Positions 1-64,000 of a stretch of 64,000 nucleotides of DNA are shown here, in pieces. The position numbers and the translations under genes were made by a program. The notes beneath the pieces were generated by a model. That model was not told where the DNA came from and did not search any database. It saw only the letters and a program-made list of their open reading frames with translations. The DNA comes from Raineyella sp. LH-20 (GTDB lineage Bacteria > Actinomycetota > Actinomycetes > Propionibacteriales > Propionibacteriaceae), in NCBI RefSeq assembly GCF_033110965.1, contig NZ_CP137003.1:496001-560000 (forward strand). The letters are read 5' to 3'. The stretch's first letter is position 1, and the number at the start of each line of letters is the position of its first letter.

Positions 1-227
1 CCGATCAGCCCCATGATCTCGCCGGTGTGCACGGTCAGGTCGACCCTGTCGACGGCGGTCAGGCCGCCGAACTGCATGGTCACCTGCCGGGCCTCCAGCA
101 AGGGGACACTATCGGTGGGGCGGGCTCCACCACCGGCGGGGCCGGCCGGGTCGGCGGCGGTCGTCATCGATGCTGGGGTCATCGGTGCTGGGGTCATCGG
201 TGCTGGGGTCATCGGTGCTGGGGTCAT
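1..227 (-). CDS. livG: Branched-chain amino acid ABC transporter, ATP-binding protein LivG (5' part only)
   Basis: Only the first 75 codons are in the window; the gene runs off the left edge. It starts at the ATG at 227, which overlaps the livM stop as ATGA and has AAGGAG 8 nt upstream. After a low-complexity N-terminus the protein reads LLEARQVTMQFGGLTAVDRV and then LTVHTGEIMGLIG, the typical opening of LivG-type ATPases just before Walker A. Family knowledge: LivG is one of the two cytoplasmic ATPases driving LivH/LivM. Oddity: the first 20 residues are four near-identical five-residue units (MTPAP three times, then MTPAS) encoded by a 15-bp tandem repeat, so every unit offers another in-frame ATG. 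Walker A and beyond are not visible. Confidence 0.85.
   Translation of the reverse strand, partial: MTPAPMTPAPMTPAPMTPASMTTAADPAGPAGGGARPTDSVPLLEARQVTMQFGGLTAVDRVDLTVHTGEIMGLI
166..225. repeat. 15-bp tandem repeat, four units, in the livG start region
   Basis: Four head-to-tail 15-bp units lie at 166-180, 181-195, 196-210 and 211-225; the first differs by one base. Read on the minus strand each unit contains ATG and encodes MTPAP or MTPAS at the LivG N-terminus. Unit length is a multiple of three, so copy-number change would keep the frame. Confidence 0.95.
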
Positions 228-2031
228 CGGTGCTCCTTGCTCGCGGCGGCGGCACGAGCCGGGACGGCCTGGGCGCCGGCCAGGGACGGCACGACGTGCT
301 GTTCGACGTTCTCGCCGATCTCCTCGGCAAGTTCCTCGTCCTCGTCGTGGAACTCCAGTTGGCGCCGTTCGTCCGGCATCAACCCCTCGGGCCGGATCCG
401 CATCATCACGACGAGCAGGATGCCGAACATCAGCAGCCGGTAGTCCTGGAAGAACCGCAGCTTCTCCGGCAGCAGCTTCAGGATCGAGGCACCGAGGAGG
501 ACACCACCGACGGTGCCCATGCCACCGAGTACGATCCCGGCGACGAGGAAGGCCGACTCCATGAAGACGTACTGGTCGGGGGTGACCGAGACGTCCTGGT
601 GCGCCTTGACCGCCCCGGCCACCCCCGCGAGGAAGGCGCCGCCGGCGAAGGCGAGCAGCTTCAGGCCGAACACGTTGACGCCCATCGCCTCGGCGGCCCG
701 CTCGTCCTCGCGGATGGCGACCCAGCCACGACCGATCCGGGAATGGTTGAGGTTGGTGAAGACCAGGATGATCAGGCCGATCACCAGCAGCATCAGCCAG
801 TAGTAGTTGGAGAACCGGCCGATCGTCACCCCGAGGATGGCGTGCGGCCGGCCGAAGTCGAAGCCGAGCAGCGACAGGTTCGGGATGCCGGGGATGCCGT
901 TCGAGCCGTGGGTCAGGTTCGGGCCGTCCTGGCCGTCGAGGTTGTTCATGGTGATCCGGAAGATCTCACCGAAGGCCAGCGTGACGATCGCCAGGTAGTC
1001 ACCGGAGACCCGCAACGTCGGGGAGCCGATGATCAGGCCCAGGGTCGCCGAGATCGCACCGGAGATCAGCACCACGACAAGGAACGGCGGATGCCAGTCG
1101 ATCGTCGCGAAGGCGGAGGTCGACAGCGTCGCCGCGGTGAACGCGCCGGCGCCGAGGAAGGCGATGTAGCCGAGGTCGAGCAGCCCGGCGAGGCCCACGA
1201 CGATGTTGAGACCCATCGCGGTGGCGGCGAAGATCAGCACCTGGGACGCGATCGACATGTTGGCGTCCGAGCCGTTCTGGGTGAACGGGAAGGCGAACGC
1301 CACGACGAAGGCCGACAGGACGAGCACCCGACGGTTCTGCGCGGCGGCGGTGCCGAGCCAGCCGAGAATCCCACTGCGGTGGGCGACGTAGACCGCCGAG
1401 CCGAGGAAGACGGCGAAGGCGATGAACGACCCACCGTCGTCCTGTCCCAGACCGTACGCCGCCGCGAACAGCACGCCGGCCATCGCCGCCACGATCCCGA
1501 GGATCTGCAGCCAGCGTGGCGCCCGCACCCACTGCAGGGTCGGGGTGACGCCCTTCGGCAGGGTGAGGGTGCCGGCGAGCGCGAGGACCGCGCCGGCGAA
1601 CGCCAGCCAGCCGCCGGGGTCGACATTGACCAGGCCGCCGAGTTCGAGGGCGATGGCGGCCAGGATCACCGCCAGGTAGGCGGTGGCGCCGATGGCCGCG
1701 GCCAGGGCGCCGCGGTTCCAGTTCACCCGGTCCTGCTTGCGGCCGTGCAGGAAGCGCCGCGCGGGGAACGGGGCGAGCAGCAGCACCAGCAGCACGACAC
1801 CGCCGAGCAGCGCGAAGAACTGCAGCCCAGAGGGCCCACCGGTGTAGGTCATGTCGTCCAGAGCTTCGTGGCCGTACGCCCAGGACAGGTAGGGAGTGCC
1901 GATCAGCAGCAGGGCCCCGACGACGGCGGCGACCCGCCCGGCCGGCGCGAACCGGGACCAGCGCTCGGGCGTCGAGTCGGGGGCGGCGCCAGGGGCACCG
2001 GCGGCGGAGGTCAGGGTGTCGGTGGTGGTGC

Positions 2032-2035
<4 letters not shown>
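224..2035 (-). CDS. livM: Branched-chain amino acid ABC transporter permease LivM
   Basis: 603 residues, starting at the ATG at 2035 that overlaps the livH stop (ATGA). An upstream extension of the same frame would lie inside livH and is rejected. The protein is strongly hydrophobic with many membrane segments. The C-terminal half carries the LivM-family region, with the membrane-transport core beginning near VLIFAATAMGLNIVVG, followed by the cytoplasmic EAA-like loop (GRGWVAIREDERAAEAMGVN) that docks on the ATPases. The N-terminal half adds extra hydrophobic helices and a tryptophan-rich stretch, making it longer than minimal LivM (about 350-430 residues), as in many actinobacterial homologues. 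It sits in a tight liv operon and should form the permease pair with LivH. Confidence 0.93.
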
Positions 2036-2994
<959 letters not shown>

Positions 2995-3123
2995 GTGCCT
3001 TCCCGGCGGCCGTGGGTGGGCCTGCCGTGCCGTCCGCCCGCTCGGCCGGGGCGGAGGGATGTTCCGCCCCGGCGGAGAGATGCCAGAGGTGGTTCCGACG
3101 CGTGTGGCGGAGGAACCGGCCCG

Positions 3124-4344
3124 CTACTTGAACTCGCCGGTCTTGTCCGCCACCCACGCGCCGTTCTTCACCTTGTAGACGGTCAGCACGCGGGTCTTGT
3201 TGTCACCGAACTCGTCGAAGGAGACCTTGCCGCTGGCACCCTCGACATCGACCTTCCCGAGCGCGGCCACGGTGGGCTGGCGGGCGGCGGTGGCGTCGCT
3301 GGCGTTGGGCAGCGAGACCTTCAGCGCCTCGATGATCGCGTTGGCGGCGTCGTACGCATAGAGGCCGTAGGTCGAGTAGCCGCTGGAGTAGCCGGCGGCC
3401 TGGTAGTCGGAGACGAACTGCTTCGCCGACGGCAGCGACTCGGCGGGGGCACCGACCGAGGTCACCAGGTCGCCCTCGGTGGCCGTACCACCGTTGGTGA
3501 TGTAGGCCGGGTCGTACATGCCGTCACCGCCCATCAAGGGGATCGTCAGACCGGCGTCCTTCATCTGCTTGGTCAGCAGCGAGCTGACCGGGTGCTCCCC
3601 GCCGTAGTACAGGGCCTGCGGTGCGGTGGGCTTGATCTTGGCGATCACCGCGGCGAAGTCCTTGTCGTCGGGGTTGACCGTCTCGGCGGCGACGATTGTG
3701 CCGCCGCCGGCGGTGAAGGCCTTGGTGAACTCGGTGACCAGGCCCTGGCCGTACGCCTTCTTGTCGTGGACGGTCGCGACCTCCTTGATGCCGGCGTCGA
3801 GCAGATACTGGGCGGCGAACGGACCCTGGACGGCGTCGGTGGTGCAGGTGCGGAAGTAGCTGGCGTACGTCCGTTTCGGGGCGGTCGAGGCGTCGGCGCC
3901 ACGCGTCAGCGTCGGGTTGGTGTTGGCCGGCGAGACCAGAGCGATCGTGGCCGGGTCGAGGATCGGCTGGATCGCCTGGCCGACCGACGAGTTCAGCGGG
4001 CCGACGACGGCGACCACGTCCTTCTCACCGGCCAGCTTGGTGGCGGCGTTCTTGCCGACGTCGGGCGAGGCCTGGTCGTCCTGGGCATCGATCCGGATGG
4101 TCCAGCCGGGCAGCGCACCGCTGGCGTTGGCCTGCTTGACGGCCAGGTCGACCGAGTTCTGGATGCCGGTGCCCATCGAGGACAGGTTGCCCGACAGCGG
4201 GGCGATGACACCGATCGTGACGATCTTCTTGGCGCCCGGATCAGCGGTGGCGGACCCCGCCCGGGTGCCGCAGGCGGTGAGACTGAGCGAGGCGATCACC
4301 ACACCGGCGATCCCCGTCGTGAGGAAACGACGTCGTACGGTCAC
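3124..4344 (-). CDS. livK: Branched-chain amino acid ABC transporter substrate-binding lipoprotein
   Basis: 406 residues from a GTG start. The N-terminus is a lipoprotein signal: RRR, a hydrophobic stretch, then the lipobox LTAC with Cys25 as the predicted lipid-anchored residue. The mature part begins KKIVTIGVIAPLSGNLSS, the hallmark of type-1 periplasmic binding proteins of the Leu/Ile/Val family, and continues with VVAVVGPLNSSVGQAI and VHDKKAYGQG. It would present ligand to LivHM at the outer face of the membrane. It is first in the operon; 129 bp separate it from livH, often a place for differential expression. Exact ligand is not determinable from sequence. Confidence 0.94.
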   Translation of the reverse strand: MTVRRRFLTTGIAGVVIASLSLTACGTRAGSATADPGAKKIVTIGVIAPLSGNLSSMGTGIQNSVDLAVKQANASGALPGWTIRIDAQDDQASPDVGKNAATKLAGEKDVVAVVGPLNSSVGQAIQPILDPATIALVSPANTNPTLTRGADASTAPKRTYASYFRTCTTDAVQGPFAAQYLLDAGIKEVATVHDKKAYGQGLVTEFTKAFTAGGGTIVAAETVNPDDKDFAAVIAKIKPTAPQALYYGGEHPVSSLLTKQMKDAGLTIPLMGGDGMYDPAYITNGGTATEGDLVTSVGAPAESLPSAKQFVSDYQAAGYSSGYSTYGLYAYDAANAIIEALKVSLPNASDATAARQPTVAALGKVDVEGASGKVSFDEFGDNKTRVLTVYKVKNGAWVADKTGEFK

Positions 4345-4468
4345 AATAGGTCCCTCTCGTTTCGGGCCGACACGCAGGTCGGCCCTGCGGATGCCCGGAA
4401 CGCTAGGAGGGGATTCCTGCGGTCGTGTTACGCCGACGGGTCGCTGCGATGTCGGACCCCGAGCGCAA

Positions 4469-4512
4469 CACGACTGTTACCCGGCCACCGTCGTGGCCGG
4501 GTAATAGTCGTG
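4469..4512. terminator. Strong hairpin downstream of the enoyl-CoA hydratase gene
   Basis: Two 20-base arms (4469-4488 and 4493-4512) pair perfectly except for one position that allows G:U, with a 4-base loop. It begins 20 bp past the stop of the leftward enoyl-CoA hydratase gene, so it is best read as its terminator. No clear U-tract follows, as is usual in high-GC actinobacteria. Confidence 0.6.
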
Positions 4513-4531
4513 CGCAGGCGGCGGTCGCGAC

Positions 4532-5308
4532 TCAGCGGTGCGTGAACTCCGGGTCGCGCTTCTCGACGAAGGCGGCCATGCCCTCCTTCTGGTCCCGGGA
4601 GGCGAAGGCGGAGTGGAAGAGACGCCGTTCGTGGCGTACGCCCTGCTCCAGAGTCGTCTCGAACGCGGCGTTCACCGCCTCCTTGGCGAGCAGGGTGGCG
4701 ACCCGGGACTTGCCGGCGATGGTGGTGGCCACCTCCAGCGCCGCGCCGAGCAGGTTCGCGGCCGGCACCACCCGGCTGACCAGCCCGGCCCGCTCGGCCT
4801 CCTCGGCGTTCATCATCCGGCCGGTCAGCACCATGTCCATCGCCTTGGCCTTGCCGACCGCACGGGTGAGCCGCTGGGAACCGCCCATCCCGGGCAGCAC
4901 ACCGAGGTTGACCTCCGGCTGGCCGAACCGGGCGGTGTCGGCAGCGATGATCGAGTCGCACATCAACGCCAGTTCGCAGCCACCGCCCAGGGCGTAACCG
5001 GACACCGCGGCGATGATCGGCGTACGGACCCGGGTCAGTTCCTCCCACTCGGCGAACCAGTCGGTGAGGAACATGTCGGTGGCCGACTGCTCAGCCATCT
5101 CCTTGATGTCGGCACCGGCCGCGAAGGCGCGCTCCGAGCCGGTGATGACGATGCAGCCGATCGCCTCGTCGGCGTCGAACGTACGGGCGGTGTCGAGCAC
5201 CTCGCGCATCGTGGCCGCGTTGAGGGCGTTCAGCGCCTTGGGCCGGTTCAGGGTGATGAGGCCGACCCGGCCCCGGGTCTCGACGACGATGTTCTCGGGT
5301 GCGGTCAT
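4532..5308 (-). CDS. echA: Enoyl-CoA hydratase (crotonase family)
   Basis: 258 residues, the usual length for a monofunctional hydratase. The start at 5308 is chosen because [20 protein letters not shown] matches the family start and AGGAAG lies about 10 nt upstream; an in-frame extension to 5443 is unlikely. The oxyanion-hole segments [10 protein letters not shown] (62-71) and [11 protein letters not shown] (108-118) are present, and Glu112 and Glu132 occupy the two catalytic glutamate positions (20 apart, as in classic hydratases). The C-terminus [10 protein letters not shown] is typical. Predicted role: hydration of trans-2-enoyl-CoA in fatty-acid or branched-chain acyl-CoA breakdown. It is monocistronic and separated from liv by a strong hairpin. 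Confidence 0.92.
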
Positions 5309-5345
5309 GGCGGGTCCACTTCCTGACGACGACGGACTGACGACG

Positions 5346-5375
5346 GGCACTGCCACCGGCGAGGCCGGCAGTGCC
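5346..5375. terminator. Hairpin downstream of jetC
   Basis: GGCACTGCC at 5346-5354 pairs perfectly with GGCAGTGCC at 5367-5375; an alternative inner stem CCGGC-GAG-GCCGG also exists. It lies about 80 bp beyond the leftward jetC stop and upstream of the hydratase start, so it probably separates the two transcription units. Confidence 0.45.
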
Positions 5376-5457
5376 GCAGCACCGATCCTGCCGCAGCACC
5401 GCGCCACAGGGCTACCCCCGGCGTCCCGTACCCCGCGGGACACCGGACGGACGCGGG

Positions 5458-8400
5458 TCAGTCGATCGCGAACTCGTACAGTCGCACCTCGCCGTCCCGC
5501 TCCGGGTTGCGGTTGACGTAGACGATCGACCCGACGTAGTCCTCGAACGCGGCCGCCTTGTCCCGCGGGGCGCCGATGACCAGCTGGAAGCCGAGGCTCT
5601 GCAACGCGTGCAGGGCCCGACCGGTGTACTCCGAGTCGGCCTTGACGAAGCCCTCGTCCAGCACGATCGGCGCGAACCGCGGCGCCTGGTCGGTGCCGTC
5701 GCCGAGCTGGTAGCGCAGCGCGGCGCCGAGGATGAAGGCGATCAGCTCCTGGCCCTCACCGCCCGACTTGCCGGAGACGCCGTCGTGGACGATCGGTTCG
5801 CCGTCGGGGCGGTGCTCCACCGCCCGGAACTCGACGTGCTCGCGGGCGTCGAACACCCGCCGCCGCCACGCCTCGGCCGTCGTCGACTGCTCGTCGAGCC
5901 GGGCCAGGTCGCGGCGCATCGCGACGAACAGCTGTTCGGTGATGTCCTCGCCGATCTCGGCCGCCCCGACGGCGGTGTAGCGGGTGATCGTCGCCCGGAA
6001 GTCCTCCAGGTCGGCCGTCGGGATCGGCCGGTCCTCGATCTGCAGCCGGGAGCCGTCCCGGAACTCGACGCCCGACAGCGCCCGGTTGACCGGCAGCAGG
6101 CCGTCGCGGATGGAACGCCGGTCCTCCTCGATCTGCACCAGCAGGGTCCGCAGACTGCGCTGCATGTCCTCGCGGGTCTTGGCCAGCCACTCGGACCGGG
6201 CGCGCGGCAGGTCGTCCGACTCCAGGTCGGCCAGGATGGCCTCCACCGCCGGCAGCGAGGCGATCGTCTCGTCGATCTCGGCCCGCGGATCGACCCGCAG
6301 GTACTCCCGGAAGATGCCGACCAGCGCGGTCTCGGCCAGCTCCACCGCGCCGGTGTGCTCGTGCGCCAACGTCCGCAACCGCTCGGCGCTGATCGCCAGC
6401 GTCTCGTGAGCCCGGGCGGCGCTCTCCGGCTCCGGGAAGCCGAGGCGGCCGAGCGTCGTACGATCCTCCTCGGTCAGCGTGCCGCGGGAGGCGACGTCGG
6501 ACATCTCGTCCTGCAGGTCGACCAGGGCGCCCCACTCCTCGTCCAGCCCGGCGCGCCGCTCGCGGGCCTTGGCGGCGGCGGTGGTGTGGGTGACGTAACG
6601 GTCGCGGGCCGCGGCCCGCTCGGCCTTCAGCGAGTCGAGCGTACGGTGGCCCTGGGTGAACCGGCCGAGCAGCTCCGCGGCGTACGCCTCGGCGGCCCGG
6701 GCCGTCGCGACGTCGATCGACGCCCAGGTCTGCTCGGACAACCAGCGCAGTTCGCCGGCCACGTCGATGCCCTCGCGTCGCCGCTTGTCGAGGTCCTCCA
6801 GCTCGCTGTTGTAGCGGCCGATCGCGGCGCGAAGCCCCTCGACCTTCTCCTCCAGGGAGGCGATGGTGGCCGCGTTGTCGAGACCCAGCCACGACGGCAG
6901 CTTGCGGTCATCCTTGATCACCCGGCCCTGGGCGGCGGTCCGCATGCCGGCGACGGTGACCGCCCCGGTGTAGCCGGCGGGCCGCGGGGCGTCCAGGCCG
7001 GCCGCATCCTCCACACAGAGCACCGAGTAGCCGGCGACCAGATGGTCGAGCAGCCATTCGGCGTACGGCCCGGACTCGTCCAGGCGCAGCTTGGCCGGCA
7101 CCGAATCGGGCAGCACCCGCGGCGTCGCGTTGTGCGCCGGGCGGGCCGGCAGCAGGACCACCCGTCCGCGCATCCGGTGGTCGTTGACGTAGCGGGTGAC
7201 GGTCCGCCAGTCGTCGGGGGCGACGATGATGTTCTGCGCCAGCTGACCGAGCACCCGGTCCACCGCGGTGGACCAGCGGCGCTCCTCGGGCGTCACCTCG
7301 AGCAGTTCCCCGACGTACGGCAGCCGAGCCGGGTCGATCCCACAGGCTTCGGCGATGTCGCGGCGGGTGCGGTCCGCCTCGGCCGGCACGTTCGAGCGGC
7401 GTTTGCGCAGCGAGGCGATCTCGTCGGCCGTCGCGTTCAGCTCGTCGCGGGCCCGGCCCCGGGCGGAGGCGGCATCGTACGACGCGCTCTTCCACTCGGC
7501 GTCCTGGCCGGGCAACCCGCGCAACCGCTCGTGGATGGCCTGGACCAGCGTCGCGAACGTCGGCTCGTCGGCCGGCTCCTCGAAGCCCTGCCAGCGTGCC
7601 CGATCCACGTACGCCTGCCGGGCCGCGGTGCGCTCGGCGAGCTCCGTCGCCGCCTGCTGCCGCCGCCGGACCAGGTCCTCGGAGTCGCCGCCGCCCTTGG
7701 CGTAGTAGCGCTGGGTGAGCGCCTCCTCCTCGTCGCGGGCCGCGATCGCCTCCGCATCGTGCTGCTTGGCGACCGCCCCCAGCTCGGTGGCCCGGGTGCG
7801 GTTGTCGTCGATCCGGGCCGCCGCCCAGTCCAGCAGGTGCTCCGCGTTCCACAGCTCCAGCGGGCTGGGCCGGTCATCGGGGTCATCCACCGGCGCCGCG
7901 TCGGCCCCGGACCCGCCACCTGCCGCCACCCCGGCCGGACCGAGCAGCCGCCACTCGGTGGCGGAGTCGTCCAGCGCCGTACGGTAGCGAGCGGCCAGCT
8001 CGGGCACGTCCTTGAGCACCTCGAACCGGGTCCGGGCGTCCTCGAACACGTCGTAGAGCTGGGCCGCCTCGCGATAGGTGACCAGCGCGGTCTCCCACCG
8101 TTCCAGCGCCAGCGGCCGGTCCAGCACGAAGTCCTTGAACAGCGCGTTGATCGAGAAGATGCCCTTCGATGCCTGGGCGTTGCGGAGCAGCTCGAGCGCC
8201 CGCCGCGACGACTCGTCACTGCGGCCGATGCCGAGCAGCCGACACAGCTCCTTCTCGAACTCCGGCTGGGAGGAGGTGACCAGATCCCGGTTCGGGTTGA
8301 GCAGCCGCTTCAACGCGTTCGTGTCGAGCGGCCACGTACGACTCCCCCGCAGCGGCTGGTCGATCGCCTCGTTGAGCCGGGACAGGTCGAACCCGCCGCG

Positions 8401-8877
8401 GACCAACAGATAGCGCGTGGTGGAGTTGAGGTCGGCGTTCGCCGCGGCGTCCGCACTGACCCAGACCACCCGGGCACCGGTGATCTGCTCGTCCAGCCCG
8501 TTGGTCCAGGTGATCGCCGCAGCCGACGGGAACGGCCGCTCCCCCGGCGGACGCAGGTAGTGGGTGCGGGTCGTCCGCCCGTCGGACGCCAGCACATCGT
8601 CGATCTTGCCGCGGGCGTACGAGTAGACCGTACGCTCCGACCGTTTGCCCCCGTCATCGCGGGCGGCCCGGTTGAAGGCCGGCGGGTTGGGCATCATCAC
8701 CGCCGACATCGCATCGAGGATGGTCGACTTGCCCATCCCGGTCGGGCCGAGGATCGCGGTGCCGTCGCGACGCACGTGCATCACGTGGTGGCCGCCGTAG
8801 CCGCCCCAGTTGACCACCTGGACCGCACTGATCCGCCACTGGTCCGGGCCGTCGGTCAACAGTTCGCTCTCGCTCAT
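5458..8877 (-). CDS. jetC: JetC/MksB-like SMC-family ATPase of a Wadjet-type condensin
   Basis: 1139 residues. The N-terminal ATPase half has Walker [10 protein letters not shown] (44-52). The middle is long, charged and coiled-coil-like (Glu/Arg/Ala-rich segments around residues 300-500 and 620-900), split by a non-coiled hinge-like part near [17 protein letters not shown]. The C-terminal half has the signature [11 protein letters not shown] and Walker B PIVLDEGF. This domain order is that of SbcC/MukB-type SMC proteins. In Jet (Wadjet) and Mks complexes this subunit extrudes DNA loops. Its start overlaps the jetB stop (ATGA), and jetB overlaps jetA, so the three are one translationally coupled operon. 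No jetD-like TOPRIM nuclease gene follows: the next gene is a fatty-acid hydratase. Confidence 0.9.
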
Positions 8878-9689
8878 GCGTCCGCTCCGTCCTCGGCCGG
8901 GTCCATGTCGTCCTCGACCCCGTTCTGGTCCGTGTCGTCCTCACCGTACGATGCGCCCACATCCGGGCCGTCCTGGTCCGGACTGCCCTCCTCCGGCCGG
9001 CCGGCGTCGGTCGGCCGGCCGTACGCCGACCGCTCGCCGTTCGCCGCCGGGCCGCCGCCCGCCAGGACCTGCAGCTGGTCGCGGATCGCCGCCAGCCGGT
9101 CCGGCGTCACCAGGGCGACGACCGCCGGCGAGACGATCCAGGTGTCCGGGACATCCTGATCGGGCCGCAGCAGGCCGAGCCGCTCGACACCCCGCAGCGC
9201 CGTCTCGACATCACGCTGGAAGCCCGCCTCGTCGGTGTCGCTCGGGTCGCGGAACCGGGCCAGGAAGTCCGTCGCCTCGCTCAGCGTGATCGCCACCGCG
9301 GAATCCGCCGCATCGGTGAACGCATGCAGCTGACGCAGATGCACCAGCAACAACGTCGCGTCCTTGCCCAGCGGCTTCTCCCGGCGCAGCACCACCGGCG
9401 CCTCCGGATCGTCCACCTGCCGCTTGAACGCCACCTCGTGGTCGTGGTCGATGACCAACTCGAGGAACATGTCCGCCAGCCGGGCGCGGATCCGCGGCTC
9501 GTGATCGATCAGCCCCTGCCACGCCGCGGCATGGCTGGCCCGGGTGATGAACCGGGAGGTCAGCAGTGTCGCCATGCTCCGGCGCGCCGGATCCGGCAAC
9601 ACCTCCGGGTCGGCTGCTGTACCGAACGCGTCCTCGGCGTACGCCCCGGAACGGGAGCCGAACGCGTCCTCAGTCTGCGGGTCACTCAT
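8874..9689 (-). CDS. jetB: JetB/MksE-like DUF4194 protein, condensin accessory subunit
   Basis: 271 residues, of the size and composition of DUF4194 (MksE-like winged-helix KITE) proteins: an acidic N-terminal tail, a helical core (RFITRASHAAAWQGLIDHEP, RARLADMFLELVIDHDHEVAF) and an acidic C-terminal tail. In the family this subunit bridges the kleisin-like JetA and the SMC heads of JetC. It overlaps jetA by 8 bp and jetC by 4 bp. The two low-complexity acidic tails (SYGEDDTDQNGVEDDMDP at the C-terminus) are longer than needed for the core and are probably disordered. Confidence 0.87.
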   Translation of the reverse strand: MSDPQTEDAFGSRSGAYAEDAFGTAADPEVLPDPARRSMATLLTSRFITRASHAAAWQGLIDHEPRIRARLADMFLELVIDHDHEVAFKRQVDDPEAPVVLRREKPLGKDATLLLVHLRQLHAFTDAADSAVAITLSEATDFLARFRDPSDTDEAGFQRDVETALRGVERLGLLRPDQDVPDTWIVSPAVVALVTPDRLAAIRDQLQVLAGGGPAANGERSAYGRPTDAGRPEEGSPDQDGPDVGASYGEDDTDQNGVEDDMDPAEDGADA

Positions 9690-11148
9690 TGCCAGCGTCC
9701 TTGATCGGGAGAGGTCGGTCGAAATGCACCAGCGGGACCAGGACGGTGCGCTCCCGGCCGCCGGGGGTGACCAGCAGGACGCGCTCGGTCGAGCCGTCCT
9801 CCACCCGGCCGTGCGCCAGACCGAGGTCCAGCACGCCGAGCAGCACCACCAGGCGACGACAGACCTCCGGGGTCGCCGCGAACACGCCCGCGCCGGTGGT
9901 CGGCCCGGAGGCGAGCAGCTGGTTCACCGTCGCGGCGACCGCACGGGTCGACGTGCCGGCCTGGATCATCATCAGTTCGCGGTCCTCGGGCAGCATCCCG
10001 GTGGGATTGAGGGCCTGCAGCGGCTGGGCCTTCGCCTCCTGGCTCGGCTGCCACAGCGCCGCCTGCGACATGTCGCGGACATCGAGGGTGCCGACGCCGA
10101 GCACGTCCTCGACCATCGGCCGGCCGGGGCGACGGCTCAGCTCGTCGCCGGCCTCGAGCACCTGGTCGACCAACGCCAGCAGCCGCTGGTGGCGCCCGCC
10201 GGAGGACCGGGTGAGGAAGCGGCGCAGCGACGCGGTCCACCGCGTGTAGGCGGCCTCCACCTCGTGTTCCTCCTCCAGCAGACTCGACATCAGCGTCCGC
10301 AACGCCGCCCGGTCCCCGTCACCCAGCGCGGTCGACGCCGCCTCCTGGTCGAGGATCAGGTCGATGTCGCCGCGCAGCGACTCCGCCTCCCGCGACACCA
10401 GCAGGTCGGAGAAGCCGCGGTAGGCGCGGCCCTCCGGGGTCTGGGCCAGCAGGTCGTGCTCGTGCAGGAACTCCTCGACCGCCGCCCCCTTCGGCGTGCC
10501 GGTGCTGGAGATGCCCGCCGCCACGGCGTGGTGGCGCCGCTCGATCATCGTCGTCAGCGCGCGGAAATCGGCCGGTAGCGACGCGAGCAGCCGGCGCACC
10601 TCGTCGAACTGGCGGCGCATCTCCTCATCGGTCGCGGCGCGTACGTCACCCGCCCGCAGCGCCTCGCGACGCTCCTCCAGCTCGGCGATCCGCGCATCGA
10701 TCCGGGCGATGTGCGCGGCGATGTCGGGGCTGGCCATGTCCGCCAGCCGGCGCACCGCATCGGTGATGGAGCCGAGCCGGGAGTCCGACACGGTCGACGA
10801 GTCGCCCGAGGTGTCCCGGACGATCCGGATCGCCCGCAGCGCATTGTCAGACAGCTCATACATCAGCCGGCCGTCCTCCGGGTCGCGGCTGCGGACCAGC
10901 CAGTGGTCCTGGTCGACCCACTTGCGACAGTGCTCGGCCGGGGTCGGGCTGTCCGGCAGCCCGAGCGACTGGAGCGACTCGGCGACCCGGCGATGGAACC
11001 AGGCCGCCGACACCGGGCCCTGCGCGGGCTCCAGGTGCTCGGAGAACAACGGCAGCACCCACCAGGCGGTGTGCGCCGACAGCAGCTTCAGCGTCGGGCT
11101 GTCGAGCGCGCCACGGACCCGTTCCGGGTCGAGCGGTTCATCGGTCAC
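9682..11148 (-). CDS. jetA: JetA/MksF-like DUF3375 protein, kleisin-like condensin subunit
   Basis: 488 residues from a GTG start. It matches DUF3375 in length and organisation: the N-terminus SPTLKLLSAHTAWWVLPLFS, then a helical middle (ARIDARIAELEERREALRAG) and a C-terminal domain. DUF3375 proteins are the kleisin-like, first-encoded subunit of Jet/Mks complexes. It begins a three-gene operon transcribed leftward, with its promoter in the 149-bp region shared with a divergent gene. No restriction, toxin or other defence gene is adjacent. Confidence 0.88.
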   Translation of the reverse strand: MTDEPLDPERVRGALDSPTLKLLSAHTAWWVLPLFSEHLEPAQGPVSAAWFHRRVAESLQSLGLPDSPTPAEHCRKWVDQDHWLVRSRDPEDGRLMYELSDNALRAIRIVRDTSGDSSTVSDSRLGSITDAVRRLADMASPDIAAHIARIDARIAELEERREALRAGDVRAATDEEMRRQFDEVRRLLASLPADFRALTTMIERRHHAVAAGISSTGTPKGAAVEEFLHEHDLLAQTPEGRAYRGFSDLLVSREAESLRGDIDLILDQEAASTALGDGDRAALRTLMSSLLEEEHEVEAAYTRWTASLRRFLTRSSGGRHQRLLALVDQVLEAGDELSRRPGRPMVEDVLGVGTLDVRDMSQAALWQPSQEAKAQPLQALNPTGMLPEDRELMMIQAGTSTRAVAATVNQLLASGPTTGAGVFAATPEVCRRLVVLLGVLDLGLAHGRVEDGSTERVLLVTPGGRERTVLVPLVHFDRPLPIKDAGNE

Positions 11149-11297
11149 GTGCCCTCGGTTCCGTACGACAGTTCCTGCGACGGGTCATTCTCTCAGGCGA
11201 ACGCCTCGGACCGAAATCCGCGCCCGTTCCCCGCGGCCCGACACACCGCAGCCCGCCGGGCCGTACGCTGGCCCTGTCGCCGTCCGCCGCCGTCACC

Positions 11298-12800
11298 ATG
11301 GGGTCGCCAACAGTGTTCCGCCTGCCCGTCCGGTTCCTGGCCGTGGGGTCCAGCATCCTCGCTGCCGGGTCGGTGGCCTTCGCGTACGTCACCAATCCGT
11401 TCTCCCGCTTCACGATCGTCCGCAACACCTACACGGCGCGGTTCGTCGACGGCCGGCTGGAGACGGTCGACCGCAACGACACGCTGGTGCTGCGCCAGCA
11501 TCCGCTGTGGCGGGCGCTGGCCTACTACTCCTGTGCGGTGAACGTGCTGCGGACGCGCTATCTCACCAGCCCCCGCTCCGGCGCGTCGACCGTGGACGGG
11601 GTGATCACCGACATCCACACGCTGCGCTTCGACCCGGCGCGGCTGCTGCTCATCTCCGGCGACCAGTTCAGTGCGTTGTTCGTCCGCAACCTCGGGGTCT
11701 TCTACTATCCGATGCTCGACCGGGCCATCCCCGGCGACGAGGCCGACTGGCAGGCGCGGCAATTGGTGTACCTGCAGACCGTCGGCTACGCGCTCGGGGT
11801 GTTCGCCCGCCAGCCGGAGCTGACCACCACGATCGTGGCGACCGGCCCGCGCGCCGCGACCTGCGTCGACATCTACGCCTACCCGTCCGATGCCCTCTAC
11901 GGGATGCTCTACGCGGTGGCCGCGCTGGCCGGCATCGAGTCGGCGCGGCCGGCGGCGTACGGCCCCGACCGGCACGTCCTCGCCACCGAGGAGGCCGCTG
12001 CCGACCTGCTCACCCGCTACGGGGAATCGCTGGCCCGGCACTATGCGACCTACCGGGACACCGTCGTCGACCCGGCGACCGGGCTGGTGCGCACCGACCT
12101 GCCGCTGTCCGGCGCCAAGGACATCACCCGGCGCCTCTCGGCCTTCTACGACAACGTGATCCTGTGGAAGACCACCCAGCTCGCCGGCCGGCTCGGCCTG
12201 GCCGACATCGACGCTGACGCGCTGGCCGCCCTGAAGCGGCGGATCCTGGAGACTTTCTGGCTGACGGAACAGGGTCACTTCCTGGAGGACCTGTCCCCGG
12301 AGGGGATCGGCGGCGGCTACTACTCCTCGGACTGGTTGATCGTGCTGGCCACCGGTTTCCTCGACCCCGCCGACCCTGCCGAGCGGGACTACTTCGCCCG
12401 ATCGGTGGAGCACATCCGCACCACCGGGGTCGCCGAGCCGTTCGCTCTGAAGTACCACGCCGACACCCGGGCGCACCGGCAGTATCCGGTCGTCCGGCTG
12501 GCCGTCGCCTCGTACGGCGGCGACTCGGTGTGGAGCTTCTGGGGGATGGAGTACATCAAGGTGCTCCTGCTGCTGCACCGCGCCACCGACGACCACGGCT
12601 ACCTCGAGGAGGCCGGCCGGCACCTGGACGCCTACGCCAGCGCGATGCTCCGCGACGGCGGCTTCCCGGAGGTGTACGACACGGCGGGCCGGATGCTCAT
12701 CACCCCGCTCTACCGCAGCATCCGACAGACCGGCTGGGTGATCGGCTTCGAGCAGGCCCGGGAGATGTACCGCGCGGCGATGCCGGCGGACGCCGTCTGA
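11298..12800 (+). CDS. Membrane-anchored protein with a six-hairpin glycosidase-like body, function unknown
   Basis: 500 residues. Residues 10-30 form one hydrophobic segment (FLAVGSSILAAGSVAFAYV), probably an uncleaved signal anchor. The rest has no further membrane helix and is rich in paired helices with aromatic/acidic motifs (DNVILWKTTQLAGRLGL, TFWLTEQGHFLEDL, YSSDWLIVLATGF, DSVWSFWGMEYIKVLLLLHRATDD), reminiscent of (alpha/alpha)6 barrels of glycoside hydrolases and debranching-like enzymes. I do not recognise a named family and no catalytic pair can be assigned. No convincing ribosome-binding site precedes the ATG; a GTG at codon 6 (VFRLPVRFL) is an alternative. Divergent from the jet operon; co-regulation is possible but unproven. 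Confidence 0.7.
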   Translation: MGSPTVFRLPVRFLAVGSSILAAGSVAFAYVTNPFSRFTIVRNTYTARFVDGRLETVDRNDTLVLRQHPLWRALAYYSCAVNVLRTRYLTSPRSGASTVDGVITDIHTLRFDPARLLLISGDQFSALFVRNLGVFYYPMLDRAIPGDEADWQARQLVYLQTVGYALGVFARQPELTTTIVATGPRAATCVDIYAYPSDALYGMLYAVAALAGIESARPAAYGPDRHVLATEEAAADLLTRYGESLARHYATYRDTVVDPATGLVRTDLPLSGAKDITRRLSAFYDNVILWKTTQLAGRLGLADIDADALAALKRRILETFWLTEQGHFLEDLSPEGIGGGYYSSDWLIVLATGFLDPADPAERDYFARSVEHIRTTGVAEPFALKYHADTRAHRQYPVVRLAVASYGGDSVWSFWGMEYIKVLLLLHRATDDHGYLEEAGRHLDAYASAMLRDGGFPEVYDTAGRMLITPLYRSIRQTGWVIGFEQAREMYRAAMPADAV

Positions 12801-12841
12801 GGGGCGCCACACACGCGAGCGCACCGCCGAGGCGGCGATGC

Positions 12842-12965
12842 GTGAGCCGAATCTGGCGGCTCAGTATCCCGACAGCACAGCCGACGATCACCGATCCGCG
12901 CAATGACGCGGATCGTCGGCGCGGGCCGCACGCCCTCGGCGAGTGAGCCGCCAGATTCGGCTCAC
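12842..12965. repeat. 124-bp terminal-inverted-repeat element, copy 1 (inverted relative to copies 2 and 3)
   Basis: The terminal arms (12842-12863, beginning GTGAGCCGAATCTGGCGG, and 12944-12965) are perfect 22-bp inverted repeats. A nested palindrome around 12893-12914 (GATCCGCG, six bases, CGCGGATC) forms an inner stem. Read on the minus strand, the interior matches copy 3 (48321-48444) at the same offset from the end (GATCCGCGnCnTTnCGC). It lies between two convergent genes. No target-site duplication is visible. Confidence 0.85.
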
Positions 12966-13007
12966 TCGCGTCGACAGCTTCCGGCCGGGAGGCAAGCCCG
13001 GCTCGCC

Positions 13008-13526
13008 TCAGCGGCCGGTGCCGGCGTAGACCACGGCCTCGCCCTCGGCGTCCAGGCCGAACGCGGTGTGCGCCGCCCGGACCGCCGTCTCCAGGTCGTC
13101 CTGGTCGACGACCACCGAGATGCGGATCTCAGAGGTGGAGATCATCCCGATGTTGACGCCGGCCTGGGCCAGCGCCTTGAAGAACTTGGCCGTCACGCCC
13201 GGGTGGGAACGCATGCCGACGCCGATGACCGACACCTTGCCGATCTGGTCGTCGTAGAGCAGCTCCTGGAACTGCACGGATTCCTGGATGGACTTCAGGG
13301 TCTCGATCGCCTTGCGGGCGTCCTTGGTCGGCAGCGTGAAGGAGATGTCGGTGCGGGAGGTGTCCACCCGCGACACGTTCTGGACGATGATGTCGATGTT
13401 GATGTCGGCCTCGGCCAGCGCGGTGAAGATGGCCGCAGCACGGCCGACCTGGTCGGGGACGCCGACCACGGTGACCTTCGCATCGCCGCGCTCGTGGGCG
13501 ATGCCGGTGATCAGTGCCTGTTCCAT
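13008..13526 (-). CDS. lysC: Aspartate kinase beta subunit (internal in-frame start within lysC)
   Basis: A strong internal ribosome-binding site (AGAAAGGA, then CCTGGC) precedes the in-frame ATG at 13526, giving a 172-residue protein [17 protein letters not shown] that contains only the ACT regulatory domains. In Corynebacterium and Bacillus the same arrangement makes alpha2beta2 aspartokinase. The position matches the known beta start in LysC alignments as I recall them. Expression is inferred. Confidence 0.7.
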
Positions 13527-14282
13527 GCCAGGTCCTTTCTGGACGTCCTTGAGGTCCTTGACCCACGTGCCGGGCCTGTCGGTGAACGACGAGCGTACGT
13601 GGACGGCGACGTGCTCGCGACGGGCGTACTCCACGCAGCGCAGGTGGAGGATCTTGGCGCCGTTGGCCGCCATCTCCAGCATCTCCTCGTACGAGATCTC
13701 CGGGATCCGCCGGGCGCTGGGGACGATGCGGGGGTCGGCCGTGAAGACGCCGTCGACGTCGGAGTAGATCTCACAGTAGGCGGCGTCGAGGGCGGCGGCG
13801 AGGGCGACGGCGGTGGTGTCGGAGGCACCGCGGCCGAGGGTGGTGACGTCCTTGGTGTCCTGGGAGACACCCTGGAAGCCGGCGACGATGACGATGTTGC
13901 CGGCATCGAGCGCCTTCTCGATCCGACCCGGCGTGATGTCGATGATCCGGGCGTCACCGTGCTTGGCGGTGGTCAGGACCCCGGCCTGCGAACCGGTGTA
14001 GGAACGGGCGTCCGCCCCCAGGTCGCCGAGCGCCATCGCCAGCAGGGCAGCGGACTGGCGCTCCCCGGTGGTCAGCAGCATGTCCAGCTCGCGGGCCTTC
14101 GGCATCGGAGACACCTGCAACGCGAGGTCCATCAGCTCGTCGGTCGTGTCACCCATCGCCGAGATGACGACGACGACCTCGTTGCCCGCCTGCTTGGCAG
14201 CGAGGACCCGACGCGCCACCCGCTTGATGGCCTCGGCGTCCTCCACCGACGATCCGCCGTACTTCTGGACGATGCGGGGCAT
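13008..14282 (-). CDS. lysC: Aspartate kinase, alpha subunit
   Basis: 424 residues, the normal size for actinobacterial LysC (about 421). The start at 14282 is fixed by a near-perfect AAAGGAGG upstream and by [13 protein letters not shown], the conserved nucleotide-binding opening. Later kinase motifs ([49 protein letters not shown]) are intact. Two C-terminal ACT domains (from about residue 265) should bind Lys/Thr for feedback control. It phosphorylates aspartate, the first step toward lysine, threonine, methionine and diaminopimelate. The usual partner asd is not next to it. Confidence 0.96.
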
Positions 14283-14402
14283 GCGGCCTCCTTTGCGCGT
14301 TTTGAGTCGGAGCCACGATACCGGGCCGGCCAACGGACGGCACACCGATCCGTCATGCGGGTGGCCATCCGCTCCCCGAACGGCCGGGCTGCGGGCCGGC
14401 CG

Positions 14403-14822
14403 TCAGAGCAGGTCGATGCCCTCACCGTTGTCTCGCCCACCGTCGTCGTCCCCGTTGTCGCGCCCGCCGTCGTCGCCCTCACCGCCTTCGTCCTCGTCGG
14501 CGTCGTCCTCACAGTCATCGCCTGCCTGACCGCCCTGCAGATCCTCCGCGATGTCGCCGTACGCCGCCAGGACCTCTTCCACCTCGGGACTGGTGGCATG
14601 CACCGTCAGGCCGTCATCGCGCGCCTGGTCCAGACCGGCGCGGATCAACGTCGTCAACACCCCGTCGGTCGGCTGCCCGGTGCCGGCGGGTCCGACGACT
14701 GCACGGGGCATCTCGACGATCCCGCAGTTGACCTGGTAGTCGAGGAACCCGATCTCGGCGCCGTCGAGCAGGGCCTCCCACCGAGACCGATCAGGGTTGA
14801 AACGTACGCGTACGTCGGGCAT
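14403..14822 (-). CDS. Small GNAT-fold N-acetyltransferase-like protein with acidic tail
   Basis: 139 residues. The first 95 residues fit the short YidJ-like GNAT family (RFNPDRSRWEALLDGAEIGFLDYQV, then GVLTTLIRAGLDQARDDGLTVHATSPEVEEVLAAY): an acetyl-CoA-binding half-fold lacking a large substrate lobe. The last 40 residues are almost only Asp, Glu and Gly, an unusual acidic, presumably disordered tail. GGAGGAGC is placed well before the ATG. It is encoded 120 bp upstream of lysC on the same strand and could be co-transcribed. Substrate unknown. Confidence 0.75.
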   Translation of the reverse strand: MPDVRVRFNPDRSRWEALLDGAEIGFLDYQVNCGIVEMPRAVVGPAGTGQPTDGVLTTLIRAGLDQARDDGLTVHATSPEVEEVLAAYGDIAEDLQGGQAGDDCEDDADEDEGGEGDDGGRDNGDDDGGRDNGEGIDLL

Positions 14823-14891
14823 GCCAGCTCCTCCTCGTCGTCGTGGGATCTTGTGGGTGGCAACTCGAGCCAGGTCGGCCTGACGGTCGGG

Positions 14892-15764
14892 TCAGCGTTC
14901 GACGATGACGGCGGCCAGCTCTCCGACCTCGAGCCCGGCCGACGACGTGTTGGACATCGGCAACACCCCCGACCGGCCCAACGCCGTCCACGACAACTGC
15001 CAGTGATGCGTCGCCCTGATCGTGTAATCACCCGGCTCCGTATAGACATGACCACACGTCGGCGACGGAGACCCCGGCGGCCGCGCCCCCGCCACCCACG
15101 GCGTCGACACCCCACACGTCACCGTCGTCCCATCCCCCATCTCGAACGACGACGATTGATGACGAGCAACCATCTCCAGCGTGACCCCGTCAAGGGAAAC
15201 TGTCTGACTGGTCGTACTGTCTCCCTCCCACCACAGCCAGACCGGAAACCCGACCGCCAGCATGTTCCACTCATTCAACGACGGATCCGGCCCCACCCGC
15301 ACCGTCTGACCCGGCAACCGCAACATCGCCGACGCCTCCCGCGCCAGCACCGCCGGATCCACCGCCCCCGCCGATGGCGGATCCAACGGAACCACATTGT
15401 TCCACCGAAAATCCGACGAATCCGTCAACCCCAAATACGCCCGCTGATGCTCCAACAACCGCCGACGCAACTCCTCACCCGACACCGACGCCGGATCAAC
15501 ACCCGCCCGCCACCGTACAACGGACCACCCGCCGTCGGAGGACGGCTTTCCTGGCCCACTCGCACCAGTCCGAGATCCCGCCGAGATTCCACCGGACGAA
15601 CTACCGCCGCGGACAGTGCCGACGGCCGACTGCTCATCCGAAAGCCTCACCGACTGGCCGCCAGAGTAGTCCGAAAGGCCGGAGGATGCCTGGGCCAGGC
15701 CTACCCCCACGGCCAACCACAGCACGCATGCCGCAGCCGCGATCCCGCCAGATCTCAGTGACAC
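14892..15764 (-). CDS. Secreted or membrane-anchored protein with PKD-like region, function unknown
   Basis: 290 residues from the GTG at 15764, preferred because GAGGGGGAG lies just upstream and the start overlaps the stop of the preceding lipoprotein gene by a few bases. A longer in-frame ATG start at 15803 would overlap it by 49 bp. Residues 1-25 form a signal peptide or anchor (GGIAAAACVLWLAVGVGLAQA). A Ser/Gly-rich linker follows, then GDGTTVTCG and CGHVYTEPGDYTIRATHHWQLSW, which resembles PKD-type beta-sandwich repeats. Such proteins occur beside small lipoproteins in actinobacteria; function is unknown. Codon use (frequent third-position A/C such as CGA, ACA) differs from the flanking core genes and suggests transfer. 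Confidence 0.7.
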   Translation of the reverse strand: MSLRSGGIAAAACVLWLAVGVGLAQASSGLSDYSGGQSVRLSDEQSAVGTVRGGSSSGGISAGSRTGASGPGKPSSDGGWSVVRWRAGVDPASVSGEELRRRLLEHQRAYLGLTDSSDFRWNNVVPLDPPSAGAVDPAVLAREASAMLRLPGQTVRVGPDPSLNEWNMLAVGFPVWLWWEGDSTTSQTVSLDGVTLEMVARHQSSSFEMGDGTTVTCGVSTPWVAGARPPGSPSPTCGHVYTEPGDYTIRATHHWQLSWTALGRSGVLPMSNTSSAGLEVGELAAVIVER

Positions 15765-16339
15765 GACTCCCCCTCGGGCGATGTACCTTCGACGATTACC
15801 CACTGCCCGTCCACGCGGCGAAGGTCCAAAAGGACAACACCCCTGGTCCCGGTGCGAACAAAGTTGCCCTGCCGATCAATAATTTCCGATCTGGTCCCGT
15901 CCTCACAAGCCTTCAGCTGCAGCGAGCCCCCTGAGTAATTCATTCCATTCACATAAACGATATCCATTGGCCGACTGGAGGAAACTCCTTCAGAATAAGC
16001 TGACGCCAAGAATCCAGAGATGGCCTCAAGATAGGATCCCGAAGCAAGCCGCTCCATCGTCGGCGTAGGGGTCAGGCTTCCTCCGGCCTGAAGGAGCCGA
16101 TTCCGCTCCTTGGTGAACTCTCGATACACGAAGATCGCCTCTTCGTACGCCTCGGCCTCCTCAGCCTGCGACGCAGCCAACTCCGGCGTGCACGGAACGC
16201 CCGCCGGATCCGGCGTACACAAATACGTCGGCGTCGGACTCGGCGCCGCCCGCGACACACCACCACAGCCGGCCAACAGGCCCGCCGCACCGACCATCCC
16301 CCACGCCACTGTCAGCGTGCAGACACGACTTGGCACCAC
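15755..16339 (-). CDS. Small secreted lipoprotein, function unknown
   Basis: 194 residues from a GTG start with GGGGGATGA upstream. The signal peptide ends in the lipobox LLAGC with Cys25 as the lipid anchor. A Pro/Ser/Thr-rich linker follows, then a short helical segment (EEAEAYEEAIFVYREFTKERNRLL) and a compact C-terminal domain (GTRGVVLLDLRRVDGQWVIVE) of the cone-shaped NTF2/SnoaL-like type often seen in actinobacterial lipoproteins. The gene overlaps the start of the next secreted-protein gene, so the two are one translational unit and probably act together at the cell surface. Confidence 0.72.
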   Translation of the reverse strand: MVPSRVCTLTVAWGMVGAAGLLAGCGGVSRAAPSPTPTYLCTPDPAGVPCTPELAASQAEEAEAYEEAIFVYREFTKERNRLLQAGGSLTPTPTMERLASGSYLEAISGFLASAYSEGVSSSRPMDIVYVNGMNYSGGSLQLKACEDGTRSEIIDRQGNFVRTGTRGVVLLDLRRVDGQWVIVEGTSPEGESCH

Positions 16340-16599
16340 GTCTCATCCCCCTTGACTCGCGCTCGGCCCAGCCTGTCGTAGGCGTGGTCCACAAGAGAGC
16401 CCGGAATCGAGTTGTCCACAGGGAATGAGAGGCGTCTCACATCATCCACAAGCGCACCGGGCGCGCGGCAGTAAAAGGTCCAGGCGCGGTTCCCCCGACC
16501 GCCTCGTGACGTCGGTCCACCCTGGGCCCGTCCCATGCCCCGTGGTGCGCAGGAGCTGGGACGCTGAGAGTGGTCCACGCGGAGCAAGCCTTCCGTCAT
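16340..16599. other. Intergenic stretch with clustered DnaA-box-like 9-mers
   Basis: No convincing gene. Three DnaA-box-like sequences on the plus strand lie within 66 bp: TGGTCCACA (16385-16393), TTGTCCACA (16412-16420, perfect consensus) and TCATCCACA (16442-16450). A 95-codon frame crosses the region on the minus strand but has no recognisable family and overlaps the lipoprotein start. Confidence 0.4.
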
Positions 16600-17496
16600 T
16601 CAGGTCTTCCACGTGGTCGATCGACGCGCGACCTCGTAGATCGCGCTGATCTCGTGGCGGCCGAGCCGTGCCGACCGATTCTGCAGGTATCGGCCGAGGC
16701 TCCGGCGGGGCACGACAACGACAGCACCGTCCTCGGGCTGCTTCTTGACAGTGAAGCCCTTGTGCGCGCCCATCACCGCAATAACGCCGATAGTCGCAAC
16801 AGGGAAGCCAGCCCGCTCGGTGAGAAGGCGGGCCGCTCGTCGTGCCTCGTAGCGGCTGTTGCGAATGTAGGGAACGCGCTGCCCGTTCACCAGGAAGGTG
16901 TCTCCACCGACCCAGATCGATGCACGAGGATGGTTCTTTGCATTCACCGTGAATACACCGGGAGGTCCGATGACCACGTGGTCGATATCGGCGCCACAAT
17001 CCCCGACGCGCACGGCGTGCAGGACCCGCCACTCGGGGCCGAGCTTGGCAAGCTGCTCAGCGGTGGCCTGCTCACCATCAGCACCGATCCGCCAGGCGCG
17101 TTCATCGGTCCGCGCACCGACGAGACGGGAGAGCACGTGACGGAAGGGCCCTTGTGCCTCACGTGCGGCAAGCGCCCGCTGTCGTGCCGCAGCACCGGCC
17201 TGTGTGGCGCTGATGTCCTCCCACTGCGGCACCGATGTACCCGCAGGTGGCTCGACTGCGGTTGCGGCACCGATGGTCTCGGCAGGACTCACAGAGCCGT
17301 TCGTGGTGCCCACTTGCATCCTGGTCGCAAGGTGATCGCCAATCACCGTCTCCAGCAAGGGGAGGTTGCCCAGGTTGTCGGAGTGGTATTGCCCTGTCTT
17401 GAGGTCCAGATAGCCCAACGTGATCCCATCCGGCGACGCCGCATAGAGCCGCTCATGCCCATAGCGGGCCCATCTCCTCACAGTCCACTCGGCCAT
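16600..17496 (-). CDS. NERD (nuclease-related) domain protein
   Basis: 298 residues from the ATG at 17496, which has GGGGGGAG about 6 nt upstream; a TTG five codons earlier is less likely. The C-terminal half is a NERD domain: GADGEQATAEQLAKLGPEWRVLHAV, then CGADIDHVVIGPPGVFTVNAKNH, containing the Asp and Lys positions of the PD-(D/E)xK-like core, and ISAIYEVARRSTTW at the end. The N-terminal 100 residues are family-variable. NERD proteins are predicted DNA-processing nucleases, often in mobile or accessory loci. Its neighbourhood (lipoprotein, secreted protein, IS remnant) fits an accessory island. Catalytic competence is plausible but untested. Confidence 0.8.
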   Translation of the reverse strand: MAEWTVRRWARYGHERLYAASPDGITLGYLDLKTGQYHSDNLGNLPLLETVIGDHLATRMQVGTTNGSVSPAETIGAATAVEPPAGTSVPQWEDISATQAGAAARQRALAAREAQGPFRHVLSRLVGARTDERAWRIGADGEQATAEQLAKLGPEWRVLHAVRVGDCGADIDHVVIGPPGVFTVNAKNHPRASIWVGGDTFLVNGQRVPYIRNSRYEARRAARLLTERAGFPVATIGVIAVMGAHKGFTVKKQPEDGAVVVVPRRSLGRYLQNRSARLGRHEISAIYEVARRSTTWKT

Positions 17497-17589
17497 CCTG
17501 GCTCCCCCCAACGATCGATCGCGCCCCCAAGGTTCGGTGAGTCGGGCTCTTGGGGCTGCACAAGTTTCGAGTTCAATCTAGGCAAACGT

Positions 17590-17955
17590 CCGGAGAGTGT
17601 CAGTCGGGTCTGACACTGGTTCGCGTGGCGACGCGGGGCGGGTAGTCCACGCCCGCGGAGGCCCTTCGGGGTGGGCGCGGCGTGCTTCTTCTCCGAATGC
17701 GCACAGACCGATGTCGCTTCCAGGTCGATGACCAGCGAATCGGCGCCGTCGGGCGGAACGCCGGGGACGCTGCCCGGGCCAGACCCAGGTGGCCTCGCCG
17801 GCGGTCTTGCTGACGCGACCGCGGCCACCACACGGTCCGCATCCACGGCGAGCCGAGCGATCAGTCGTGGGACGCACGGATCGGAGGCGACCAGCCATAG
17901 CTGCCGGGTTCGTCACACAGTGTGGCGATGTCGCAAGGCAGTCCTCACCTAACGA
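17590..17955 (-). pseudogene. Degraded IS1380-family transposase fragment
   Basis: Translating the minus strand in pieces recovers recognisable IS1380 transposase segments in order: LGEDCLA, then (next frame) IATLCDEPGSYG, then LVASDPCVPRLIARLAVDADRV and GADSLVIDLEATSVCAHSEKKHAAPT. The last contains the catalytic-domain stretch that in intact enzymes reads close to DLDATLVTAHSEK. At least two frameshifts separate the pieces, and the N-terminal third and everything after the SEK region are missing. It is therefore a dead remnant, marking past transposon activity next to the NERD gene. Confidence 0.8.
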
Positions 17956-18380
17956 CACCGTGACAGCCAGGTCGCACCCGGTCCCCCATCCAGACCGTAC
18001 GCTTCGTATTCATTCCCGCACGGGCGACCGGGAGGGTATGCGTACCACGGGTACGGTCTGGCAGGGCGAGGGGGTCGATCCGCCACCTGAGGCGACACAC
18101 CCCCGCCCGGCCCGAGCCGGCCGAGCCGGTCACGACTACCTGCGGGCGCCCCGAGCGACCGCCTGGCGGAGTTGGACCGCGATCCACTCAGAGACGATCG
18201 AGATCGCCCAGGTGATCCGTACGATCTGCAACCGAGAGCCCGCAGCTGCCCTTCGCGCCGCCGTCAGTCACGCGCCCAGCTCCGGCATGAGCGCTCCCCG
18301 AGGCGCACGATTGCCGACCAGGCCGTCCACGCGGGGAGGGGTCCGTCCCCGGTCACCGCCACCGGCGGCAACCGGAGCAC
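17956..18380. other. Unassigned stretch between IS remnant and DUF1707 gene
   Basis: About 425 bp. I see no coding region with a plausible start, ribosome-binding site and recognisable product on either strand, and no repeat. It may be decayed flanking DNA of the IS remnant. Confidence 0.5.
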
Positions 18381-18384
18381 TGGG

Positions 18385-18390
18385 CATAAT
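18385..18390 (+). promoter_or_regulatory. Putative -10 box for a leaderless DUF1707 transcript
   Basis: CATAAT ends 7 nt before the ATG at 18398, the spacing expected if transcription begins at the start codon itself. Confidence 0.5.
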
Positions 18391-18397
18391 GGCCTCC

Positions 18398-18934
18398 ATG
18401 ACCAGCGACCCGGGCTCCGCCCACGAGCAGCCTCCCCTCCCGCGCATCGGCGACGCCGAACGCCAGGCGGCGGTGGACGAGCTGTCCGAGCACTATGTCG
18501 CCGGTCGGCTCGACGAGGCGGAGTTCAACCAGCGCATGGACACCGCCCTCCAGGCGCGTACGATCGCCGATCTGGTCCCGCTGTTCACCGATCTCCCGCC
18601 GATCAACCCGGCAGCCCCGTGGGCGGCCGCCCCTCTCCAGCGCCGCTCCGCCGTGCCGTACGTGTCCCGCAGCCAGGTCGTGCCGGCGCCCACGGCCCCG
18701 TCCTCGTCGGCCGTCGAGCCAGGGTGGGTGAACGTGTTGCGGGTCGTACGGCCCGTCATCTGGCCGGTCGCCATCGGTCTGATCATCTTCACCAACATCC
18801 CGACCGGGGTGCTCATCGTGGCCGCCATCATCCTGACGATCGTGAGCAGCCGCGTGTTGGGTGACAAGAAGCACAGCCCCGGGCAGCTTCCTCACGGCTC
18901 CGACGACCGGCGGCAGCTGCCGCCCGGGCGCTGA
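18398..18934 (+). CDS. DUF1707 domain membrane protein
   Basis: 178 residues from the ATG at 18398; an ATG three codons earlier sits inside the probable -10 box and is rejected. The DUF1707 motif is clear at residues 15-65: RIGDAERQAAVDELSEHYVAGRLDEAEFNQRM, then ARTIADLVPLFTDLP. A proline/alanine-rich linker leads to a hydrophobic double helix (VVRPVIWPVAIGLIIFTNIPTG, VLIVAAIILTIV) and a basic tail. DUF1707 proteins are widespread, poorly characterised actinobacterial proteins thought to be membrane-associated regulators. It is convergent with ileS. Confidence 0.88.
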   Translation: MTSDPGSAHEQPPLPRIGDAERQAAVDELSEHYVAGRLDEAEFNQRMDTALQARTIADLVPLFTDLPPINPAAPWAAAPLQRRSAVPYVSRSQVVPAPTAPSSSAVEPGWVNVLRVVRPVIWPVAIGLIIFTNIPTGVLIVAAIILTIVSSRVLGDKKHSPGQLPHGSDDRRQLPPGR

Positions 18935-18988
18935 CCTCCCCAGCCGACTCCCAACCTTCTCTGATCCGTAGTCAGTGCGTCCGCACGC

Positions 18989-19032
18989 CACCGGAGGGCA
19001 TACGCGGCCACGCCACGTACGCCCCTCCGGTG
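18989..19032. terminator. Bidirectional hairpin between DUF1707 gene and ileS
   Basis: CACCGGAGGG (18989-18998) pairs perfectly with CCCTCCGGTG (19023-19032). It lies between the ends of two convergent genes, so it can terminate both. Confidence 0.6.
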
Positions 19033-19076
19033 ACCTCAGCCCCGCTGCCGACCTCAGTCCCGGCGGCCGGCCGATC

Positions 19077-22000
19077 TCAGCCCTGCCGGGTCACCGCAAA
19101 GCGCAGACCCAGGTCGTCGATCGCGAAGCCGTCGGCCGGCACCGCGCCCTCGGCCATCTCCACGGCCAGCACCTCGTCGGCGATCAGCGACGCGTGCTCG
19201 CGCACCGCCGCCCCCGTCGCCGCACCGGCCTGGTCACCGTCGACCGCCCAGACCAGGGCGATCCGGTCGGACACCTCGAAGCCGGAGGTCTTGCGGGCCT
19301 CCTGCACCTCGCGGATCACGTCGCGGGCCACCCCGGCCGTCACCAGTTCCGGGGTCAGCTCCAGGTCCAGTGCCACGGTCTCGCCCTGCTCGTTGAGCAC
19401 CGACCAGCCCTCGCGCGGCCGCTCGGTGATCAGCACCTCGTCGGGCCCCACCTCGGTGCCCCCCTCGAAGTCCACCGTCGCCCTGCCGTCGCGGGCCAGA
19501 TCATCGTGCAGCCGCGCCGCATCCGCCGCCGCGATGGCGGCCGCGACCTGCGGGGTCTGCTTGCCGAACCGCTTGCCGAGGGCCCGGAAGTTGCCCTTCG
19601 CGGAGTAGTCGACCAGGTCTCCGGCCGAGGCGAACGAGGCGACGTCCTGCACGTTCAGCTCGTCGGCGATCTCTCCCCGCAAGGAATCGTCCAGCAGGGC
19701 GTACGAGTCGCCGGCGATCAGCAGGCGCGACAGCGGCTGGCGGATCTTCACCTTGGCCTCGGCGCGGGCACCGCGACCGAGCTCGACGACCCGACGGGCC
19801 AGGCCCATCGCCTCGTCCAGCTGCTCGTCGATCAACGCCGGATCCGCCACCGGCCACGAGCTCAGGTGCACCGACGGGGCGGCGTCCCGGTCGACCGGCA
19901 CGACGACCTGCTGCCAGACGTGTTCGGTGAGGAACGGCACCATCGGCGCCATCAGGCGGGTGAGCACCTCCATCGTGTCGTGCAGGGTGAGCAGGGCCGA
20001 GTCGTCACCGCGCCAGAAGCGGCGCCGCGAGCGGCGGACGTACCAGTTGGACAGGTTGTCGACGAACTCGGCGAGCAGCTGCCCGGCGCGCTGGGAGTCG
20101 AAGTCCTCCAGCGCCGCGGTGACCTCGCGGACCAGCACGTTGGTCTCCGACACCAGCCAGCGGTCGAGCACCGGCCGCTCGGCCACCGGCACCTCGACGA
20201 GGCTCCCGTCGGCCCGCACCGGCGCCCAGCCGTTCGCCTGCGCGTAGAGCGCCAGGAACGAGGCCGAGTTCCAGTACGTCAGCAGCACCTTGCGGACGAT
20301 CTCCTGGATGGCCGTGTCACCGACCCGCCGCGCCGCCCACGGCGACCCCGAGGCGGCCATGAACCAGCGGACCGCGTCGGCGCCGTGCTTGTCCATCAGC
20401 GGGATCGGCTCGAGGATGTTGCCCAGGTGCTTGGACATCTTCTTGCCGTCCTCGGCCAGGATGTGGCCCAGGCAGAGCACGTTCTTGTACGACGAGGTGT
20501 CGAACACCGCGGTGCCGACGGCCATCAGCGAGTAGAACCAGCCACGGGTCTGATCGGTCGCCTCGCAGATGAAGTCGGCCGGATAGGCATGCTTGAACGC
20601 GTCCTGCGACCCGTCGACGTACGGGTACCCCCACTGCGCGAACGGCATCGAGCCCGAGTCGTACCAGGCGTCGATCACCTCCGGCACCCGCCGGTACGTG
20701 CCGGGCACACCCGGCCGGGTGAAGGTCACCTCGTCGATGTAGGGCCGGTGCGGGTCGAGGTCGGCCAGATCCCGGCCGGCCAGCGCGCCCAGCTCGGCGA
20801 GCGAGCCGACGCAGATCCGGTCATCGGTCTCGTCGTTGATCCAGATCGGCAACGGGGTGCCCCAGTAGCGGGTCCGCGACAGCGCCCAGTCGACGTTGTT
20901 GTTCAGCCAGTCGCCGTAACGACCCCACTTGATCGTCTCCGGGTACCAGGTGGTGCCCTCGTTCTCGCGCAGCAGCGCGTCCTTGATCTGGGTGGTGCGG
21001 ATGTACCACGACGGCTGCGCGTAGTACATCAGCGGCGTGTGGCAGCGCCAGCAGTGCGGGTACTGGTGCTCGTGGTCGAGGGTCCGGAAGAGCAGCCCCC
21101 GCTCCTTCAGATCGGCCAGCACCGTACGATCCGCGTCCTTGAAGAACTGGCCGCCGAGCAGAGCGATGTCGTCGTGGAAACGGCCGTCGGGGCCGATCGG
21201 GTTGACGAACTCGATGCCGTGGCGCCGCGACGACTGGTAGTCGTCCTCACCGAACGGCATCGCCTGGTGCACCAGGCCGGTGCCCTCGCCGGTCGCGACG
21301 TAGTCCTCGAGCACCACGAACCAGGCGGTGCCCGGCTGGTCGACGACCTCCAGCGGACGCCGGTAGGTCCAGCCCTCCATGCTCGACCCCGGGAAGCGGT
21401 CCTGCACGGTCCAGCCCTCGCCGAGCGCGGAGGCCACGTTGTCCTCGGCGACGATCACCGTCGAGGCACCGTCGGTGGCGGTGACGTAGGTGATGTCGGC
21501 GCCGACCGCCACGGTGGTGTTCGAGGGCAGGGTCCACGGGGTGGTGGTCCAGACGACCATGTCGGCCGTGCCGGCGTACGGCCCCGAGGTGACCGGGAGT
21601 CGTACGAACGCCGTGGTGTCGACGTCGGTCTCGTAGCCCTGCGCCACCTCGTGGTCGGACAGCGTGGTGCCGCACCGCGGGCAGTACGGGGCGACGCGCT
21701 GGTCCTGGGAGAGCAGGCCGCGGTCGAAGACCTCCTTCAGCGACCACCAGACCGACTCGACGTACGAGGCGTTCATCGTCCAGTAGGCGTTGTCCAGGTC
21801 GACCCAGTAGCCCATCCGGTCGGTGAGCTCGCGGAACGCGTCGACATGGCGGCTGACCGAGGCGCGGCACTGGGCGTTGAACGCCTCGATGCCGTACTTC
21901 TCGATCTCCGGCTTGCCGTTGATGCCGAGTTCCTTCTCGACGGCCAGTTCGACGGGCAGGCCGTGGCAGTCCCAGCCGGCCTTGCGCTCGACGTAGTAGC

Positions 22001-22322
22001 CCTGCATCGTGCGGAACCGCGGGAAGATGTCCTTGAAGACGCGCGCCTCGATGTGGTGCGTGCCGGGCATGCCGTTGGCGGTCGGCGGGCCCTCGAAGAA
22101 GGTCCAGCGCTGCCCGCCGCGGGTCCGCTCCTCGGAGCGGGCGAACACGTCGTTCGCGGCCCAGAGGTCGAGGATCCGGTGTTCGGTCGCCGGCAGGTCG
22201 ATCTGTGCCGGGACCGCGTGGTAGGCCCCTTCGAAATGCCCCTGTGCGGCGGCCGCCACGGCCGCCTGCTCCGCGGGATCGCGCCGCTCCGGCTGTGCGC
22301 CCGCCCCGATCTCCTGCGTCAT
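19077..22322 (-). CDS. ileS: Isoleucyl-tRNA synthetase, IleRS2 type with GTHH in place of HIGH
   Basis: 1081 residues from the ATG at 22322 (GAGGACGG upstream); the in-frame extension lies inside the T-box leader and is not translated. Domain order: Rossmann catalytic core with PPTANGMP then GTHH (87-90), CP1 editing domain, KKMSKHLGN loop near the end of the core, anticodon-binding region, and a long C-terminal part without the zinc-binding cysteines of bacterial type 1. The length, the GINGKPEIEKYGIEAFN segment and the absent C-terminal zinc knuckle place it in the eukaryote-like IleRS2 class, known for low mupirocin sensitivity. Oddity: the normal HIGH is GTHH, the first and third residues being exchanged, a variant linked to very high resistance. 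Controlled by the T-box upstream. Confidence 0.95.
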   Translation of the reverse strand: MTQEIGAGAQPERRDPAEQAAVAAAAQGHFEGAYHAVPAQIDLPATEHRILDLWAANDVFARSEERTRGGQRWTFFEGPPTANGMPGTHHIEARVFKDIFPRFRTMQGYYVERKAGWDCHGLPVELAVEKELGINGKPEIEKYGIEAFNAQCRASVSRHVDAFRELTDRMGYWVDLDNAYWTMNASYVESVWWSLKEVFDRGLLSQDQRVAPYCPRCGTTLSDHEVAQGYETDVDTTAFVRLPVTSGPYAGTADMVVWTTTPWTLPSNTTVAVGADITYVTATDGASTVIVAEDNVASALGEGWTVQDRFPGSSMEGWTYRRPLEVVDQPGTAWFVVLEDYVATGEGTGLVHQAMPFGEDDYQSSRRHGIEFVNPIGPDGRFHDDIALLGGQFFKDADRTVLADLKERGLLFRTLDHEHQYPHCWRCHTPLMYYAQPSWYIRTTQIKDALLRENEGTTWYPETIKWGRYGDWLNNNVDWALSRTRYWGTPLPIWINDETDDRICVGSLAELGALAGRDLADLDPHRPYIDEVTFTRPGVPGTYRRVPEVIDAWYDSGSMPFAQWGYPYVDGSQDAFKHAYPADFICEATDQTRGWFYSLMAVGTAVFDTSSYKNVLCLGHILAEDGKKMSKHLGNILEPIPLMDKHGADAVRWFMAASGSPWAARRVGDTAIQEIVRKVLLTYWNSASFLALYAQANGWAPVRADGSLVEVPVAERPVLDRWLVSETNVLVREVTAALEDFDSQRAGQLLAEFVDNLSNWYVRRSRRRFWRGDDSALLTLHDTMEVLTRLMAPMVPFLTEHVWQQVVVPVDRDAAPSVHLSSWPVADPALIDEQLDEAMGLARRVVELGRGARAEAKVKIRQPLSRLLIAGDSYALLDDSLRGEIADELNVQDVASFASAGDLVDYSAKGNFRALGKRFGKQTPQVAAAIAAADAARLHDDLARDGRATVDFEGGTEVGPDEVLITERPREGWSVLNEQGETVALDLELTPELVTAGVARDVIREVQEARKTSGFEVSDRIALVWAVDGDQAGAATGAAVREHASLIADEVLAVEMAEGAVPADGFAIDDLGLRFAVTRQG

Positions 22323-22554
22323 GTCCGTCCTCGTCACTCGTTCTCGGACCAGCCGTGGCGACACGCCGGGCTGGGAGAAGGGACGAGGGGACCCCGCGGT
22401 ACCACCCTTCTTGGCGGGTCCGCGCTCGGGCGGCCCACCCACTTCGTTCGTGCCGCAGCCGGTTCTAGTGAGTCGTACGCGTCCCGACGGATCAGGATCG
22501 TACGACCGTTCTTCCGGCAGCTCCGGGGTGATGGCCCCATCCTCGCCGTGCGAC
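22323..22554 (-). ncRNA. T-box leader of ileS (translational type, ultrashort stem I, ATC specifier)
   Basis: The conserved T-box sequence AAGGGTGGTACCGCGG is at 22409-22394. A short stem I near the 5' end (GGGG-CCATCA-CCCC) carries the isoleucine codon ATC at 22532-22530. Downstream of the T-box, CCTCGTC (22388-22382) is exactly complementary to GACGAGG (22335-22329), the ribosome-binding site of ileS. So the leader can hide the site, and uncharged tRNA-Ile binding would release it. This is the arrangement described for actinobacterial ileS T-boxes. Confidence 0.92.
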
Positions 22555-22561
22555 GGTCAGC

Positions 22562-22590
22562 ATTCTAGGCGGCCGCCGGGTGCGGCCCAA
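22562..22590 (-). promoter_or_regulatory. ileS promoter
   Basis: TTGGGC (22590-22585) and TAGAAT (22567-22562) are separated by exactly 17 bp, giving a start near 22555, just before stem I of the T-box. The -35 hexamer is the same as that of the SRP RNA promoter at 30573-30568. Confidence 0.7.
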
Positions 22591-22591
22591 G

Positions 22592-23557
22592 TCACCGGAT
22601 CGCCGGCGCCTCGGAACCGGTGGCCGGTGCCCCGGAGTCCGTGGCGGCCCGCGCGATCAGCGCCTCGAGCACTTGGGCGAAACCGTCCTCGTCGCAGCCG
22701 GGGGCGACCTGGTCGGCGGCCGCCCGCAGTTCCGGCTCGGCGTTGGCCATCGCCACGCCCCAGCCGGCCCAGGCGAGCATGTCCAGGTCGTTCAGCCCGT
22801 CGCCGAGCGCCACCACCTGGGCGGCGGCGATGCCGAGGTGGTCGGTGAGCCGCTGCAGCCCGTACGCCTTGCCGACGCCGGCCGCGGAGACCTCGAGGAA
22901 CGGCGCCCCCGAGGAGGTGGCCTGCAGGCCGGGCAGGTCGAGGGCACGGAAGGCGTCGAGGAGGTCCCGGGCGGTGAGCACCGGGTGGCGAGCGACCATC
23001 TTGTTGTTCGGGGTGTCGGCCAACGCCGACCGGCCGACGACCTGCATCCGGCGCGGGTCGCGGTTGTGGTCGGCCCAGACGCTGAGCTCGGCGTAGCCGG
23101 CCTCGACGAGGAAGCCGTCGCCGCCGTCGCGCACCGCGCAGAACCGTACGTCCGGCACCGCCGCGGTGAGCCGGACGACCAGGTCGCGCTGGTCGGCGAC
23201 ATTCATCGTCGCCTCGAACAGCCGGCGCCCGGTGACGAGGTCGAGGCCGAGTGCCCCGTTCGAGCACACCGCCCAGCCGCCGAAGCTGTCGGCGAGCTCG
23301 ACGAATTGCGGTGCCACGGTGACCAGGCCGAGCCGTTGCCGCGCGGTGACCGGGACGACGGTGATGCCCGCCGCGGCCGCCGCCCGCAGCGCGGCGTCGG
23401 TGCGGGGACTGACCGTCTTGTCGGAGCGCAACAGCGTGTTGTCGAGGTCGGTGGCGACCAGCCGTACGGCACGGGCGCCGTACGCCGCACCTGGCGGGAC
23501 CGGGGAACTCAGGGACGTCGCCAAGGCCGGCGGCGCCGGCCGCTCAGGCGAGGGCAC
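22592..23557 (-). CDS. Cof-type HAD-superfamily hydrolase
   Basis: 321 residues. HAD motif I is [11 protein letters not shown] (Asp nucleophile and Asp+2), motif II lies in VVPVTAR, and the terminal acidic motif is [14 protein letters not shown], with a large type-II cap between: the Cof/YbjI architecture of sugar-phosphate and cofactor phosphatases. The first 32 residues are a non-conserved Pro/Ala tail; a later start at [11 protein letters not shown] is possible, but no good ribosome-binding site supports one. It overlaps recR by 14 bp and is probably co-transcribed. Substrate unknown. Confidence 0.88.
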
Positions 23558-24149
23558 GACGTCCCTCGAAGGCCCGGCCGAGGGTCACTTCGTCGGCGTA
23601 CTCCAGGTCGCCGCCGACCGGCAGTCCGCTGGCCAGCCGGGAGACGGTGATCCCGGTCGGCAGCAGCAGCCGGCTCAGGTAGGTCGCCGTCGCCTCCCCC
23701 TCGATGGTCGGGTTGGTGGCGATGATGACCTCCTGCACCGCACCGTCGGCGAGTCGTACGACCAGTTCGCGGATGTGCAGCCGGTCAGGGCCGATGCCGT
23801 TGACCGGGCTGATGCAGCCGCCGAGCACGTGGTAGCGGCCGCGGAACTCGCGGGTGCGCTCGATCGCCACCACGTCCTTGGCGTCCTCCACCACGCAGAT
23901 CAGCGCCGGGTCGCGGCGCGGGTCGCGGCAGATGGAGCAGGTGTCGCCCTCGGACACGTTGAAGCAGGTGGTGCAGAAGTGGATCCGCTCCTTGACCTGC
24001 ACCAGGGCGTCGACCAACCGCATCACGTCCTCCTGCTCGGCGGACAGGACGTGGAAGGCGATCCGCTGGGCGGATTTCGGCCCGATCCCGGGCAACTGAC
24101 CGAGTTCGGTGATCAGGTCCTGGATCGGGCCGTCATAGATGGCTGCCAC
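23544..24149 (-). CDS. recR: Recombination mediator protein RecR
   Basis: 201 residues, the standard length. Helix-hairpin-helix [18 protein letters not shown] at the N-terminus, zinc finger C59-X2-C62-X8-C71-X2-C74, and a TOPRIM domain starting [14 protein letters not shown]. RecR works with RecF/RecO to load RecA at gaps. It follows ybaB by 66 bp; in most bacteria the order is dnaX-ybaB-recR, and here dnaX lies further upstream on the same strand with other genes between. Confidence 0.97.
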
Positions 24150-24215
24150 TCAGAGACCCTGCCTCTCGGACGCCCTGCCGCTCAACGACCTCTGCCTTTC
24201 ACAGGCCCCAGCCCC

Positions 24216-24542
24216 TCACAAGCCAAGGCCCATCCCGCCCGCGAGCGGACCGAGCTTCTGCTGGGCCAGGGCGGCGGCCTGGTTGTTCGCGTCGCGCAGC
24301 GCGGCGACGATCATGTCGCCGAGGCTCTCGGTGTCCTCGGGGTCGCAGGCCTCCGGCTTGATGGTGACGGAGGTGACCTCACCGGCACCGGTCATCACGA
24401 CGCTGACCAGCCCACCGCCGGCGGTGCCGGAGATCGAGGTGACGGCCAGCTCCGCCTGCGCCTGCTGCATCTGCGCCTGCATGGCCTGCGCCTGCTGCAT
24501 CAGTGCGTTCATGTCGAATCCCTGGGGCAGTCCCTCGGTCAT
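24216..24542 (-). CDS. ybaB: YbaB/EbfC family nucleoid-associated protein
   Basis: 108 residues from the ATG at 24542, with AAAGGA correctly spaced; the longer frame upstream is ignored. The family pattern is complete: MNALMQQAQAMQAQMQQAQAEL (amphipathic helix), then the GGGLVSVVMTGAGEVTSVTI sheet and LGDMIVAALRDANNQA. It forms dimeric tweezers binding DNA and usually precedes recR, as here. Confidence 0.95.
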   Translation of the reverse strand: MTEGLPQGFDMNALMQQAQAMQAQMQQAQAELAVTSISGTAGGGLVSVVMTGAGEVTSVTIKPEACDPEDTESLGDMIVAALRDANNQAAALAQQKLGPLAGGMGLGL

Positions 24543-24658
24543 CGGGGTCCTTTCGCCGTACGTCGCGGTGTGCGCTCCCAGCCTAGATCCAACCGCAGAG
24601 CGGTGGCCCGCACCGCCGCGACGTGATGGACTGGGAGGCACCCGACAAGGAGATCATC

Positions 24659-25669
24659 ATGCGCGCATGGCAGGTGCGGTCGCCCGGCCCCCTGGACAGC
24701 AGCCCCCTCGCCCTCGTCGAGAAGGACATCCCGACGCCCGGCCCCGGTGAGCTGCTCGTCCGGGTCCTCACCTGCGGGGTGTGCCGCACCGACCTGCACG
24801 TCACCGAGGGCGATCTGGCGGTGCACCGCCACCACGTCACGCCGGGTCACGAGATCGTCGGCCAGGTCGTCGGTGCCGGCCCGGGTGCCGGCCGGTTCAC
24901 CACCGGGGAGCGGGTCGGGATTCCCTGGCTGCGCCGCACCTGCGGGGTCTGCCGGGCCTGCCGCACCGGCCGGGAGAACCTCTGCGTACGGTCCGAATAC
25001 ACCGGCTGGGACGCCGACGGCGGCTACGCGGAGTACACCACGGTCCCGGAGGGGTTCGCCTACCGGCTGCCGGAGCGATTCGACGACGCCACCGCCGCTC
25101 CGCTGCTGTGTGCCGGGATCATCGGCTACCGGGCGCTGCGCCGGGCGAACGTCCCGCCGGGCGGCCGGCTCGGGCTGTACGGGTTCGGCGGGAGCGCGCA
25201 TCTGGCGGCGCAGGTCGCACTGGCCCAGGGCGTCGAGGTGCACGTGCTGACCCGCGGGGAACGGGCCCGACGGTTCGCCCTGGAGCTGGGCTGCGCGTCG
25301 GCCGGGGACGCCCGCGAGATGCCGCCAGTGCCGCTGGACTCGGCGATCATCTTCGCCCCGGCCGGCGACATCGTGCCGTACGCCCTGGCAGGGCTGGCGG
25401 CCGGCGGGACGCTGGCCTGCGCCGGCATCCACATGTCCGACATCCCGGCACTGGACTACCAGGACGCGATCTTCCACGAGAAGACGCTGACCAGCGTGGA
25501 GTCCAACACCCGCAACGACGGCGAGGAGTTCCTCACCCTGGCCGATCGGCTCGGCCTGCACCCGACCACGCACGAGTACCCGCTGGAGGAGGCGGATCGG
25601 GCGCTGGGCTATCTCGCCCGCGGCGACATCGAGGGTGCCGGGGTGCTCCGGGTGGCCGAGGCGGCCTGA
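24659..25669 (+). CDS. Zinc-dependent alcohol dehydrogenase (MDR family)
   Basis: 336 residues from the ATG at 24659, six bases after AAGGAG. The catalytic-zinc region CGVCRTDLH (39-47) and PGHEIVG are present, and the structural-zinc loop [17 protein letters not shown] has its four cysteines. The Rossmann fold shows [18 protein letters not shown]. This matches the AdhA-like NAD(P)-alcohol dehydrogenases of actinobacteria. It is divergent from ybaB (116-bp shared region) and followed by a flavin oxidoreductase on the same strand. Physiological substrate not evident. Confidence 0.9.
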
Positions 25670-25756
25670 TCTCTCCCGCCCGGCTCTCTTCCGCCCGGCT
25701 CTCCTCCGCAGCTCTCTTCCGCTCGGCTCTCTTCCGCCCGGCTCTCTTCCGCTCCG
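25670..25756. repeat. Tandem repeat of about 15 bp between adh and nmo
   Basis: Roughly six imperfect copies of CCCGGCTCTCTTCCG run head to tail immediately after the dehydrogenase stop. It is non-coding and purine/pyrimidine-skewed (pyrimidine-rich on the plus strand). Confidence 0.85.
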
Positions 25757-25783
25757 CCCTGCCGACGCATAACGTGGCGCACC

Positions 25784-26806
25784 ATGGAGGATTTCCCGAC
25801 CCTGCGGGTCCCGATCATCGCCGCCCCGATGGCCGGGGGCCCGTCGACCCCGGCCTTGGTCCGTGCCGTCGGGGAGGCCGGCGGGCTCGGCTTCCTCGCC
25901 GCCGGATATCGCAGTCCGGCCGCGCTGGCCGAGCAGATCGCCGAGGTCCGGGCGGGTGGCACCACGGCGTTCGGGGTGAACCTCTTCGTCCCCGACCGCA
26001 CGCCCCTCGATGAGGAGGCGATCGCGGCCTACCGGCAGGCGCTGCTGCCGCTGGCGGCTCAGCTCGGCGTCGAGGGCCTGCCGCAGGCGGAGCCAGACGA
26101 CGACGCCTGGCAGGAGAAGGTCGAGCTGCTGGTGGCCGACCCGGTGCCGGTGGTCTCCTTCACCTTCGGTCTGCCGGATCGTACGACCGTGGAGCGGCTG
26201 CACGCCGTCGGCAGTTACCTCGTCGGCGGTGTCACCGCGGCGGCCGACGCCCGGGAGGCGGTCCGGCGCGGTCTGGACGCGCTCGTGGTCCAGGGCCCGG
26301 CCGCCGGTGGCCACCAGTGCACCTTCCGGACCGCTGATCCGGCGCCGACGCTGCCGCTGGAGGACCTCTTCAGGGACGTACGGGCGGCGGTGTCGGTGCC
26401 GCTCATCGCGGCCGGCGGGCTGAGTGACGCGGCGGCGATCCGCCGGATGCTCGAGGCGGGCGCGGTCGCCGCCCAGCTCGGCACGGCGTTCCTGCTCACC
26501 CCCGAGGCGGGCACGAACCCGACCCATCGGGCCGCGCTCACCCACCCCGGCTTCACCGAGACGGTGATGACCCGATGCTTCTCGGGACGTCTGGCCCGCA
26601 GCCTGCGCAACGCCTTCGTCGAGGCGTACGACGCGCTGGCCCCGGCCTGCTATCCCGGCGTGAACCAGGTCGCCGGTCCGATCCGGCGGGCCGCCGCGGC
26701 GGCCGGGGACCCTCAGCACACCAATCTCTGGGCAGGGACGGGCTGGCGGCTCGCCGAGGCGGTGCCGGCCGGAGAGGTGGTCGCTCGGCTGTGGCCGACG
26801 GCCTGA
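25784..26806 (+). CDS. Nitronate monooxygenase-type FMN oxidoreductase
   Basis: 340 residues. It starts LRVPIIAAPMAGGPSTPALVRAVGEAGGLGFL, the phosphate- and FMN-binding opening of NMO/2-nitropropane dioxygenase TIM barrels, followed by DALVVQGPAAGGHQ (active-site GGHQ) and VPLIAAGGLSDAAAI near the C-terminus. It oxidises propionate-3-nitronate or related nitronates, or acts as a general flavin reductase in some relatives. Putative -10 TAACGT ends 8 nt before the ATG, so the message may be almost leaderless. It is convergent with the DUF6767 gene. Confidence 0.9.
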   Translation: MEDFPTLRVPIIAAPMAGGPSTPALVRAVGEAGGLGFLAAGYRSPAALAEQIAEVRAGGTTAFGVNLFVPDRTPLDEEAIAAYRQALLPLAAQLGVEGLPQAEPDDDAWQEKVELLVADPVPVVSFTFGLPDRTTVERLHAVGSYLVGGVTAAADAREAVRRGLDALVVQGPAAGGHQCTFRTADPAPTLPLEDLFRDVRAAVSVPLIAAGGLSDAAAIRRMLEAGAVAAQLGTAFLLTPEAGTNPTHRAALTHPGFTETVMTRCFSGRLARSLRNAFVEAYDALAPACYPGVNQVAGPIRRAAAAAGDPQHTNLWAGTGWRLAEAVPAGEVVARLWPTA

Positions 26807-26872
26807 CGGGGACCACCGCAACGACGGACCCTGCAGGACCGCACGGCGGTCCCCCGGCCCGATGCCGGCGGA

Positions 26873-27040
26873 TCAGCTCGCCGTCTCGGAGCGGAGCCTG
26901 GCCAGTTCGGCGCTCAGCTCAGGGTCCTGACGGACCAGCCACACCAGCCCACAGTCCTGAGGCCCGGTCGCACCCGGGTAGCACAGGCTGCAGGTGTCCC
27001 CCGGTCGGACCGGACACTTCGGGTCGGGTCGCTGTGCCAT
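26873..27040 (-). CDS. DUF6767-like cysteine-containing small protein
   Basis: 55 residues, with a textbook AGGAGGT six bases before the ATG at 27040. The sequence MAQRPDPKCPVRPGD then TCSLCYPGATGPQDCGLVWLV has four cysteines (9, 17, 20, 30), CxxC included, and a short helix. I recognise this pattern as the small actinobacterial DUF6767 family; the function is not known. Four conserved cysteines suggest metal binding or disulfides. It lies between dnaX (same strand, 150 bp upstream) and two genes of opposite orientation. Confidence 0.8.
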   Translation of the reverse strand: MAQRPDPKCPVRPGDTCSLCYPGATGPQDCGLVWLVRQDPELSAELARLRSETAS

Positions 27041-27190
27041 CGGGGTACCTCCTGTCGGGCGAGCAGCCGCCGGCCAGCGTACGTCGCCGCCCTGTGTCCC
27101 CTCGGCTGTCCGTCTCCTCGTCCGGGTCCCCTCGCCTGTGAGTCCGGTCGGCGACGGATGATCCCTCGCGGACGGGCCGCATTGCCCCGA

Positions 27191-30100
27191 TCAGCCGCCC
27201 AGGCCGGTCTCCTGCTGTTCCTCCAGCAGAAGCTCGGCGCCCAGCACGTTGGTGAGCAGTTCTGCGGCGCTCTCGTAGCCTTCGCCGACCGTCACGTCGT
27301 CGTTCGCGTAGGCCGCGGCCTCCTCCTCGGGCGTCAGTTCCCGCGGGGGCGTCGGCGCGGCCGTCACCTGGGAGTAGCGGCTGTGTCGCGCTTCAGGCGC
27401 CGGCCGTGGTCCCGAGGCCGACGGTGCGCCGCCCGGAGCCGGACGCGTTGCCGGGGCGGGACGCGACGTCGGGGCAGGACGTGACGTCGGATCCTGGGTC
27501 GGCGCCGCGGCGCGTTCGGGCCGTCCGGCCGGTCGCACCGGCGACGGCGCGGACGAGGGGCCGGCAGGTCCCGTCCCCCTGGGCGGCGGGCCGTACGGAT
27601 CGCCGTACGGGTCGTCCTCGGGCGGCGGCTCGTCCCACGGGTCGTCCGGCGGCTCCAGCGGCGGCGGGACGTCACGGTGGACGTCGGTCTGCGGGGATCC
27701 GGCCCGATGGGCGGTGCCGGGCCGGTGGGGACCGACCGGATCGGGACCGGGCTGATGGGACTCGGCCGAGCGGGGACCGGCGTCGTGGGTCGGGTCCGGG
27801 TCGGACGACGGCGGGGTGGCCGGTCGACCGCCCCGCGGTCCGCGCGGCGCCCGCCGGGCCTCCGGCTGGGCGGTCCGCTGTCCCTCGGGAGCGGAGGTCT
27901 CGGAGTGATCCGACCGCGGGGCCGACCGCGGGGACTCGGGCGGGCGCTGGGACTCGGGCGGGCGCTGGGCCTGGGCGGGCTCGGGCGGACGTCCGGCGCC
28001 TGCGGGTGACGGACGGTGCACCGGCTGTTGCTGGCCACCGCGGCGGGCGTGCTGCTGGCGGACCACCTCGGGGTCGATGACCGTCTCCACCTGGAGGACC
28101 GTCCCGAACAGCTGGGTCACGGCCTCCACGAACACCTCGCGCTCGCGCGGTCGTTCGAAGGTCGCCCGGGCCCCGGCGGAGTTCAGCGCGATCGTCAGCA
28201 CGTTGTTCATCAGGGAGAGCACACCGGCATTGCCGTCGAGCACCACCTTGGTGAACCGGCGACGCTCTCCGACCGCCTCGAGCAACTCGGGCCATCGGTC
28301 CCGGGCATCCTCCGTGGTCAGTCGGCGGGGGCCCGACCCGGTCGAGGCCGCCGCCTGGGCCGCCACCGGACCATCGACCGCGGCCGTCGGACGTACGGGC
28401 TCAGGATGAGCAGCGTCGGAGCGCGCGGTCTGCGGCTGTGCACCGGACTCCGCGGACGCCGACCCAGGCCGGAAGGCGGTCTCGGGTCGTACGGACTCGG
28501 GACCTGCCGGCTCCGGGCGTCGTGACCCCGGCCCTGCGGCAGGCTCCGGGCGGGCGGCGGCCTCCGGTGCCGACGGTGCCGGAATCGGTCGGGCAGGACG
28601 CTCCGGTCGCACGGGGCGTTCAGGACGTTCCGGGCGCGGAGGACGTTCGGGGCGTACGGGACGGGACGGGACGCCCGGTGCCCCGGCGGCCGGCTCCGAC
28701 GGCGCACCGGTCGCACCGGTGGCCGGCCCGGAGGTGGTGACCCCAGGGGTGTCCGCCATGGAGGCCGGTGCGGGTCGGCGGCCGCGGCGCGGCTCGGCGT
28801 CTGGCACCGGCGCGGACCCGGACGGGCCCTCAGGGGCACGTCCCGCTGCCGGACCGGACCCGCCGGTCGGGGCCGTCTGCGGCGCACCGGCCACCCGCGG
28901 CTGATCGGCCATCGGCACCCCGGTGTCCAGCCCACCGAGATTGAGTCGCCGCTCGATCCGGTCCAACCGGGCGTTGATGCCCCGCTCGGCGACGTCGGCG
29001 CCGGGCAGCAGCACCCGGGCACACATCAGTTCCAGGTGCAGCCGCGGTGCGGTGGTCCCCCGCATCTGGGTCAGGCCCTCGGCGATCACGTCCGCTGCCC
29101 GGGTCAACTCCCCCAGGCCCATCGCCGTGGCCTCGGCGGCGTAGGTCTCGCCCTGCTCGGGTGAGACGTCGACCAGTCCGCTGCTCAGGGCGTCGGGAAC
29201 GGCGGCGACGATGACGAGGTCGCGGAGCCGGCCGAGCAGATCCTCGGCGAACCGCCGTGGATCCTGGCCGACCTCGATCACCTTGTCGACGACGGAGAAC
29301 ACACCGGCGCCCGCCCCCGCGGCGAACGCGTCGATCATCTCGTCGAGCAGGCTCTCCGGGGTGTAGCCGAGCAGACCGGTGGCGTGCTCGTACGTCACTC
29401 CTCTGTCGGACGCCCCGCCCAGCAGTTGGTCGAGCACGGACAGCGAGTCGCGGACCGATCCGCCGCCGGCCCGGACGACGAGCGGCAGGACGCCGGACTC
29501 GACCGCGATGCCTTCGCTCTCGCAGATCTCGGCGAGGTAGTGGGTGAGCACCTTGGGTGGGACCAATCGGAACGGGTAGTGGTGCGTACGCGACCGGATG
29601 GTGCCGATCACCTTGTCCGGCTCGGTCGTGGCGAAGATGAACTTGACGTGCGGTGGTGGCTCCTCGACGAGCTTCAGCAGGGCGTTGAAGCCCTGCGTCG
29701 TCACCATGTGCGCCTCGTCGATGATGTAGATCTTGTAGCGGCTGGCGACCGGGGCGAAGAACGCCCGCTCCCGCAGGTCACGCGCGTCGTCCACGCCGCC
29801 GTGCGAGGCCGCGTCGATCTCGATGACGTCGATCGAGCCGGGCCCACCGGTGGCAAGATCCCGGCAGGACTGGCAGTGACCGCAGGGCTCCGGAGACGGA
29901 CCGTTCTCACAATTCAGGGCCCGGGCGAGGATGCGCGCCGAGGTGGTCTTGCCGCAACCGCGCGGACCGGAGAAGAGATAGGCGTGGTTCACCCGATTGT
30001 TCGCCAGCGCGCGCTGGAGGGGCTGGGTGACGTGCTCCTGGCCGACCACCTGGGCGAACGTGTCCGGCCGATAACGCCGGTAGAGCGCCAGCGCCTCGGC

Positions 30101-30337
30101 CGGCGCGGGACGGTCCTGGGCGGGCCGGTCCTGGGCGGGGGCTGCGGTGCCGGCAGGTGACGGCGTGGGCTGCGCGGCCCCCTCGGTGGCGGGACCATCG
30201 AAGAGCCCGTCCCCCGTCTGGGGGGCGACGTCCAGCTCGACGTCGCCGTCGGCGTCGTACGCATCGACGTCCGCCGGTCCGACGTCGTCGAGATCGTCGT
30301 CAGCCTCCCAGGGCTCGAGCTCGTCGTCTTCGTCCAC
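27191..30337 (-). CDS. dnaX: DNA polymerase III subunits gamma/tau
   Basis: 1048 residues from the GTG at 30337. A -10-like TAGGGT ends 7 nt upstream, so translation probably begins at the first base of the mRNA; the much longer upstream frame crosses the SRP RNA and tRNA and is spurious. An acidic N-terminal extension of about 80 residues precedes ALYRRYRPDTFAQVVGQEHV. Then come Walker A GPRGCGKTT, the zinc module (C..C..CQSC), Walker B YIIDEAHM, the sensor ATTEPDKV and the clamp-loader helices. The second half is a Pro/Arg/Glu-rich disordered linker with the tau C-terminal region, ending VTVGEGYESAAELL. This is longer than E. coli tau (643 residues). No slippery poly-A frameshift site was seen. 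Confidence 0.95.
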   Translation of the reverse strand: MDEDDELEPWEADDDLDDVGPADVDAYDADGDVELDVAPQTGDGLFDGPATEGAAQPTPSPAGTAAPAQDRPAQDRPAPAEALALYRRYRPDTFAQVVGQEHVTQPLQRALANNRVNHAYLFSGPRGCGKTTSARILARALNCENGPSPEPCGHCQSCRDLATGGPGSIDVIEIDAASHGGVDDARDLRERAFFAPVASRYKIYIIDEAHMVTTQGFNALLKLVEEPPPHVKFIFATTEPDKVIGTIRSRTHHYPFRLVPPKVLTHYLAEICESEGIAVESGVLPLVVRAGGGSVRDSLSVLDQLLGGASDRGVTYEHATGLLGYTPESLLDEMIDAFAAGAGAGVFSVVDKVIEVGQDPRRFAEDLLGRLRDLVIVAAVPDALSSGLVDVSPEQGETYAAEATAMGLGELTRAADVIAEGLTQMRGTTAPRLHLELMCARVLLPGADVAERGINARLDRIERRLNLGGLDTGVPMADQPRVAGAPQTAPTGGSGPAAGRAPEGPSGSAPVPDAEPRRGRRPAPASMADTPGVTTSGPATGATGAPSEPAAGAPGVPSRPVRPERPPRPERPERPVRPERPARPIPAPSAPEAAARPEPAAGPGSRRPEPAGPESVRPETAFRPGSASAESGAQPQTARSDAAHPEPVRPTAAVDGPVAAQAAASTGSGPRRLTTEDARDRWPELLEAVGERRRFTKVVLDGNAGVLSLMNNVLTIALNSAGARATFERPREREVFVEAVTQLFGTVLQVETVIDPEVVRQQHARRGGQQQPVHRPSPAGAGRPPEPAQAQRPPESQRPPESPRSAPRSDHSETSAPEGQRTAQPEARRAPRGPRGGRPATPPSSDPDPTHDAGPRSAESHQPGPDPVGPHRPGTAHRAGSPQTDVHRDVPPPLEPPDDPWDEPPPEDDPYGDPYGPPPRGTGPAGPSSAPSPVRPAGRPERAAAPTQDPTSRPAPTSRPAPATRPAPGGAPSASGPRPAPEARHSRYSQVTAAPTPPRELTPEEEAAAYANDDVTVGEGYESAAELLTNVLGAELLLEEQQETGLGG

Positions 30338-30344
30338 GGTGCAC

Positions 30345-30350
30345 ACCCTA
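30345..30350 (-). promoter_or_regulatory. Putative -10 box for leaderless dnaX
   Basis: TAGGGT is separated from the GTG start of dnaX by 7 nt, the leaderless spacing seen at several other genes in the window. Confidence 0.45.
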
Positions 30351-30445
30351 TGCGGTGGGACAGACAGCGTCCGCAGGGTCGAGGTTCCTGGCTCGTACGC
30401 TGGGCGGACGCAGATCGTCCGGGCACACAGACGTCCGGGCGCACA

Positions 30446-30538
30446 AAGGGGTCCCCCGCGTACCCGACAGAGCTCACTTACCCTTGCTGCCTTCCGACCC
30501 TGGGGGAGTTGGGCGAGGTAACGCCACACGGGGGACCT
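30446..30538 (-). ncRNA. ffs: Signal recognition particle RNA (4.5S, small bacterial type)
   Basis: The universally conserved apical tetraloop/asymmetric-loop core is visible (GGGTCGGAAGGCAGCAAGGG, 30503-30484), and the ends close as a long helix (AGGTCCCCCG at the 5' end against CGGGGGACC at the 3' end). Length is about 93 nt. It pairs with Ffh to target membrane proteins. Position beside dnaX is common. Ends are estimated from the promoter and the terminal stem. Confidence 0.92.
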
Positions 30539-30544
30539 CGGTCC

Positions 30545-30573
30545 AGTGTAGGGGATGCCCCCGCCCCGCCCAA
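30545..30573 (-). promoter_or_regulatory. Promoter of the SRP RNA gene
   Basis: TTGGGC (30573-30568) and TACACT (30550-30545) with a 17-bp spacer; the RNA would start near 30538. Confidence 0.7.
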
Positions 30574-30846
30574 CTCGGACGATCATCAAGGGGAAGGACC
30601 AGGGACGAATGCCGGCACCTGTGGCCTGGAGCAGTTCCTCCCACTGCACCGGCTCAGACACATTCGCCGACCTCTGCACTTCGCCCGTGCAAAGGTGTCC
30701 ATCATTCAGCACCAACGCACGGGCCAGGCGTAGAGCTGAGCGTTTGTGCGTGAGGGGCGGCGCGGCGAGGCCCAGCGGGCACGGTGACGTGAGGAACCGC
30801 GCTCGGTGGCGGTCGCGGACCCCTGTCACCCGCAGGACATGGCGAA
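30574..30846. other. Intergenic stretch between SRP RNA and tRNA-Ser promoters
   Basis: About 270 bp. The minus strand has an open frame with some coding character (ALVLNDGHLCTGEVQRSANV, then SEPVQWEELLQATGAGIRPW) but no start, ribosome-binding site or recognised family; it runs into the SRP RNA. I see nothing else. Confidence 0.4.
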
Positions 30847-30875
30847 TTGGTGAAACCGCAAGGTTCCGGTAGAGT
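30847..30875 (+). promoter_or_regulatory. Promoter of tRNA-Ser(GGA)
   Basis: TTGGTG (30847-30852) and TAGAGT (30870-30875) with a 17-bp spacer; transcription would begin a few bases before the tRNA 5' end. Confidence 0.65.
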
Positions 30876-30883
30876 CCTCCGAC

Positions 30884-30971
30884 GGAGGATTCGCCTAGAG
30901 GCCTATGGCGCTCGCTTGGAAAGCGGGTTGGGTTCACGCCCTCACGAGTTCGAATCTCGTATCCTCCGCCA
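30884..30971 (+). tRNA. tRNA-Ser, anticodon GGA
   Basis: 88 nt with CCA encoded. Acceptor arms GGAGGAT and ATCCTCC pair fully; the long variable arm (typical of class II tRNA-Ser), TTCGAATC T-loop and anticodon GGA (30918-30920) in the loop CTTGGAAAG are clear. Reads UCC/UCU codons. Confidence 0.97.
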
Positions 30972-30974
30972 CCT

Positions 30975-31006
30975 CGATCCCCGCCCTGTCGACAGGGCGG
31001 GGATCG
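30975..31006 (+). terminator. Perfect 32-bp palindrome after tRNA-Ser(GGA)
   Basis: Sixteen bases and their exact complement, centred on GTCGAC, begin three bases after the tRNA CCA end. It is a very stable hairpin and a likely terminator for the tRNA. Confidence 0.75.
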
Positions 31007-31119
31007 CTGCTTCCAGGGGGCACCTGTTTCTCGACCGGGCCACTCGCACCGATTACTACTCGTCGGAGGACACCTCGACTGCTGTCCGGCCGACGTCGAC
31101 CCATCACCCTCCCTCACCC

Positions 31120-31153
31120 TTTGTGTTGACAAATAGCGTTTTGTAAAGACAAA
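31120..31153 (+). promoter_or_regulatory. Tandem operator-like repeats upstream of the FNT gene
   Basis: Two copies of the pattern TTTGT-N3-GACAAA, at 31120-31133 and 31140-31153 (TTTGTGTTGACAAA and TTTGTAAAGACAAA), are spaced 20 bp centre to centre (two helical turns). Each is an imperfect palindrome (TTTGT/ACAAA). The first contains the -35 TTGACA (31126-31131); a weak -10 CAAACT (31150-31155) overlaps the second. A repressor bound here would block the promoter. The cognate regulator is not identifiable in the window. Confidence 0.55.
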
Positions 31154-31161
31154 CTGGATGA

Positions 31162-31974
31162 GTGGAGATCGACGACCGCCTGTACCCCGGACGCGTGTTC
31201 ATCGAGAACACCCTCGAGGCCGCCGACACCAAGGTGCACATGTCGAGCCGCATCACGGTGCGCTACCTGCAGCGCGCCGCGATGGCCGGCTTCCTCATCG
31301 GCCTGTTCTACGTCGCGTACCACGCGACCGTGGCGACCTTCGCCGGCGTCCAGGTGGGCGGCGTCAGCCTCGCCGGCTTCGGCAAGCTGCTCGGCTCGTT
31401 CGTCTTCGGCTGGGCGCTGGTGTTCATCTTCTTCACGAAGTCCGAGCTGCTCACCTCCAACATGATGGTGGCGAGCATCGCCCACTACCACCGCCGCACG
31501 ACGACCCGCCGGGCGGCACTGCTGATGCTGCTCTGCTTCCTCGGCAACACCCTGGGCGGCCTGGTGCTCGCCGTCCTGCTGAAGTTCTCCACACTGGTCT
31601 CCGGTGCCGTCGCCACCCAGATGGCGCACGCCCTCGAGGTGAAGCTCGGCTATCTGAGCAGCGCCGCCGGACTCGGGGACCTGTTCGTCCGGGCGATCCT
31701 GTGCAACGTCGTCATCAACGTCGCGATGCTGCTCGTCTACAACGGCAACGTGAAGGACACCATCACGATGACGCTCACCATGGTCACCGCCGTGTTCGTC
31801 TTCGCCTTCCTCGGGCTGGAGCACTCGGTCGCCAACACCGTCTTCTTCCTCATCGTCGGCCTCACCCAGGGCATCGACGTGGCCGCAGCCGCCGGCAATG
31901 TGGCGATCGCACTGATCGGCGTCTACTACGCGTACGTCAACCACCCTCGGCCGAAGAAGGCCGCCCCCGAGTGA
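31162..31974 (+). CDS. Formate/nitrite transporter family channel
   Basis: 270 residues, GTG start. Six hydrophobic helices and the FNT patterns are present: AGFLIGLFYVAYHATV, then FTKSELLTSNMMV (the ELLTSN-type signature) and, in the second half, RAILCNVVINVAMLL (the LCNxxV signature), followed by LGLEHSVANTVFF, which carries the central pore histidine. FNT channels conduct formate, nitrite, hydrosulfide or lactate; the sequence alone does not decide. A start at 31158 is in another frame and is not used. With TTGACA and a poor -10, the mRNA may start at the GTG. Upstream tandem operators suggest strong repression or induction. Confidence 0.92.
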   Translation: MEIDDRLYPGRVFIENTLEAADTKVHMSSRITVRYLQRAAMAGFLIGLFYVAYHATVATFAGVQVGGVSLAGFGKLLGSFVFGWALVFIFFTKSELLTSNMMVASIAHYHRRTTTRRAALLMLLCFLGNTLGGLVLAVLLKFSTLVSGAVATQMAHALEVKLGYLSSAAGLGDLFVRAILCNVVINVAMLLVYNGNVKDTITMTLTMVTAVFVFAFLGLEHSVANTVFFLIVGLTQGIDVAAAAGNVAIALIGVYYAYVNHPRPKKAAPE

Positions 31975-32005
31975 CGGCGCGGCGTGGTCACGCCAGCAGT
32001 GATCG

Positions 32006-32034
32006 TTGCACGTGATCATCCACTCACCTACGGT
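32006..32034 (+). promoter_or_regulatory. Promoter of the MFS gene (leaderless)
   Basis: TTGCAC (32006-32011) and TACGGT (32029-32034), 17 bp apart; six bases then separate the -10 from the ATG at 32041, so the transcript should start at or next to the start codon. Confidence 0.65.
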
Positions 32035-32040
32035 CTCGGT

Positions 32041-33429
32041 ATGCCAAGGCCGAGCACCGATCCCGCTCACGACGAGCCCCTCTCCGTGACCTACCCCGAC
32101 CAGCGGGCGGAGGCGGCCGGCCGGGCCCGCAACGGAGACCTGGCGGTGTTCGGCGTCAACGGGTTCATGTTCGCGACCTGGATGTCGCGGGTGCCCGACG
32201 TGAAACAGGCGCTGGGTCTCACCCCGGGCCAGCTCGGCCTGCTGCTGCTCGCTGTGTCGGCGGGGGCGCTGTGCGGGCTGCCGATCGCCGGCCGTCTCGC
32301 GCAGCGCTTCGGGGCGGTCCGGACCGTACGCCTCGGCACGCTGACCGCCCTGCCCGGGATGCTGTTGGCGGCCGTCGGGGTGACTCTCGGGGCACCGATC
32401 CCGGTGGTGATGGTCGGGCTCTACCTGCTCGGTCTCGGCAACGGGGTGTGGGACGTGGCGCAGAACCTCGAGGGCAGCGTCATCGAGCGCTCGCTGCGGC
32501 GGGCGATCATGCCGTGGTTCCACGCCGCGTTCAGCGCCGGGACGGTGCTGGCGGCGTTGGTCGGTGCGCTGCTGGTCCGGCTGGAGGTGCCGCTGCTGGT
32601 GCACGTCGTCGCAATGGCCGTGGTGTGTCTCGCCGGCGTCTGGTGGGGCACCGTACGGTTCCTGGCCCCGGCCGCCTCGACCCGGACGGCCGGCTCGACC
32701 CGGACGGCCGCCTCGACCCCGCCCACCGCCGCGGCCATCACCGGCCCCCCTGGCGCCGCAGAGGCCGACCGACCCGCCGACGCCGCCTCCCGGGCCGGCT
32801 CCCCCCACGCCGACCCCGCCCCACCCGTACGCTCGGCGTGGACCGAGCCGCGTACGTTGCTCGTCGGGGTGATGGTGCTCGCCGCCGCCTTCACCGAGGG
32901 CACCGCCAACGACTGGCTGGCGGTCGCGTTCGTCGACGGCCACCGGGTGAGCAAGGCCCTCGGAGTGGTGGCCCTAGCGGTCTTCCTGACCTTCATGACC
33001 GCCGGGCGGATCCTCGGCACCCGGATGCTTGACCACTACGGCCGCCAACCGGTGCTACGGGTCCTCTTCGGCTCGGCGATCGTCGGCTGCCTGCTGGTGG
33101 TCTTCGGCCCCCCGCCACTCGCCTACCTCGGCGCCGCGGTCTGGGGGATCGGCGCGAGCCTCGGGTTCCCGGTCGGGATGTCGGCCGCCGCGGACGACCC
33201 GGCCCGGGCGGCCGCGCGGCTCAGCGTCGTCAGCACGATCGGCTACGGCGCCTTCCTCGCCGGCCCGCCGCTGCTGGGCTTCCTCGGTGACCACGTCGGG
33301 GTGCTGCACGCCCTGCTCGTCGTCGGCGTCGTCTCCGCGCTGGCCGTCCTGGTCGTGCCCGCGGCCCGGCCACTGGAGGTCCCGCCACTCCGGTCCGGCC
33401 CGGCGAGCACCGGCCCCGACGGCCGCTGA
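32041..33429 (+). CDS. MFS transporter (YbjJ-like)
   Basis: 462 residues from the ATG at 32041; an upstream in-frame extension has no support. Twelve hydrophobic segments are visible, six before and six after a cytoplasmic Thr/Ala/Pro-rich loop (about residues 210-275) that contains repeated TRTAGST/TRTAAST units. The MFS loop 2-3 motif reads GRLAQRFGAVRTVRLG. It resembles the YbjJ/fucose-permease-like group; the substrate is unknown. Only 24 bp separate it from an FGGY kinase downstream, suggesting the pair imports and phosphorylates a sugar or polyol, but the kinase has its own leaderless-type promoter. Confidence 0.85.
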   Translation: MPRPSTDPAHDEPLSVTYPDQRAEAAGRARNGDLAVFGVNGFMFATWMSRVPDVKQALGLTPGQLGLLLLAVSAGALCGLPIAGRLAQRFGAVRTVRLGTLTALPGMLLAAVGVTLGAPIPVVMVGLYLLGLGNGVWDVAQNLEGSVIERSLRRAIMPWFHAAFSAGTVLAALVGALLVRLEVPLLVHVVAMAVVCLAGVWWGTVRFLAPAASTRTAGSTRTAASTPPTAAAITGPPGAAEADRPADAASRAGSPHADPAPPVRSAWTEPRTLLVGVMVLAAAFTEGTANDWLAVAFVDGHRVSKALGVVALAVFLTFMTAGRILGTRMLDHYGRQPVLRVLFGSAIVGCLLVVFGPPPLAYLGAAVWGIGASLGFPVGMSAAADDPARAAARLSVVSTIGYGAFLAGPPLLGFLGDHVGVLHALLVVGVVSALAVLVVPAARPLEVPPLRSGPASTGPDGR

Positions 33430-33453
33430 CACCGGGCTGGCAGACTGGGGGCC

Positions 33454-34980
33454 ATGTGCAACAGCGTCGTGCTCGGGGTGGACGTCGGGACGTCCAGCGC
33501 CAAGGGCGTCGCGGTCGCCGTCGACGGGACGGTCCTGGGCGTCGCCACGCGTACGCATCGGGTCGACCGCAGCCGCCCCGGCTGGGTCTCCATGGACGGG
33601 GAGATCTGGTGGCAGGAGTTCGTCGGCCTGTGCACCGAGCTCAGCCGGCACGCCCCTGACGGGTTCGCCGCCGTCGGGGTGTCGGGGATGGGCCCGACGC
33701 TGATGCTGTGCGATGCGGACGGCCGCGGTGTCGCGCCGGCAGCCCTGTACGGCGTCGACACCCGCGGGGTGGAGCAGATCCACCAGCTCGAAGACCTGTT
33801 CGGCGCCGACGAGATCTACCGCACCGGTGACGCGTACCTGTCGACCCAGTCGGTGGGCCCCAAGCTCGCCTGGTTCCGGACGTACGCACCCGAGGCGTAC
33901 GCCGCCGCCAGCACCTTCCACATGCCGGCGAGCCTGCTGGTGCACCAACTGACCGGCGCGTACGTCCTGGACCACCAGTCAGCCGGGCAATGCACGCCGC
34001 TCTACGACGCGGCCCACCAGCAGTGGATCCCGGAACGCTGCGAGCAGGTCGCGCCGGGGATCACCTTCCCGCGGCTGGCCTGGGCGGGCGACCGGGCCGG
34101 CGAGGTCACCGCGGCCGTCGCCGCGCAGGTGCCCGGTCTGCGGGCCGGCACCCCGGTCACCGTCGGCACCATCGACGCCTGGGCCGAGGCCCACTCGGTC
34201 GGCGCGACCGAGGTCGGCGACCTGATGCTGATGTACGGGACGACGATGTGCCTCGTCGCCACCCAGGACCACCGGGTGCGTCATCCGCGGATGTGGGGCA
34301 GCCCCGGGCTGGTCCCCGGCCGCTGGACGCTGTCCGGCGGGATGGGCACCTCCGGCGCGATCACCGCCTGGGTCCGCGAGCTGCTCGGCGATTCGAGCTA
34401 CGACAGCCTGACCTGCGATGCGACCGCCTCGGGGCCGGGCGCCCGCGGTCTGCTGATGTTGCCCTACTTCGACGGCGAGCGGACCCCGATCCTCGACCCG
34501 TCGGCCCGCGGCACGATCTGCGGCCTGACCGTACGCCACACCCGCGGCGACCTGTTCCGCGCCACCCTGGAGTCGGTCGGCTACGCGGTCCGCCACCACC
34601 TGGAGGCCTTCCACGAGGCAGGCGTCGAGCCGCGCCGAGCGGTCGCCGTCGGCGGCGGGGTGCGCTCCGCGCTGTCCGCTCAGCTGGTCAGTGACATCAC
34701 CGCTCTGCCGCAGCACCTCACCCGGATCCGTGTCGGCGCCTCGTACGGGGACGCCCACCTGGCCGCCGGCCTGGTCACCGACGTGCCCCCGGTGGCCGAG
34801 TGGAACCCGATCGTCCGGGTGATCGAGCCGCGGCACGACCCCGCCTACGACGAGCTCTACCAGCTCTACCGTCGGCTCTACGAGTCGACCCGCGACATCC
34901 AACACGCGCTCGCGGCCCGGCACCTCGCCAGCGCGACCGACCCGGGACCCGGCGCGCCCGACGTTCCCGACGAAGGGTGA
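33454..34980 (+). CDS. FGGY-family carbohydrate kinase (xylulokinase-like)
   Basis: 508 residues. It opens LGVDVGTSSAKGVAVAVDG (phosphate 1 motif with the catalytic-fold DxGTSS) and contains FGGY landmarks: the TVGTIDAWAEAHS region, GGMGTSGAITAW, LMLPYFDGERTPILDPSARG and the adenosine motif VAVGGGVRSALSAQLVSDI. Closest by pattern to xylulose/ribulose kinases. The likely product is phosphorylation of a pentulose or related polyol imported by the adjacent MFS protein (inference). CAGACT ends 7 nt before the ATG, again a leaderless arrangement. Confidence 0.9.
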   Translation: MCNSVVLGVDVGTSSAKGVAVAVDGTVLGVATRTHRVDRSRPGWVSMDGEIWWQEFVGLCTELSRHAPDGFAAVGVSGMGPTLMLCDADGRGVAPAALYGVDTRGVEQIHQLEDLFGADEIYRTGDAYLSTQSVGPKLAWFRTYAPEAYAAASTFHMPASLLVHQLTGAYVLDHQSAGQCTPLYDAAHQQWIPERCEQVAPGITFPRLAWAGDRAGEVTAAVAAQVPGLRAGTPVTVGTIDAWAEAHSVGATEVGDLMLMYGTTMCLVATQDHRVRHPRMWGSPGLVPGRWTLSGGMGTSGAITAWVRELLGDSSYDSLTCDATASGPGARGLLMLPYFDGERTPILDPSARGTICGLTVRHTRGDLFRATLESVGYAVRHHLEAFHEAGVEPRRAVAVGGGVRSALSAQLVSDITALPQHLTRIRVGASYGDAHLAAGLVTDVPPVAEWNPIVRVIEPRHDPAYDELYQLYRRLYESTRDIQHALAARHLASATDPGPGAPDVPDEG

Positions 34981-34985
34981 CAAAA

Positions 34986-35014
34986 GGGCCGAAGACCGTC
35001 TCGGTCTCCAGCCC
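34986..35014 (+). terminator. Hairpin after the FGGY kinase
   Basis: GGGC-CGA-AGACCG-TCT-CGGTCT-CCA-GCCC: a six-pair stem extended by four more G:C pairs across a 3x3 internal loop, beginning six bases past the kinase stop. Confidence 0.45.
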
Positions 35015-35057
35015 GTTGACACGGTACGCGGACGACTCTGTCCGCCCCCGGAATCGA

Positions 35058-35171
35058 TCAGAAGCGCTTGCCGCCGTCGGTGGATCCGGCCTGGTCGGCG
35101 GACATCTGGCGGAAGCCGTTCAGCCAGATGTCGGCGAGGGACTTCTTCGGGTTGTCGTTGCGATCCTTCAT
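35058..35171 (-). CDS. 37-residue peptide gene downstream of the fused acyl-CoA carboxylase
   Basis: A complete small ORF with a strong GAAGGAGA about 7 nt before its ATG. The product reads MKDRNDNPKKSLADIWLNGF then RQMSADQAGSTDGGKRF: a charged N-terminus, one amphipathic helix (SLADIWLNGFRQMSA) and a polar tail; no signal peptide, no cysteines. It lies 343 bp past the carboxylase stop on the same strand. I do not recognise a family. It could be a small accessory or epsilon-like subunit of the carboxylase, or an independent peptide; both are inference. Coding potential rests on the ribosome-binding site and the clean, non-repetitive amino-acid pattern. Confidence 0.6.
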   Translation of the reverse strand: MKDRNDNPKKSLADIWLNGFRQMSADQAGSTDGGKRF

Positions 35172-35514
35172 GGGTGTCTCCTTCTCTTCGGCGTCCCGAT
35201 CCGTACGGTCCGAGACATGACAGAAGGGGACGGCCCGGATCCGGACCTTCCCCTTCGACGCCCCCTATCGTACGCCTCCCCGATCGGGCCCGCGCAGGGG
35301 CGTCCCGGCTGACCGGCTCCCGGGGGGACCCCGCCCGGTCTCCCCGCAGTGCCGCTTGGGGAGGGCCACCCCACGGGCGGACGACGGCACGGGCGGCGGT
35401 GTCCGGACATCGCCGGATCGCCGCCGCTCCCCCGGCACGTCATGGTCGTGCGCCGGCCGCCGCCCCGCTCAGTGCGCCCTCAGTGTCTGCCTCTCAACCC
35501 TCGGTTTCTGCCCG
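35172..35514. other. Intergenic stretch between peptide gene and carboxylase
   Basis: 343 bp with no supportable gene. The frames that cross it are proline/arginine-rich and lack starts with ribosome-binding sites. A promoter for the peptide gene may lie here but no convincing -35/-10 pair was seen. Confidence 0.4.
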
Positions 35515-41052
<5,538 letters not shown>

Positions 41053-41370
41053 AGGTATCTCCTCGTCCGCGGCAGGCCGGCCCCGCCGCTCTCCTGGACG
41101 AGACTTACATCCGGAGGGCGTCTGCCGCGAGGTGCCGCGACGAACTCGGGGCTGTTGGCCCGTGCCGTCCAAATCGACCGGAAATCCTTTGGTTGGTTCA
41201 CACAACGGCCGCAGCGTCGACCCCACCGACCGGTGTCGATTTCTGGCACAGCGGCCGGGCCTCCGCCGACCACCCCCAGCTCGCCGACGACGGTCACATC
41301 TTCCTAACGGGTGGGTGGGCGCACGGTGCTCGCCCACCATCTGCTGGATCCGACACGTAACGTAGGGGAT
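41053..41370. other. Divergent intergenic region of the carboxylase and a small conserved gene
   Basis: 318 bp with no gene. On the plus strand TAACGT (41358-41363) ends 7 nt before the GTG at 41371 and fits a leaderless -10. The carboxylase promoter must lie here too but no strong match was found. Confidence 0.45.
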
Positions 41371-41664
41371 GTGATTTTCAAGCGCGTGGGTGATGGACGT
41401 CCCTACCCGGACCACGGGTACGTCCAGAAGCAGTGGGCCGCCATCCCTCCGCACCAGGTGCGCCTCGACCAGCTGGTCACGACCAAGCGGACACTGGACC
41501 TCGAGGCTCTCCTGGAGGAGGATTCCACCTTCTACGGGGACCTGTTCGCCCATGTCGTGTCCTGGCACGGCGAGCTCTATCTGGAGGACGGCCTGCACCG
41601 GGCGCTCCGCGCCGCACTCCAGCAGCGCCAAACGATGCACGCCCGCGTGCTGGAACTCCGCTAG
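41371..41664 (+). CDS. Conserved actinobacterial small protein, ParB-/VapB-like annotation in relatives
   Basis: 97 residues from a GTG that directly follows a -10-like TAACGT by 7 nt. The sequence IFKRVGDGRPYPDHGY, QVRLDQLVTTKRTLDLEALL, DSTFYGDLFAHVVSWHGELYLED and HRALRAALQQRQTMHARVLEL is highly conserved in actinobacteria as I recall it, where automated pipelines sometimes call it a VapB-type antitoxin. No toxin gene is adjacent, and the pattern (GELYLEDGLHRA) looks more like a ParB-nuclease-fold remnant. Real function unknown. It precedes a LytR_C gene by 39 bp and they are probably co-transcribed. Confidence 0.8.
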   Translation: MIFKRVGDGRPYPDHGYVQKQWAAIPPHQVRLDQLVTTKRTLDLEALLEEDSTFYGDLFAHVVSWHGELYLEDGLHRALRAALQQRQTMHARVLELR

Positions 41665-41703
41665 GATCCGACCACTCTCGACCACCACCAGGAGGAACTC
41701 GCG

Positions 41704-42240
41704 ATGGACGCCCAGAAGCTGTGGCGGACCGTCCGTACGCCTCTCGTCCTGGTGGTGCTGGTCGCCCTCGTCGCACTGGGCACCCTGTGGGCCTGGCAGG
41801 AGATCCTCAAACCCACCCCCAAGGCCCCGCCGCCACCGTGCGTCCCGCAGACCCTGCAGGACGGCAAACTGCTGTCCCAACAGGTCACGGTCGCCGTGGA
41901 CAACGCCGGCAGCAAGCAGGGCCTGGCCGGTCAGGTCGCCCGATCGCTGACCGCCCAGAAGTTCGTCGTGTCCGGCACGGGCAACTCCACCAGCATCGTC
42001 ACCCAGGACGTCGTGGTGGTCGGCTACGCCGTCGACGCGCCCGAGGTGAAACTGGTCGCCGCACAGTTTCCCAAGGCTGAAGTGCGGGCTGATGCGACGA
42101 TGACCGACCACGCTGTCCGGGTGGTCGTCGGCGACCAGTTCGCCGGGATGAAGGACAAGGCCGCCGCCGCCATCGCCGTCGACGTCCCGTCGATCTGTCT
42201 GCCGGCGCTGCCCTCGGCGTCCGCCTCGCCCAGCGCCTGA
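41704..42240 (+). CDS. LytR C-terminal-domain membrane protein (VirR-like)
   Basis: 178 residues with AGGAGG 8 nt before the ATG. One N-terminal transmembrane helix (LVLVVLVALVALGTLWAW) is followed by a Pro-rich linker and a LytR_C domain (VTVAVDNAGSKQGLAGQVARSL, FVVSGTGNSTS, VVVGYAVDAPEVKLVA). The domain faces outside the membrane. In mycobacteria a protein of this build (VirR) affects envelope permeability and vesicle formation; here the role is inferred as envelope maintenance. The C-terminal tail is Ser/Ala-rich and low complexity. Confidence 0.85.
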   Translation: MDAQKLWRTVRTPLVLVVLVALVALGTLWAWQEILKPTPKAPPPPCVPQTLQDGKLLSQQVTVAVDNAGSKQGLAGQVARSLTAQKFVVSGTGNSTSIVTQDVVVVGYAVDAPEVKLVAAQFPKAEVRADATMTDHAVRVVVGDQFAGMKDKAAAAIAVDVPSICLPALPSASASPSA

Positions 42241-42307
42241 GCCGTCGGGGCCGACCGACCGATCCGCCGCCTAGGCTGGGCGGCAAGCCCCTACGGAAGG
42301 ATCCGGC

Positions 42308-43135
42308 ATGTCTGCTCCCGTCGCCATCGTCACCGGCGGCTCGTCCGGCATCGGTGAGCTCACCGCCCACCAGCTGAAGGAACGCGGCTACACGGTCTAC
42401 GCGGCGGCCCGACGGACCGACCGGATGAAGGGCCTCCAGCGGGCCGGCATCCACACCCGGGCACTGGACCTCACCGTCGAGCGATCGATGCAGGACCTCG
42501 TCGACGCGGTGATCGCCGAGCAGGGCCGGATCGACCTGCTGATCAACAACGCCGGCTTCGGCGCCTTCGGGGCGGTCGAGACCGTGCCGATGCGCGACGC
42601 CCGCGCCCAGTTCGAGGTGAACGTCTTCGGACTCGCCCGGATGACCCAGCTGGTGCTCCCGCACATGCGGAAGGCGGGCACCGGTCGGGTGGTCAACGTC
42701 TCCTCGATCGCCGGCTACGTCGCCGAACCGTACGGCGCCTGGTACCACGCCTCCAAGCACGCCGTGGAGGGGCTCTCGGACTGTCTGCGGATGGAGATGA
42801 AGCCCTTCGGCGTACGCGTCATCCTGGTCGAGCCGGGCCCGGTCCGCACCGAGTGGAACGCGATCGCCGCCGACTCGCTGGTCAAGTCGTCCAGGGGCAC
42901 GGCGTACGCCAAGCATGCCAAGGCCACCCGCCGGGCGTTGCGGGCGATGAATTCCGGAGTCCTCGCCGTGCCGGCCTCCCGCGTCGCCGAGGTGATCATC
43001 GAGGCCGCCACCGACGACAAGCCCTCGGCCCGCTACCCCGTCGGGCGCCGCGCCGCTGCGATCATCACCCTCGCCAAATATCTGCCCACCCGCGCGGTGG
43101 ACGCGATCACCGGACTGCTCTACTTCGCCCGCTGA
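42308..43135 (+). CDS. Short-chain dehydrogenase/reductase
   Basis: 275 residues, GGAAGGA before the ATG. Classical SDR pattern: cofactor loop TGGSSGIG (9-16), NNAG, catalytic Ser in NVSSIAG and YHASK (Tyr and Lys). AARRTDRM after the second strand (Arg-Arg instead of an acidic residue) favours NADP(H). C-terminal helices are slightly hydrophobic (AIITLAKYLPTRAVDAITGLLYF), as in membrane-associated SDRs acting on lipids or steroids. Substrate unknown. Confidence 0.9.
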   Translation: MSAPVAIVTGGSSGIGELTAHQLKERGYTVYAAARRTDRMKGLQRAGIHTRALDLTVERSMQDLVDAVIAEQGRIDLLINNAGFGAFGAVETVPMRDARAQFEVNVFGLARMTQLVLPHMRKAGTGRVVNVSSIAGYVAEPYGAWYHASKHAVEGLSDCLRMEMKPFGVRVILVEPGPVRTEWNAIAADSLVKSSRGTAYAKHAKATRRALRAMNSGVLAVPASRVAEVIIEAATDDKPSARYPVGRRAAAIITLAKYLPTRAVDAITGLLYFAR

Positions 43136-43164
43136 GGCAGCGCGTCGCCCGGTGCCGACGGATC

Positions 43165-43288
43165 ATGAGCCGAATCTGACATCTCGGCTCCCCGCACGCG
43201 CTTGGCCGCTGCCAAGAAGCGCGCCATTCCGCCGATCGATCGACCGAGCACTCCCCCGCGGTCGATCGAGATGCCAGATTCGGCTCAC
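43165..43288. repeat. 124-bp terminal-inverted-repeat element, copy 2
   Basis: Same overall length as copies 1 and 3. The arms (43165-43186, 43267-43288) match each other at 20 of 22 positions and share ATGAGCCGAATCTG/CAGATTCGGCTCAC with the family; the inner ends are changed to ATCTCG/CGAGAT on both sides, a compensatory pattern that preserves pairing. The core GCGCCATTCCGCCGATCG aligns with copy 3 at the same offset. An additional inner stem GATCGACCG/CGGTCGATC is present. Confidence 0.85.
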
Positions 43289-43313
43289 GTCTTCGGGTCA
43301 TCGTCGGGGCGCA

Positions 43314-43389
43314 GTGGGTGAGTCCGGCGCAGTGGGTGAGTCAGGCCCAGGGGATGAGTCAGGCCCAGGGGATGAGTCAGGCCCAGGGG
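43314..43389. repeat. 18-bp tandem repeat, four units
   Basis: Units at 43314-43331, 43332-43349, 43350-43367 and 43368-43385, of the form GGGGATGAGTCAGGCCCA, plus four extra bases. It lies directly after repeat-element copy 2 and is non-coding. Confidence 0.92.
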
Positions 43390-43635
43390 CACGTCTTCCG
43401 CCTGGTGGCGAATCCCCACGGGCATGTTGCCCCGTCCGCGCATCTCCAGTCGGTCCCCCGGAGACACACGACGGGGGCTGTCAGACGGTGCGGATCCCGA
43501 ACTCAGCGCAGGCTCACCCACTCATGCGTTGTGCTCATGCGTTCGTGCGTGAAGACACACACCAACGCATGAACGCAACGCATAACCGACGTCCTCTGCG
43601 GGGACGAGCACAGGCAGCCGACGATCCACCTCACC

Positions 43636-43762
43636 AGACCACCGGGACCACCCGGACCACCCGGACCACCCGGACCACCGGGACCTGAATCCCGAACCCA
43701 GAACGCCGAAACACCGACCACCTGAACCTTGAACCGCGAACCCCGAACCCCGAACCCCGACC
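43636..43762. repeat. Short tandem repeats (9 bp and 7 bp)
   Basis: A run of about five ACCACCCGG-type 9-mers at 43636-43685, then a separate run of CGAACCC-type 7-mers at about 43733-43762. Simple-sequence DNA in the same gap as the 18-bp repeat; no gene is supportable from 43289 to 43840. Confidence 0.8.
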
Positions 43763-43862
43763 GCCTGAACGCCAGAACCCCATCACCCGGGCCTCCGACC
43801 ACCGGAGCTCCCCGGGCTCGATGGTGGGTTGATCGGAGAGCACGGGTGCAATGATCGAGGGC

Positions 43863-44276
43863 ATGGACAACGCGTTCGTCGATCCGGCGGTGCACCCTGA
43901 CCAGCGCTCGATCCTCGACGCGCTCGGGGATTCCGCCGCGGTGTGGAGCGCCGTTACCGACGTGTTCTCTGCTCAGGGGGCAGAGGTCGCGTGGCGGCAC
44001 TATCGCGACGGAGGCTGGCTCGCCAAGGCCACGAAGAAGGGGAAGACGGTGGCGTGGCTGAGCGTTCACCCGGGGGCGCTCCGGGTCGCGTTCCACTTCG
44101 CCGAGCGGCTCCGCCCGAAGGTGCTGGGGAGTGATTCGCTCGGGGATCGACTGCGAGACCGTATCGCCGATCTCGAGCCTGCAGGGCACTTGTTCTCCGT
44201 GCCCATCGACGTACGTACGCCGCAAGACGTTGAGGAGGTCAGCACCCTCCTGCGGCTCAGGCTCGCCCTGAGGTGA
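43863..44276 (+). CDS. DUF3788-like small protein
   Basis: 137 residues from the ATG at 43863; an AATGAT hexamer about 8 nt upstream fits a -10 of a leaderless message, and the ATG at 43851 lies inside that hexamer. The pattern WRHYRDGGWLAKATKKGKTVAWLSVHPGALRVAFHF followed by LEPAGHLFSVPIDVRTPQD resembles DUF3788 (small alpha/beta proteins of unknown biochemical role). Cytoplasmic, no membrane helix. The region is less rich in strong codon bias than the core genes, consistent with accessory status. Confidence 0.72.
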   Translation: MDNAFVDPAVHPDQRSILDALGDSAAVWSAVTDVFSAQGAEVAWRHYRDGGWLAKATKKGKTVAWLSVHPGALRVAFHFAERLRPKVLGSDSLGDRLRDRIADLEPAGHLFSVPIDVRTPQDVEEVSTLLRLRLALR

Positions 44277-44425
44277 GCACCCGCACCGCGAGGGGCGGAT
44301 GAACGTCCATACAGGGGCCGAGCACTCAGCTGATCAGGAGGATCATCGGTGTCCGAGCAGCCTGCCCCGCGACGGTGCACCGGTTCCGGGCCCCGGGCGG
44401 CCACTGCAGGGTGCACGATGGGGCC

Positions 44426-44689
44426 GTGCCCGGCGATACCGATGACCTCCCGCTGAAGATGCGTCTTCTGGCGGTCGAAGTCCTGACCACTGATTCATGC
44501 ACGGATTGTCACCCAGACATACGCGACGCCATCTCTCTGGCGACCGAGTTGCTCGTCGCTGACAGGGACTCCCCGGCCACCGTGGAGGTCGCGTGCCTCG
44601 ACACCACGTCGTCCTTCGACGAAGCTCGCCGCCTGCTGGCGGAGCGATGGCGGCGGTTCCGCTGGTCCCACCGCGTCGCTCACGACTGA
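44426..44689 (+). CDS. Hypothetical small protein
   Basis: 87 residues from the GTG at 44426. CACGAT ends 6 nt upstream, the leaderless spacing; a longer frame from 44375 is possible. Sequence KMRLLAVEVLTTDSCTDC, then DIRDAISLATELLVADRDS and VEVACLDTTSSFDEARRLLAERW looks like a small alpha/beta domain with a CxxC pair, but I do not recognise a family. The end abuts the next gene's reading region, and the two may be an operon. Confidence 0.5.
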   Translation: MPGDTDDLPLKMRLLAVEVLTTDSCTDCHPDIRDAISLATELLVADRDSPATVEVACLDTTSSFDEARRLLAERWRRFRWSHRVAHD

Positions 44690-44739
44690 TGCGCACGATG
44701 CGACCAACCGGTGACGGCGACGGCCGCGGGGAGGATGTG

Positions 44740-45312
44740 ATGGCCACGGCCCTGTTGGTCGGGGGCCGGGTCATCCTGATCGCTGGGACCATCGCGGTCC
44801 CGGTGTGCCGCCTCACCAAACCGCTATGGCGCTCCGCCCCCTTGGCTGCGGGAGCTCTCCCGGACCACTGGATCCCCAACTCCACCTTTGCGCTGTCGTT
44901 CCTCCTGGCGCTGCTGCTGCCCCTGCTCGTACTCCCGGTGGGACCCGCCGACCTGGCCGTCCGGATGGGTTCTGACGTGGGCGTCCGTACGGTCCTCGGG
45001 CTGCGGAAGGTGTCCGTCCCGTCGCTGCGAGGCGTCGGCGTTGTCCTCCCGTCGTTCAACTGGGACACGCACCTGCTGGTTCTGCGTGATGCACGGCACC
45101 GCGTGGTCATCGTCTGGCTGGAGCTCGACGGCCCGGACTGGATACATCGTGAATGCCCCGAGCTCGAGGGGGAGCACCTTGTCTCCGGCGACCGAGCGAC
45201 CTGGGGTCGGCGGGCCCTGCGGCGCGGCATCGGGTGGCTGGTGGTGGTGGCGTTCGGCGCGGTGGCGTTCGCGCTGTTCGTCCTTCTCTGCTTACTGGCG
45301 GGCCTCGTGTGA
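44740..45312 (+). CDS. Hypothetical membrane protein
   Basis: 190 residues from the ATG at 44740, which has GGGGAGG 5 nt upstream; an ATG at 44689 overlapping the previous stop (TGATG) is the alternative. Hydrophobic helices at the N-terminus (LVGGRVILIAGTIAVPV), near residue 50 (FALSFLLALLLPLLVLPV) and at the C-terminus (GWLVVVAFGAVAFALFVLLCLLAGLV), with a soluble middle part (VRTVLGLRKVSVPSLRGVGVV, HRVVIVWLELDGPDWIHREC) resembling a PH-like beta domain. No family assigned. Confidence 0.65.
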   Translation: MATALLVGGRVILIAGTIAVPVCRLTKPLWRSAPLAAGALPDHWIPNSTFALSFLLALLLPLLVLPVGPADLAVRMGSDVGVRTVLGLRKVSVPSLRGVGVVLPSFNWDTHLLVLRDARHRVVIVWLELDGPDWIHRECPELEGEHLVSGDRATWGRRALRRGIGWLVVVAFGAVAFALFVLLCLLAGLV

Positions 45313-45386
45313 CGGGCTCCACCACCGGCGAAATCCCTGACAGCCGGACAGCCCGGACCCTCCACCGAGGATCCGGGCTGCTGAGA

Positions 45387-45474
45387 TGGCGGTGACGGTG
45401 GGATTTGAACCCACGGTAGGTCTCCCTACACTCGCTTTCGAGGCGAGCTCCTTCGGCCGCTCAGACACGTCACC
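45387..45474 (-). tRNA. tRNA-Ser, anticodon CGA
   Basis: 88 nt with encoded CCA. Acceptor arms GGTGACG/CGTCACC, D-loop, anticodon stem CTCGC/GCGAG with loop CTCGAAA (anticodon CGA, reads UCG), long class II variable arm and TTCAAATCC T-loop all fold. Second serine tRNA of the window. Confidence 0.97.
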
Positions 45475-45744
45475 GTCGACAGACATTACACGAAGGTGGC
45501 CGCGGGGTGCCAATCGGGCGAACCGGCCGACGCCGCACCCCGGCACGCGGGATCATGGCCAGCCAGAGACACCCTGTGATCGCCCGGACGTGGCCCCACG
45601 AGCAGGATCCGATCGGCGCAGTCCCGATCACGGCCCCGATCGCCGTCCCGATCACGGCCCCCGAGCGACGTGGCCCACGGTGCCATCATCATGGCCGGCA
45701 CGCTTCATCACGGGCGGCACGCTTCGGCGCGACACCCACCCCGA
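45475..45744. other. Intergenic stretch between tRNA-Ser(CGA) and tadA
   Basis: No gene seen. Contains a direct duplication of GTCCCGATCACGGCCCC (around 45621-45662) and several short palindromes of CGGGAT/ATCCCG type. Confidence 0.5.
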
Positions 45745-46224
45745 TCAGTCCCGGCGGCCCCCGAAGAAGTCCAGCAGCGGCACGGCACACTCCTCGGCCA
45801 TGAAGCCGCCGGTCACCACGGGCCGGTGATTGAGCCGCGGGTCGCGTACGACGTCCCACAGGGAGGCGACGGCACCGGCCTTGGGGTCGTACGCCCCGAA
45901 GACCAGGCGGTCGATCCGGGCGGCGACGATCGCCCCGGCGCACATCGTGCAAGGCTCGAGGGTGACCACCAGAGTGCAGCCCTCCAGGCGCCACTCCCCC
46001 ACCGCCCGGGCGGCCGCACGGATCGCGACGATCTCGGCGTGGGCGGTCGGGTCGCCGTACCGTTCTCGTTCGTTGTGCCCGCCGGCGAGAAACTCACCGG
46101 ACGGATCGAGCACGACCGCGCCGATCGGTACGTCCCCGTGGGCCGGCGCGAGCCGGGCCTCGTCGAGGGCGCGCAGCATCGGGCCGCGCCATCCCCCGGG
46201 GGGAACCGGCCGCCCGACAGACAT
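45745..46224 (-). CDS. tadA: tRNA adenosine(34) deaminase TadA
   Basis: 159 residues, family size. Zinc and catalytic residues: HAE (His62, Glu64) and PCTMC (Cys92, Cys95); [11 protein letters not shown] and GGHNERE are TadA-typical. It converts A34 to inosine in tRNA-Arg(ACG). Its partner gene, the conserved acidic TadA-associated protein, lies 8 bp upstream on the same strand. A tRNA gene lies downstream on the same strand, past a 270-bp gap. Confidence 0.95.
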
Positions 46225-46232
46225 CGGGGCGT

Positions 46233-46862
46233 TCAGTCCTCGAACTCCTCCTGGACGGTGGACCGCAGCTGCGGGCCCATCCCGATCCGGTCGGCGAGCT
46301 GGAACAGCGCCTCGTCACTGGTCGTGTCGAAGTCCTCGGCCAACTGCTCGAGGTCGAAATCACCCACGCCGAGGTCCCGCAGGATCTCGGAGTCACCGAT
46401 CGGTACGACGTCGTCCTCGTCCTCACCGTCGGTGGGGATCTCGTCGATGCCGAGGTAGTCGAGGATGTCGCGGGCGATCGGCCACTCGTCGGCGGCGGCG
46501 CCGTCGGACAGGAAGACCTGGACGATCGCGCCGCGGACCCGGACGATGACGAAGACCTCCTCGACCAGCGACAGCATCCCGATCGCCCCCGCCTCACCGG
46601 GCAGCCGGCGCAGGTGGTTGATCATCTCGTCGAGGTCGTTGGCCATCTCGAGGTCGAGGGCGACGACGACGGGATGGCCGTCCTCGCGATAGGCCGCGAC
46701 GACGAAGTCGACGTCCTCGTCGGTGGCGTCGTCCAGTTCCTCATAGTCGCCGTCATCGTCCTCGTCGATGTCGTCGTCCTCGAACTGGTCGTCATCGTCG
46801 TCGAGCTCGTCCTCGGAATCGAGGTCGAGGTCGTCGAGTTCCTCGTCGTCGTAGTCAGACAC
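46233..46862 (-). CDS. TadA-associated acidic protein
   Basis: 209 residues from the GTG at 46862, chosen because AGGAGG lies 7 nt upstream; an ATG nine codons earlier sits right at the probable transcript start. The N-terminal 45 residues are almost entirely Asp/Glu. Then [41 protein letters not shown] and [20 protein letters not shown] form the conserved domain found next to tadA in actinobacteria. Function unknown; fixed neighbourhood implies a role in tRNA deamination or its control. Confidence 0.9.
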
Positions 46863-46943
46863 GCCAGCCTCCTGATCGCCCATGGCCACCCTATGTTCTC
46901 AGAGATCCAGCAACGGCGACAGTCGAGCGGACGGCTGGCTACC

Positions 46944-46991
46944 GGTGTCACATCGGGACCGGGCGGCCCGGTGCGGCGCCGATGTGACACC
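46944..46991. promoter_or_regulatory. Nested perfect palindromes upstream of upp
   Basis: Outer 13-bp arms GGTGTCACATCGG (46944-46956) and its exact complement (46979-46991) enclose an inner perfect palindrome ACCGGGC-G-GCCCGGT (46958-46972). The right outer arm overlaps the CACCCT hexamer that ends 7 nt before the upp GTG. It could be an operator or a hairpin at the 5' side of two divergent genes. Confidence 0.55.
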
Positions 46992-47000
46992 CTGAGGGGC

Positions 47001-47642
47001 GTGGAACTTCATGTGGTCGATCATCCCCTGGTGGCACACAAGCTGACCCTGCTGCGCGACGCCTCGACCGCCTCGCCGGTCTTCCGTCAGCTCACCGACG
47101 AGTTGGTGACCCTGTTGGCGTACGAGGCGACGCGCAACGTACGGGTCGAACCGTGCACCGTGCAGACGCCGGTCCGCGAGGCGCAGGGCGTACGTCTCTC
47201 CACGCCGCGCCCACTGGTGGTGCCGATCCTGCGCGCCGGCCTCGGGATGCTGGGCGGGATGACCCGGCTGCTGCCGACCGCCGAGGTCGGCTTCGTCGGG
47301 ATGGCCCGCAACGAGGAGACGCTGCAGCCGGTGACGTACGCCGAGCGGCTCCCCGCCGACCTGTCCGGGCGGCAGTGCTACGTGCTGGACCCGATGCTGG
47401 CGACCGGCGGTTCGCTGGCGGGGACCATCCAGTTCCTGGTGAACCGGGGTGCCGACCACGTGACCGCGATCTGCCTGCTCGCGGCCCCGGAGGGCGTCGA
47501 GCACGTCCGTACGATCACCGAGGGGTTGGGGGTGCCCTGCCACCTGGTCGTCGCCGCGATGGACGAGCGGCTCAACGAGCACGGCTACATCGTGCCCGGG
47601 CTCGGGGATGCCGGCGACCGGCTCTACGGCCTGGCGAACTGA
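47001..47642 (+). CDS. upp: Uracil phosphoribosyltransferase
   Basis: 213 residues from the GTG at 47001; the longer upstream frame crosses the divergent gene and is spurious. Family features: [36 protein letters not shown]-type segment ([12 protein letters not shown]), the PRPP loop [13 protein letters not shown], and the uracil-binding C-terminus [22 protein letters not shown]. It makes UMP from uracil and PRPP. A leaderless start is likely. Confidence 0.96.
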
Positions 47643-47725
47643 CCCGGCGGGACGTACGGGGCGCGAGGTGACCCGGGCGATCGAGACCTAATCGTCATCT
47701 TCGCGCGTCCCACGGTGGCTCAAAA

Positions 47726-47741
47726 TGTGACTAAGGTCACG
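47726..47741 (+). promoter_or_regulatory. CRP/GlxR-like site upstream of the four-helix membrane protein
   Basis: TGTGA-CTAAGG-TCACG fits the CRP-family consensus TGTGA-N6-TCACA with one mismatch. It lies about 42 bp upstream of the start codon at 47783. Confidence 0.45.
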
Positions 47742-47782
47742 CTATCTGGTGACGGGTCCACTCAGTCCTCAAGGAGGACGTC

Positions 47783-48217
47783 ATGACCACCGCCGTCAAA
47801 TACCTCGCCCGCCTCATCGCCCTGCTCGTCGTCGTGCAAGCCGCCGTGGTCGTCTGGGGGGTGGCAGAGGAGATCCGGTTCCAGGAGGCCAACCCCGGCG
47901 CCCAGGTGCCGTTCCCGGTCGGCGCCATGCTCCACGGCACGATCGGGATGTACGTCATCCCGGCCGTCGCCCTGATCCTGTTCATCCTGACCCTGATCGC
48001 CCGCCGGGCCCGCCTGTGGGCCGGTCTCGCACTGGTGTCCGCAGTCCTCCAGGTCGCGGTCGGCCTCGGCGGCATCCTCCTCAGCCCCTACCTCGGGTTG
48101 ATCCACGGGGTCAACGCGTTCGTCCTCGCCGGCCTCGCCATGATGACGGCACGGGCGATCGACCCGTCCCAGGCGACGACCGCCCCGGCACGTCGGCCGA
48201 CCCAGGCGGTCGGCTGA
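47783..48217 (+). CDS. Four-helix membrane protein, possible heme binding
   Basis: 144 residues with AAGGAGG 7 nt upstream. Four transmembrane helices: IALLVVVQAAVVVWGV, MLHGTIGMYVIPAVALILFILTL, LWAGLALVSAVLQVAVGLGGILL and LIHGVNAFVLAGLAMM. Histidines at the start of helices 2 and 4 (HGTIG, IHGVN) are placed as in small b-type cytochrome four-helix bundles, suggesting (inference) heme ligation; DUF6220-like. A convergent gene at 48569-48964 has the same plan. Confidence 0.75.
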   Translation: MTTAVKYLARLIALLVVVQAAVVVWGVAEEIRFQEANPGAQVPFPVGAMLHGTIGMYVIPAVALILFILTLIARRARLWAGLALVSAVLQVAVGLGGILLSPYLGLIHGVNAFVLAGLAMMTARAIDPSQATTAPARRPTQAVG

Positions 48218-48227
48218 TCATCGACGT

Positions 48228-48318
48228 ATGGCCATCACCCCGACAGGCCATGGCCATCACCCCGACGGGCCGTCACCCCGACGGGCTATCGCCTCACCCC
48301 GCCAGGCCATCACCCGAC
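48228..48318. repeat. Imperfect tandem repeats before repeat-element copy 3
   Basis: About five copies of a CCATCACCCCGACGGG-type unit of roughly 16-20 bp. With the element and the following GTCGACxGCTCGGCC-type repeats (about 48445-48520), the whole 350-bp gap between two convergent genes is repetitive. Confidence 0.75.
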
Positions 48319-48320
48319 GG

Positions 48321-48444
48321 GTGAGCCGAATCTGGCGGCCCACCTCTCCGGCACCGGTCCCGGCCTCCGGCGATCCGCGCCGTTCCGCAGATCGGCGAAC
48401 CACTCCCCACGGTCGGCCGCACCGAGCCGCCAGATCCGGCTCAC
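48321..48444. repeat. 124-bp terminal-inverted-repeat element, copy 3
   Basis: Arms begin GTGAGCCGAATCTGGCGG (48321) and end CCGGCTCAC (48444), same length as copies 1 and 2. The core GCGATCCGCGCCGTTCCGC matches copy 1 (other strand) and copy 2 at an identical offset, about 48 bases from the left end. It lies between two convergent genes. Confidence 0.85.
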
Positions 48445-48568
48445 GGAGTCGACAGCTCGGCCGGAGTCGACGGCTCGGCCCACGTGATCGACGGCTCCGC
48501 CCATGTGGTCGACAGCCCGGCCCACGCGCGACGGCGAGAATCCGGCCGCGTGGCGCCACGCCGTCGGT

Positions 48569-48964
48569 TCAGGCGTGCGACCGCAGCTTCGCAGCCTGCT
48601 TGGCGGCCATCGGCACCAGTCCGACCACGCCGACCACGATCGCCAGGCCCAGGATGATGTGGACGATCTCCAGGTGGGCCTCCGCCAGGCCGATCTGGAC
48701 GATCATCAGGATCGGCAGCGACAGAGCATGGAAGAACACGCCCTTCGACCCGACCAGCGAGCCCACCTGCCAGGCGAACACCGCCGCAACGGCGGCGGCC
48801 AGTGTGGTCAGGTAGCCGATGCCGGCATGGACGTCGCGCAGCTGACCGGCGATCCCGGTGGCGATCAGCAGCCCGAGGACGAGCTGGATCACGACGAGGA
48901 CGGTGGTGACCATCGCCATGCCCTGCAGGCGGCGGGCGGACGAGGGAAGTGAGGTCTCAGCCAT
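48569..48964 (-). CDS. Four-helix membrane protein, second of a convergent pair
   Basis: 131 residues from the ATG at 48964; TATGGT six bases upstream fits a leaderless start, and a longer frame to 49090 lacks support. Four helices: MVTTVLVVIQLVLGLLIATG, DVHAGIGYLTTLAAAVAAVF, FFHALSLPILMIVQIGLA and HLEIVHIILGLAIVVGVVGLV. Histidines lie at the helix 2 start (VHAGIG) and in helix 4 (VHIILG), the positions seen in the convergent protein at 47783; a possible heme-binding fold, not proven. Confidence 0.7.
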   Translation of the reverse strand: MAETSLPSSARRLQGMAMVTTVLVVIQLVLGLLIATGIAGQLRDVHAGIGYLTTLAAAVAAVFAWQVGSLVGSKGVFFHALSLPILMIVQIGLAEAHLEIVHIILGLAIVVGVVGLVPMAAKQAAKLRSHA

Positions 48965-49103
48965 GCCCCGACCATAGCCGTCCCACGGGAACTCGCGAGG
49001 ATCGCGAACGGCCCTCGGACCCCTCCCCGGCACACCACCTGGTACACCGCCGCGGCACGCCGCCCCAGCATCCCGCCACGCGGAGATCATGAACCGAGCA
49101 CTT

Positions 49104-49154
49104 AATGTCTAATTGACATTTATGAGCCTCGATGCTTACTGTCGTTCTGACATT
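49104..49154 (+). promoter_or_regulatory. Two tandem 17-bp palindromic operators at the SPFH promoter
   Basis: AATGTC-TAATT-GACATT (49104-49120, perfect arms) and ACTGTC-GTTCT-GACATT (49138-49154, one mismatch), 34 bp centre to centre. The left halves are both preceded by CTT (CTTAATGTC, CTTACTGTC). TTGACA at 49114-49119 inside the first site can serve as a -35, with TACTGT (49137-49142) inside the second as -10. Repressor binding would cover the whole promoter. The regulator is not in the window. Confidence 0.65.
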
Positions 49155-49177
49155 AATCACGACGACAGGAGTCTCCG

Positions 49178-50185
49178 ATGGCCGACATCGCCCGCTACCC
49201 CTTCGTACGCCACCTGCGTGGCTCGAGCACCGCCCACGTCGAACAGATCCGCGACGGGAGGCCGGTACGTGCCGGCGTCGGCGCGTCCTTCTGGTTCCGG
49301 CCGCTGAGTGCCGTCCTCAACGAGGTGCCGGTCGACGACCGGGAGTTGCCGCTGCTGTTCCACGCCCGCACCAGCGACTTCCAGGACGTCACCGTGCAGG
49401 CCACCATGACCTACCGCGTCACGGATCCGGCGACCGCCGCCGGCCGCATCGACTTCTCGATCGACCCGGAGACCGGTCGGTGGCGGGGCACCCCGCTCGA
49501 CCAAGTCGCTGGTCTGCTGACCGAGTCGGCTCAGCAGTATGCGATCGATCTGCTGGCGACCGCTGACCTGACCGCCGCGATGGCCGGCGGCGTCGGTCCG
49601 ATCAGGACCGTGATCACGGAGGGACTGCGCGGCGACGGGCGGTTGGCCGAGACCGGGATCACCGTCGTCGGCGTACGCGTCGTCGCCGTCCGCCCCGCCC
49701 CCGAGGTGGAGAAGGCGCTGCGGACACCGACGCGCGAACAGGTGCAGCAGGAGGCGGACAAGGCGACGTTCGAGCGCCGTGCGGTCGCGGTGGAGCGCGA
49801 GCGCGCGATCGGTGAGAACGAACTGCAGACGCAGATCGAGTTGGCCCGCCGCGAGGAACAGTTGGTGAGCCAGCGCGGCGCCAACTCGCGGCGCGAAGCC
49901 GAGGAGAACGCGGCCGCCGGCGCGATCGCGGCCGACGCGGAGGCGCGGCGTACGATCACGCTGGCCGAGGCCCGGGCGGAGAGCACCCGCCTCGCGGGTG
50001 TCGCCGCCGGTGACGCCGAGGCGGCCAAGGTCGCGGCTTACCGGGACGCGCCCGAGACGATCCTGCTCGCGCTGGCCGTCAAGGATCTGGCCGCGAACCT
50101 GCCGACGATCGAGACCCTGGTGCTCAGCCCGGACCTGATCAGCCAGGCGCTGACCCACCTCGGCACGGGCAAGGTGACAGCATGA
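49178..50185 (+). CDS. SPFH/band-7 domain protein
   Basis: 335 residues, CAGGAG-type site before the ATG. N-terminal SPFH domain (YPFVRHLRGSSTAHVEQIRDGRP, LPLLFHARTSDFQDVTVQATMTYRV, ETGITVVGVRVVAV), then a long Glu/Arg/Ala coiled coil (about 195-290). There is no obvious N-terminal transmembrane helix, so membrane contact may be by hydrophobic residues or partners, as in some stomatin-like proteins. It overlaps the next gene by 4 bp (ATGA). A fixed pairing with an NAD-kinase-like protein implies a shared role; biochemical function unknown. Confidence 0.85.
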   Translation: MADIARYPFVRHLRGSSTAHVEQIRDGRPVRAGVGASFWFRPLSAVLNEVPVDDRELPLLFHARTSDFQDVTVQATMTYRVTDPATAAGRIDFSIDPETGRWRGTPLDQVAGLLTESAQQYAIDLLATADLTAAMAGGVGPIRTVITEGLRGDGRLAETGITVVGVRVVAVRPAPEVEKALRTPTREQVQQEADKATFERRAVAVERERAIGENELQTQIELARREEQLVSQRGANSRREAEENAAAGAIAADAEARRTITLAEARAESTRLAGVAAGDAEAAKVAAYRDAPETILLALAVKDLAANLPTIETLVLSPDLISQALTHLGTGKVTA

Positions 50186-51060
50186 GCCTGATGCCCCGGG
50201 TCGTCATCGTGCACCGGCGCACGGAGTACGAGGAGTTGCTCGCCACCCACGGCACCCGGGGCCAGGCGGCGTTCTTCCTGAGCAGCCGCGGTCGCGACAT
50301 CGCCGAACTCGAAGAACGCCACCGGCTGACTCAGCAGGCGATCGAGACCGCTGCCGCGGCGATCCCGGTCGAGTGGCGCCGCGGGAGCGTCGAGCGCGGC
50401 GACGTCTCGCGCTTCCTGTTCGCCCCCGACGACCTGGTCGTGGTCGTAGGCCAGGACGGCCTCGTCGCCAACGTTGCGAAATACCTGGAGGGCCAGCCGG
50501 TGATCGGGATCGACCCCGAGCCCGGCCGCAACGTCGGCGCACTGGTGGCCCACGCCGCCCGCGATCTGCCGGACCTGCTCCGGGCCACCGACCAGGTCAC
50601 CGAGCACACGATGGTCCGGGCGACCCTCGACGACGGGCAGCGCCTGCTGGCCCTCAACGAGATCTACGTCGGACACCCGAGCCACCAGACCGCGCGCTAT
50701 GAGCTGCGTACGCCGGACACCCTCGCCGAGCCGCAAGCCTCGTCCGGGGTGATCGTCGCGACCGGGACAGGAGCGACTGGCTGGTGCCGGTCGGTCTCCC
50801 TCGAGCGGGCCAGTCAGCTACCGCTGCCGTCACCGACCGAGCCTCGCCTGCTCTGGTTCGTCCGCGAGGCCTGGCCGTCCCCGGCGACCGGGACGGCTCT
50901 CACCGAAGGCCAACTCGTCGACGCCGAGCTCCATCTGACCATCGCGTCGGACCGGCTCGTTGCGTTCGGCGACGGCATCGAGGCCGACTCGCTCACCCTG
51001 ACCTGGGGCCAGACCGTACGCATCGGCCGGGCCGAGACGGCGCTGCGCCTGGTCGCCTGA
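50182..51060 (+). CDS. NAD-kinase-like protein
   Basis: 292 residues, translationally coupled to the SPFH gene. Two-lobed NAD-kinase-type fold by motif: RRTEYEELLATHGT at the start, DLVVVVGQDGLVANVAKYL where NAD kinases have GGDGT, NEIYVGH (the NE motif) and SGVIVATGTGATGW in place of the TPTGSTAY loop. The altered loop (GQDG instead of GGDG) means kinase activity cannot be assumed; it may use another nucleotide or sugar, or be a sensor. Likely acts with the SPFH protein. Confidence 0.8.
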   Translation: MSLMPRVVIVHRRTEYEELLATHGTRGQAAFFLSSRGRDIAELEERHRLTQQAIETAAAAIPVEWRRGSVERGDVSRFLFAPDDLVVVVGQDGLVANVAKYLEGQPVIGIDPEPGRNVGALVAHAARDLPDLLRATDQVTEHTMVRATLDDGQRLLALNEIYVGHPSHQTARYELRTPDTLAEPQASSGVIVATGTGATGWCRSVSLERASQLPLPSPTEPRLLWFVREAWPSPATGTALTEGQLVDAELHLTIASDRLVAFGDGIEADSLTLTWGQTVRIGRAETALRLVA

Positions 51061-51211
51061 CCAGGCGCAACGCCCGGCCGACTCGCTGACCACACCCGCC
51101 TCGCCGACCACACACACCTCACTGACCGCACCCGGCTCGCTGACCGCGCGCCGCCACCGACCGTCGAGATCCTCCCGTGTGCGGCGACGGACGGGGTGCC
51201 CGAGCGTGAGA

Positions 51212-52111
<900 letters not shown>

Positions 52112-52184
52112 GGGCCCCAACCTAGTCCCGGGGACGCCCCACGGTCGTCCGCCGCCCGGGTCGTCCTCAGAGCGCGGGTCGTCC

Positions 52185-52832
52185 TCAGAGCGCGGCGAAC
52201 GCCTCGGCGATCGGTGTGCCGCCGTCGGCGAACGGGATGAACCGGCCGATCGTCGCCGGCTGGGCCAGCGCCTCGCGGACCGCCAGCGCCACGTTCGCCC
52301 GCGACGTGGGCCGCCCGGAACCGACGCCGGTGTCGATCCGACCGGTCGGCTCGTCGAGGGTGAGCGTGCCGGGACCGAGGATCGTCCAGTCCAGGGAGGT
52401 CGTGCGCAGATGGTCGTCGGCGGCGAGCTTGGCGTCGGCGTACGGGAAGAACGAGCTGTCGGCCGGCACCCCGAGGTCGGGCACCGACCCGGCCCAGGAC
52501 ACCATCACATAGCGGCGTACGCCGGCCTGTTCGGCGGCCTGCATCGAACGGATCGCCGCGTCGCGGTCCACGGCGTACGTCCGGCTCGGGTTGCCACCGC
52601 CGGCCCCCGCGGACCAGACCACCGCGTCGGCACCGGTCAGGGCGGTGGCCATCGCCTCGACGTCCATCGCCTCGGCGTCGGCCAGCACCGCTTCAGCGCC
52701 GCTGGCCCGGATGTCGTCGAGCTGGTCCTCATGGCGCACCCACGAGCGCACCCGGTGCCCCTGCGCCACGAGCAGCGGGGCCAGCCGGAGCGCTACCTTG
52801 CCATGTCCGCCAATGATCACGATCGTCGCCAT
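52185..52832 (-). CDS. Atypical SDR NAD(P)-binding protein
   Basis: 215 residues; TAGCGT six bases before the ATG. Cofactor loop IVIIGGHGKVALRLAPLL, then VVWSAGAGGGNPS, a YADAKLAADDHLR segment (Tyr/Lys of the atypical SDR active site) and DWTILGPGTL: the YwnB/BVR-B-like family. Probably NADP-dependent; substrate unknown. Monocistronic downstream of the pirin promoter region. Confidence 0.82.
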   Translation of the reverse strand: MATIVIIGGHGKVALRLAPLLVAQGHRVRSWVRHEDQLDDIRASGAEAVLADAEAMDVEAMATALTGADAVVWSAGAGGGNPSRTYAVDRDAAIRSMQAAEQAGVRRYVMVSWAGSVPDLGVPADSSFFPYADAKLAADDHLRTTSLDWTILGPGTLTLDEPTGRIDTGVGSGRPTSRANVALAVREALAQPATIGRFIPFADGGTPIAEAFAAL

Positions 52833-52932
52833 GGCCTCACGCTACCCGGCGCCCATGACCCCCGTCACCGTCCGCGACACCCCTCACCGTCCGCGACACC
52901 CGTCCGAACGACACTCGTCACCGGCACAGACC

Positions 52933-52972
52933 TTCCGTGTCCACCCGCTCGGGAATATGATTGATTTCTCAA
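52933..52972 (+). promoter_or_regulatory. Promoter region of the pirin gene
   Basis: TTCCGT (52933-52938) and TATGAT (52956-52961) with a 17-bp spacer, followed by the small palindrome TTGA-TTTC-TCAA (52961-52972). The region is A/T-rich for this genome. Confidence 0.4.
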
Positions 52973-53043
52973 CTGTTTCAGGTGTCATCACCACCCCGTG
53001 GGCACCTCCGACACCCCGTGGGCCTCATCCGAGGAGAGACCAA

Positions 53044-54021
53044 ATGCCTGCTGTGACCGCCGACACCCTGACCCTGCCGCGCATCACCCCCGCCCGTCCG
53101 GACGAGACCGAGCGCACCGCACTGGCGGTGACGACCGCGCCGAGTTCCTTCGAGGGCGAGGGCTTCCCCGTCCGCCGCGCCTTCGCCGGCGTCCCCCACG
53201 AGCTGCTCGACCCGTTCGTCCACATGGACCAGATGGGTGAGGTCGAGTACGCCCCCGGTGAGGCCCGGGGCACCGACTGGCACCCACACCGAGGCTTCGA
53301 GACCGTGACCTACATCCTCGACGGCCGCTTCCAGCACCAGGACTCGCACGGTGGCGGCGGGATGATCTTCGACGGCGCCACCCAGTGGATGACCGCCGGC
53401 AGTGGCGTGCTGCACATCGAGACCCCGCCGGCCGAACTGGTCGACGCGGGCGGCCTGTTCCACGGCATCCAGCTGTGGGTCAACCTCCCCGCCAAGGACA
53501 AGATGATCGCCCCGCGCTACCAGAATCTCGAGGGTGGCCGGGTCGCTCTGCTGGCCTCCGCCGACGCCGGCGCGCTGGTCCGGGTGATCGCCGGCCAGAT
53601 CGACGGCCACACCGGCCCGGGATCGACGCACACCCCGATCACCATGGCGCACGCCACGATCAACCCGGGCGAGCGCCTGTCGCTGCCGTGGCGCAAGGAC
53701 TTCAACAGCCTGGTGTACGTCCTGGCCGGTCGCGGCACGGTCGGCGGCGACGCCCGCCCGGTGCACACCGGCCAGCTCGCGGTGATGGGTGCCGGTGACC
53801 GGCTGACGATCGCCGCCGACACCGTGCAGTCCGGCAAGGAGCCGGCACTGGAGGTGCTGCTGCTCGGCGGACAGCCGATCGGCGACCCGGTGGTGCAGTA
53901 CGGCCCGTTCGTGATGAACACCCGCGCCGAGATCGTGGCGGCCTTCGAGGACTTCCAGCACGGCCGGCTCGGCCAGGTGCCCGTCGACGGCCTTCGGCCC
54001 TACCACGGCAAGGGTCACTGA
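53044..54021 (+). CDS. Pirin-family cupin protein
   Basis: 325 residues from the ATG at 53044 with GAGGAGAG upstream; the frame extends further upstream without support. Cupin metal site in the N-terminal half: HMDQMGEVEYAPGEARG, then DWHPHRGFETVTYILDG with HxHxGxE(T) and GIQLWVNLPAKDKMI, typical of pirins, and a C-terminal cupin. Pirins bind iron and may act as quercetinase-like oxygenases or redox-sensing co-regulators; in propionibacteria one interacts with pyruvate metabolism. Confidence 0.92.
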   Translation: MPAVTADTLTLPRITPARPDETERTALAVTTAPSSFEGEGFPVRRAFAGVPHELLDPFVHMDQMGEVEYAPGEARGTDWHPHRGFETVTYILDGRFQHQDSHGGGGMIFDGATQWMTAGSGVLHIETPPAELVDAGGLFHGIQLWVNLPAKDKMIAPRYQNLEGGRVALLASADAGALVRVIAGQIDGHTGPGSTHTPITMAHATINPGERLSLPWRKDFNSLVYVLAGRGTVGGDARPVHTGQLAVMGAGDRLTIAADTVQSGKEPALEVLLLGGQPIGDPVVQYGPFVMNTRAEIVAAFEDFQHGRLGQVPVDGLRPYHGKGH

Positions 54022-54135
54022 GGCTCCCGCGGACTCGTACGCCTCCGGACCGTACGCCCCGGAACGAAGGACCCGGAACGAAGGACCCGAACGCCCGCAT
54101 GACCCGTCGGGACGTATCCACTCTCCCCGACGACC

Positions 54136-54173
54136 GGCGACCCCCGGCGGCCCACCAGCCGTCGGGGGTCGCC
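54136..54173. terminator. Bidirectional hairpin between pirin and the opu operon
   Basis: GGCGACCCCCG (54136-54146) pairs perfectly with CGGGGGTCGCC (54163-54173). It lies between the ends of convergent genes. Further short GATCCG/CGGATC palindromes follow to about 54262. Confidence 0.7.
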
Positions 54174-54266
54174 CTCTGTCCGGATCCGATCGGTGGAGCC
54201 GTCCGGACCTGGTCCGGAGATCCGGATCTCTCGATCCGGGCTTCCGGATCTGTCTGTCCGAGGCGG

Positions 54267-55193
54267 TCAGACCAGGTTCTTCTGCTTCAGCCAGTCCTTC
54301 GCCAGCTGCGCCGGGGACGCCTTCTCGGCGCCCTGGTTGCGCCCGTTGAGCGCCAGCAGATCATCCGTGGTGAGTGCCGCCGACACCGTGTTCAGGGTCT
54401 CGGTGACGGCCGCCGTGTTCGCCTTCGCGCTGATCAGCGGCACGACGTTCTGCGGCATGATCATGTTCTTCGGGTCCTCCAGGGTGACGAATCCGTTGTC
54501 CTTGATCGCCGGGGTGGTGGTGAAGAGGTCGGCCAGGTCGACCTGGCCGTCCTGCAGCGCCTTGACGGTCAGCGGGCCGCCGCCGTCGGAGATCGCCACG
54601 AAGCTGATCCGGTCGGCCGGCACACCGTAGATCGAGCTGAGGCCCTTGGGACCGTACGGCCGCTCGGCGAGCTCGGGGTTGCCGCCCACCTTGAGGTTGC
54701 CCTGGTAGCCGGCCAGGTCGGCCAGCGAGGTGATGTGGTTCTTGTCGGAGAACTCCTTGGTGACGTTGTAGGAGTCCTTGTCCTCGGCCGGCGCCGGGGT
54801 CAGCACGGTGAAGCCGGAGGGGGTCGCCTTGGTGAGCGCCGTGTTGACCTCGTCGGGGGTCTTCGCGGTCGTGGCGGAGTCGAAGTACTGCAGCAGGTTG
54901 CCGGTGTACTCCGGGACCAGGTCGATCGAGCCGTCCTTGAGGGCACCGATGTAGATGTCACGGGCACCGATCTGCATGTGCCGCTCGACCGTCACGCCCT
55001 TGGCTTCCAGAGCCTGGGCGTAGATCTCGGCGATGATCTCCGACTCGGGGAAGTTGGCCGAGCCGATGCGGACGGTACCGGCGGCGGCCGAGGGGGCCGA
55101 TGCGCCGGAGGTGGGGTTGGAGGTGGCACACCCGGCGAGGGCCAGGATCAGCGCTGCGGCCAGTGCCAGCAGGCGTACGGGTCGGCGATTCAT
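54267..55193 (-). CDS. Osmoprotectant ABC transporter substrate-binding lipoprotein
   Basis: 308 residues with GGAAGGA before the ATG. Lipoprotein signal with lipobox LAGC, Cys22. The mature part VRIGSANFPESEIIAEIYAQAL, PEYTGNLLQYF and VGGNPELAERPYG is characteristic of the OpuCC/ProX-like glycine-betaine/carnitine/choline-binding family. Extracytoplasmic. Last gene of a four-gene operon (ATPase, permease, permease, binding protein). Confidence 0.93.
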   Translation of the reverse strand: MNRRPVRLLALAAALILALAGCATSNPTSGASAPSAAAGTVRIGSANFPESEIIAEIYAQALEAKGVTVERHMQIGARDIYIGALKDGSIDLVPEYTGNLLQYFDSATTAKTPDEVNTALTKATPSGFTVLTPAPAEDKDSYNVTKEFSDKNHITSLADLAGYQGNLKVGGNPELAERPYGPKGLSSIYGVPADRISFVAISDGGGPLTVKALQDGQVDLADLFTTTPAIKDNGFVTLEDPKNMIMPQNVVPLISAKANTAAVTETLNTVSAALTTDDLLALNGRNQGAEKASPAQLAKDWLKQKNLV

Positions 55194-55213
55194 GGTGTTC
55201 CTTCCGGTGGTTT

Positions 55214-55906
55214 CTAGCGGTCCGTGCCGATCGAGGCACGGACGGAGGCGGCTGTCAGACGCCGCTGGAGCAGGGTGAGCAGGCCGTCGACCAGCAGGGC
55301 GAGCACGGTCACCAGGATGGCGCCGGCGAGCATCCGCGGATAGTCGCGCACCGGCAGTCCGTCGAGGATCAGCCGGCCCAGACCGCCCAGACCGAGATAG
55401 GCGGCGATCGTGGCGGTGGCGATGACCTGCAGGGTCGCCGACCGGATGCCGCCGAGGATCATCGGGGCGGCCAGCGGCATCTCCACCCCGGTGACGATCT
55501 GTCGTTCGCTCATCCCGACGGCGCGGGCGCCGTCGACCACGTCCGGGTCGATCGCCTCGACCCCGGCGTACGCTCCGGCGAGGATCGGCGGGACGGCCAG
55601 CACCGCCAACACGATCGTCGACGGGAGCAGCACCCCGTCGATGCCGACCCCCATCGCCACCGCCAGGAAGGTCAGCAGGCCCAGCGACGGCAGGGCGCGC
55701 AACGCGCCGGACAGCCCGATGGCCACTGCTCGGCCACGGCCGGTGTGGCCGATCCACAGCCCGAGAGGCAGCGCGACGACACCGGCGAGCAGCACCGCCA
55801 GCAGCGAGTACCACAGGTGCTCGACGAGCCGGCCGCCGATCCCGCCGGGACCGGGCCAGTGGGCCGGATCGACGATCCAGGCCAGCGCAGCGACGAAGAA
55901 GCTCAT
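55214..55906 (-). CDS. Osmoprotectant ABC transporter permease (second)
   Basis: 230 residues from the ATG at 55906, overlapping the previous stop by 4 bp (ATGA). Five to six membrane helices and the permease loop GARAVGMSERQIVTGVEMPLAAPMI (EAA motif). OpuCD/ProW-type by sequence and neighbours. Confidence 0.92.
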   Translation of the reverse strand: MSFFVAALAWIVDPAHWPGPGGIGGRLVEHLWYSLLAVLLAGVVALPLGLWIGHTGRGRAVAIGLSGALRALPSLGLLTFLAVAMGVGIDGVLLPSTIVLAVLAVPPILAGAYAGVEAIDPDVVDGARAVGMSERQIVTGVEMPLAAPMILGGIRSATLQVIATATIAAYLGLGGLGRLILDGLPVRDYPRMLAGAILVTVLALLVDGLLTLLQRRLTAASVRASIGTDR

Positions 55907-56559
55907 GCGGCCGCCGTCCTGGTGTCGGTGGCCCGCACCCACGGCAGCAGGATCCGGCCCCCGAGGACGAGGAGAGCATCGAAGACCAGGGCGAGCACCA
56001 CGGTGCCGATGATCCCGACGGCGATCTCGGTGACGAAGCTGCGGGTGTAGCCGTCGGTGAAGAAGTAGCCGAGCGAGCGGACCCCGATCAGCGCACCGAC
56101 CGACACCAGCGACAGGGTCGAGGCGCTCACCACCCGCAGGCCGGCGAGCAACGGTGGCCCGGCGAGCGGCAGGTCGACCCGCCAGAATCGCTGCGTCGGG
56201 CTGTGCCCCACCGCGACGGCGCTCTCGCGTACGGTCCCGTCGACCGCATCGAAGGCCTCGGCCGCGGTCCGCACCATCAGCGCGATGCCGTAGAGGGTCA
56301 GCGCCACCACGACGTTGATCGGGTCCAGGATCCGGGTGCCGAGCAGCACCGGCAGGATCACGAACAGCGGCAGCGAGGGCAGCGCGTAGAGGATGCCGCT
56401 GCCGGTCAGCAACGTACGACGGATAGCCGGGTGCTTGTGCGCCCACCAGCCGAGCGGGATCGACAGCAGCAGGGACAGGACGATCGGCGGCACCGCGATC
56501 ACCACGTGGTTGAGGGTGAGTGCCCAGATCTGCTCGGCGTTGGCGAGGGCCCAGCGCAT
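55903..56559 (-). CDS. Osmoprotectant ABC transporter permease (first)
   Basis: 218 residues; start ATG at 56559 overlaps the ATPase stop by one base (TGATG). Motif VGHSPTQRFWRVDLPLAGPPLL is the EAA loop; ALPSLPLFVILPVLLG is typical of OpuCB-like subunits. It pairs with the second permease to form the channel. Confidence 0.92.
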   Translation of the reverse strand: MRWALANAEQIWALTLNHVVIAVPPIVLSLLLSIPLGWWAHKHPAIRRTLLTGSGILYALPSLPLFVILPVLLGTRILDPINVVVALTLYGIALMVRTAAEAFDAVDGTVRESAVAVGHSPTQRFWRVDLPLAGPPLLAGLRVVSASTLSLVSVGALIGVRSLGYFFTDGYTRSFVTEIAVGIIGTVVLALVFDALLVLGGRILLPWVRATDTRTAAA

Positions 56560-57377
56560 CAGTCCCCCCACCGTTCGGCGTAACCGGCCAGCCGGCCGTC
56601 GGCATCGATCACGGCCAGCGCACCGTCGCGGGTCTCGGTGTGCAGCCGGCGCCGCGCCCCGCCGATGAACTCGGCGACGAACGGGTCGGCCGGCCGGGCC
56701 ATGATCTGTTCCGCCGTGCCGGCCTGGGCCACCTCGGCGCCGGTCCGCAGCACCAGGATCGTGTCACCGAGCAGGAAGGCCTCGTCCACGTCGTGGGTGA
56801 CGAAGACGATGGTCTTGCCCAGGTCGGCCTGGATGCGCTGCAACTCGCGTTGCAGGTCCGCACGGACCACGGGGTCGACCGCGCCGAACGGCTCGTCCAT
56901 CAGCAGAATGTTGGGATCGGATGCGAGCGCCCGGGCCACCCCGACCCGCTGGCGCTGGCCGCCGGACAGTTGCGAGGGATAGCGCCGGGCGAGCGTTGCG
57001 GCGTCCAGGCCGACCAGCTCGAGGAGCTCGTGGGCCCGCCGGTGGGCGGTCCGCCGATCGGCGCCCTCCAGCAGCGGGACGGTCGCCACGTTGTCCGCGA
57101 CCGTACGGTGCGGCAGCAGGCCGGCGCTCTGCATCACGTAGCCGATCCGCCGGCGCAGCGCCACCGGATCAAGATCCGCGACGTTGTCGTCGTCGATCCA
57201 GACGCTGCCGCTGGTCGGGTCGATCATCCGGTTGACCATCCGCAACAGGGTCGTCTTGCCGCAGCCGGATGACCCGAGCAGCACCGCGACCTGGTGCGAG
57301 GGCACCTCGAGGGAGAAGTCCTCGACAGCGACCGTGCCGTCGGAGAACCGCTTGTGGACGTGGTCGAACCGGATCAT
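56559..57377 (-). CDS. Osmoprotectant ABC transporter ATP-binding protein
   Basis: 272 residues from the ATG at 57377, with AGGAGAG upstream; a longer in-frame stretch is not supported. Walker A GSSGCGKTT (35-43), Q-loop, signature LSGGQRQR, Walker B ILLMDEPFGAVDP and switch His in VTHDVDEAF. It lacks the C-terminal tandem CBS domains seen in many OpuA/ProV ATPases, so osmosensing may rest elsewhere. First gene of the operon. Confidence 0.93.
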   Translation of the reverse strand: MIRFDHVHKRFSDGTVAVEDFSLEVPSHQVAVLLGSSGCGKTTLLRMVNRMIDPTSGSVWIDDDNVADLDPVALRRRIGYVMQSAGLLPHRTVADNVATVPLLEGADRRTAHRRAHELLELVGLDAATLARRYPSQLSGGQRQRVGVARALASDPNILLMDEPFGAVDPVVRADLQRELQRIQADLGKTIVFVTHDVDEAFLLGDTILVLRTGAEVAQAGTAEQIMARPADPFVAEFIGGARRRLHTETRDGALAVIDADGRLAGYAERWGD

Positions 57378-57579
57378 GGCTCTCCTGTCGTTCGATTGTC
57401 GCCCAGTCAAGCACAGGCCAGTGACATCAAGGCCTCGACAGCGCGGGAACAAGTCCGCCGCAGCCTCGCCGGACGCCCGGGCACGGCCGCGACATCGTCC
57501 GACGGTAGGCGCCGACGACGCGGCACACCAGTCCCCGAAAGGCTCGACCGGCATACTCCGGGCTGGCACGATGGATCGC

Positions 57580-58383
57580 ATGACGATTCTTGCCTGGCAT
57601 CGCCACGGCACCGTGCCCGCGGAAGGTCCGATCGAGGCCCTCCCACTCGTCCTGCTTCCTGCCTTCCCGTTCGACGCCTCGATGTGGCACGACGTGGCGG
57701 ACGAGCTCGATGATCTCCCCGTGCTCACCGTCGACGCCCCCGGCTTCGGCGCTTCCCCCGCGCTGTCCGGCGAACCGTCACTGGCGACGTACGCCCACGC
57801 GGTGGTGGCCGACCTCGCCGAGCTCGGCGTGCAGCGGGCGGTGTTCGCCGGGCTGTCGATGGGCGGCTACACGGCGCTGGCGATCGCCGCCGAGAGCCCC
57901 GCATCGGTCGCCGGACTGGGCCTGCTCGACACCAAGGCCGAGGCGGACACCGACCAGGCACGTGCCAACCGGCTGACCATGGCGGAGGCGGCAGAGGGGG
58001 AGGCCGGCAACACTGTCGCCCTCGGCCTGCTGGAGACGGCGCTGAGCCCGATCACCCTGGCCCACCGGCCCGCCGTCGTCGAAGCAGTGCGGGCCGGTCT
58101 GGAGCAGGCCCCGGCAGCCGGGATCGCCTGGGCCCAGCGGGCGATGGCCGCCCGTCCCGACCGGCGATCCGCCCTCGGGATGATCAGTGCTCCGGCCCTG
58201 GTGCTGCGCGGTGAGTACGACACGATGACCGGAGCCGAGGCAGCCCGCCACCTGGCCGGCAGCCTGGCCCATGTCGAACTCGTCGAGATCCCCGAGGCGG
58301 GGCACTTCACCCACGTGGAGGCGCCCGCGGCGGTGGCCGGTGCGCTGCACGCGCTGTACCTGCGGGCGGTCCGGGCACTCTGA
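57580..58383 (+). CDS. Alpha/beta-fold hydrolase
   Basis: 267 residues from the ATG at 57580. CACGAT ends 7 nt upstream, and TCGACC lies 17 bp before that, so transcription should start at the ATG; an ATG three codons earlier overlaps the -10. Nucleophile elbow GLSMGG (Ser93), acid in LRGEYDTMTG and His in EAGHFTHVE complete the triad. Resembles RsbQ/epoxide-hydrolase-like enzymes. Substrate unknown. The gene is divergent from the opu operon. Confidence 0.88.
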   Translation: MTILAWHRHGTVPAEGPIEALPLVLLPAFPFDASMWHDVADELDDLPVLTVDAPGFGASPALSGEPSLATYAHAVVADLAELGVQRAVFAGLSMGGYTALAIAAESPASVAGLGLLDTKAEADTDQARANRLTMAEAAEGEAGNTVALGLLETALSPITLAHRPAVVEAVRAGLEQAPAAGIAWAQRAMAARPDRRSALGMISAPALVLRGEYDTMTGAEAARHLAGSLAHVELVEIPEAGHFTHVEAPAAVAGALHALYLRAVRAL

Positions 58384-58445
58384 GGCGTACGGCCACACGC
58401 CCGCTGCGGTCCCCGGCAGGTGTCCCATCGGACGGGGCGGATGGT

Positions 58446-58545
58446 GCGCCGCGACCCCGGCGGGGGTAGTGGTTGGCGCCGCCGCGACCCCAGCGGGGGT
58501 AGTGGTTGGCGCGCCGCGACCCCAGCGGGGGGTAGCAGTTGGCGC
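58446..58545. repeat. Tandem repeat of about 31-33 bp, three units
   Basis: Three imperfect units each containing CGCGACCCCAGCGGGGGTAG and GTTGGCGC follow the hydrolase gene. Part of a 745-bp gene-free gap. Confidence 0.85.
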
Positions 58546-58960
58546 TCCGCCGTCGCCCGCCGGATCGTGCCTGAGGGCAGGGCTCAGCACCCGCAACAGT
58601 TCGTCACATCTGTGCTGCATTCGCTCGTGTGCAGCTGTTACACAGTGCCGCGTACGGGCCGGACGGAGGTGCTCTCCAACGATCCCCGCCCCGGGACACC
58701 GACGACTCTCAAGAACACCGATGGTCCTCAGGAACACCGACGTTCCACGGCCGAATACGGTCGGTGAAGGCGAAGAGGATCGGGGATCCTGCGAATCGTC
58801 GGGGAACATGCAAACGGTCGGGGATGCCGAGGAGACTCGGTCCTCAGGCACCCCTACGACCGACGTGAGGCACGTCCTGCTCATGCCGCCCACCGCATGG
58901 GTCCGCACCGTCGCGACGAGACCTCCCCGGACCGTGCGCCGGCGACGACACCTGTCGTCC
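58546..58960. other. Gene-free stretch between tandem-repeat blocks
   Basis: About 415 bp. I find no supportable ORF. Contains short direct repeats (GAACACCGA at two or more sites around 58713-58740) and the near-palindrome GTGTGCAGCTGTTACACAG near 58629-58647. Confidence 0.4.
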
Positions 58961-59022
58961 CCTGTCACCGGTCACCCGTCACCTGTCACCGGTCACCGGT
59001 CACCGGTCACCGGTCACCCGTC
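58961..59022. repeat. 7-bp tandem repeat (GTCACCG type)
   Basis: About eight GTCACCG/GTCACCC heptamers in a row just before the convergent transporter gene. Heptamers are not frame-preserving, and no gene covers the block. Confidence 0.9.
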
Positions 59023-59128
59023 AACAACGCCACAACCCCGGTGACAACATCCCGGATCGCCGGCCAGGGCAGACAGAGAGGCAGAGGCAAGCAGGGACAG
59101 GAAGCAGCGACGAGCAGAGACAGTGCGG

Positions 59129-60094
59129 TCAGCCGCCGCTGACCCCGAGCAGGGTGCCGATGCCGTAGGTGAATCCCATCCCGACAGCACCGCCGACGAG
59201 CAACCGGACGACCGCGGGCCCCCGCCGGGCGCCGCCGAGCCGGGCGCTCACCACCCCCGTCAGTGCGAGGGCGAGGAGCACCACGCCGACGGTGACCAGG
59301 ATCCGTGCCGCGGGCACCGGGGTGAGCAGGATCGCCAGGATCGGCAGCACCGCGCCGACGGTGAAGGCGATCGCCGACGCCAGCGCCGCCTGCCAAGGGT
59401 TGGTCAGCTGCTCCTCGTTGATGCCCAGCTCGATGTGCAGGTGGCTGCCCAGCGCGTCGTGGGCGGTCAGCTCGTGGGCCACCCGGGTCGCAGTCTCCTT
59501 GGACAGCCCCTGGTGGCGGTAGAGGCCGACGAGTTCGGCGAACTCCTGCTCAGGGAAGGTCTCCAGCTCGTACGTCTCCTTGGCGATCAACGCCTTCTCC
59601 GTGTCGCGCTGGGTGGACACCGAGACGTACTCCCCCAGTGCCATCGACACCGCGCCCGAGACCAGCCCGGCGATGCCGGCGACGAGGATCGCCGAGGTCG
59701 CCCCCGGGTTCACCGCGGCCACGCCGACCACCAGGCCGGCGGTCGAGACAATGCCGTCGTTGGCACCCAGCACCCCGGCCCGCAGCCAGTTCAGTTTGCC
59801 GGCCACGTCCCCGGTGTGCGGTTCGGGCGCGCCGCCCGGGTGCGCGGCCGCCGGTGATCCGGCGACGGCGTCGGATTCCTTCGCTGCTCGAGCCTCGGCC
59901 TCGGGGCCGATCCGGGCAGCCCGGTCGGCGCGCTCCGCCTCGTCCGCAGGAGCATTGTCGGCGCGCCCGGCCTCCTCGGCCCGCCCAGCGCCGTCCGCAG
60001 GCCCCGCGCCGTCCGCAGGCCCACCGTCGTCCGCAGGCCCCGTGCCGTCCGCGGGGCCCGCGTCGTCGGCGGGTCCAGTGCCTCGATCCACCAT
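59129..60094 (-). CDS. VIT1/CCC1-family Fe/Mn transporter
   Basis: 321 residues from the ATG at 60094, with AAAGG upstream. Residues 1-95 are a low-complexity tail built of GPADDAG/GPADGAG-type repeats. The core opens LNWLRAGVLGANDGIVSTAGLVVGVAA, the CCC1/VIT1 signature (AGVLGANDGIVS), with MALGEYVSVSTQRDTEKALI in the metal-transfer region and three further helices (about five in total). Moves Fe2+ or Mn2+ out of the cytosol or into a store. Confidence 0.92.
   Translation of the reverse strand: MVDRGTGPADDAGPADGTGPADDGGPADGAGPADGAGRAEEAGRADNAPADEAERADRAARIGPEAEARAAKESDAVAGSPAAAHPGGAPEPHTGDVAGKLNWLRAGVLGANDGIVSTAGLVVGVAAVNPGATSAILVAGIAGLVSGAVSMALGEYVSVSTQRDTEKALIAKETYELETFPEQEFAELVGLYRHQGLSKETATRVAHELTAHDALGSHLHIELGINEEQLTNPWQAALASAIAFTVGAVLPILAILLTPVPAARILVTVGVVLLALALTGVVSARLGGARRGPAVVRLLVGGAVGMGFTYGIGTLLGVSGG
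59995..60093. repeat. Coding repeat for the transporter N-terminal tail
   Basis: Degenerate 12-15 bp units encode GPADD/GPADG repeats within the first 30 residues of the VIT1-family protein. Confidence 0.8.
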
Positions 60095-60295
60095 GGTGAT
60101 GACCTTTCGCTCGAACGATGACGAGAGCATCTCACCGTGTCGGCGCGGCCGACGCCACCGAGGCGGCACTCACTTGCCCGGCGCGACGTACGACATCTGC
60201 CCCTCGCGACGTACGACTGCGGCCTCCGCGCCGCGCGACGTACGCGGACGTGCTGGAGGCCACACGCTGACCGCCGCTCCCCTCGAGTTGGCGCC

Positions 60296-60680
60296 ACGAA
60301 CTTCGAGAAGATCGTTTTCGGGGTCTTCATCACCCTGGCGGCGACGCTCCATTTCGGCTTCACGGTGGGCGACATCGCCGACCCCAGAGGCACAACGTCC
60401 GGGAGTTCGCGGCGGCCCTCGTAGTGAGTCTGATCGCCGCGGTGCGCAAGTTCGGCGACCGCACCAGCTCGGCGCCGTGCACCTGGCGACGAGTCTGGTC
60501 GCCGACCTGCAGCTGATCGCCTCCGCAGTGGTCTGGACGGTCTACGCGCAGGTGGTGGACGCCTCGCCGCTGGGTGCTCACCAGATGTCCACGGTGGTCT
60601 CGCTGTCCGCCGGAGCCCTCCTGGCCAACCTCGTCTCGGTCGTGCTGATGATCAGCGAGTCGGTCATGCTGCACCGCTGA
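60296..60680 (+). pseudogene. Decayed DUF6394 gene
   Basis: Piecing frames together gives a DUF6394-like protein: NFEKIVFGVFITLAATLHFGFTVGDI, then after a shift HNVREFAAALVVSLIAAVRKFGDRT, then after a second shift LGAVHLATSLVADLQLIASAVVWTVYAQVV and VVSLSAGALLANLVSVVLMISES. There are two frameshifts (near 60388 and 60465), and the expected ATG is ACG at 60296, so it cannot make the normal protein. Membrane protein of unknown function that commonly neighbours a potassium channel, as here. Confidence 0.82.
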
Positions 60681-60701
60681 CCGGCCGCTCCGGAGCCGCC
60701 G

Positions 60702-61218
60702 ATGTCGCTGTTCCACGCGGTCTACGTGATGACCTACACCGCGGCGACGGTCGGCTTCGGGGAGTTCCCACCGGCCTTCTCCGATGCCCAGCGGCTGTGG
60801 ATCACGATCGTGGCAGAGGAGTTCCTCTCGGTGATCACCACCCCGCTGCTGTCGGCCTTCCTGCGGGAGCTGCCCGGGCACGACGAGGTCTGGTGCGCCG
60901 AGGTGGCGGCGGGGCTGGAGGAGACCACCCCGGACCGTACGCCGCACACCTGGCCCCTCCCGGTGGACCGCCGCCGGGCCGAGGCGATCCATCGCGAGGT
61001 CGGCGAGGGATCCGCCGCGGCGACCAGACCCTCGTCATGCCGCCGCCGCAGACCGCCGTGCGGGTCGACGACGAGATCCTCCTGGCCGGTGCCCTGTCGG
61101 CCCGCCGGCGGATCGACCTCACTGCCGCGAACGACAACGTGCTCGACCACGTCCGGACCGGCCGGGAGGGCACCGGCGGCCCACTGTGGCGGATGGCCCG
61201 CCGAGCCCGGCGGACTAG
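60702..61218 (+). pseudogene. Decayed potassium-channel gene with TrkA-C-like end
   Basis: Starts in the pore region: MSLFHAVYVMTYTAATVGFGEFPPAF, where TVGFGE is a potassium selectivity-filter variant. Shortly after WITIV the TrkA-N-type domain is largely missing and the text continues AEEFLSVITTPLLSAFLRELPG. Around 61015 the frame shifts, and the C-terminal part reads MPPPQTAVRVDDEILLAGALSARRRIDL, a TrkA-C-like end. The N-terminal helices are absent. The 3' end overlaps the convergent trpB2 stop. Confidence 0.8.
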
Positions 61219-62540
61219 ACGTACTTCTCGTACGAAGCGAGGTCGAGCACACCGTTCCCGGACAGACCGATGACGACCACCTCGCCGTCCTGCGCCGAGG
61301 TGCGCAGGTAGTCCATCGCGCCGGCGACGGCGTGGCAGGACTCCGGCGCCGGGATGATCCCCTCCGCCCGGGCGAACTCGATGCCGGCCGTGAACGCGGT
61401 GTCCTGGTCGACGGCGATCGCCGAGATCAGCCCGAGGTTGACCGCATGCGACACGATCGGCGACATGCCGTGGTAGCGCAGCCCGCCGGCGTGGATGGCC
61501 GGCGGCACGAATTCCCGCCCGAGGGTGTACATCTTCAGCAGCGGCGTCATCCCGGCCACGTCACCGAAGTCGTAGCGGTACTCGCCCTGGGTGAGGCTCG
61601 GGCAGGCGGCCGGCTCGCAAGCGACGACCTTCGTGGTGGAGCCCTCGCGGAGGTTCTGCCCGATGAACGGGAAGGACAGTCCGGCCAGGTTGGAACCGCC
61701 GCCGGCGCAGCCGAAGACGATGTCGGCCTGCTGCTCGCCGGCCTCGCCGAGCTGGACCAGAGCCTCCTGGCCGATCACCGTCTGGTGCAGCATCACATGG
61801 TTGAGCACCGAGCCCAGCGCGTAGTGGGCGTTCGGGTCCTCGACGGCCGACTCGACCGCCTCGGAGATCGCCATGCCGAGCGAACCGGTGGTGTCGGGGA
61901 ACTTCTCCAGCAGTTCGCGCCCGGCCTTGGTGAGGTCGGACGGCGAGGAGTGGCAGACCCCGCCGTACGTCTCCATCTGCATCCGCCGGTACGGCTTCGA
62001 GTCGTACGACGCCCGCACCTGCCAGACCTCGCACTCCAGGCCGAGCAGCGCGCAAGCCATCGACAGCGACGCGCCCCACTGGCCGGCGCCGGTCTCGGTG
62101 GTCAGCCGGGTGATGCCCTCGGCGGCGTTGAAGTAGGCCTGGGCCACCGCGGAGTTCGGCTTGTGCGAACCGGCCGGAGAGACGCCCTCGTACTTGTAGT
62201 AGACGTGGGCCCCGGTGCCGAGGGCGCGCTCGAGGCGATGCGCCCGGACCAGCGGCGAGGGCCGCCACCCGGCGTAGATCTCCCGGACCGTCTGCGGGAT
62301 CTCGATCCACCGCTCGGTGGAGACCTCCTGCGCGATCAGGCTCTGCGGGAACAGCGGCGCGAGGTCCTCCGGCGTCAGCGGCTGCCGCGTCCCGGGGTGC
62401 AGGTGCGGCGGCACCGGCTCCGGCAGGTCGGCCATCAGGTTGTACCAGTGCGTCGGGACGGTCGACGGTACGGCGAAACCGATGGGGTCCAGGGGACGAC
62501 CCAGCGGCTCCAGGGGACGCGGAGTGACAGTCTCGGTCAC
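61215..62540 (-). CDS. TrpB2-type tryptophan synthase beta chain
   Basis: 441 residues from a GTG start with AGGAAGGA upstream. PLP lysine in SPAGSHKPNSA (Lys127), GCAGGGSN phosphate loop, and the long N-terminal part and C-terminal GLSGNGVLDLASY of the TrpB2 (TrpEb_2) branch. TrpB2 forms tryptophan from indole and serine and usually works without TrpA; it may salvage indole. No other trp gene is adjacent. Confidence 0.94.
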   Translation of the reverse strand: MTETVTPRPLEPLGRPLDPIGFAVPSTVPTHWYNLMADLPEPVPPHLHPGTRQPLTPEDLAPLFPQSLIAQEVSTERWIEIPQTVREIYAGWRPSPLVRAHRLERALGTGAHVYYKYEGVSPAGSHKPNSAVAQAYFNAAEGITRLTTETGAGQWGASLSMACALLGLECEVWQVRASYDSKPYRRMQMETYGGVCHSSPSDLTKAGRELLEKFPDTTGSLGMAISEAVESAVEDPNAHYALGSVLNHVMLHQTVIGQEALVQLGEAGEQQADIVFGCAGGGSNLAGLSFPFIGQNLREGSTTKVVACEPAACPSLTQGEYRYDFGDVAGMTPLLKMYTLGREFVPPAIHAGGLRYHGMSPIVSHAVNLGLISAIAVDQDTAFTAGIEFARAEGIIPAPESCHAVAGAMDYLRTSAQDGEVVVIGLSGNGVLDLASYEKYV

Positions 62541-62695
62541 GGGGAGATTCCTTCCTCGGGTGCGGCCGCGACGTCGCGGCCTGCCGCCAGCCTAGCCCCG
62601 GTCCTTACCAGTGCGGCGCCTCCACCACCTCCGGCGTCACTGTCCCGTCCTCACCACGCCCGCATCCATCACTCCCCGCAGTCACCAACCCGCAG

Positions 62696-64000
62696 TCACC
62701 ACACCAGCGGACGTCCGTTGCCGGGCAGCCCCCACTCGGCGGCCGGCACGGTCCGCACCGCCGCCAGACCGAGCCAGTCGGCGAGCAGGTCCAGCTCACC
62801 GCGCAGCGCGGAACGTACGACCCCAGGATCGGCACCGTCCTCCAGCCAGGCGGCCCGGACGACCAGCTCGCCGGACTGCCGGTCGGCCTTCAGGTCCACC
62901 CGGGCGACCAGCCGCTCGCCCAGCAGGAACGGGTAGACGTAGTAGCCGTAGCGCCGGCGCGGCCCCGGGACGTAGATCTCCAGGCCGTAGTCGAAGTCGA
63001 ACAACCCGCGCAGCCGACGGCGTTCGAAGACCAGCGAGTCGAACGGGCTGAGCAAGGCCACCGCGTCGATCCGGCGCGGCCGCCGGGCGGCGTGCCACAG
63101 CCAGGCCTGCCGGGTCCAGCCGGGCACGGCGACCGGGGTGAGCTCTCCGGTCTGCTCCAGCGCGGCGATCGCCGTCGCGGTCTCGCCCCGGTCGAGCCGG
63201 AAGTAGTCGGCCAGACAGCCCAGGGTGCCGATGCCGAGGGCGGCGGCCGCGCGGCGGACCAGCGTCAGCACCGCCTCGGGTTCGTCGAGGGTCGGCGCGT
63301 CGGCGACGGCGGCGGGCAGCACCCGGTGCGGCAGGTCGAACACTCGCTCGAACTGCGACGTACGCCGTGCCACCGAGGCACGCCCCGACCAGAGCAGCCA
63401 CTCGGTCGCAGTCTTCACCTCCGACCAGTTCCAGCCCCACGAGGCCGCCCGCTCGGCCGACACCGGCAGGTCGTCGACCAGCCGCTCCTCGATGTCGCGG
63501 GCGGTGCCGGGGTGCCGCCCCACCTCGGCCAGCACGGCGGCGACCAGCTCGGGGTGGTCGCGGATGATCCGACGGATGCTCCCCCAGGCCTCCGACTCCG
63601 CCCGGGCCATCCGGAACCGCAGCGCCGGCTCCAGGCCGACATCGACCAGGCTCGCGGCGTGGCCCCAGTACTCGAAGAGGCGACGCGGGGACCGGCCGGC
63701 CGCTCGGTCCACCAGCCTGGTGTCGTACGGCCCGAGGCGGGAGAACAGCGGAAGATAGTGCGCCCGCTGTACCACGTTGACCGAGTCGATCTGGAACTGT
63801 GCGACCCGGTCGACGGTGCGCTGCAGATGGCGCATCGTCACCCGGCCGGGCAGCGGCCGGGGCTCGGCGAAGCCCTGGGCGGCGAGAGCGATCCGCCGGG
63901 CGGCGTCGAGACCGAGCGTCCGCGCGGCGGATCGATCGGACGTCCGCGCAGCCGCTCGGCCAGAATTGGCCGAAGGCCCCCGGTCGGACGACCGGGGGCC
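62696..64000 (-). CDS. YcaQ/AlkZ-family winged-helix DNA glycosylase (5' end uncertain)
   Basis: At least 381 residues from the GTG at 63841. HTH_42/YcaQ hallmarks are IDSVNVVQRAHYLPLFSRLGPYD, RRLFEYWGHAASLV, WNWSEVKTATEWLLWSGR and LLSPFDSLVFERRRLRGLFDFDYGLEIYVP (the catalytic-site SPFDSL motif), ending in GYYVYPFLLGERLVARVDLKADR. The family removes crosslinked or alkylated bases. The conserved residues before this GTG (LDAARRIALAAQGFAEPRP) are also open in frame, so the true start is upstream, but no ATG, GTG or TTG occurs in frame up to the window edge. Confidence 0.85.
   Translation of the reverse strand, partial: GPRSSDRGPSANSGRAAARTSDRSAARTLGLDAARRIALAAQGFAEPRPLPGRVTMRHLQRTVDRVAQFQIDSVNVVQRAHYLPLFSRLGPYDTRLVDRAAGRSPRRLFEYWGHAASLVDVGLEPALRFRMARAESEAWGSIRRIIRDHPELVAAVLAEVGRHPGTARDIEERLVDDLPVSAERAASWGWNWSEVKTATEWLLWSGRASVARRTSQFERVFDLPHRVLPAAVADAPTLDEPEAVLTLVRRAAAALGIGTLGCLADYFRLDRGETATAIAALEQTGELTPVAVPGWTRQAWLWHAARRPRRIDAVALLSPFDSLVFERRRLRGLFDFDYGLEIYVPGPRRRYGYYVYPFLLGERLVARVDLKADRQSGELVVRAAWLEDGADPGVVRSALRGELDLLADWLGLAAVRTVPAAEWGLPGNGRPLVW
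63975..64000. other. Perfect 26-bp palindrome at the right edge
   Basis: GGCCCCCGGTCG, two bases, then its exact complement. If it is a terminator it would belong to a gene outside the window, yet the YcaQ-family frame is open across it. Confidence 0.5.

What the first reader, a model, noticed from the sequence alone, without database searches (positions are those of the whole stretch)
12842..48444. A 124-bp inverted-repeat element family with three copies of identical length
Three elements (12842-12965, 43165-43288, 48321-48444) are each exactly 124 bp, bounded by 22-bp inverted repeats starting GTGAGCCGAATCTGGC. They share a core (GCGCCnTTCCGCnGATCG type) at the same offset of about 48-74 bases; copy 1 is inverted relative to the others. 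In copy 2 both arms changed together (ATCTCG/CGAGAT), which keeps base pairing and argues for selection on a folded RNA or cruciform. All three lie at gene 3' ends, two between convergent genes. It could be a MITE-like element, a REP-type repeat or a bidirectional terminator/RNA family. I know of no named family with this sequence.
Basis: seen in the sequence. Interest (0 to 1): 0.78.

Follow-up and report, generated by a model that had tools for sequence, protein, structure and literature searches.

The report
Paired-arm DNA signposts at gene ends
Bacteria of the genus Raineyella carry a small family of symmetric DNA elements between genes, whose two ends and middle are kept while the filler between them is free to change as long as its length stays fixed, which points to an unknown protein complex that grips the DNA at three points.

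Summary
The genome (3.63 Mb, genus Raineyella) has 14 copies; three sister species hold nine more full copies and one half copy. Searches of 147 family and 394 class genomes gave no credible copy outside the genus. Each element is one dyad: arm, spacer, 22-bp palindromic core, spacer, arm. Spacers look random (31.4% identity, shuffled 30.8%) but have fixed length: arm tip to core centre is 59-61 bp in 37 of 46 halves and 50 in 7, an 11-bp step of about one DNA turn. In one sister all 8 arms carry the same changed base, which suggests a changed binding protein. No target-site duplications, Rfam match in the elements or REP transposase were found. Best reading: a genus-specific composite protein-binding element at gene ends, closest in layout to REP dimers (BIME-1). 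The protein and its role (architecture, insulation or roadblock) are inferred, not shown.

The parts
12842..12965 (-). Element copy 1 (E2), 124 bp, inverted relative to the other two by its core; between a 500-aa ORF (+, stop 12800) and aspartate kinase (-, end 13008)
12842..12863 (+). copy 1 left arm (22 bp)
12893..12914 (-). copy 1 core, 22-bp palindrome at the element dyad
12944..12965 (-). copy 1 right arm (22 bp)
43165..43288 (+). Element copy 2 (E3), 124 bp; 3' of an SDR oxidoreductase gene (42308-43135 +)
43165..43186 (+). copy 2 left arm
43216..43237 (+). copy 2 core at the dyad
43267..43288 (-). copy 2 right arm
48321..48444 (+). Element copy 3 (E4), 124 bp; between convergent ORFs of 144 aa (+, end 48217) and 173 aa (-, end 48569)
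48321..48342 (+). copy 3 left arm
48372..48393 (+). copy 3 core at the dyad
48423..48444 (-). copy 3 right arm

Best explanation
The elements are composite, dyad-symmetric binding sites on double-stranded DNA. A sequence-specific protein of the genus, not identified here, probably binds both arms, and the same or a second protein binds the palindromic core. Arms and core must sit at a set rotation on the helix, so the spacer sequence is free but its length is fixed or changes by about one turn. The resulting looped or wrapped complex sits mainly at gene ends. Its likeliest job is to act as an architectural anchor, insulator or roadblock between transcription units, comparable in layout to BIME-1 (two inverted REPs around an IHF site). 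Shown: family, symmetry, free spacers of fixed length, 11-bp step, persistence at orthologous loci, species-wide arm change. Inferred: the protein, the complex and the role.
For: Dyad: core and arms share one centre. Spacers: pairwise identity 31.4% against 30.8% in shuffles, 52 of 200 shuffles at least as high; arm and core blocks 79.1% (the nine 124-bp own copies only). Length: of 46 halves in 23 full copies, 32 are 61 bp, 4 are 60, 1 is 59, 7 are 50, and 2 (74, 69) belong to one copy. At the aspartate kinase locus the element is 124 bp here and 113 bp in a sister, one half exactly 11 bp shorter. Orthologous persistence: 4 of 14 copies (E2, E5, E6, E10) sit beside homologous neighbours in a sister; for E2 (left half only), E5 and E6 the spacer halves compared in register are 29-32% identical, the random level. 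Trans factor: GAGCC in 27 of 28 arms here, GAGCG in 8 of 8 arms of sister G001, including loci E2 and E5. Arms occur almost only as pairs: 26 of 28 matches to GAGCCGNATCTGNC lie in the 14 elements.
Against: No binding protein was found. One copy (G002b, 145 bp, halves 74/69) breaks the length rule; its arms carry tandem duplications of 14 and 8 bp. E1 (60/61), E10 (61/60), E12 (59/60) and G003b (60/61) are off by 1-2 bp. E10 and its orthologue keep visibly similar spacers around a long hairpin (interior z -5.6), so one copy may be under RNA or cruciform constraint. The right arm of copy 1 can fold on its own into a 12-bp stem. Copy number varies from 2 full copies to 14 among the four species, odd for an essential architectural system. 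Convergent placement is called for 7 of 14 copies, against 9 of 30 gaps listed in the window, three of the nine being element gaps: no strong enrichment. Two of three G003 copies seem to lie at gene starts. At many loci no separate terminator hairpin was found.
Confidence: 0.55

Rival explanations
1. Old MITE-like transposon remnants: the arms are terminal inverted repeats of a lost transposase, and their ends are kept because they were needed for past movement.
For: Size, 22-bp inverted ends and intergenic location match prokaryotic MITEs (passages of PMC10969869). Copies differ between species; E3 and E4 were not detected in three sisters. In three copies (E12, G002b, G001a) an arm supplies the stop codon of the neighbouring ORF.
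Against: No flush direct repeat of 3 bp or more at any of 14 copies. Interiors are unrelated even within one genome while the core and both half-lengths are kept. No other element with these ends: the 2 of 28 pattern matches outside the 14 copies are single. Neutral decay would not spare arms and core alone (inference).
Confidence: 0.15
2. A structured RNA or bidirectional terminator: transcripts from either side fold through the arms and stop or stabilise the message.
For: Mostly 3' of genes; the arms can pair and whole elements fold better than shuffled sequence (mean z -5.55). Copy 1's right arm alone forms a 12-bp stem. In a simple scan several loci show no separate strong hairpin.
Against: No covariation in variable arm columns and no excess of paired cells in the whole proposed fold (79.8% against 78.8%, 45 of 500 shuffles as high; one of five measures, further pair types, was reached by only 14 of 500). 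Interior structure is not conserved. E5 and its orthologue have a separate conserved 17-bp hairpin beside the element. A random interior of fixed length is not expected of a terminator (inference). No Rfam match in the elements.
Confidence: 0.15
3. A site for a site-specific recombinase of the arm-type/core-type kind (lambda integrase logic), the core being the crossover site.
For: Two arm sites in inverted orientation around a short palindromic core with a variable centre, in fixed phase. The parallel with lambda sites is recalled. A third tyrosine recombinase (354 aa, XerC-like below the family cut-off) lies in this genome and, 88% identical and in a largely syntenic region, in G003, whose arms resemble those here.
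Against: That recombinase has no close relative in G001 or G002 (best 37-38%, Xer-level matches), although G001 has crisp arms, and relatives at 46-48% occur in 3 family genomes in which the profile reported no element. No arm lies within the 18-kb stretches around it. No recombinase was noticed beside any of the 14 copies. Copies persist at orthologous loci and the core centres differ between copies, which would hinder recombination between them.
Confidence: 0.08

Closest known systems
REP dimers / BIME-1 (bacterial interspersed mosaic elements)
   Same: Two inverted imperfect palindromes around a linker that carries a protein site (IHF in BIME-1), in intergenic space, mostly between co-directional or convergent genes; [quoted passage not shown]
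   Different: No GTAG/CGTC tag seen beside the palindrome, no Y1/RAYT transposase in 4 of 4 Raineyella genomes, 14 copies where REPs usually exceed 100 per genome (PMC2817692 abstract), only 2 of 28 arm matches unpaired, a conserved palindromic core of its own and length steps of 11 bp.
Prokaryotic MITEs (ERIC, Correia, RUP)
   Same: Short, terminal inverted repeats, intergenic, copy number varies among relatives (passages of PMC10969869).
   Different: Interior not shared between copies, no target duplications found, no cognate element found, fixed half-lengths.
Mycobacteriophage stoperators
   Same: Dispersed binding sites in an actinobacterial setting at which a repressor terminates transcription elongation (start of the abstract of PMC9283540, listing).
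   Different: Asymmetric phage sites bound by a monomeric repressor (title and abstract); here three-part symmetric chromosomal sites. An analogy of function only.

Membership tests
REP / BIME | imperfect palindromic units arranged as inverted pairs | tested here: met
   The commonest arm is TGAGCCG-N7-CGGCTCA and arms face inward in all 14 copies
REP / BIME | GTAG or CGTC tag beside the palindrome | tested here: not met
   The 10-bp flanks of 12 copies printed show no shared tag (by inspection)
REP / BIME | cognate RAYT (Y1_Tnp) transposase in the genome | tested here: not met
   PF01797 in 0 of 4 Raineyella genomes, in 5 of 14 control genomes
MITE | terminal inverted repeats on a short element | tested here: met
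MITE | target-site duplication | tested here: not met
   0 of 14 with a flush repeat of 3 bp or more at any of four boundary offsets; old copies may lose them (PMC10969869)
MITE | copies share interior sequence | tested here: not met
   spacer identity at random level in the nine 124-bp copies; only the 22-bp core is shared
structured RNA family | covarying base pairs | tested here: not met
structured RNA family | transcribed as a discrete RNA | not testable with these tools
   no RNA data
intrinsic terminator | short G+C-rich hairpin followed by T run | tested here: inconclusive
   arm pair encloses about 80 nt and no T run follows in the window copies; separate hairpins at some loci, none found at others

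The most novel reading that the evidence does not exclude
Raineyella has its own sequence-specific chromosome-organising or transcription-insulating system: an unknown protein assembles a phased three-point complex on about 3 to 14 dispersed dyad sites, and its recognition sequence has diverged between species together with every site in the genome.
Probability: 0.35. Interest if true: 0.75.

Novelty: new variant of a known kind. Interest (0 to 1): 0.58.

Why it matters
Dispersed palindromic repeats are usually explained as decaying mobile DNA or RNA hairpins. Here free spacers with a fixed, turn-wise quantised length and arms that change together across a genome give a sequence-only signature of selection for a DNA-protein assembly. 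If true, it points to an undescribed actinobacterial DNA-binding system that ordinary pulldowns can find, and gives a test that could be applied to other orphan repeat families.

Tried and rejected
RNA stem covariation: rejected for the arms. MITE with target duplication: none. RAYT-driven REP: no Y1_Tnp. Rfam: in the window at gathering scores only SRP RNA and two tRNAs; in the 14 loci at E up to 1 only a tRNA and a weak mir-324 match of E 0.06, both outside the elements. Phage or plasmid origin: copy 1 gave 0 matches in 50,697 phage records and one weak partial match (E 7e-3, core side) in 72,556 plasmid records; 0 paired arms in viral contigs. Exact paired arms: 1 of 57 relatives, the own genome. 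Weak family matches (12 genomes outside the genus, best E 5e-4) and one class match (G511, E 1.4e-5) are taken as chance: G511 reads as coding sequence with no 10-bp inverted repeat nearby; of the 12 family matches I read only one (G154).

Tyrosine recombinase as binder: at first judged by eye; on checking a third recombinase is shared with G003 but not with G001 or G002, so it does not follow the element. The consensus put the G001a core off centre (53/69); the leave-one-out matrix puts it at 61/61 (11.4 against 3.5 bits). That matrix was built from own copies at centres taken, so only sister copies are fully independent. The half copy's core scores below zero even at its best place, 61 bp.

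Literature: a search for four arm strings found 1 paper with one string, unrelated by title and abstract; a keyword search for actinobacterial intergenic repeats found none; eight papers mention Raineyella and genome, none on such repeats by title. 'Not described' rests on these calls and this library only. A search on parS spacing found nothing. Among its 120 matches only the Raineyella locus had a partner arm with 1 mismatch; one other had a 2-mismatch partner (L042, Acidobacteriota, not followed).

Full report
What is there. The window lies in a single-contig chromosome of 3,632,335 bases. The three elements are present as described. The arm pattern GAGCCGNATCTGNC occurs 28 times in the chromosome, 0 times in the reversed control; 26 of the 28 lie in 14 inward-facing elements. 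Lengths are 124 bp (9 of 14), 123 (2), 121 (1) and 102 (2). A sequence profile of the family finds the 14 copies at E 8e-16 or better and nothing else below E 0.02 (the profile was built from them).

Relatives. The profile finds copies in all three other Raineyella genomes searched: 4 in G001 (124, 124, 113, 102 bp), 2 full (124, 145 bp) and one half copy in G002, and 3 in G003 (124, 123, 124 bp). Of 147 family genomes, 16 had a match at E 0.01; 4 are Raineyella and the other 12 are weak (best E 5e-4), of which I read only one. Of 394 class genomes only the own genome and one chance match in apparent coding sequence passed E 1e-4. Both large searches used stricter filters that lose weak matches.

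Anatomy. Aligned by core orientation, three blocks are conserved: left arm, central 22-bp palindrome (about GATCCGCGCCATTGCGYGGATC) and right arm. The core's dyad is the dyad of the whole element. In the nine 124-bp own copies, spacers are 31.4% identical pairwise, against 30.8% in shuffles (52 of 200 at least as high), while blocks are 79.1%. With a leave-one-out core matrix, the 46 halves of 23 full copies measure 61 bp (32), 60 (4), 59 (1), 50 (7), and 74 and 69 (one copy whose arms carry tandem duplications). The 102-bp copies are short by 11 bp on both sides, the 113-bp copy on one side only. The core matrix was trained on the own copies, so the nine sister copies are the independent test: eight of nine put the core at 60-61 or 50 from each tip.

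Evolution. Four of 14 copies have an orthologous element beside homologous neighbours in a sister: E2 and E5 in G001, E10 and E6 in G002 (only loci that carry an element were compared, with 1.5-kb flanks). For E2 (left half), E5 and E6 the spacer halves compared in register are 29-32% identical, as random, although neighbouring DNA is 83-87% identical at E2 (G001) and 86% over 1,452 bp at E6; E10 keeps more similarity. Element length is unchanged at E5 and E6 and changed by exactly 11 at E2, while distances to flanking genes differ (E2: 42 and 43 bp against 68 and 88; E5: 228 and 115 against 19 and 104). In G001, 8 of 8 arms read GAGCG where 27 of 28 arms here read GAGCC. A change shared by every arm of a genome is what a changed binding protein would cause; independent compensating changes in RNA stems would differ locus by locus. 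That inference is mine. E3 and E4 were not detected in three sisters. Because the own copies' spacers show no relatedness, recent copying is unlikely, and loss in sisters is the simpler reading; this is not proven.

RNA or DNA. In the six inner arm pairs tested, 75.0% of cells pair against 74.7% after shuffling, and the whole proposed fold shows no excess of paired cells (79.8% against 78.8%, 45 of 500 shuffles as high; one further measure, pair types, was reached by 14 of 500). Interiors fold only slightly better than shuffled sequence (mean z -0.83 and -1.10), with E10 an exception at -5.6; whole elements fold well because the arms are complementary (mean -5.55). A separate conserved 17-bp hairpin lies beside E5 and its orthologue, so the element is not the only terminator candidate there; at many other loci a simple scan finds no other strong hairpin, which leaves a termination role open.

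Context. By codon-position G+C gene calls, checked in part with NCBIfam and Pfam, all 14 copies lie 3' of at least one gene (E8 at 347 bp): 7 between convergent genes (E1, E2, E4, E5, E10, E13, and E11 across a wide gap), 6 between co-directional ones (E6 with a tRNA), and E3 uncertain. Convergent gaps are 9 of 30 listed in the window, three of them the element gaps, so enrichment is modest at best. Two of three G003 copies seem to lie at gene starts. Neighbours have no common function (aspartate kinase, rplI, topA, clpB, recO, transporters). In three copies (E12, G002b, G001a) the neighbouring ORF's stop codon lies in the arm.

The protein. None was identified. A third tyrosine recombinase of this genome is 88% identical in G003, in a largely syntenic region, but has no close relative in G001 or G002 and no arm near it; its distribution does not follow the element. 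No Y1_Tnp protein was found in the four genomes.

Mechanism. The parsimonious reading is a protein-DNA assembly needing arms and core in fixed rotational phase. An 11-bp step is about one turn of B-DNA (established knowledge). The layout equals that of BIME-1, two inverted REPs around an IHF site (PMC2817692, passages), and REP dimers can keep spacer length without sequence (PMC3733652, passages). The tag and transposase that mark those families are missing here, so I do not file it as a REP. Architecture, insulation and roadblock remain undecided; I favour an architectural or insulating role at gene ends.

Noticed in passing
window 43319-43389, 48228-48526, 25670-25752, 58446-58550, 58956-59023: Short tandem repeats (period about 7-43, a different unit at each locus) lie close beside many of the 14 elements in this genome and in other stretches of the window; in the eight sister loci scanned none lies within 250 bp of the element except the arm duplication itself in L177.
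   Followed up: partly
L220 (G002:C1:499200-503300), 450-3815 +: In a sister the aspartate kinase intergenic region holds a 1121-aa ORF (resembles an NAD-glutamate dehydrogenase, recalled, not searched); no arm pair or core was found there.
   Followed up: partly
L208 (G002:C1:1226246): Half element: one arm and a very weak core at the expected 61 bp, second arm missing; a tyrosine-recombinase fragment lies about 1.3 kb away.
   Followed up: no
L223 195-1256 (+) = G000:C1:2955894-2956955: Third tyrosine recombinase (354 aa), 88% identical in G003, absent at that level from G001 and G002; relatives at 46-48% in three other family genomes.
   Followed up: partly
window 30444-30540 (-), 30884-30968 (+), 45390-45474 (-): Small SRP RNA and two tRNA genes; ordinary.
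   Followed up: no
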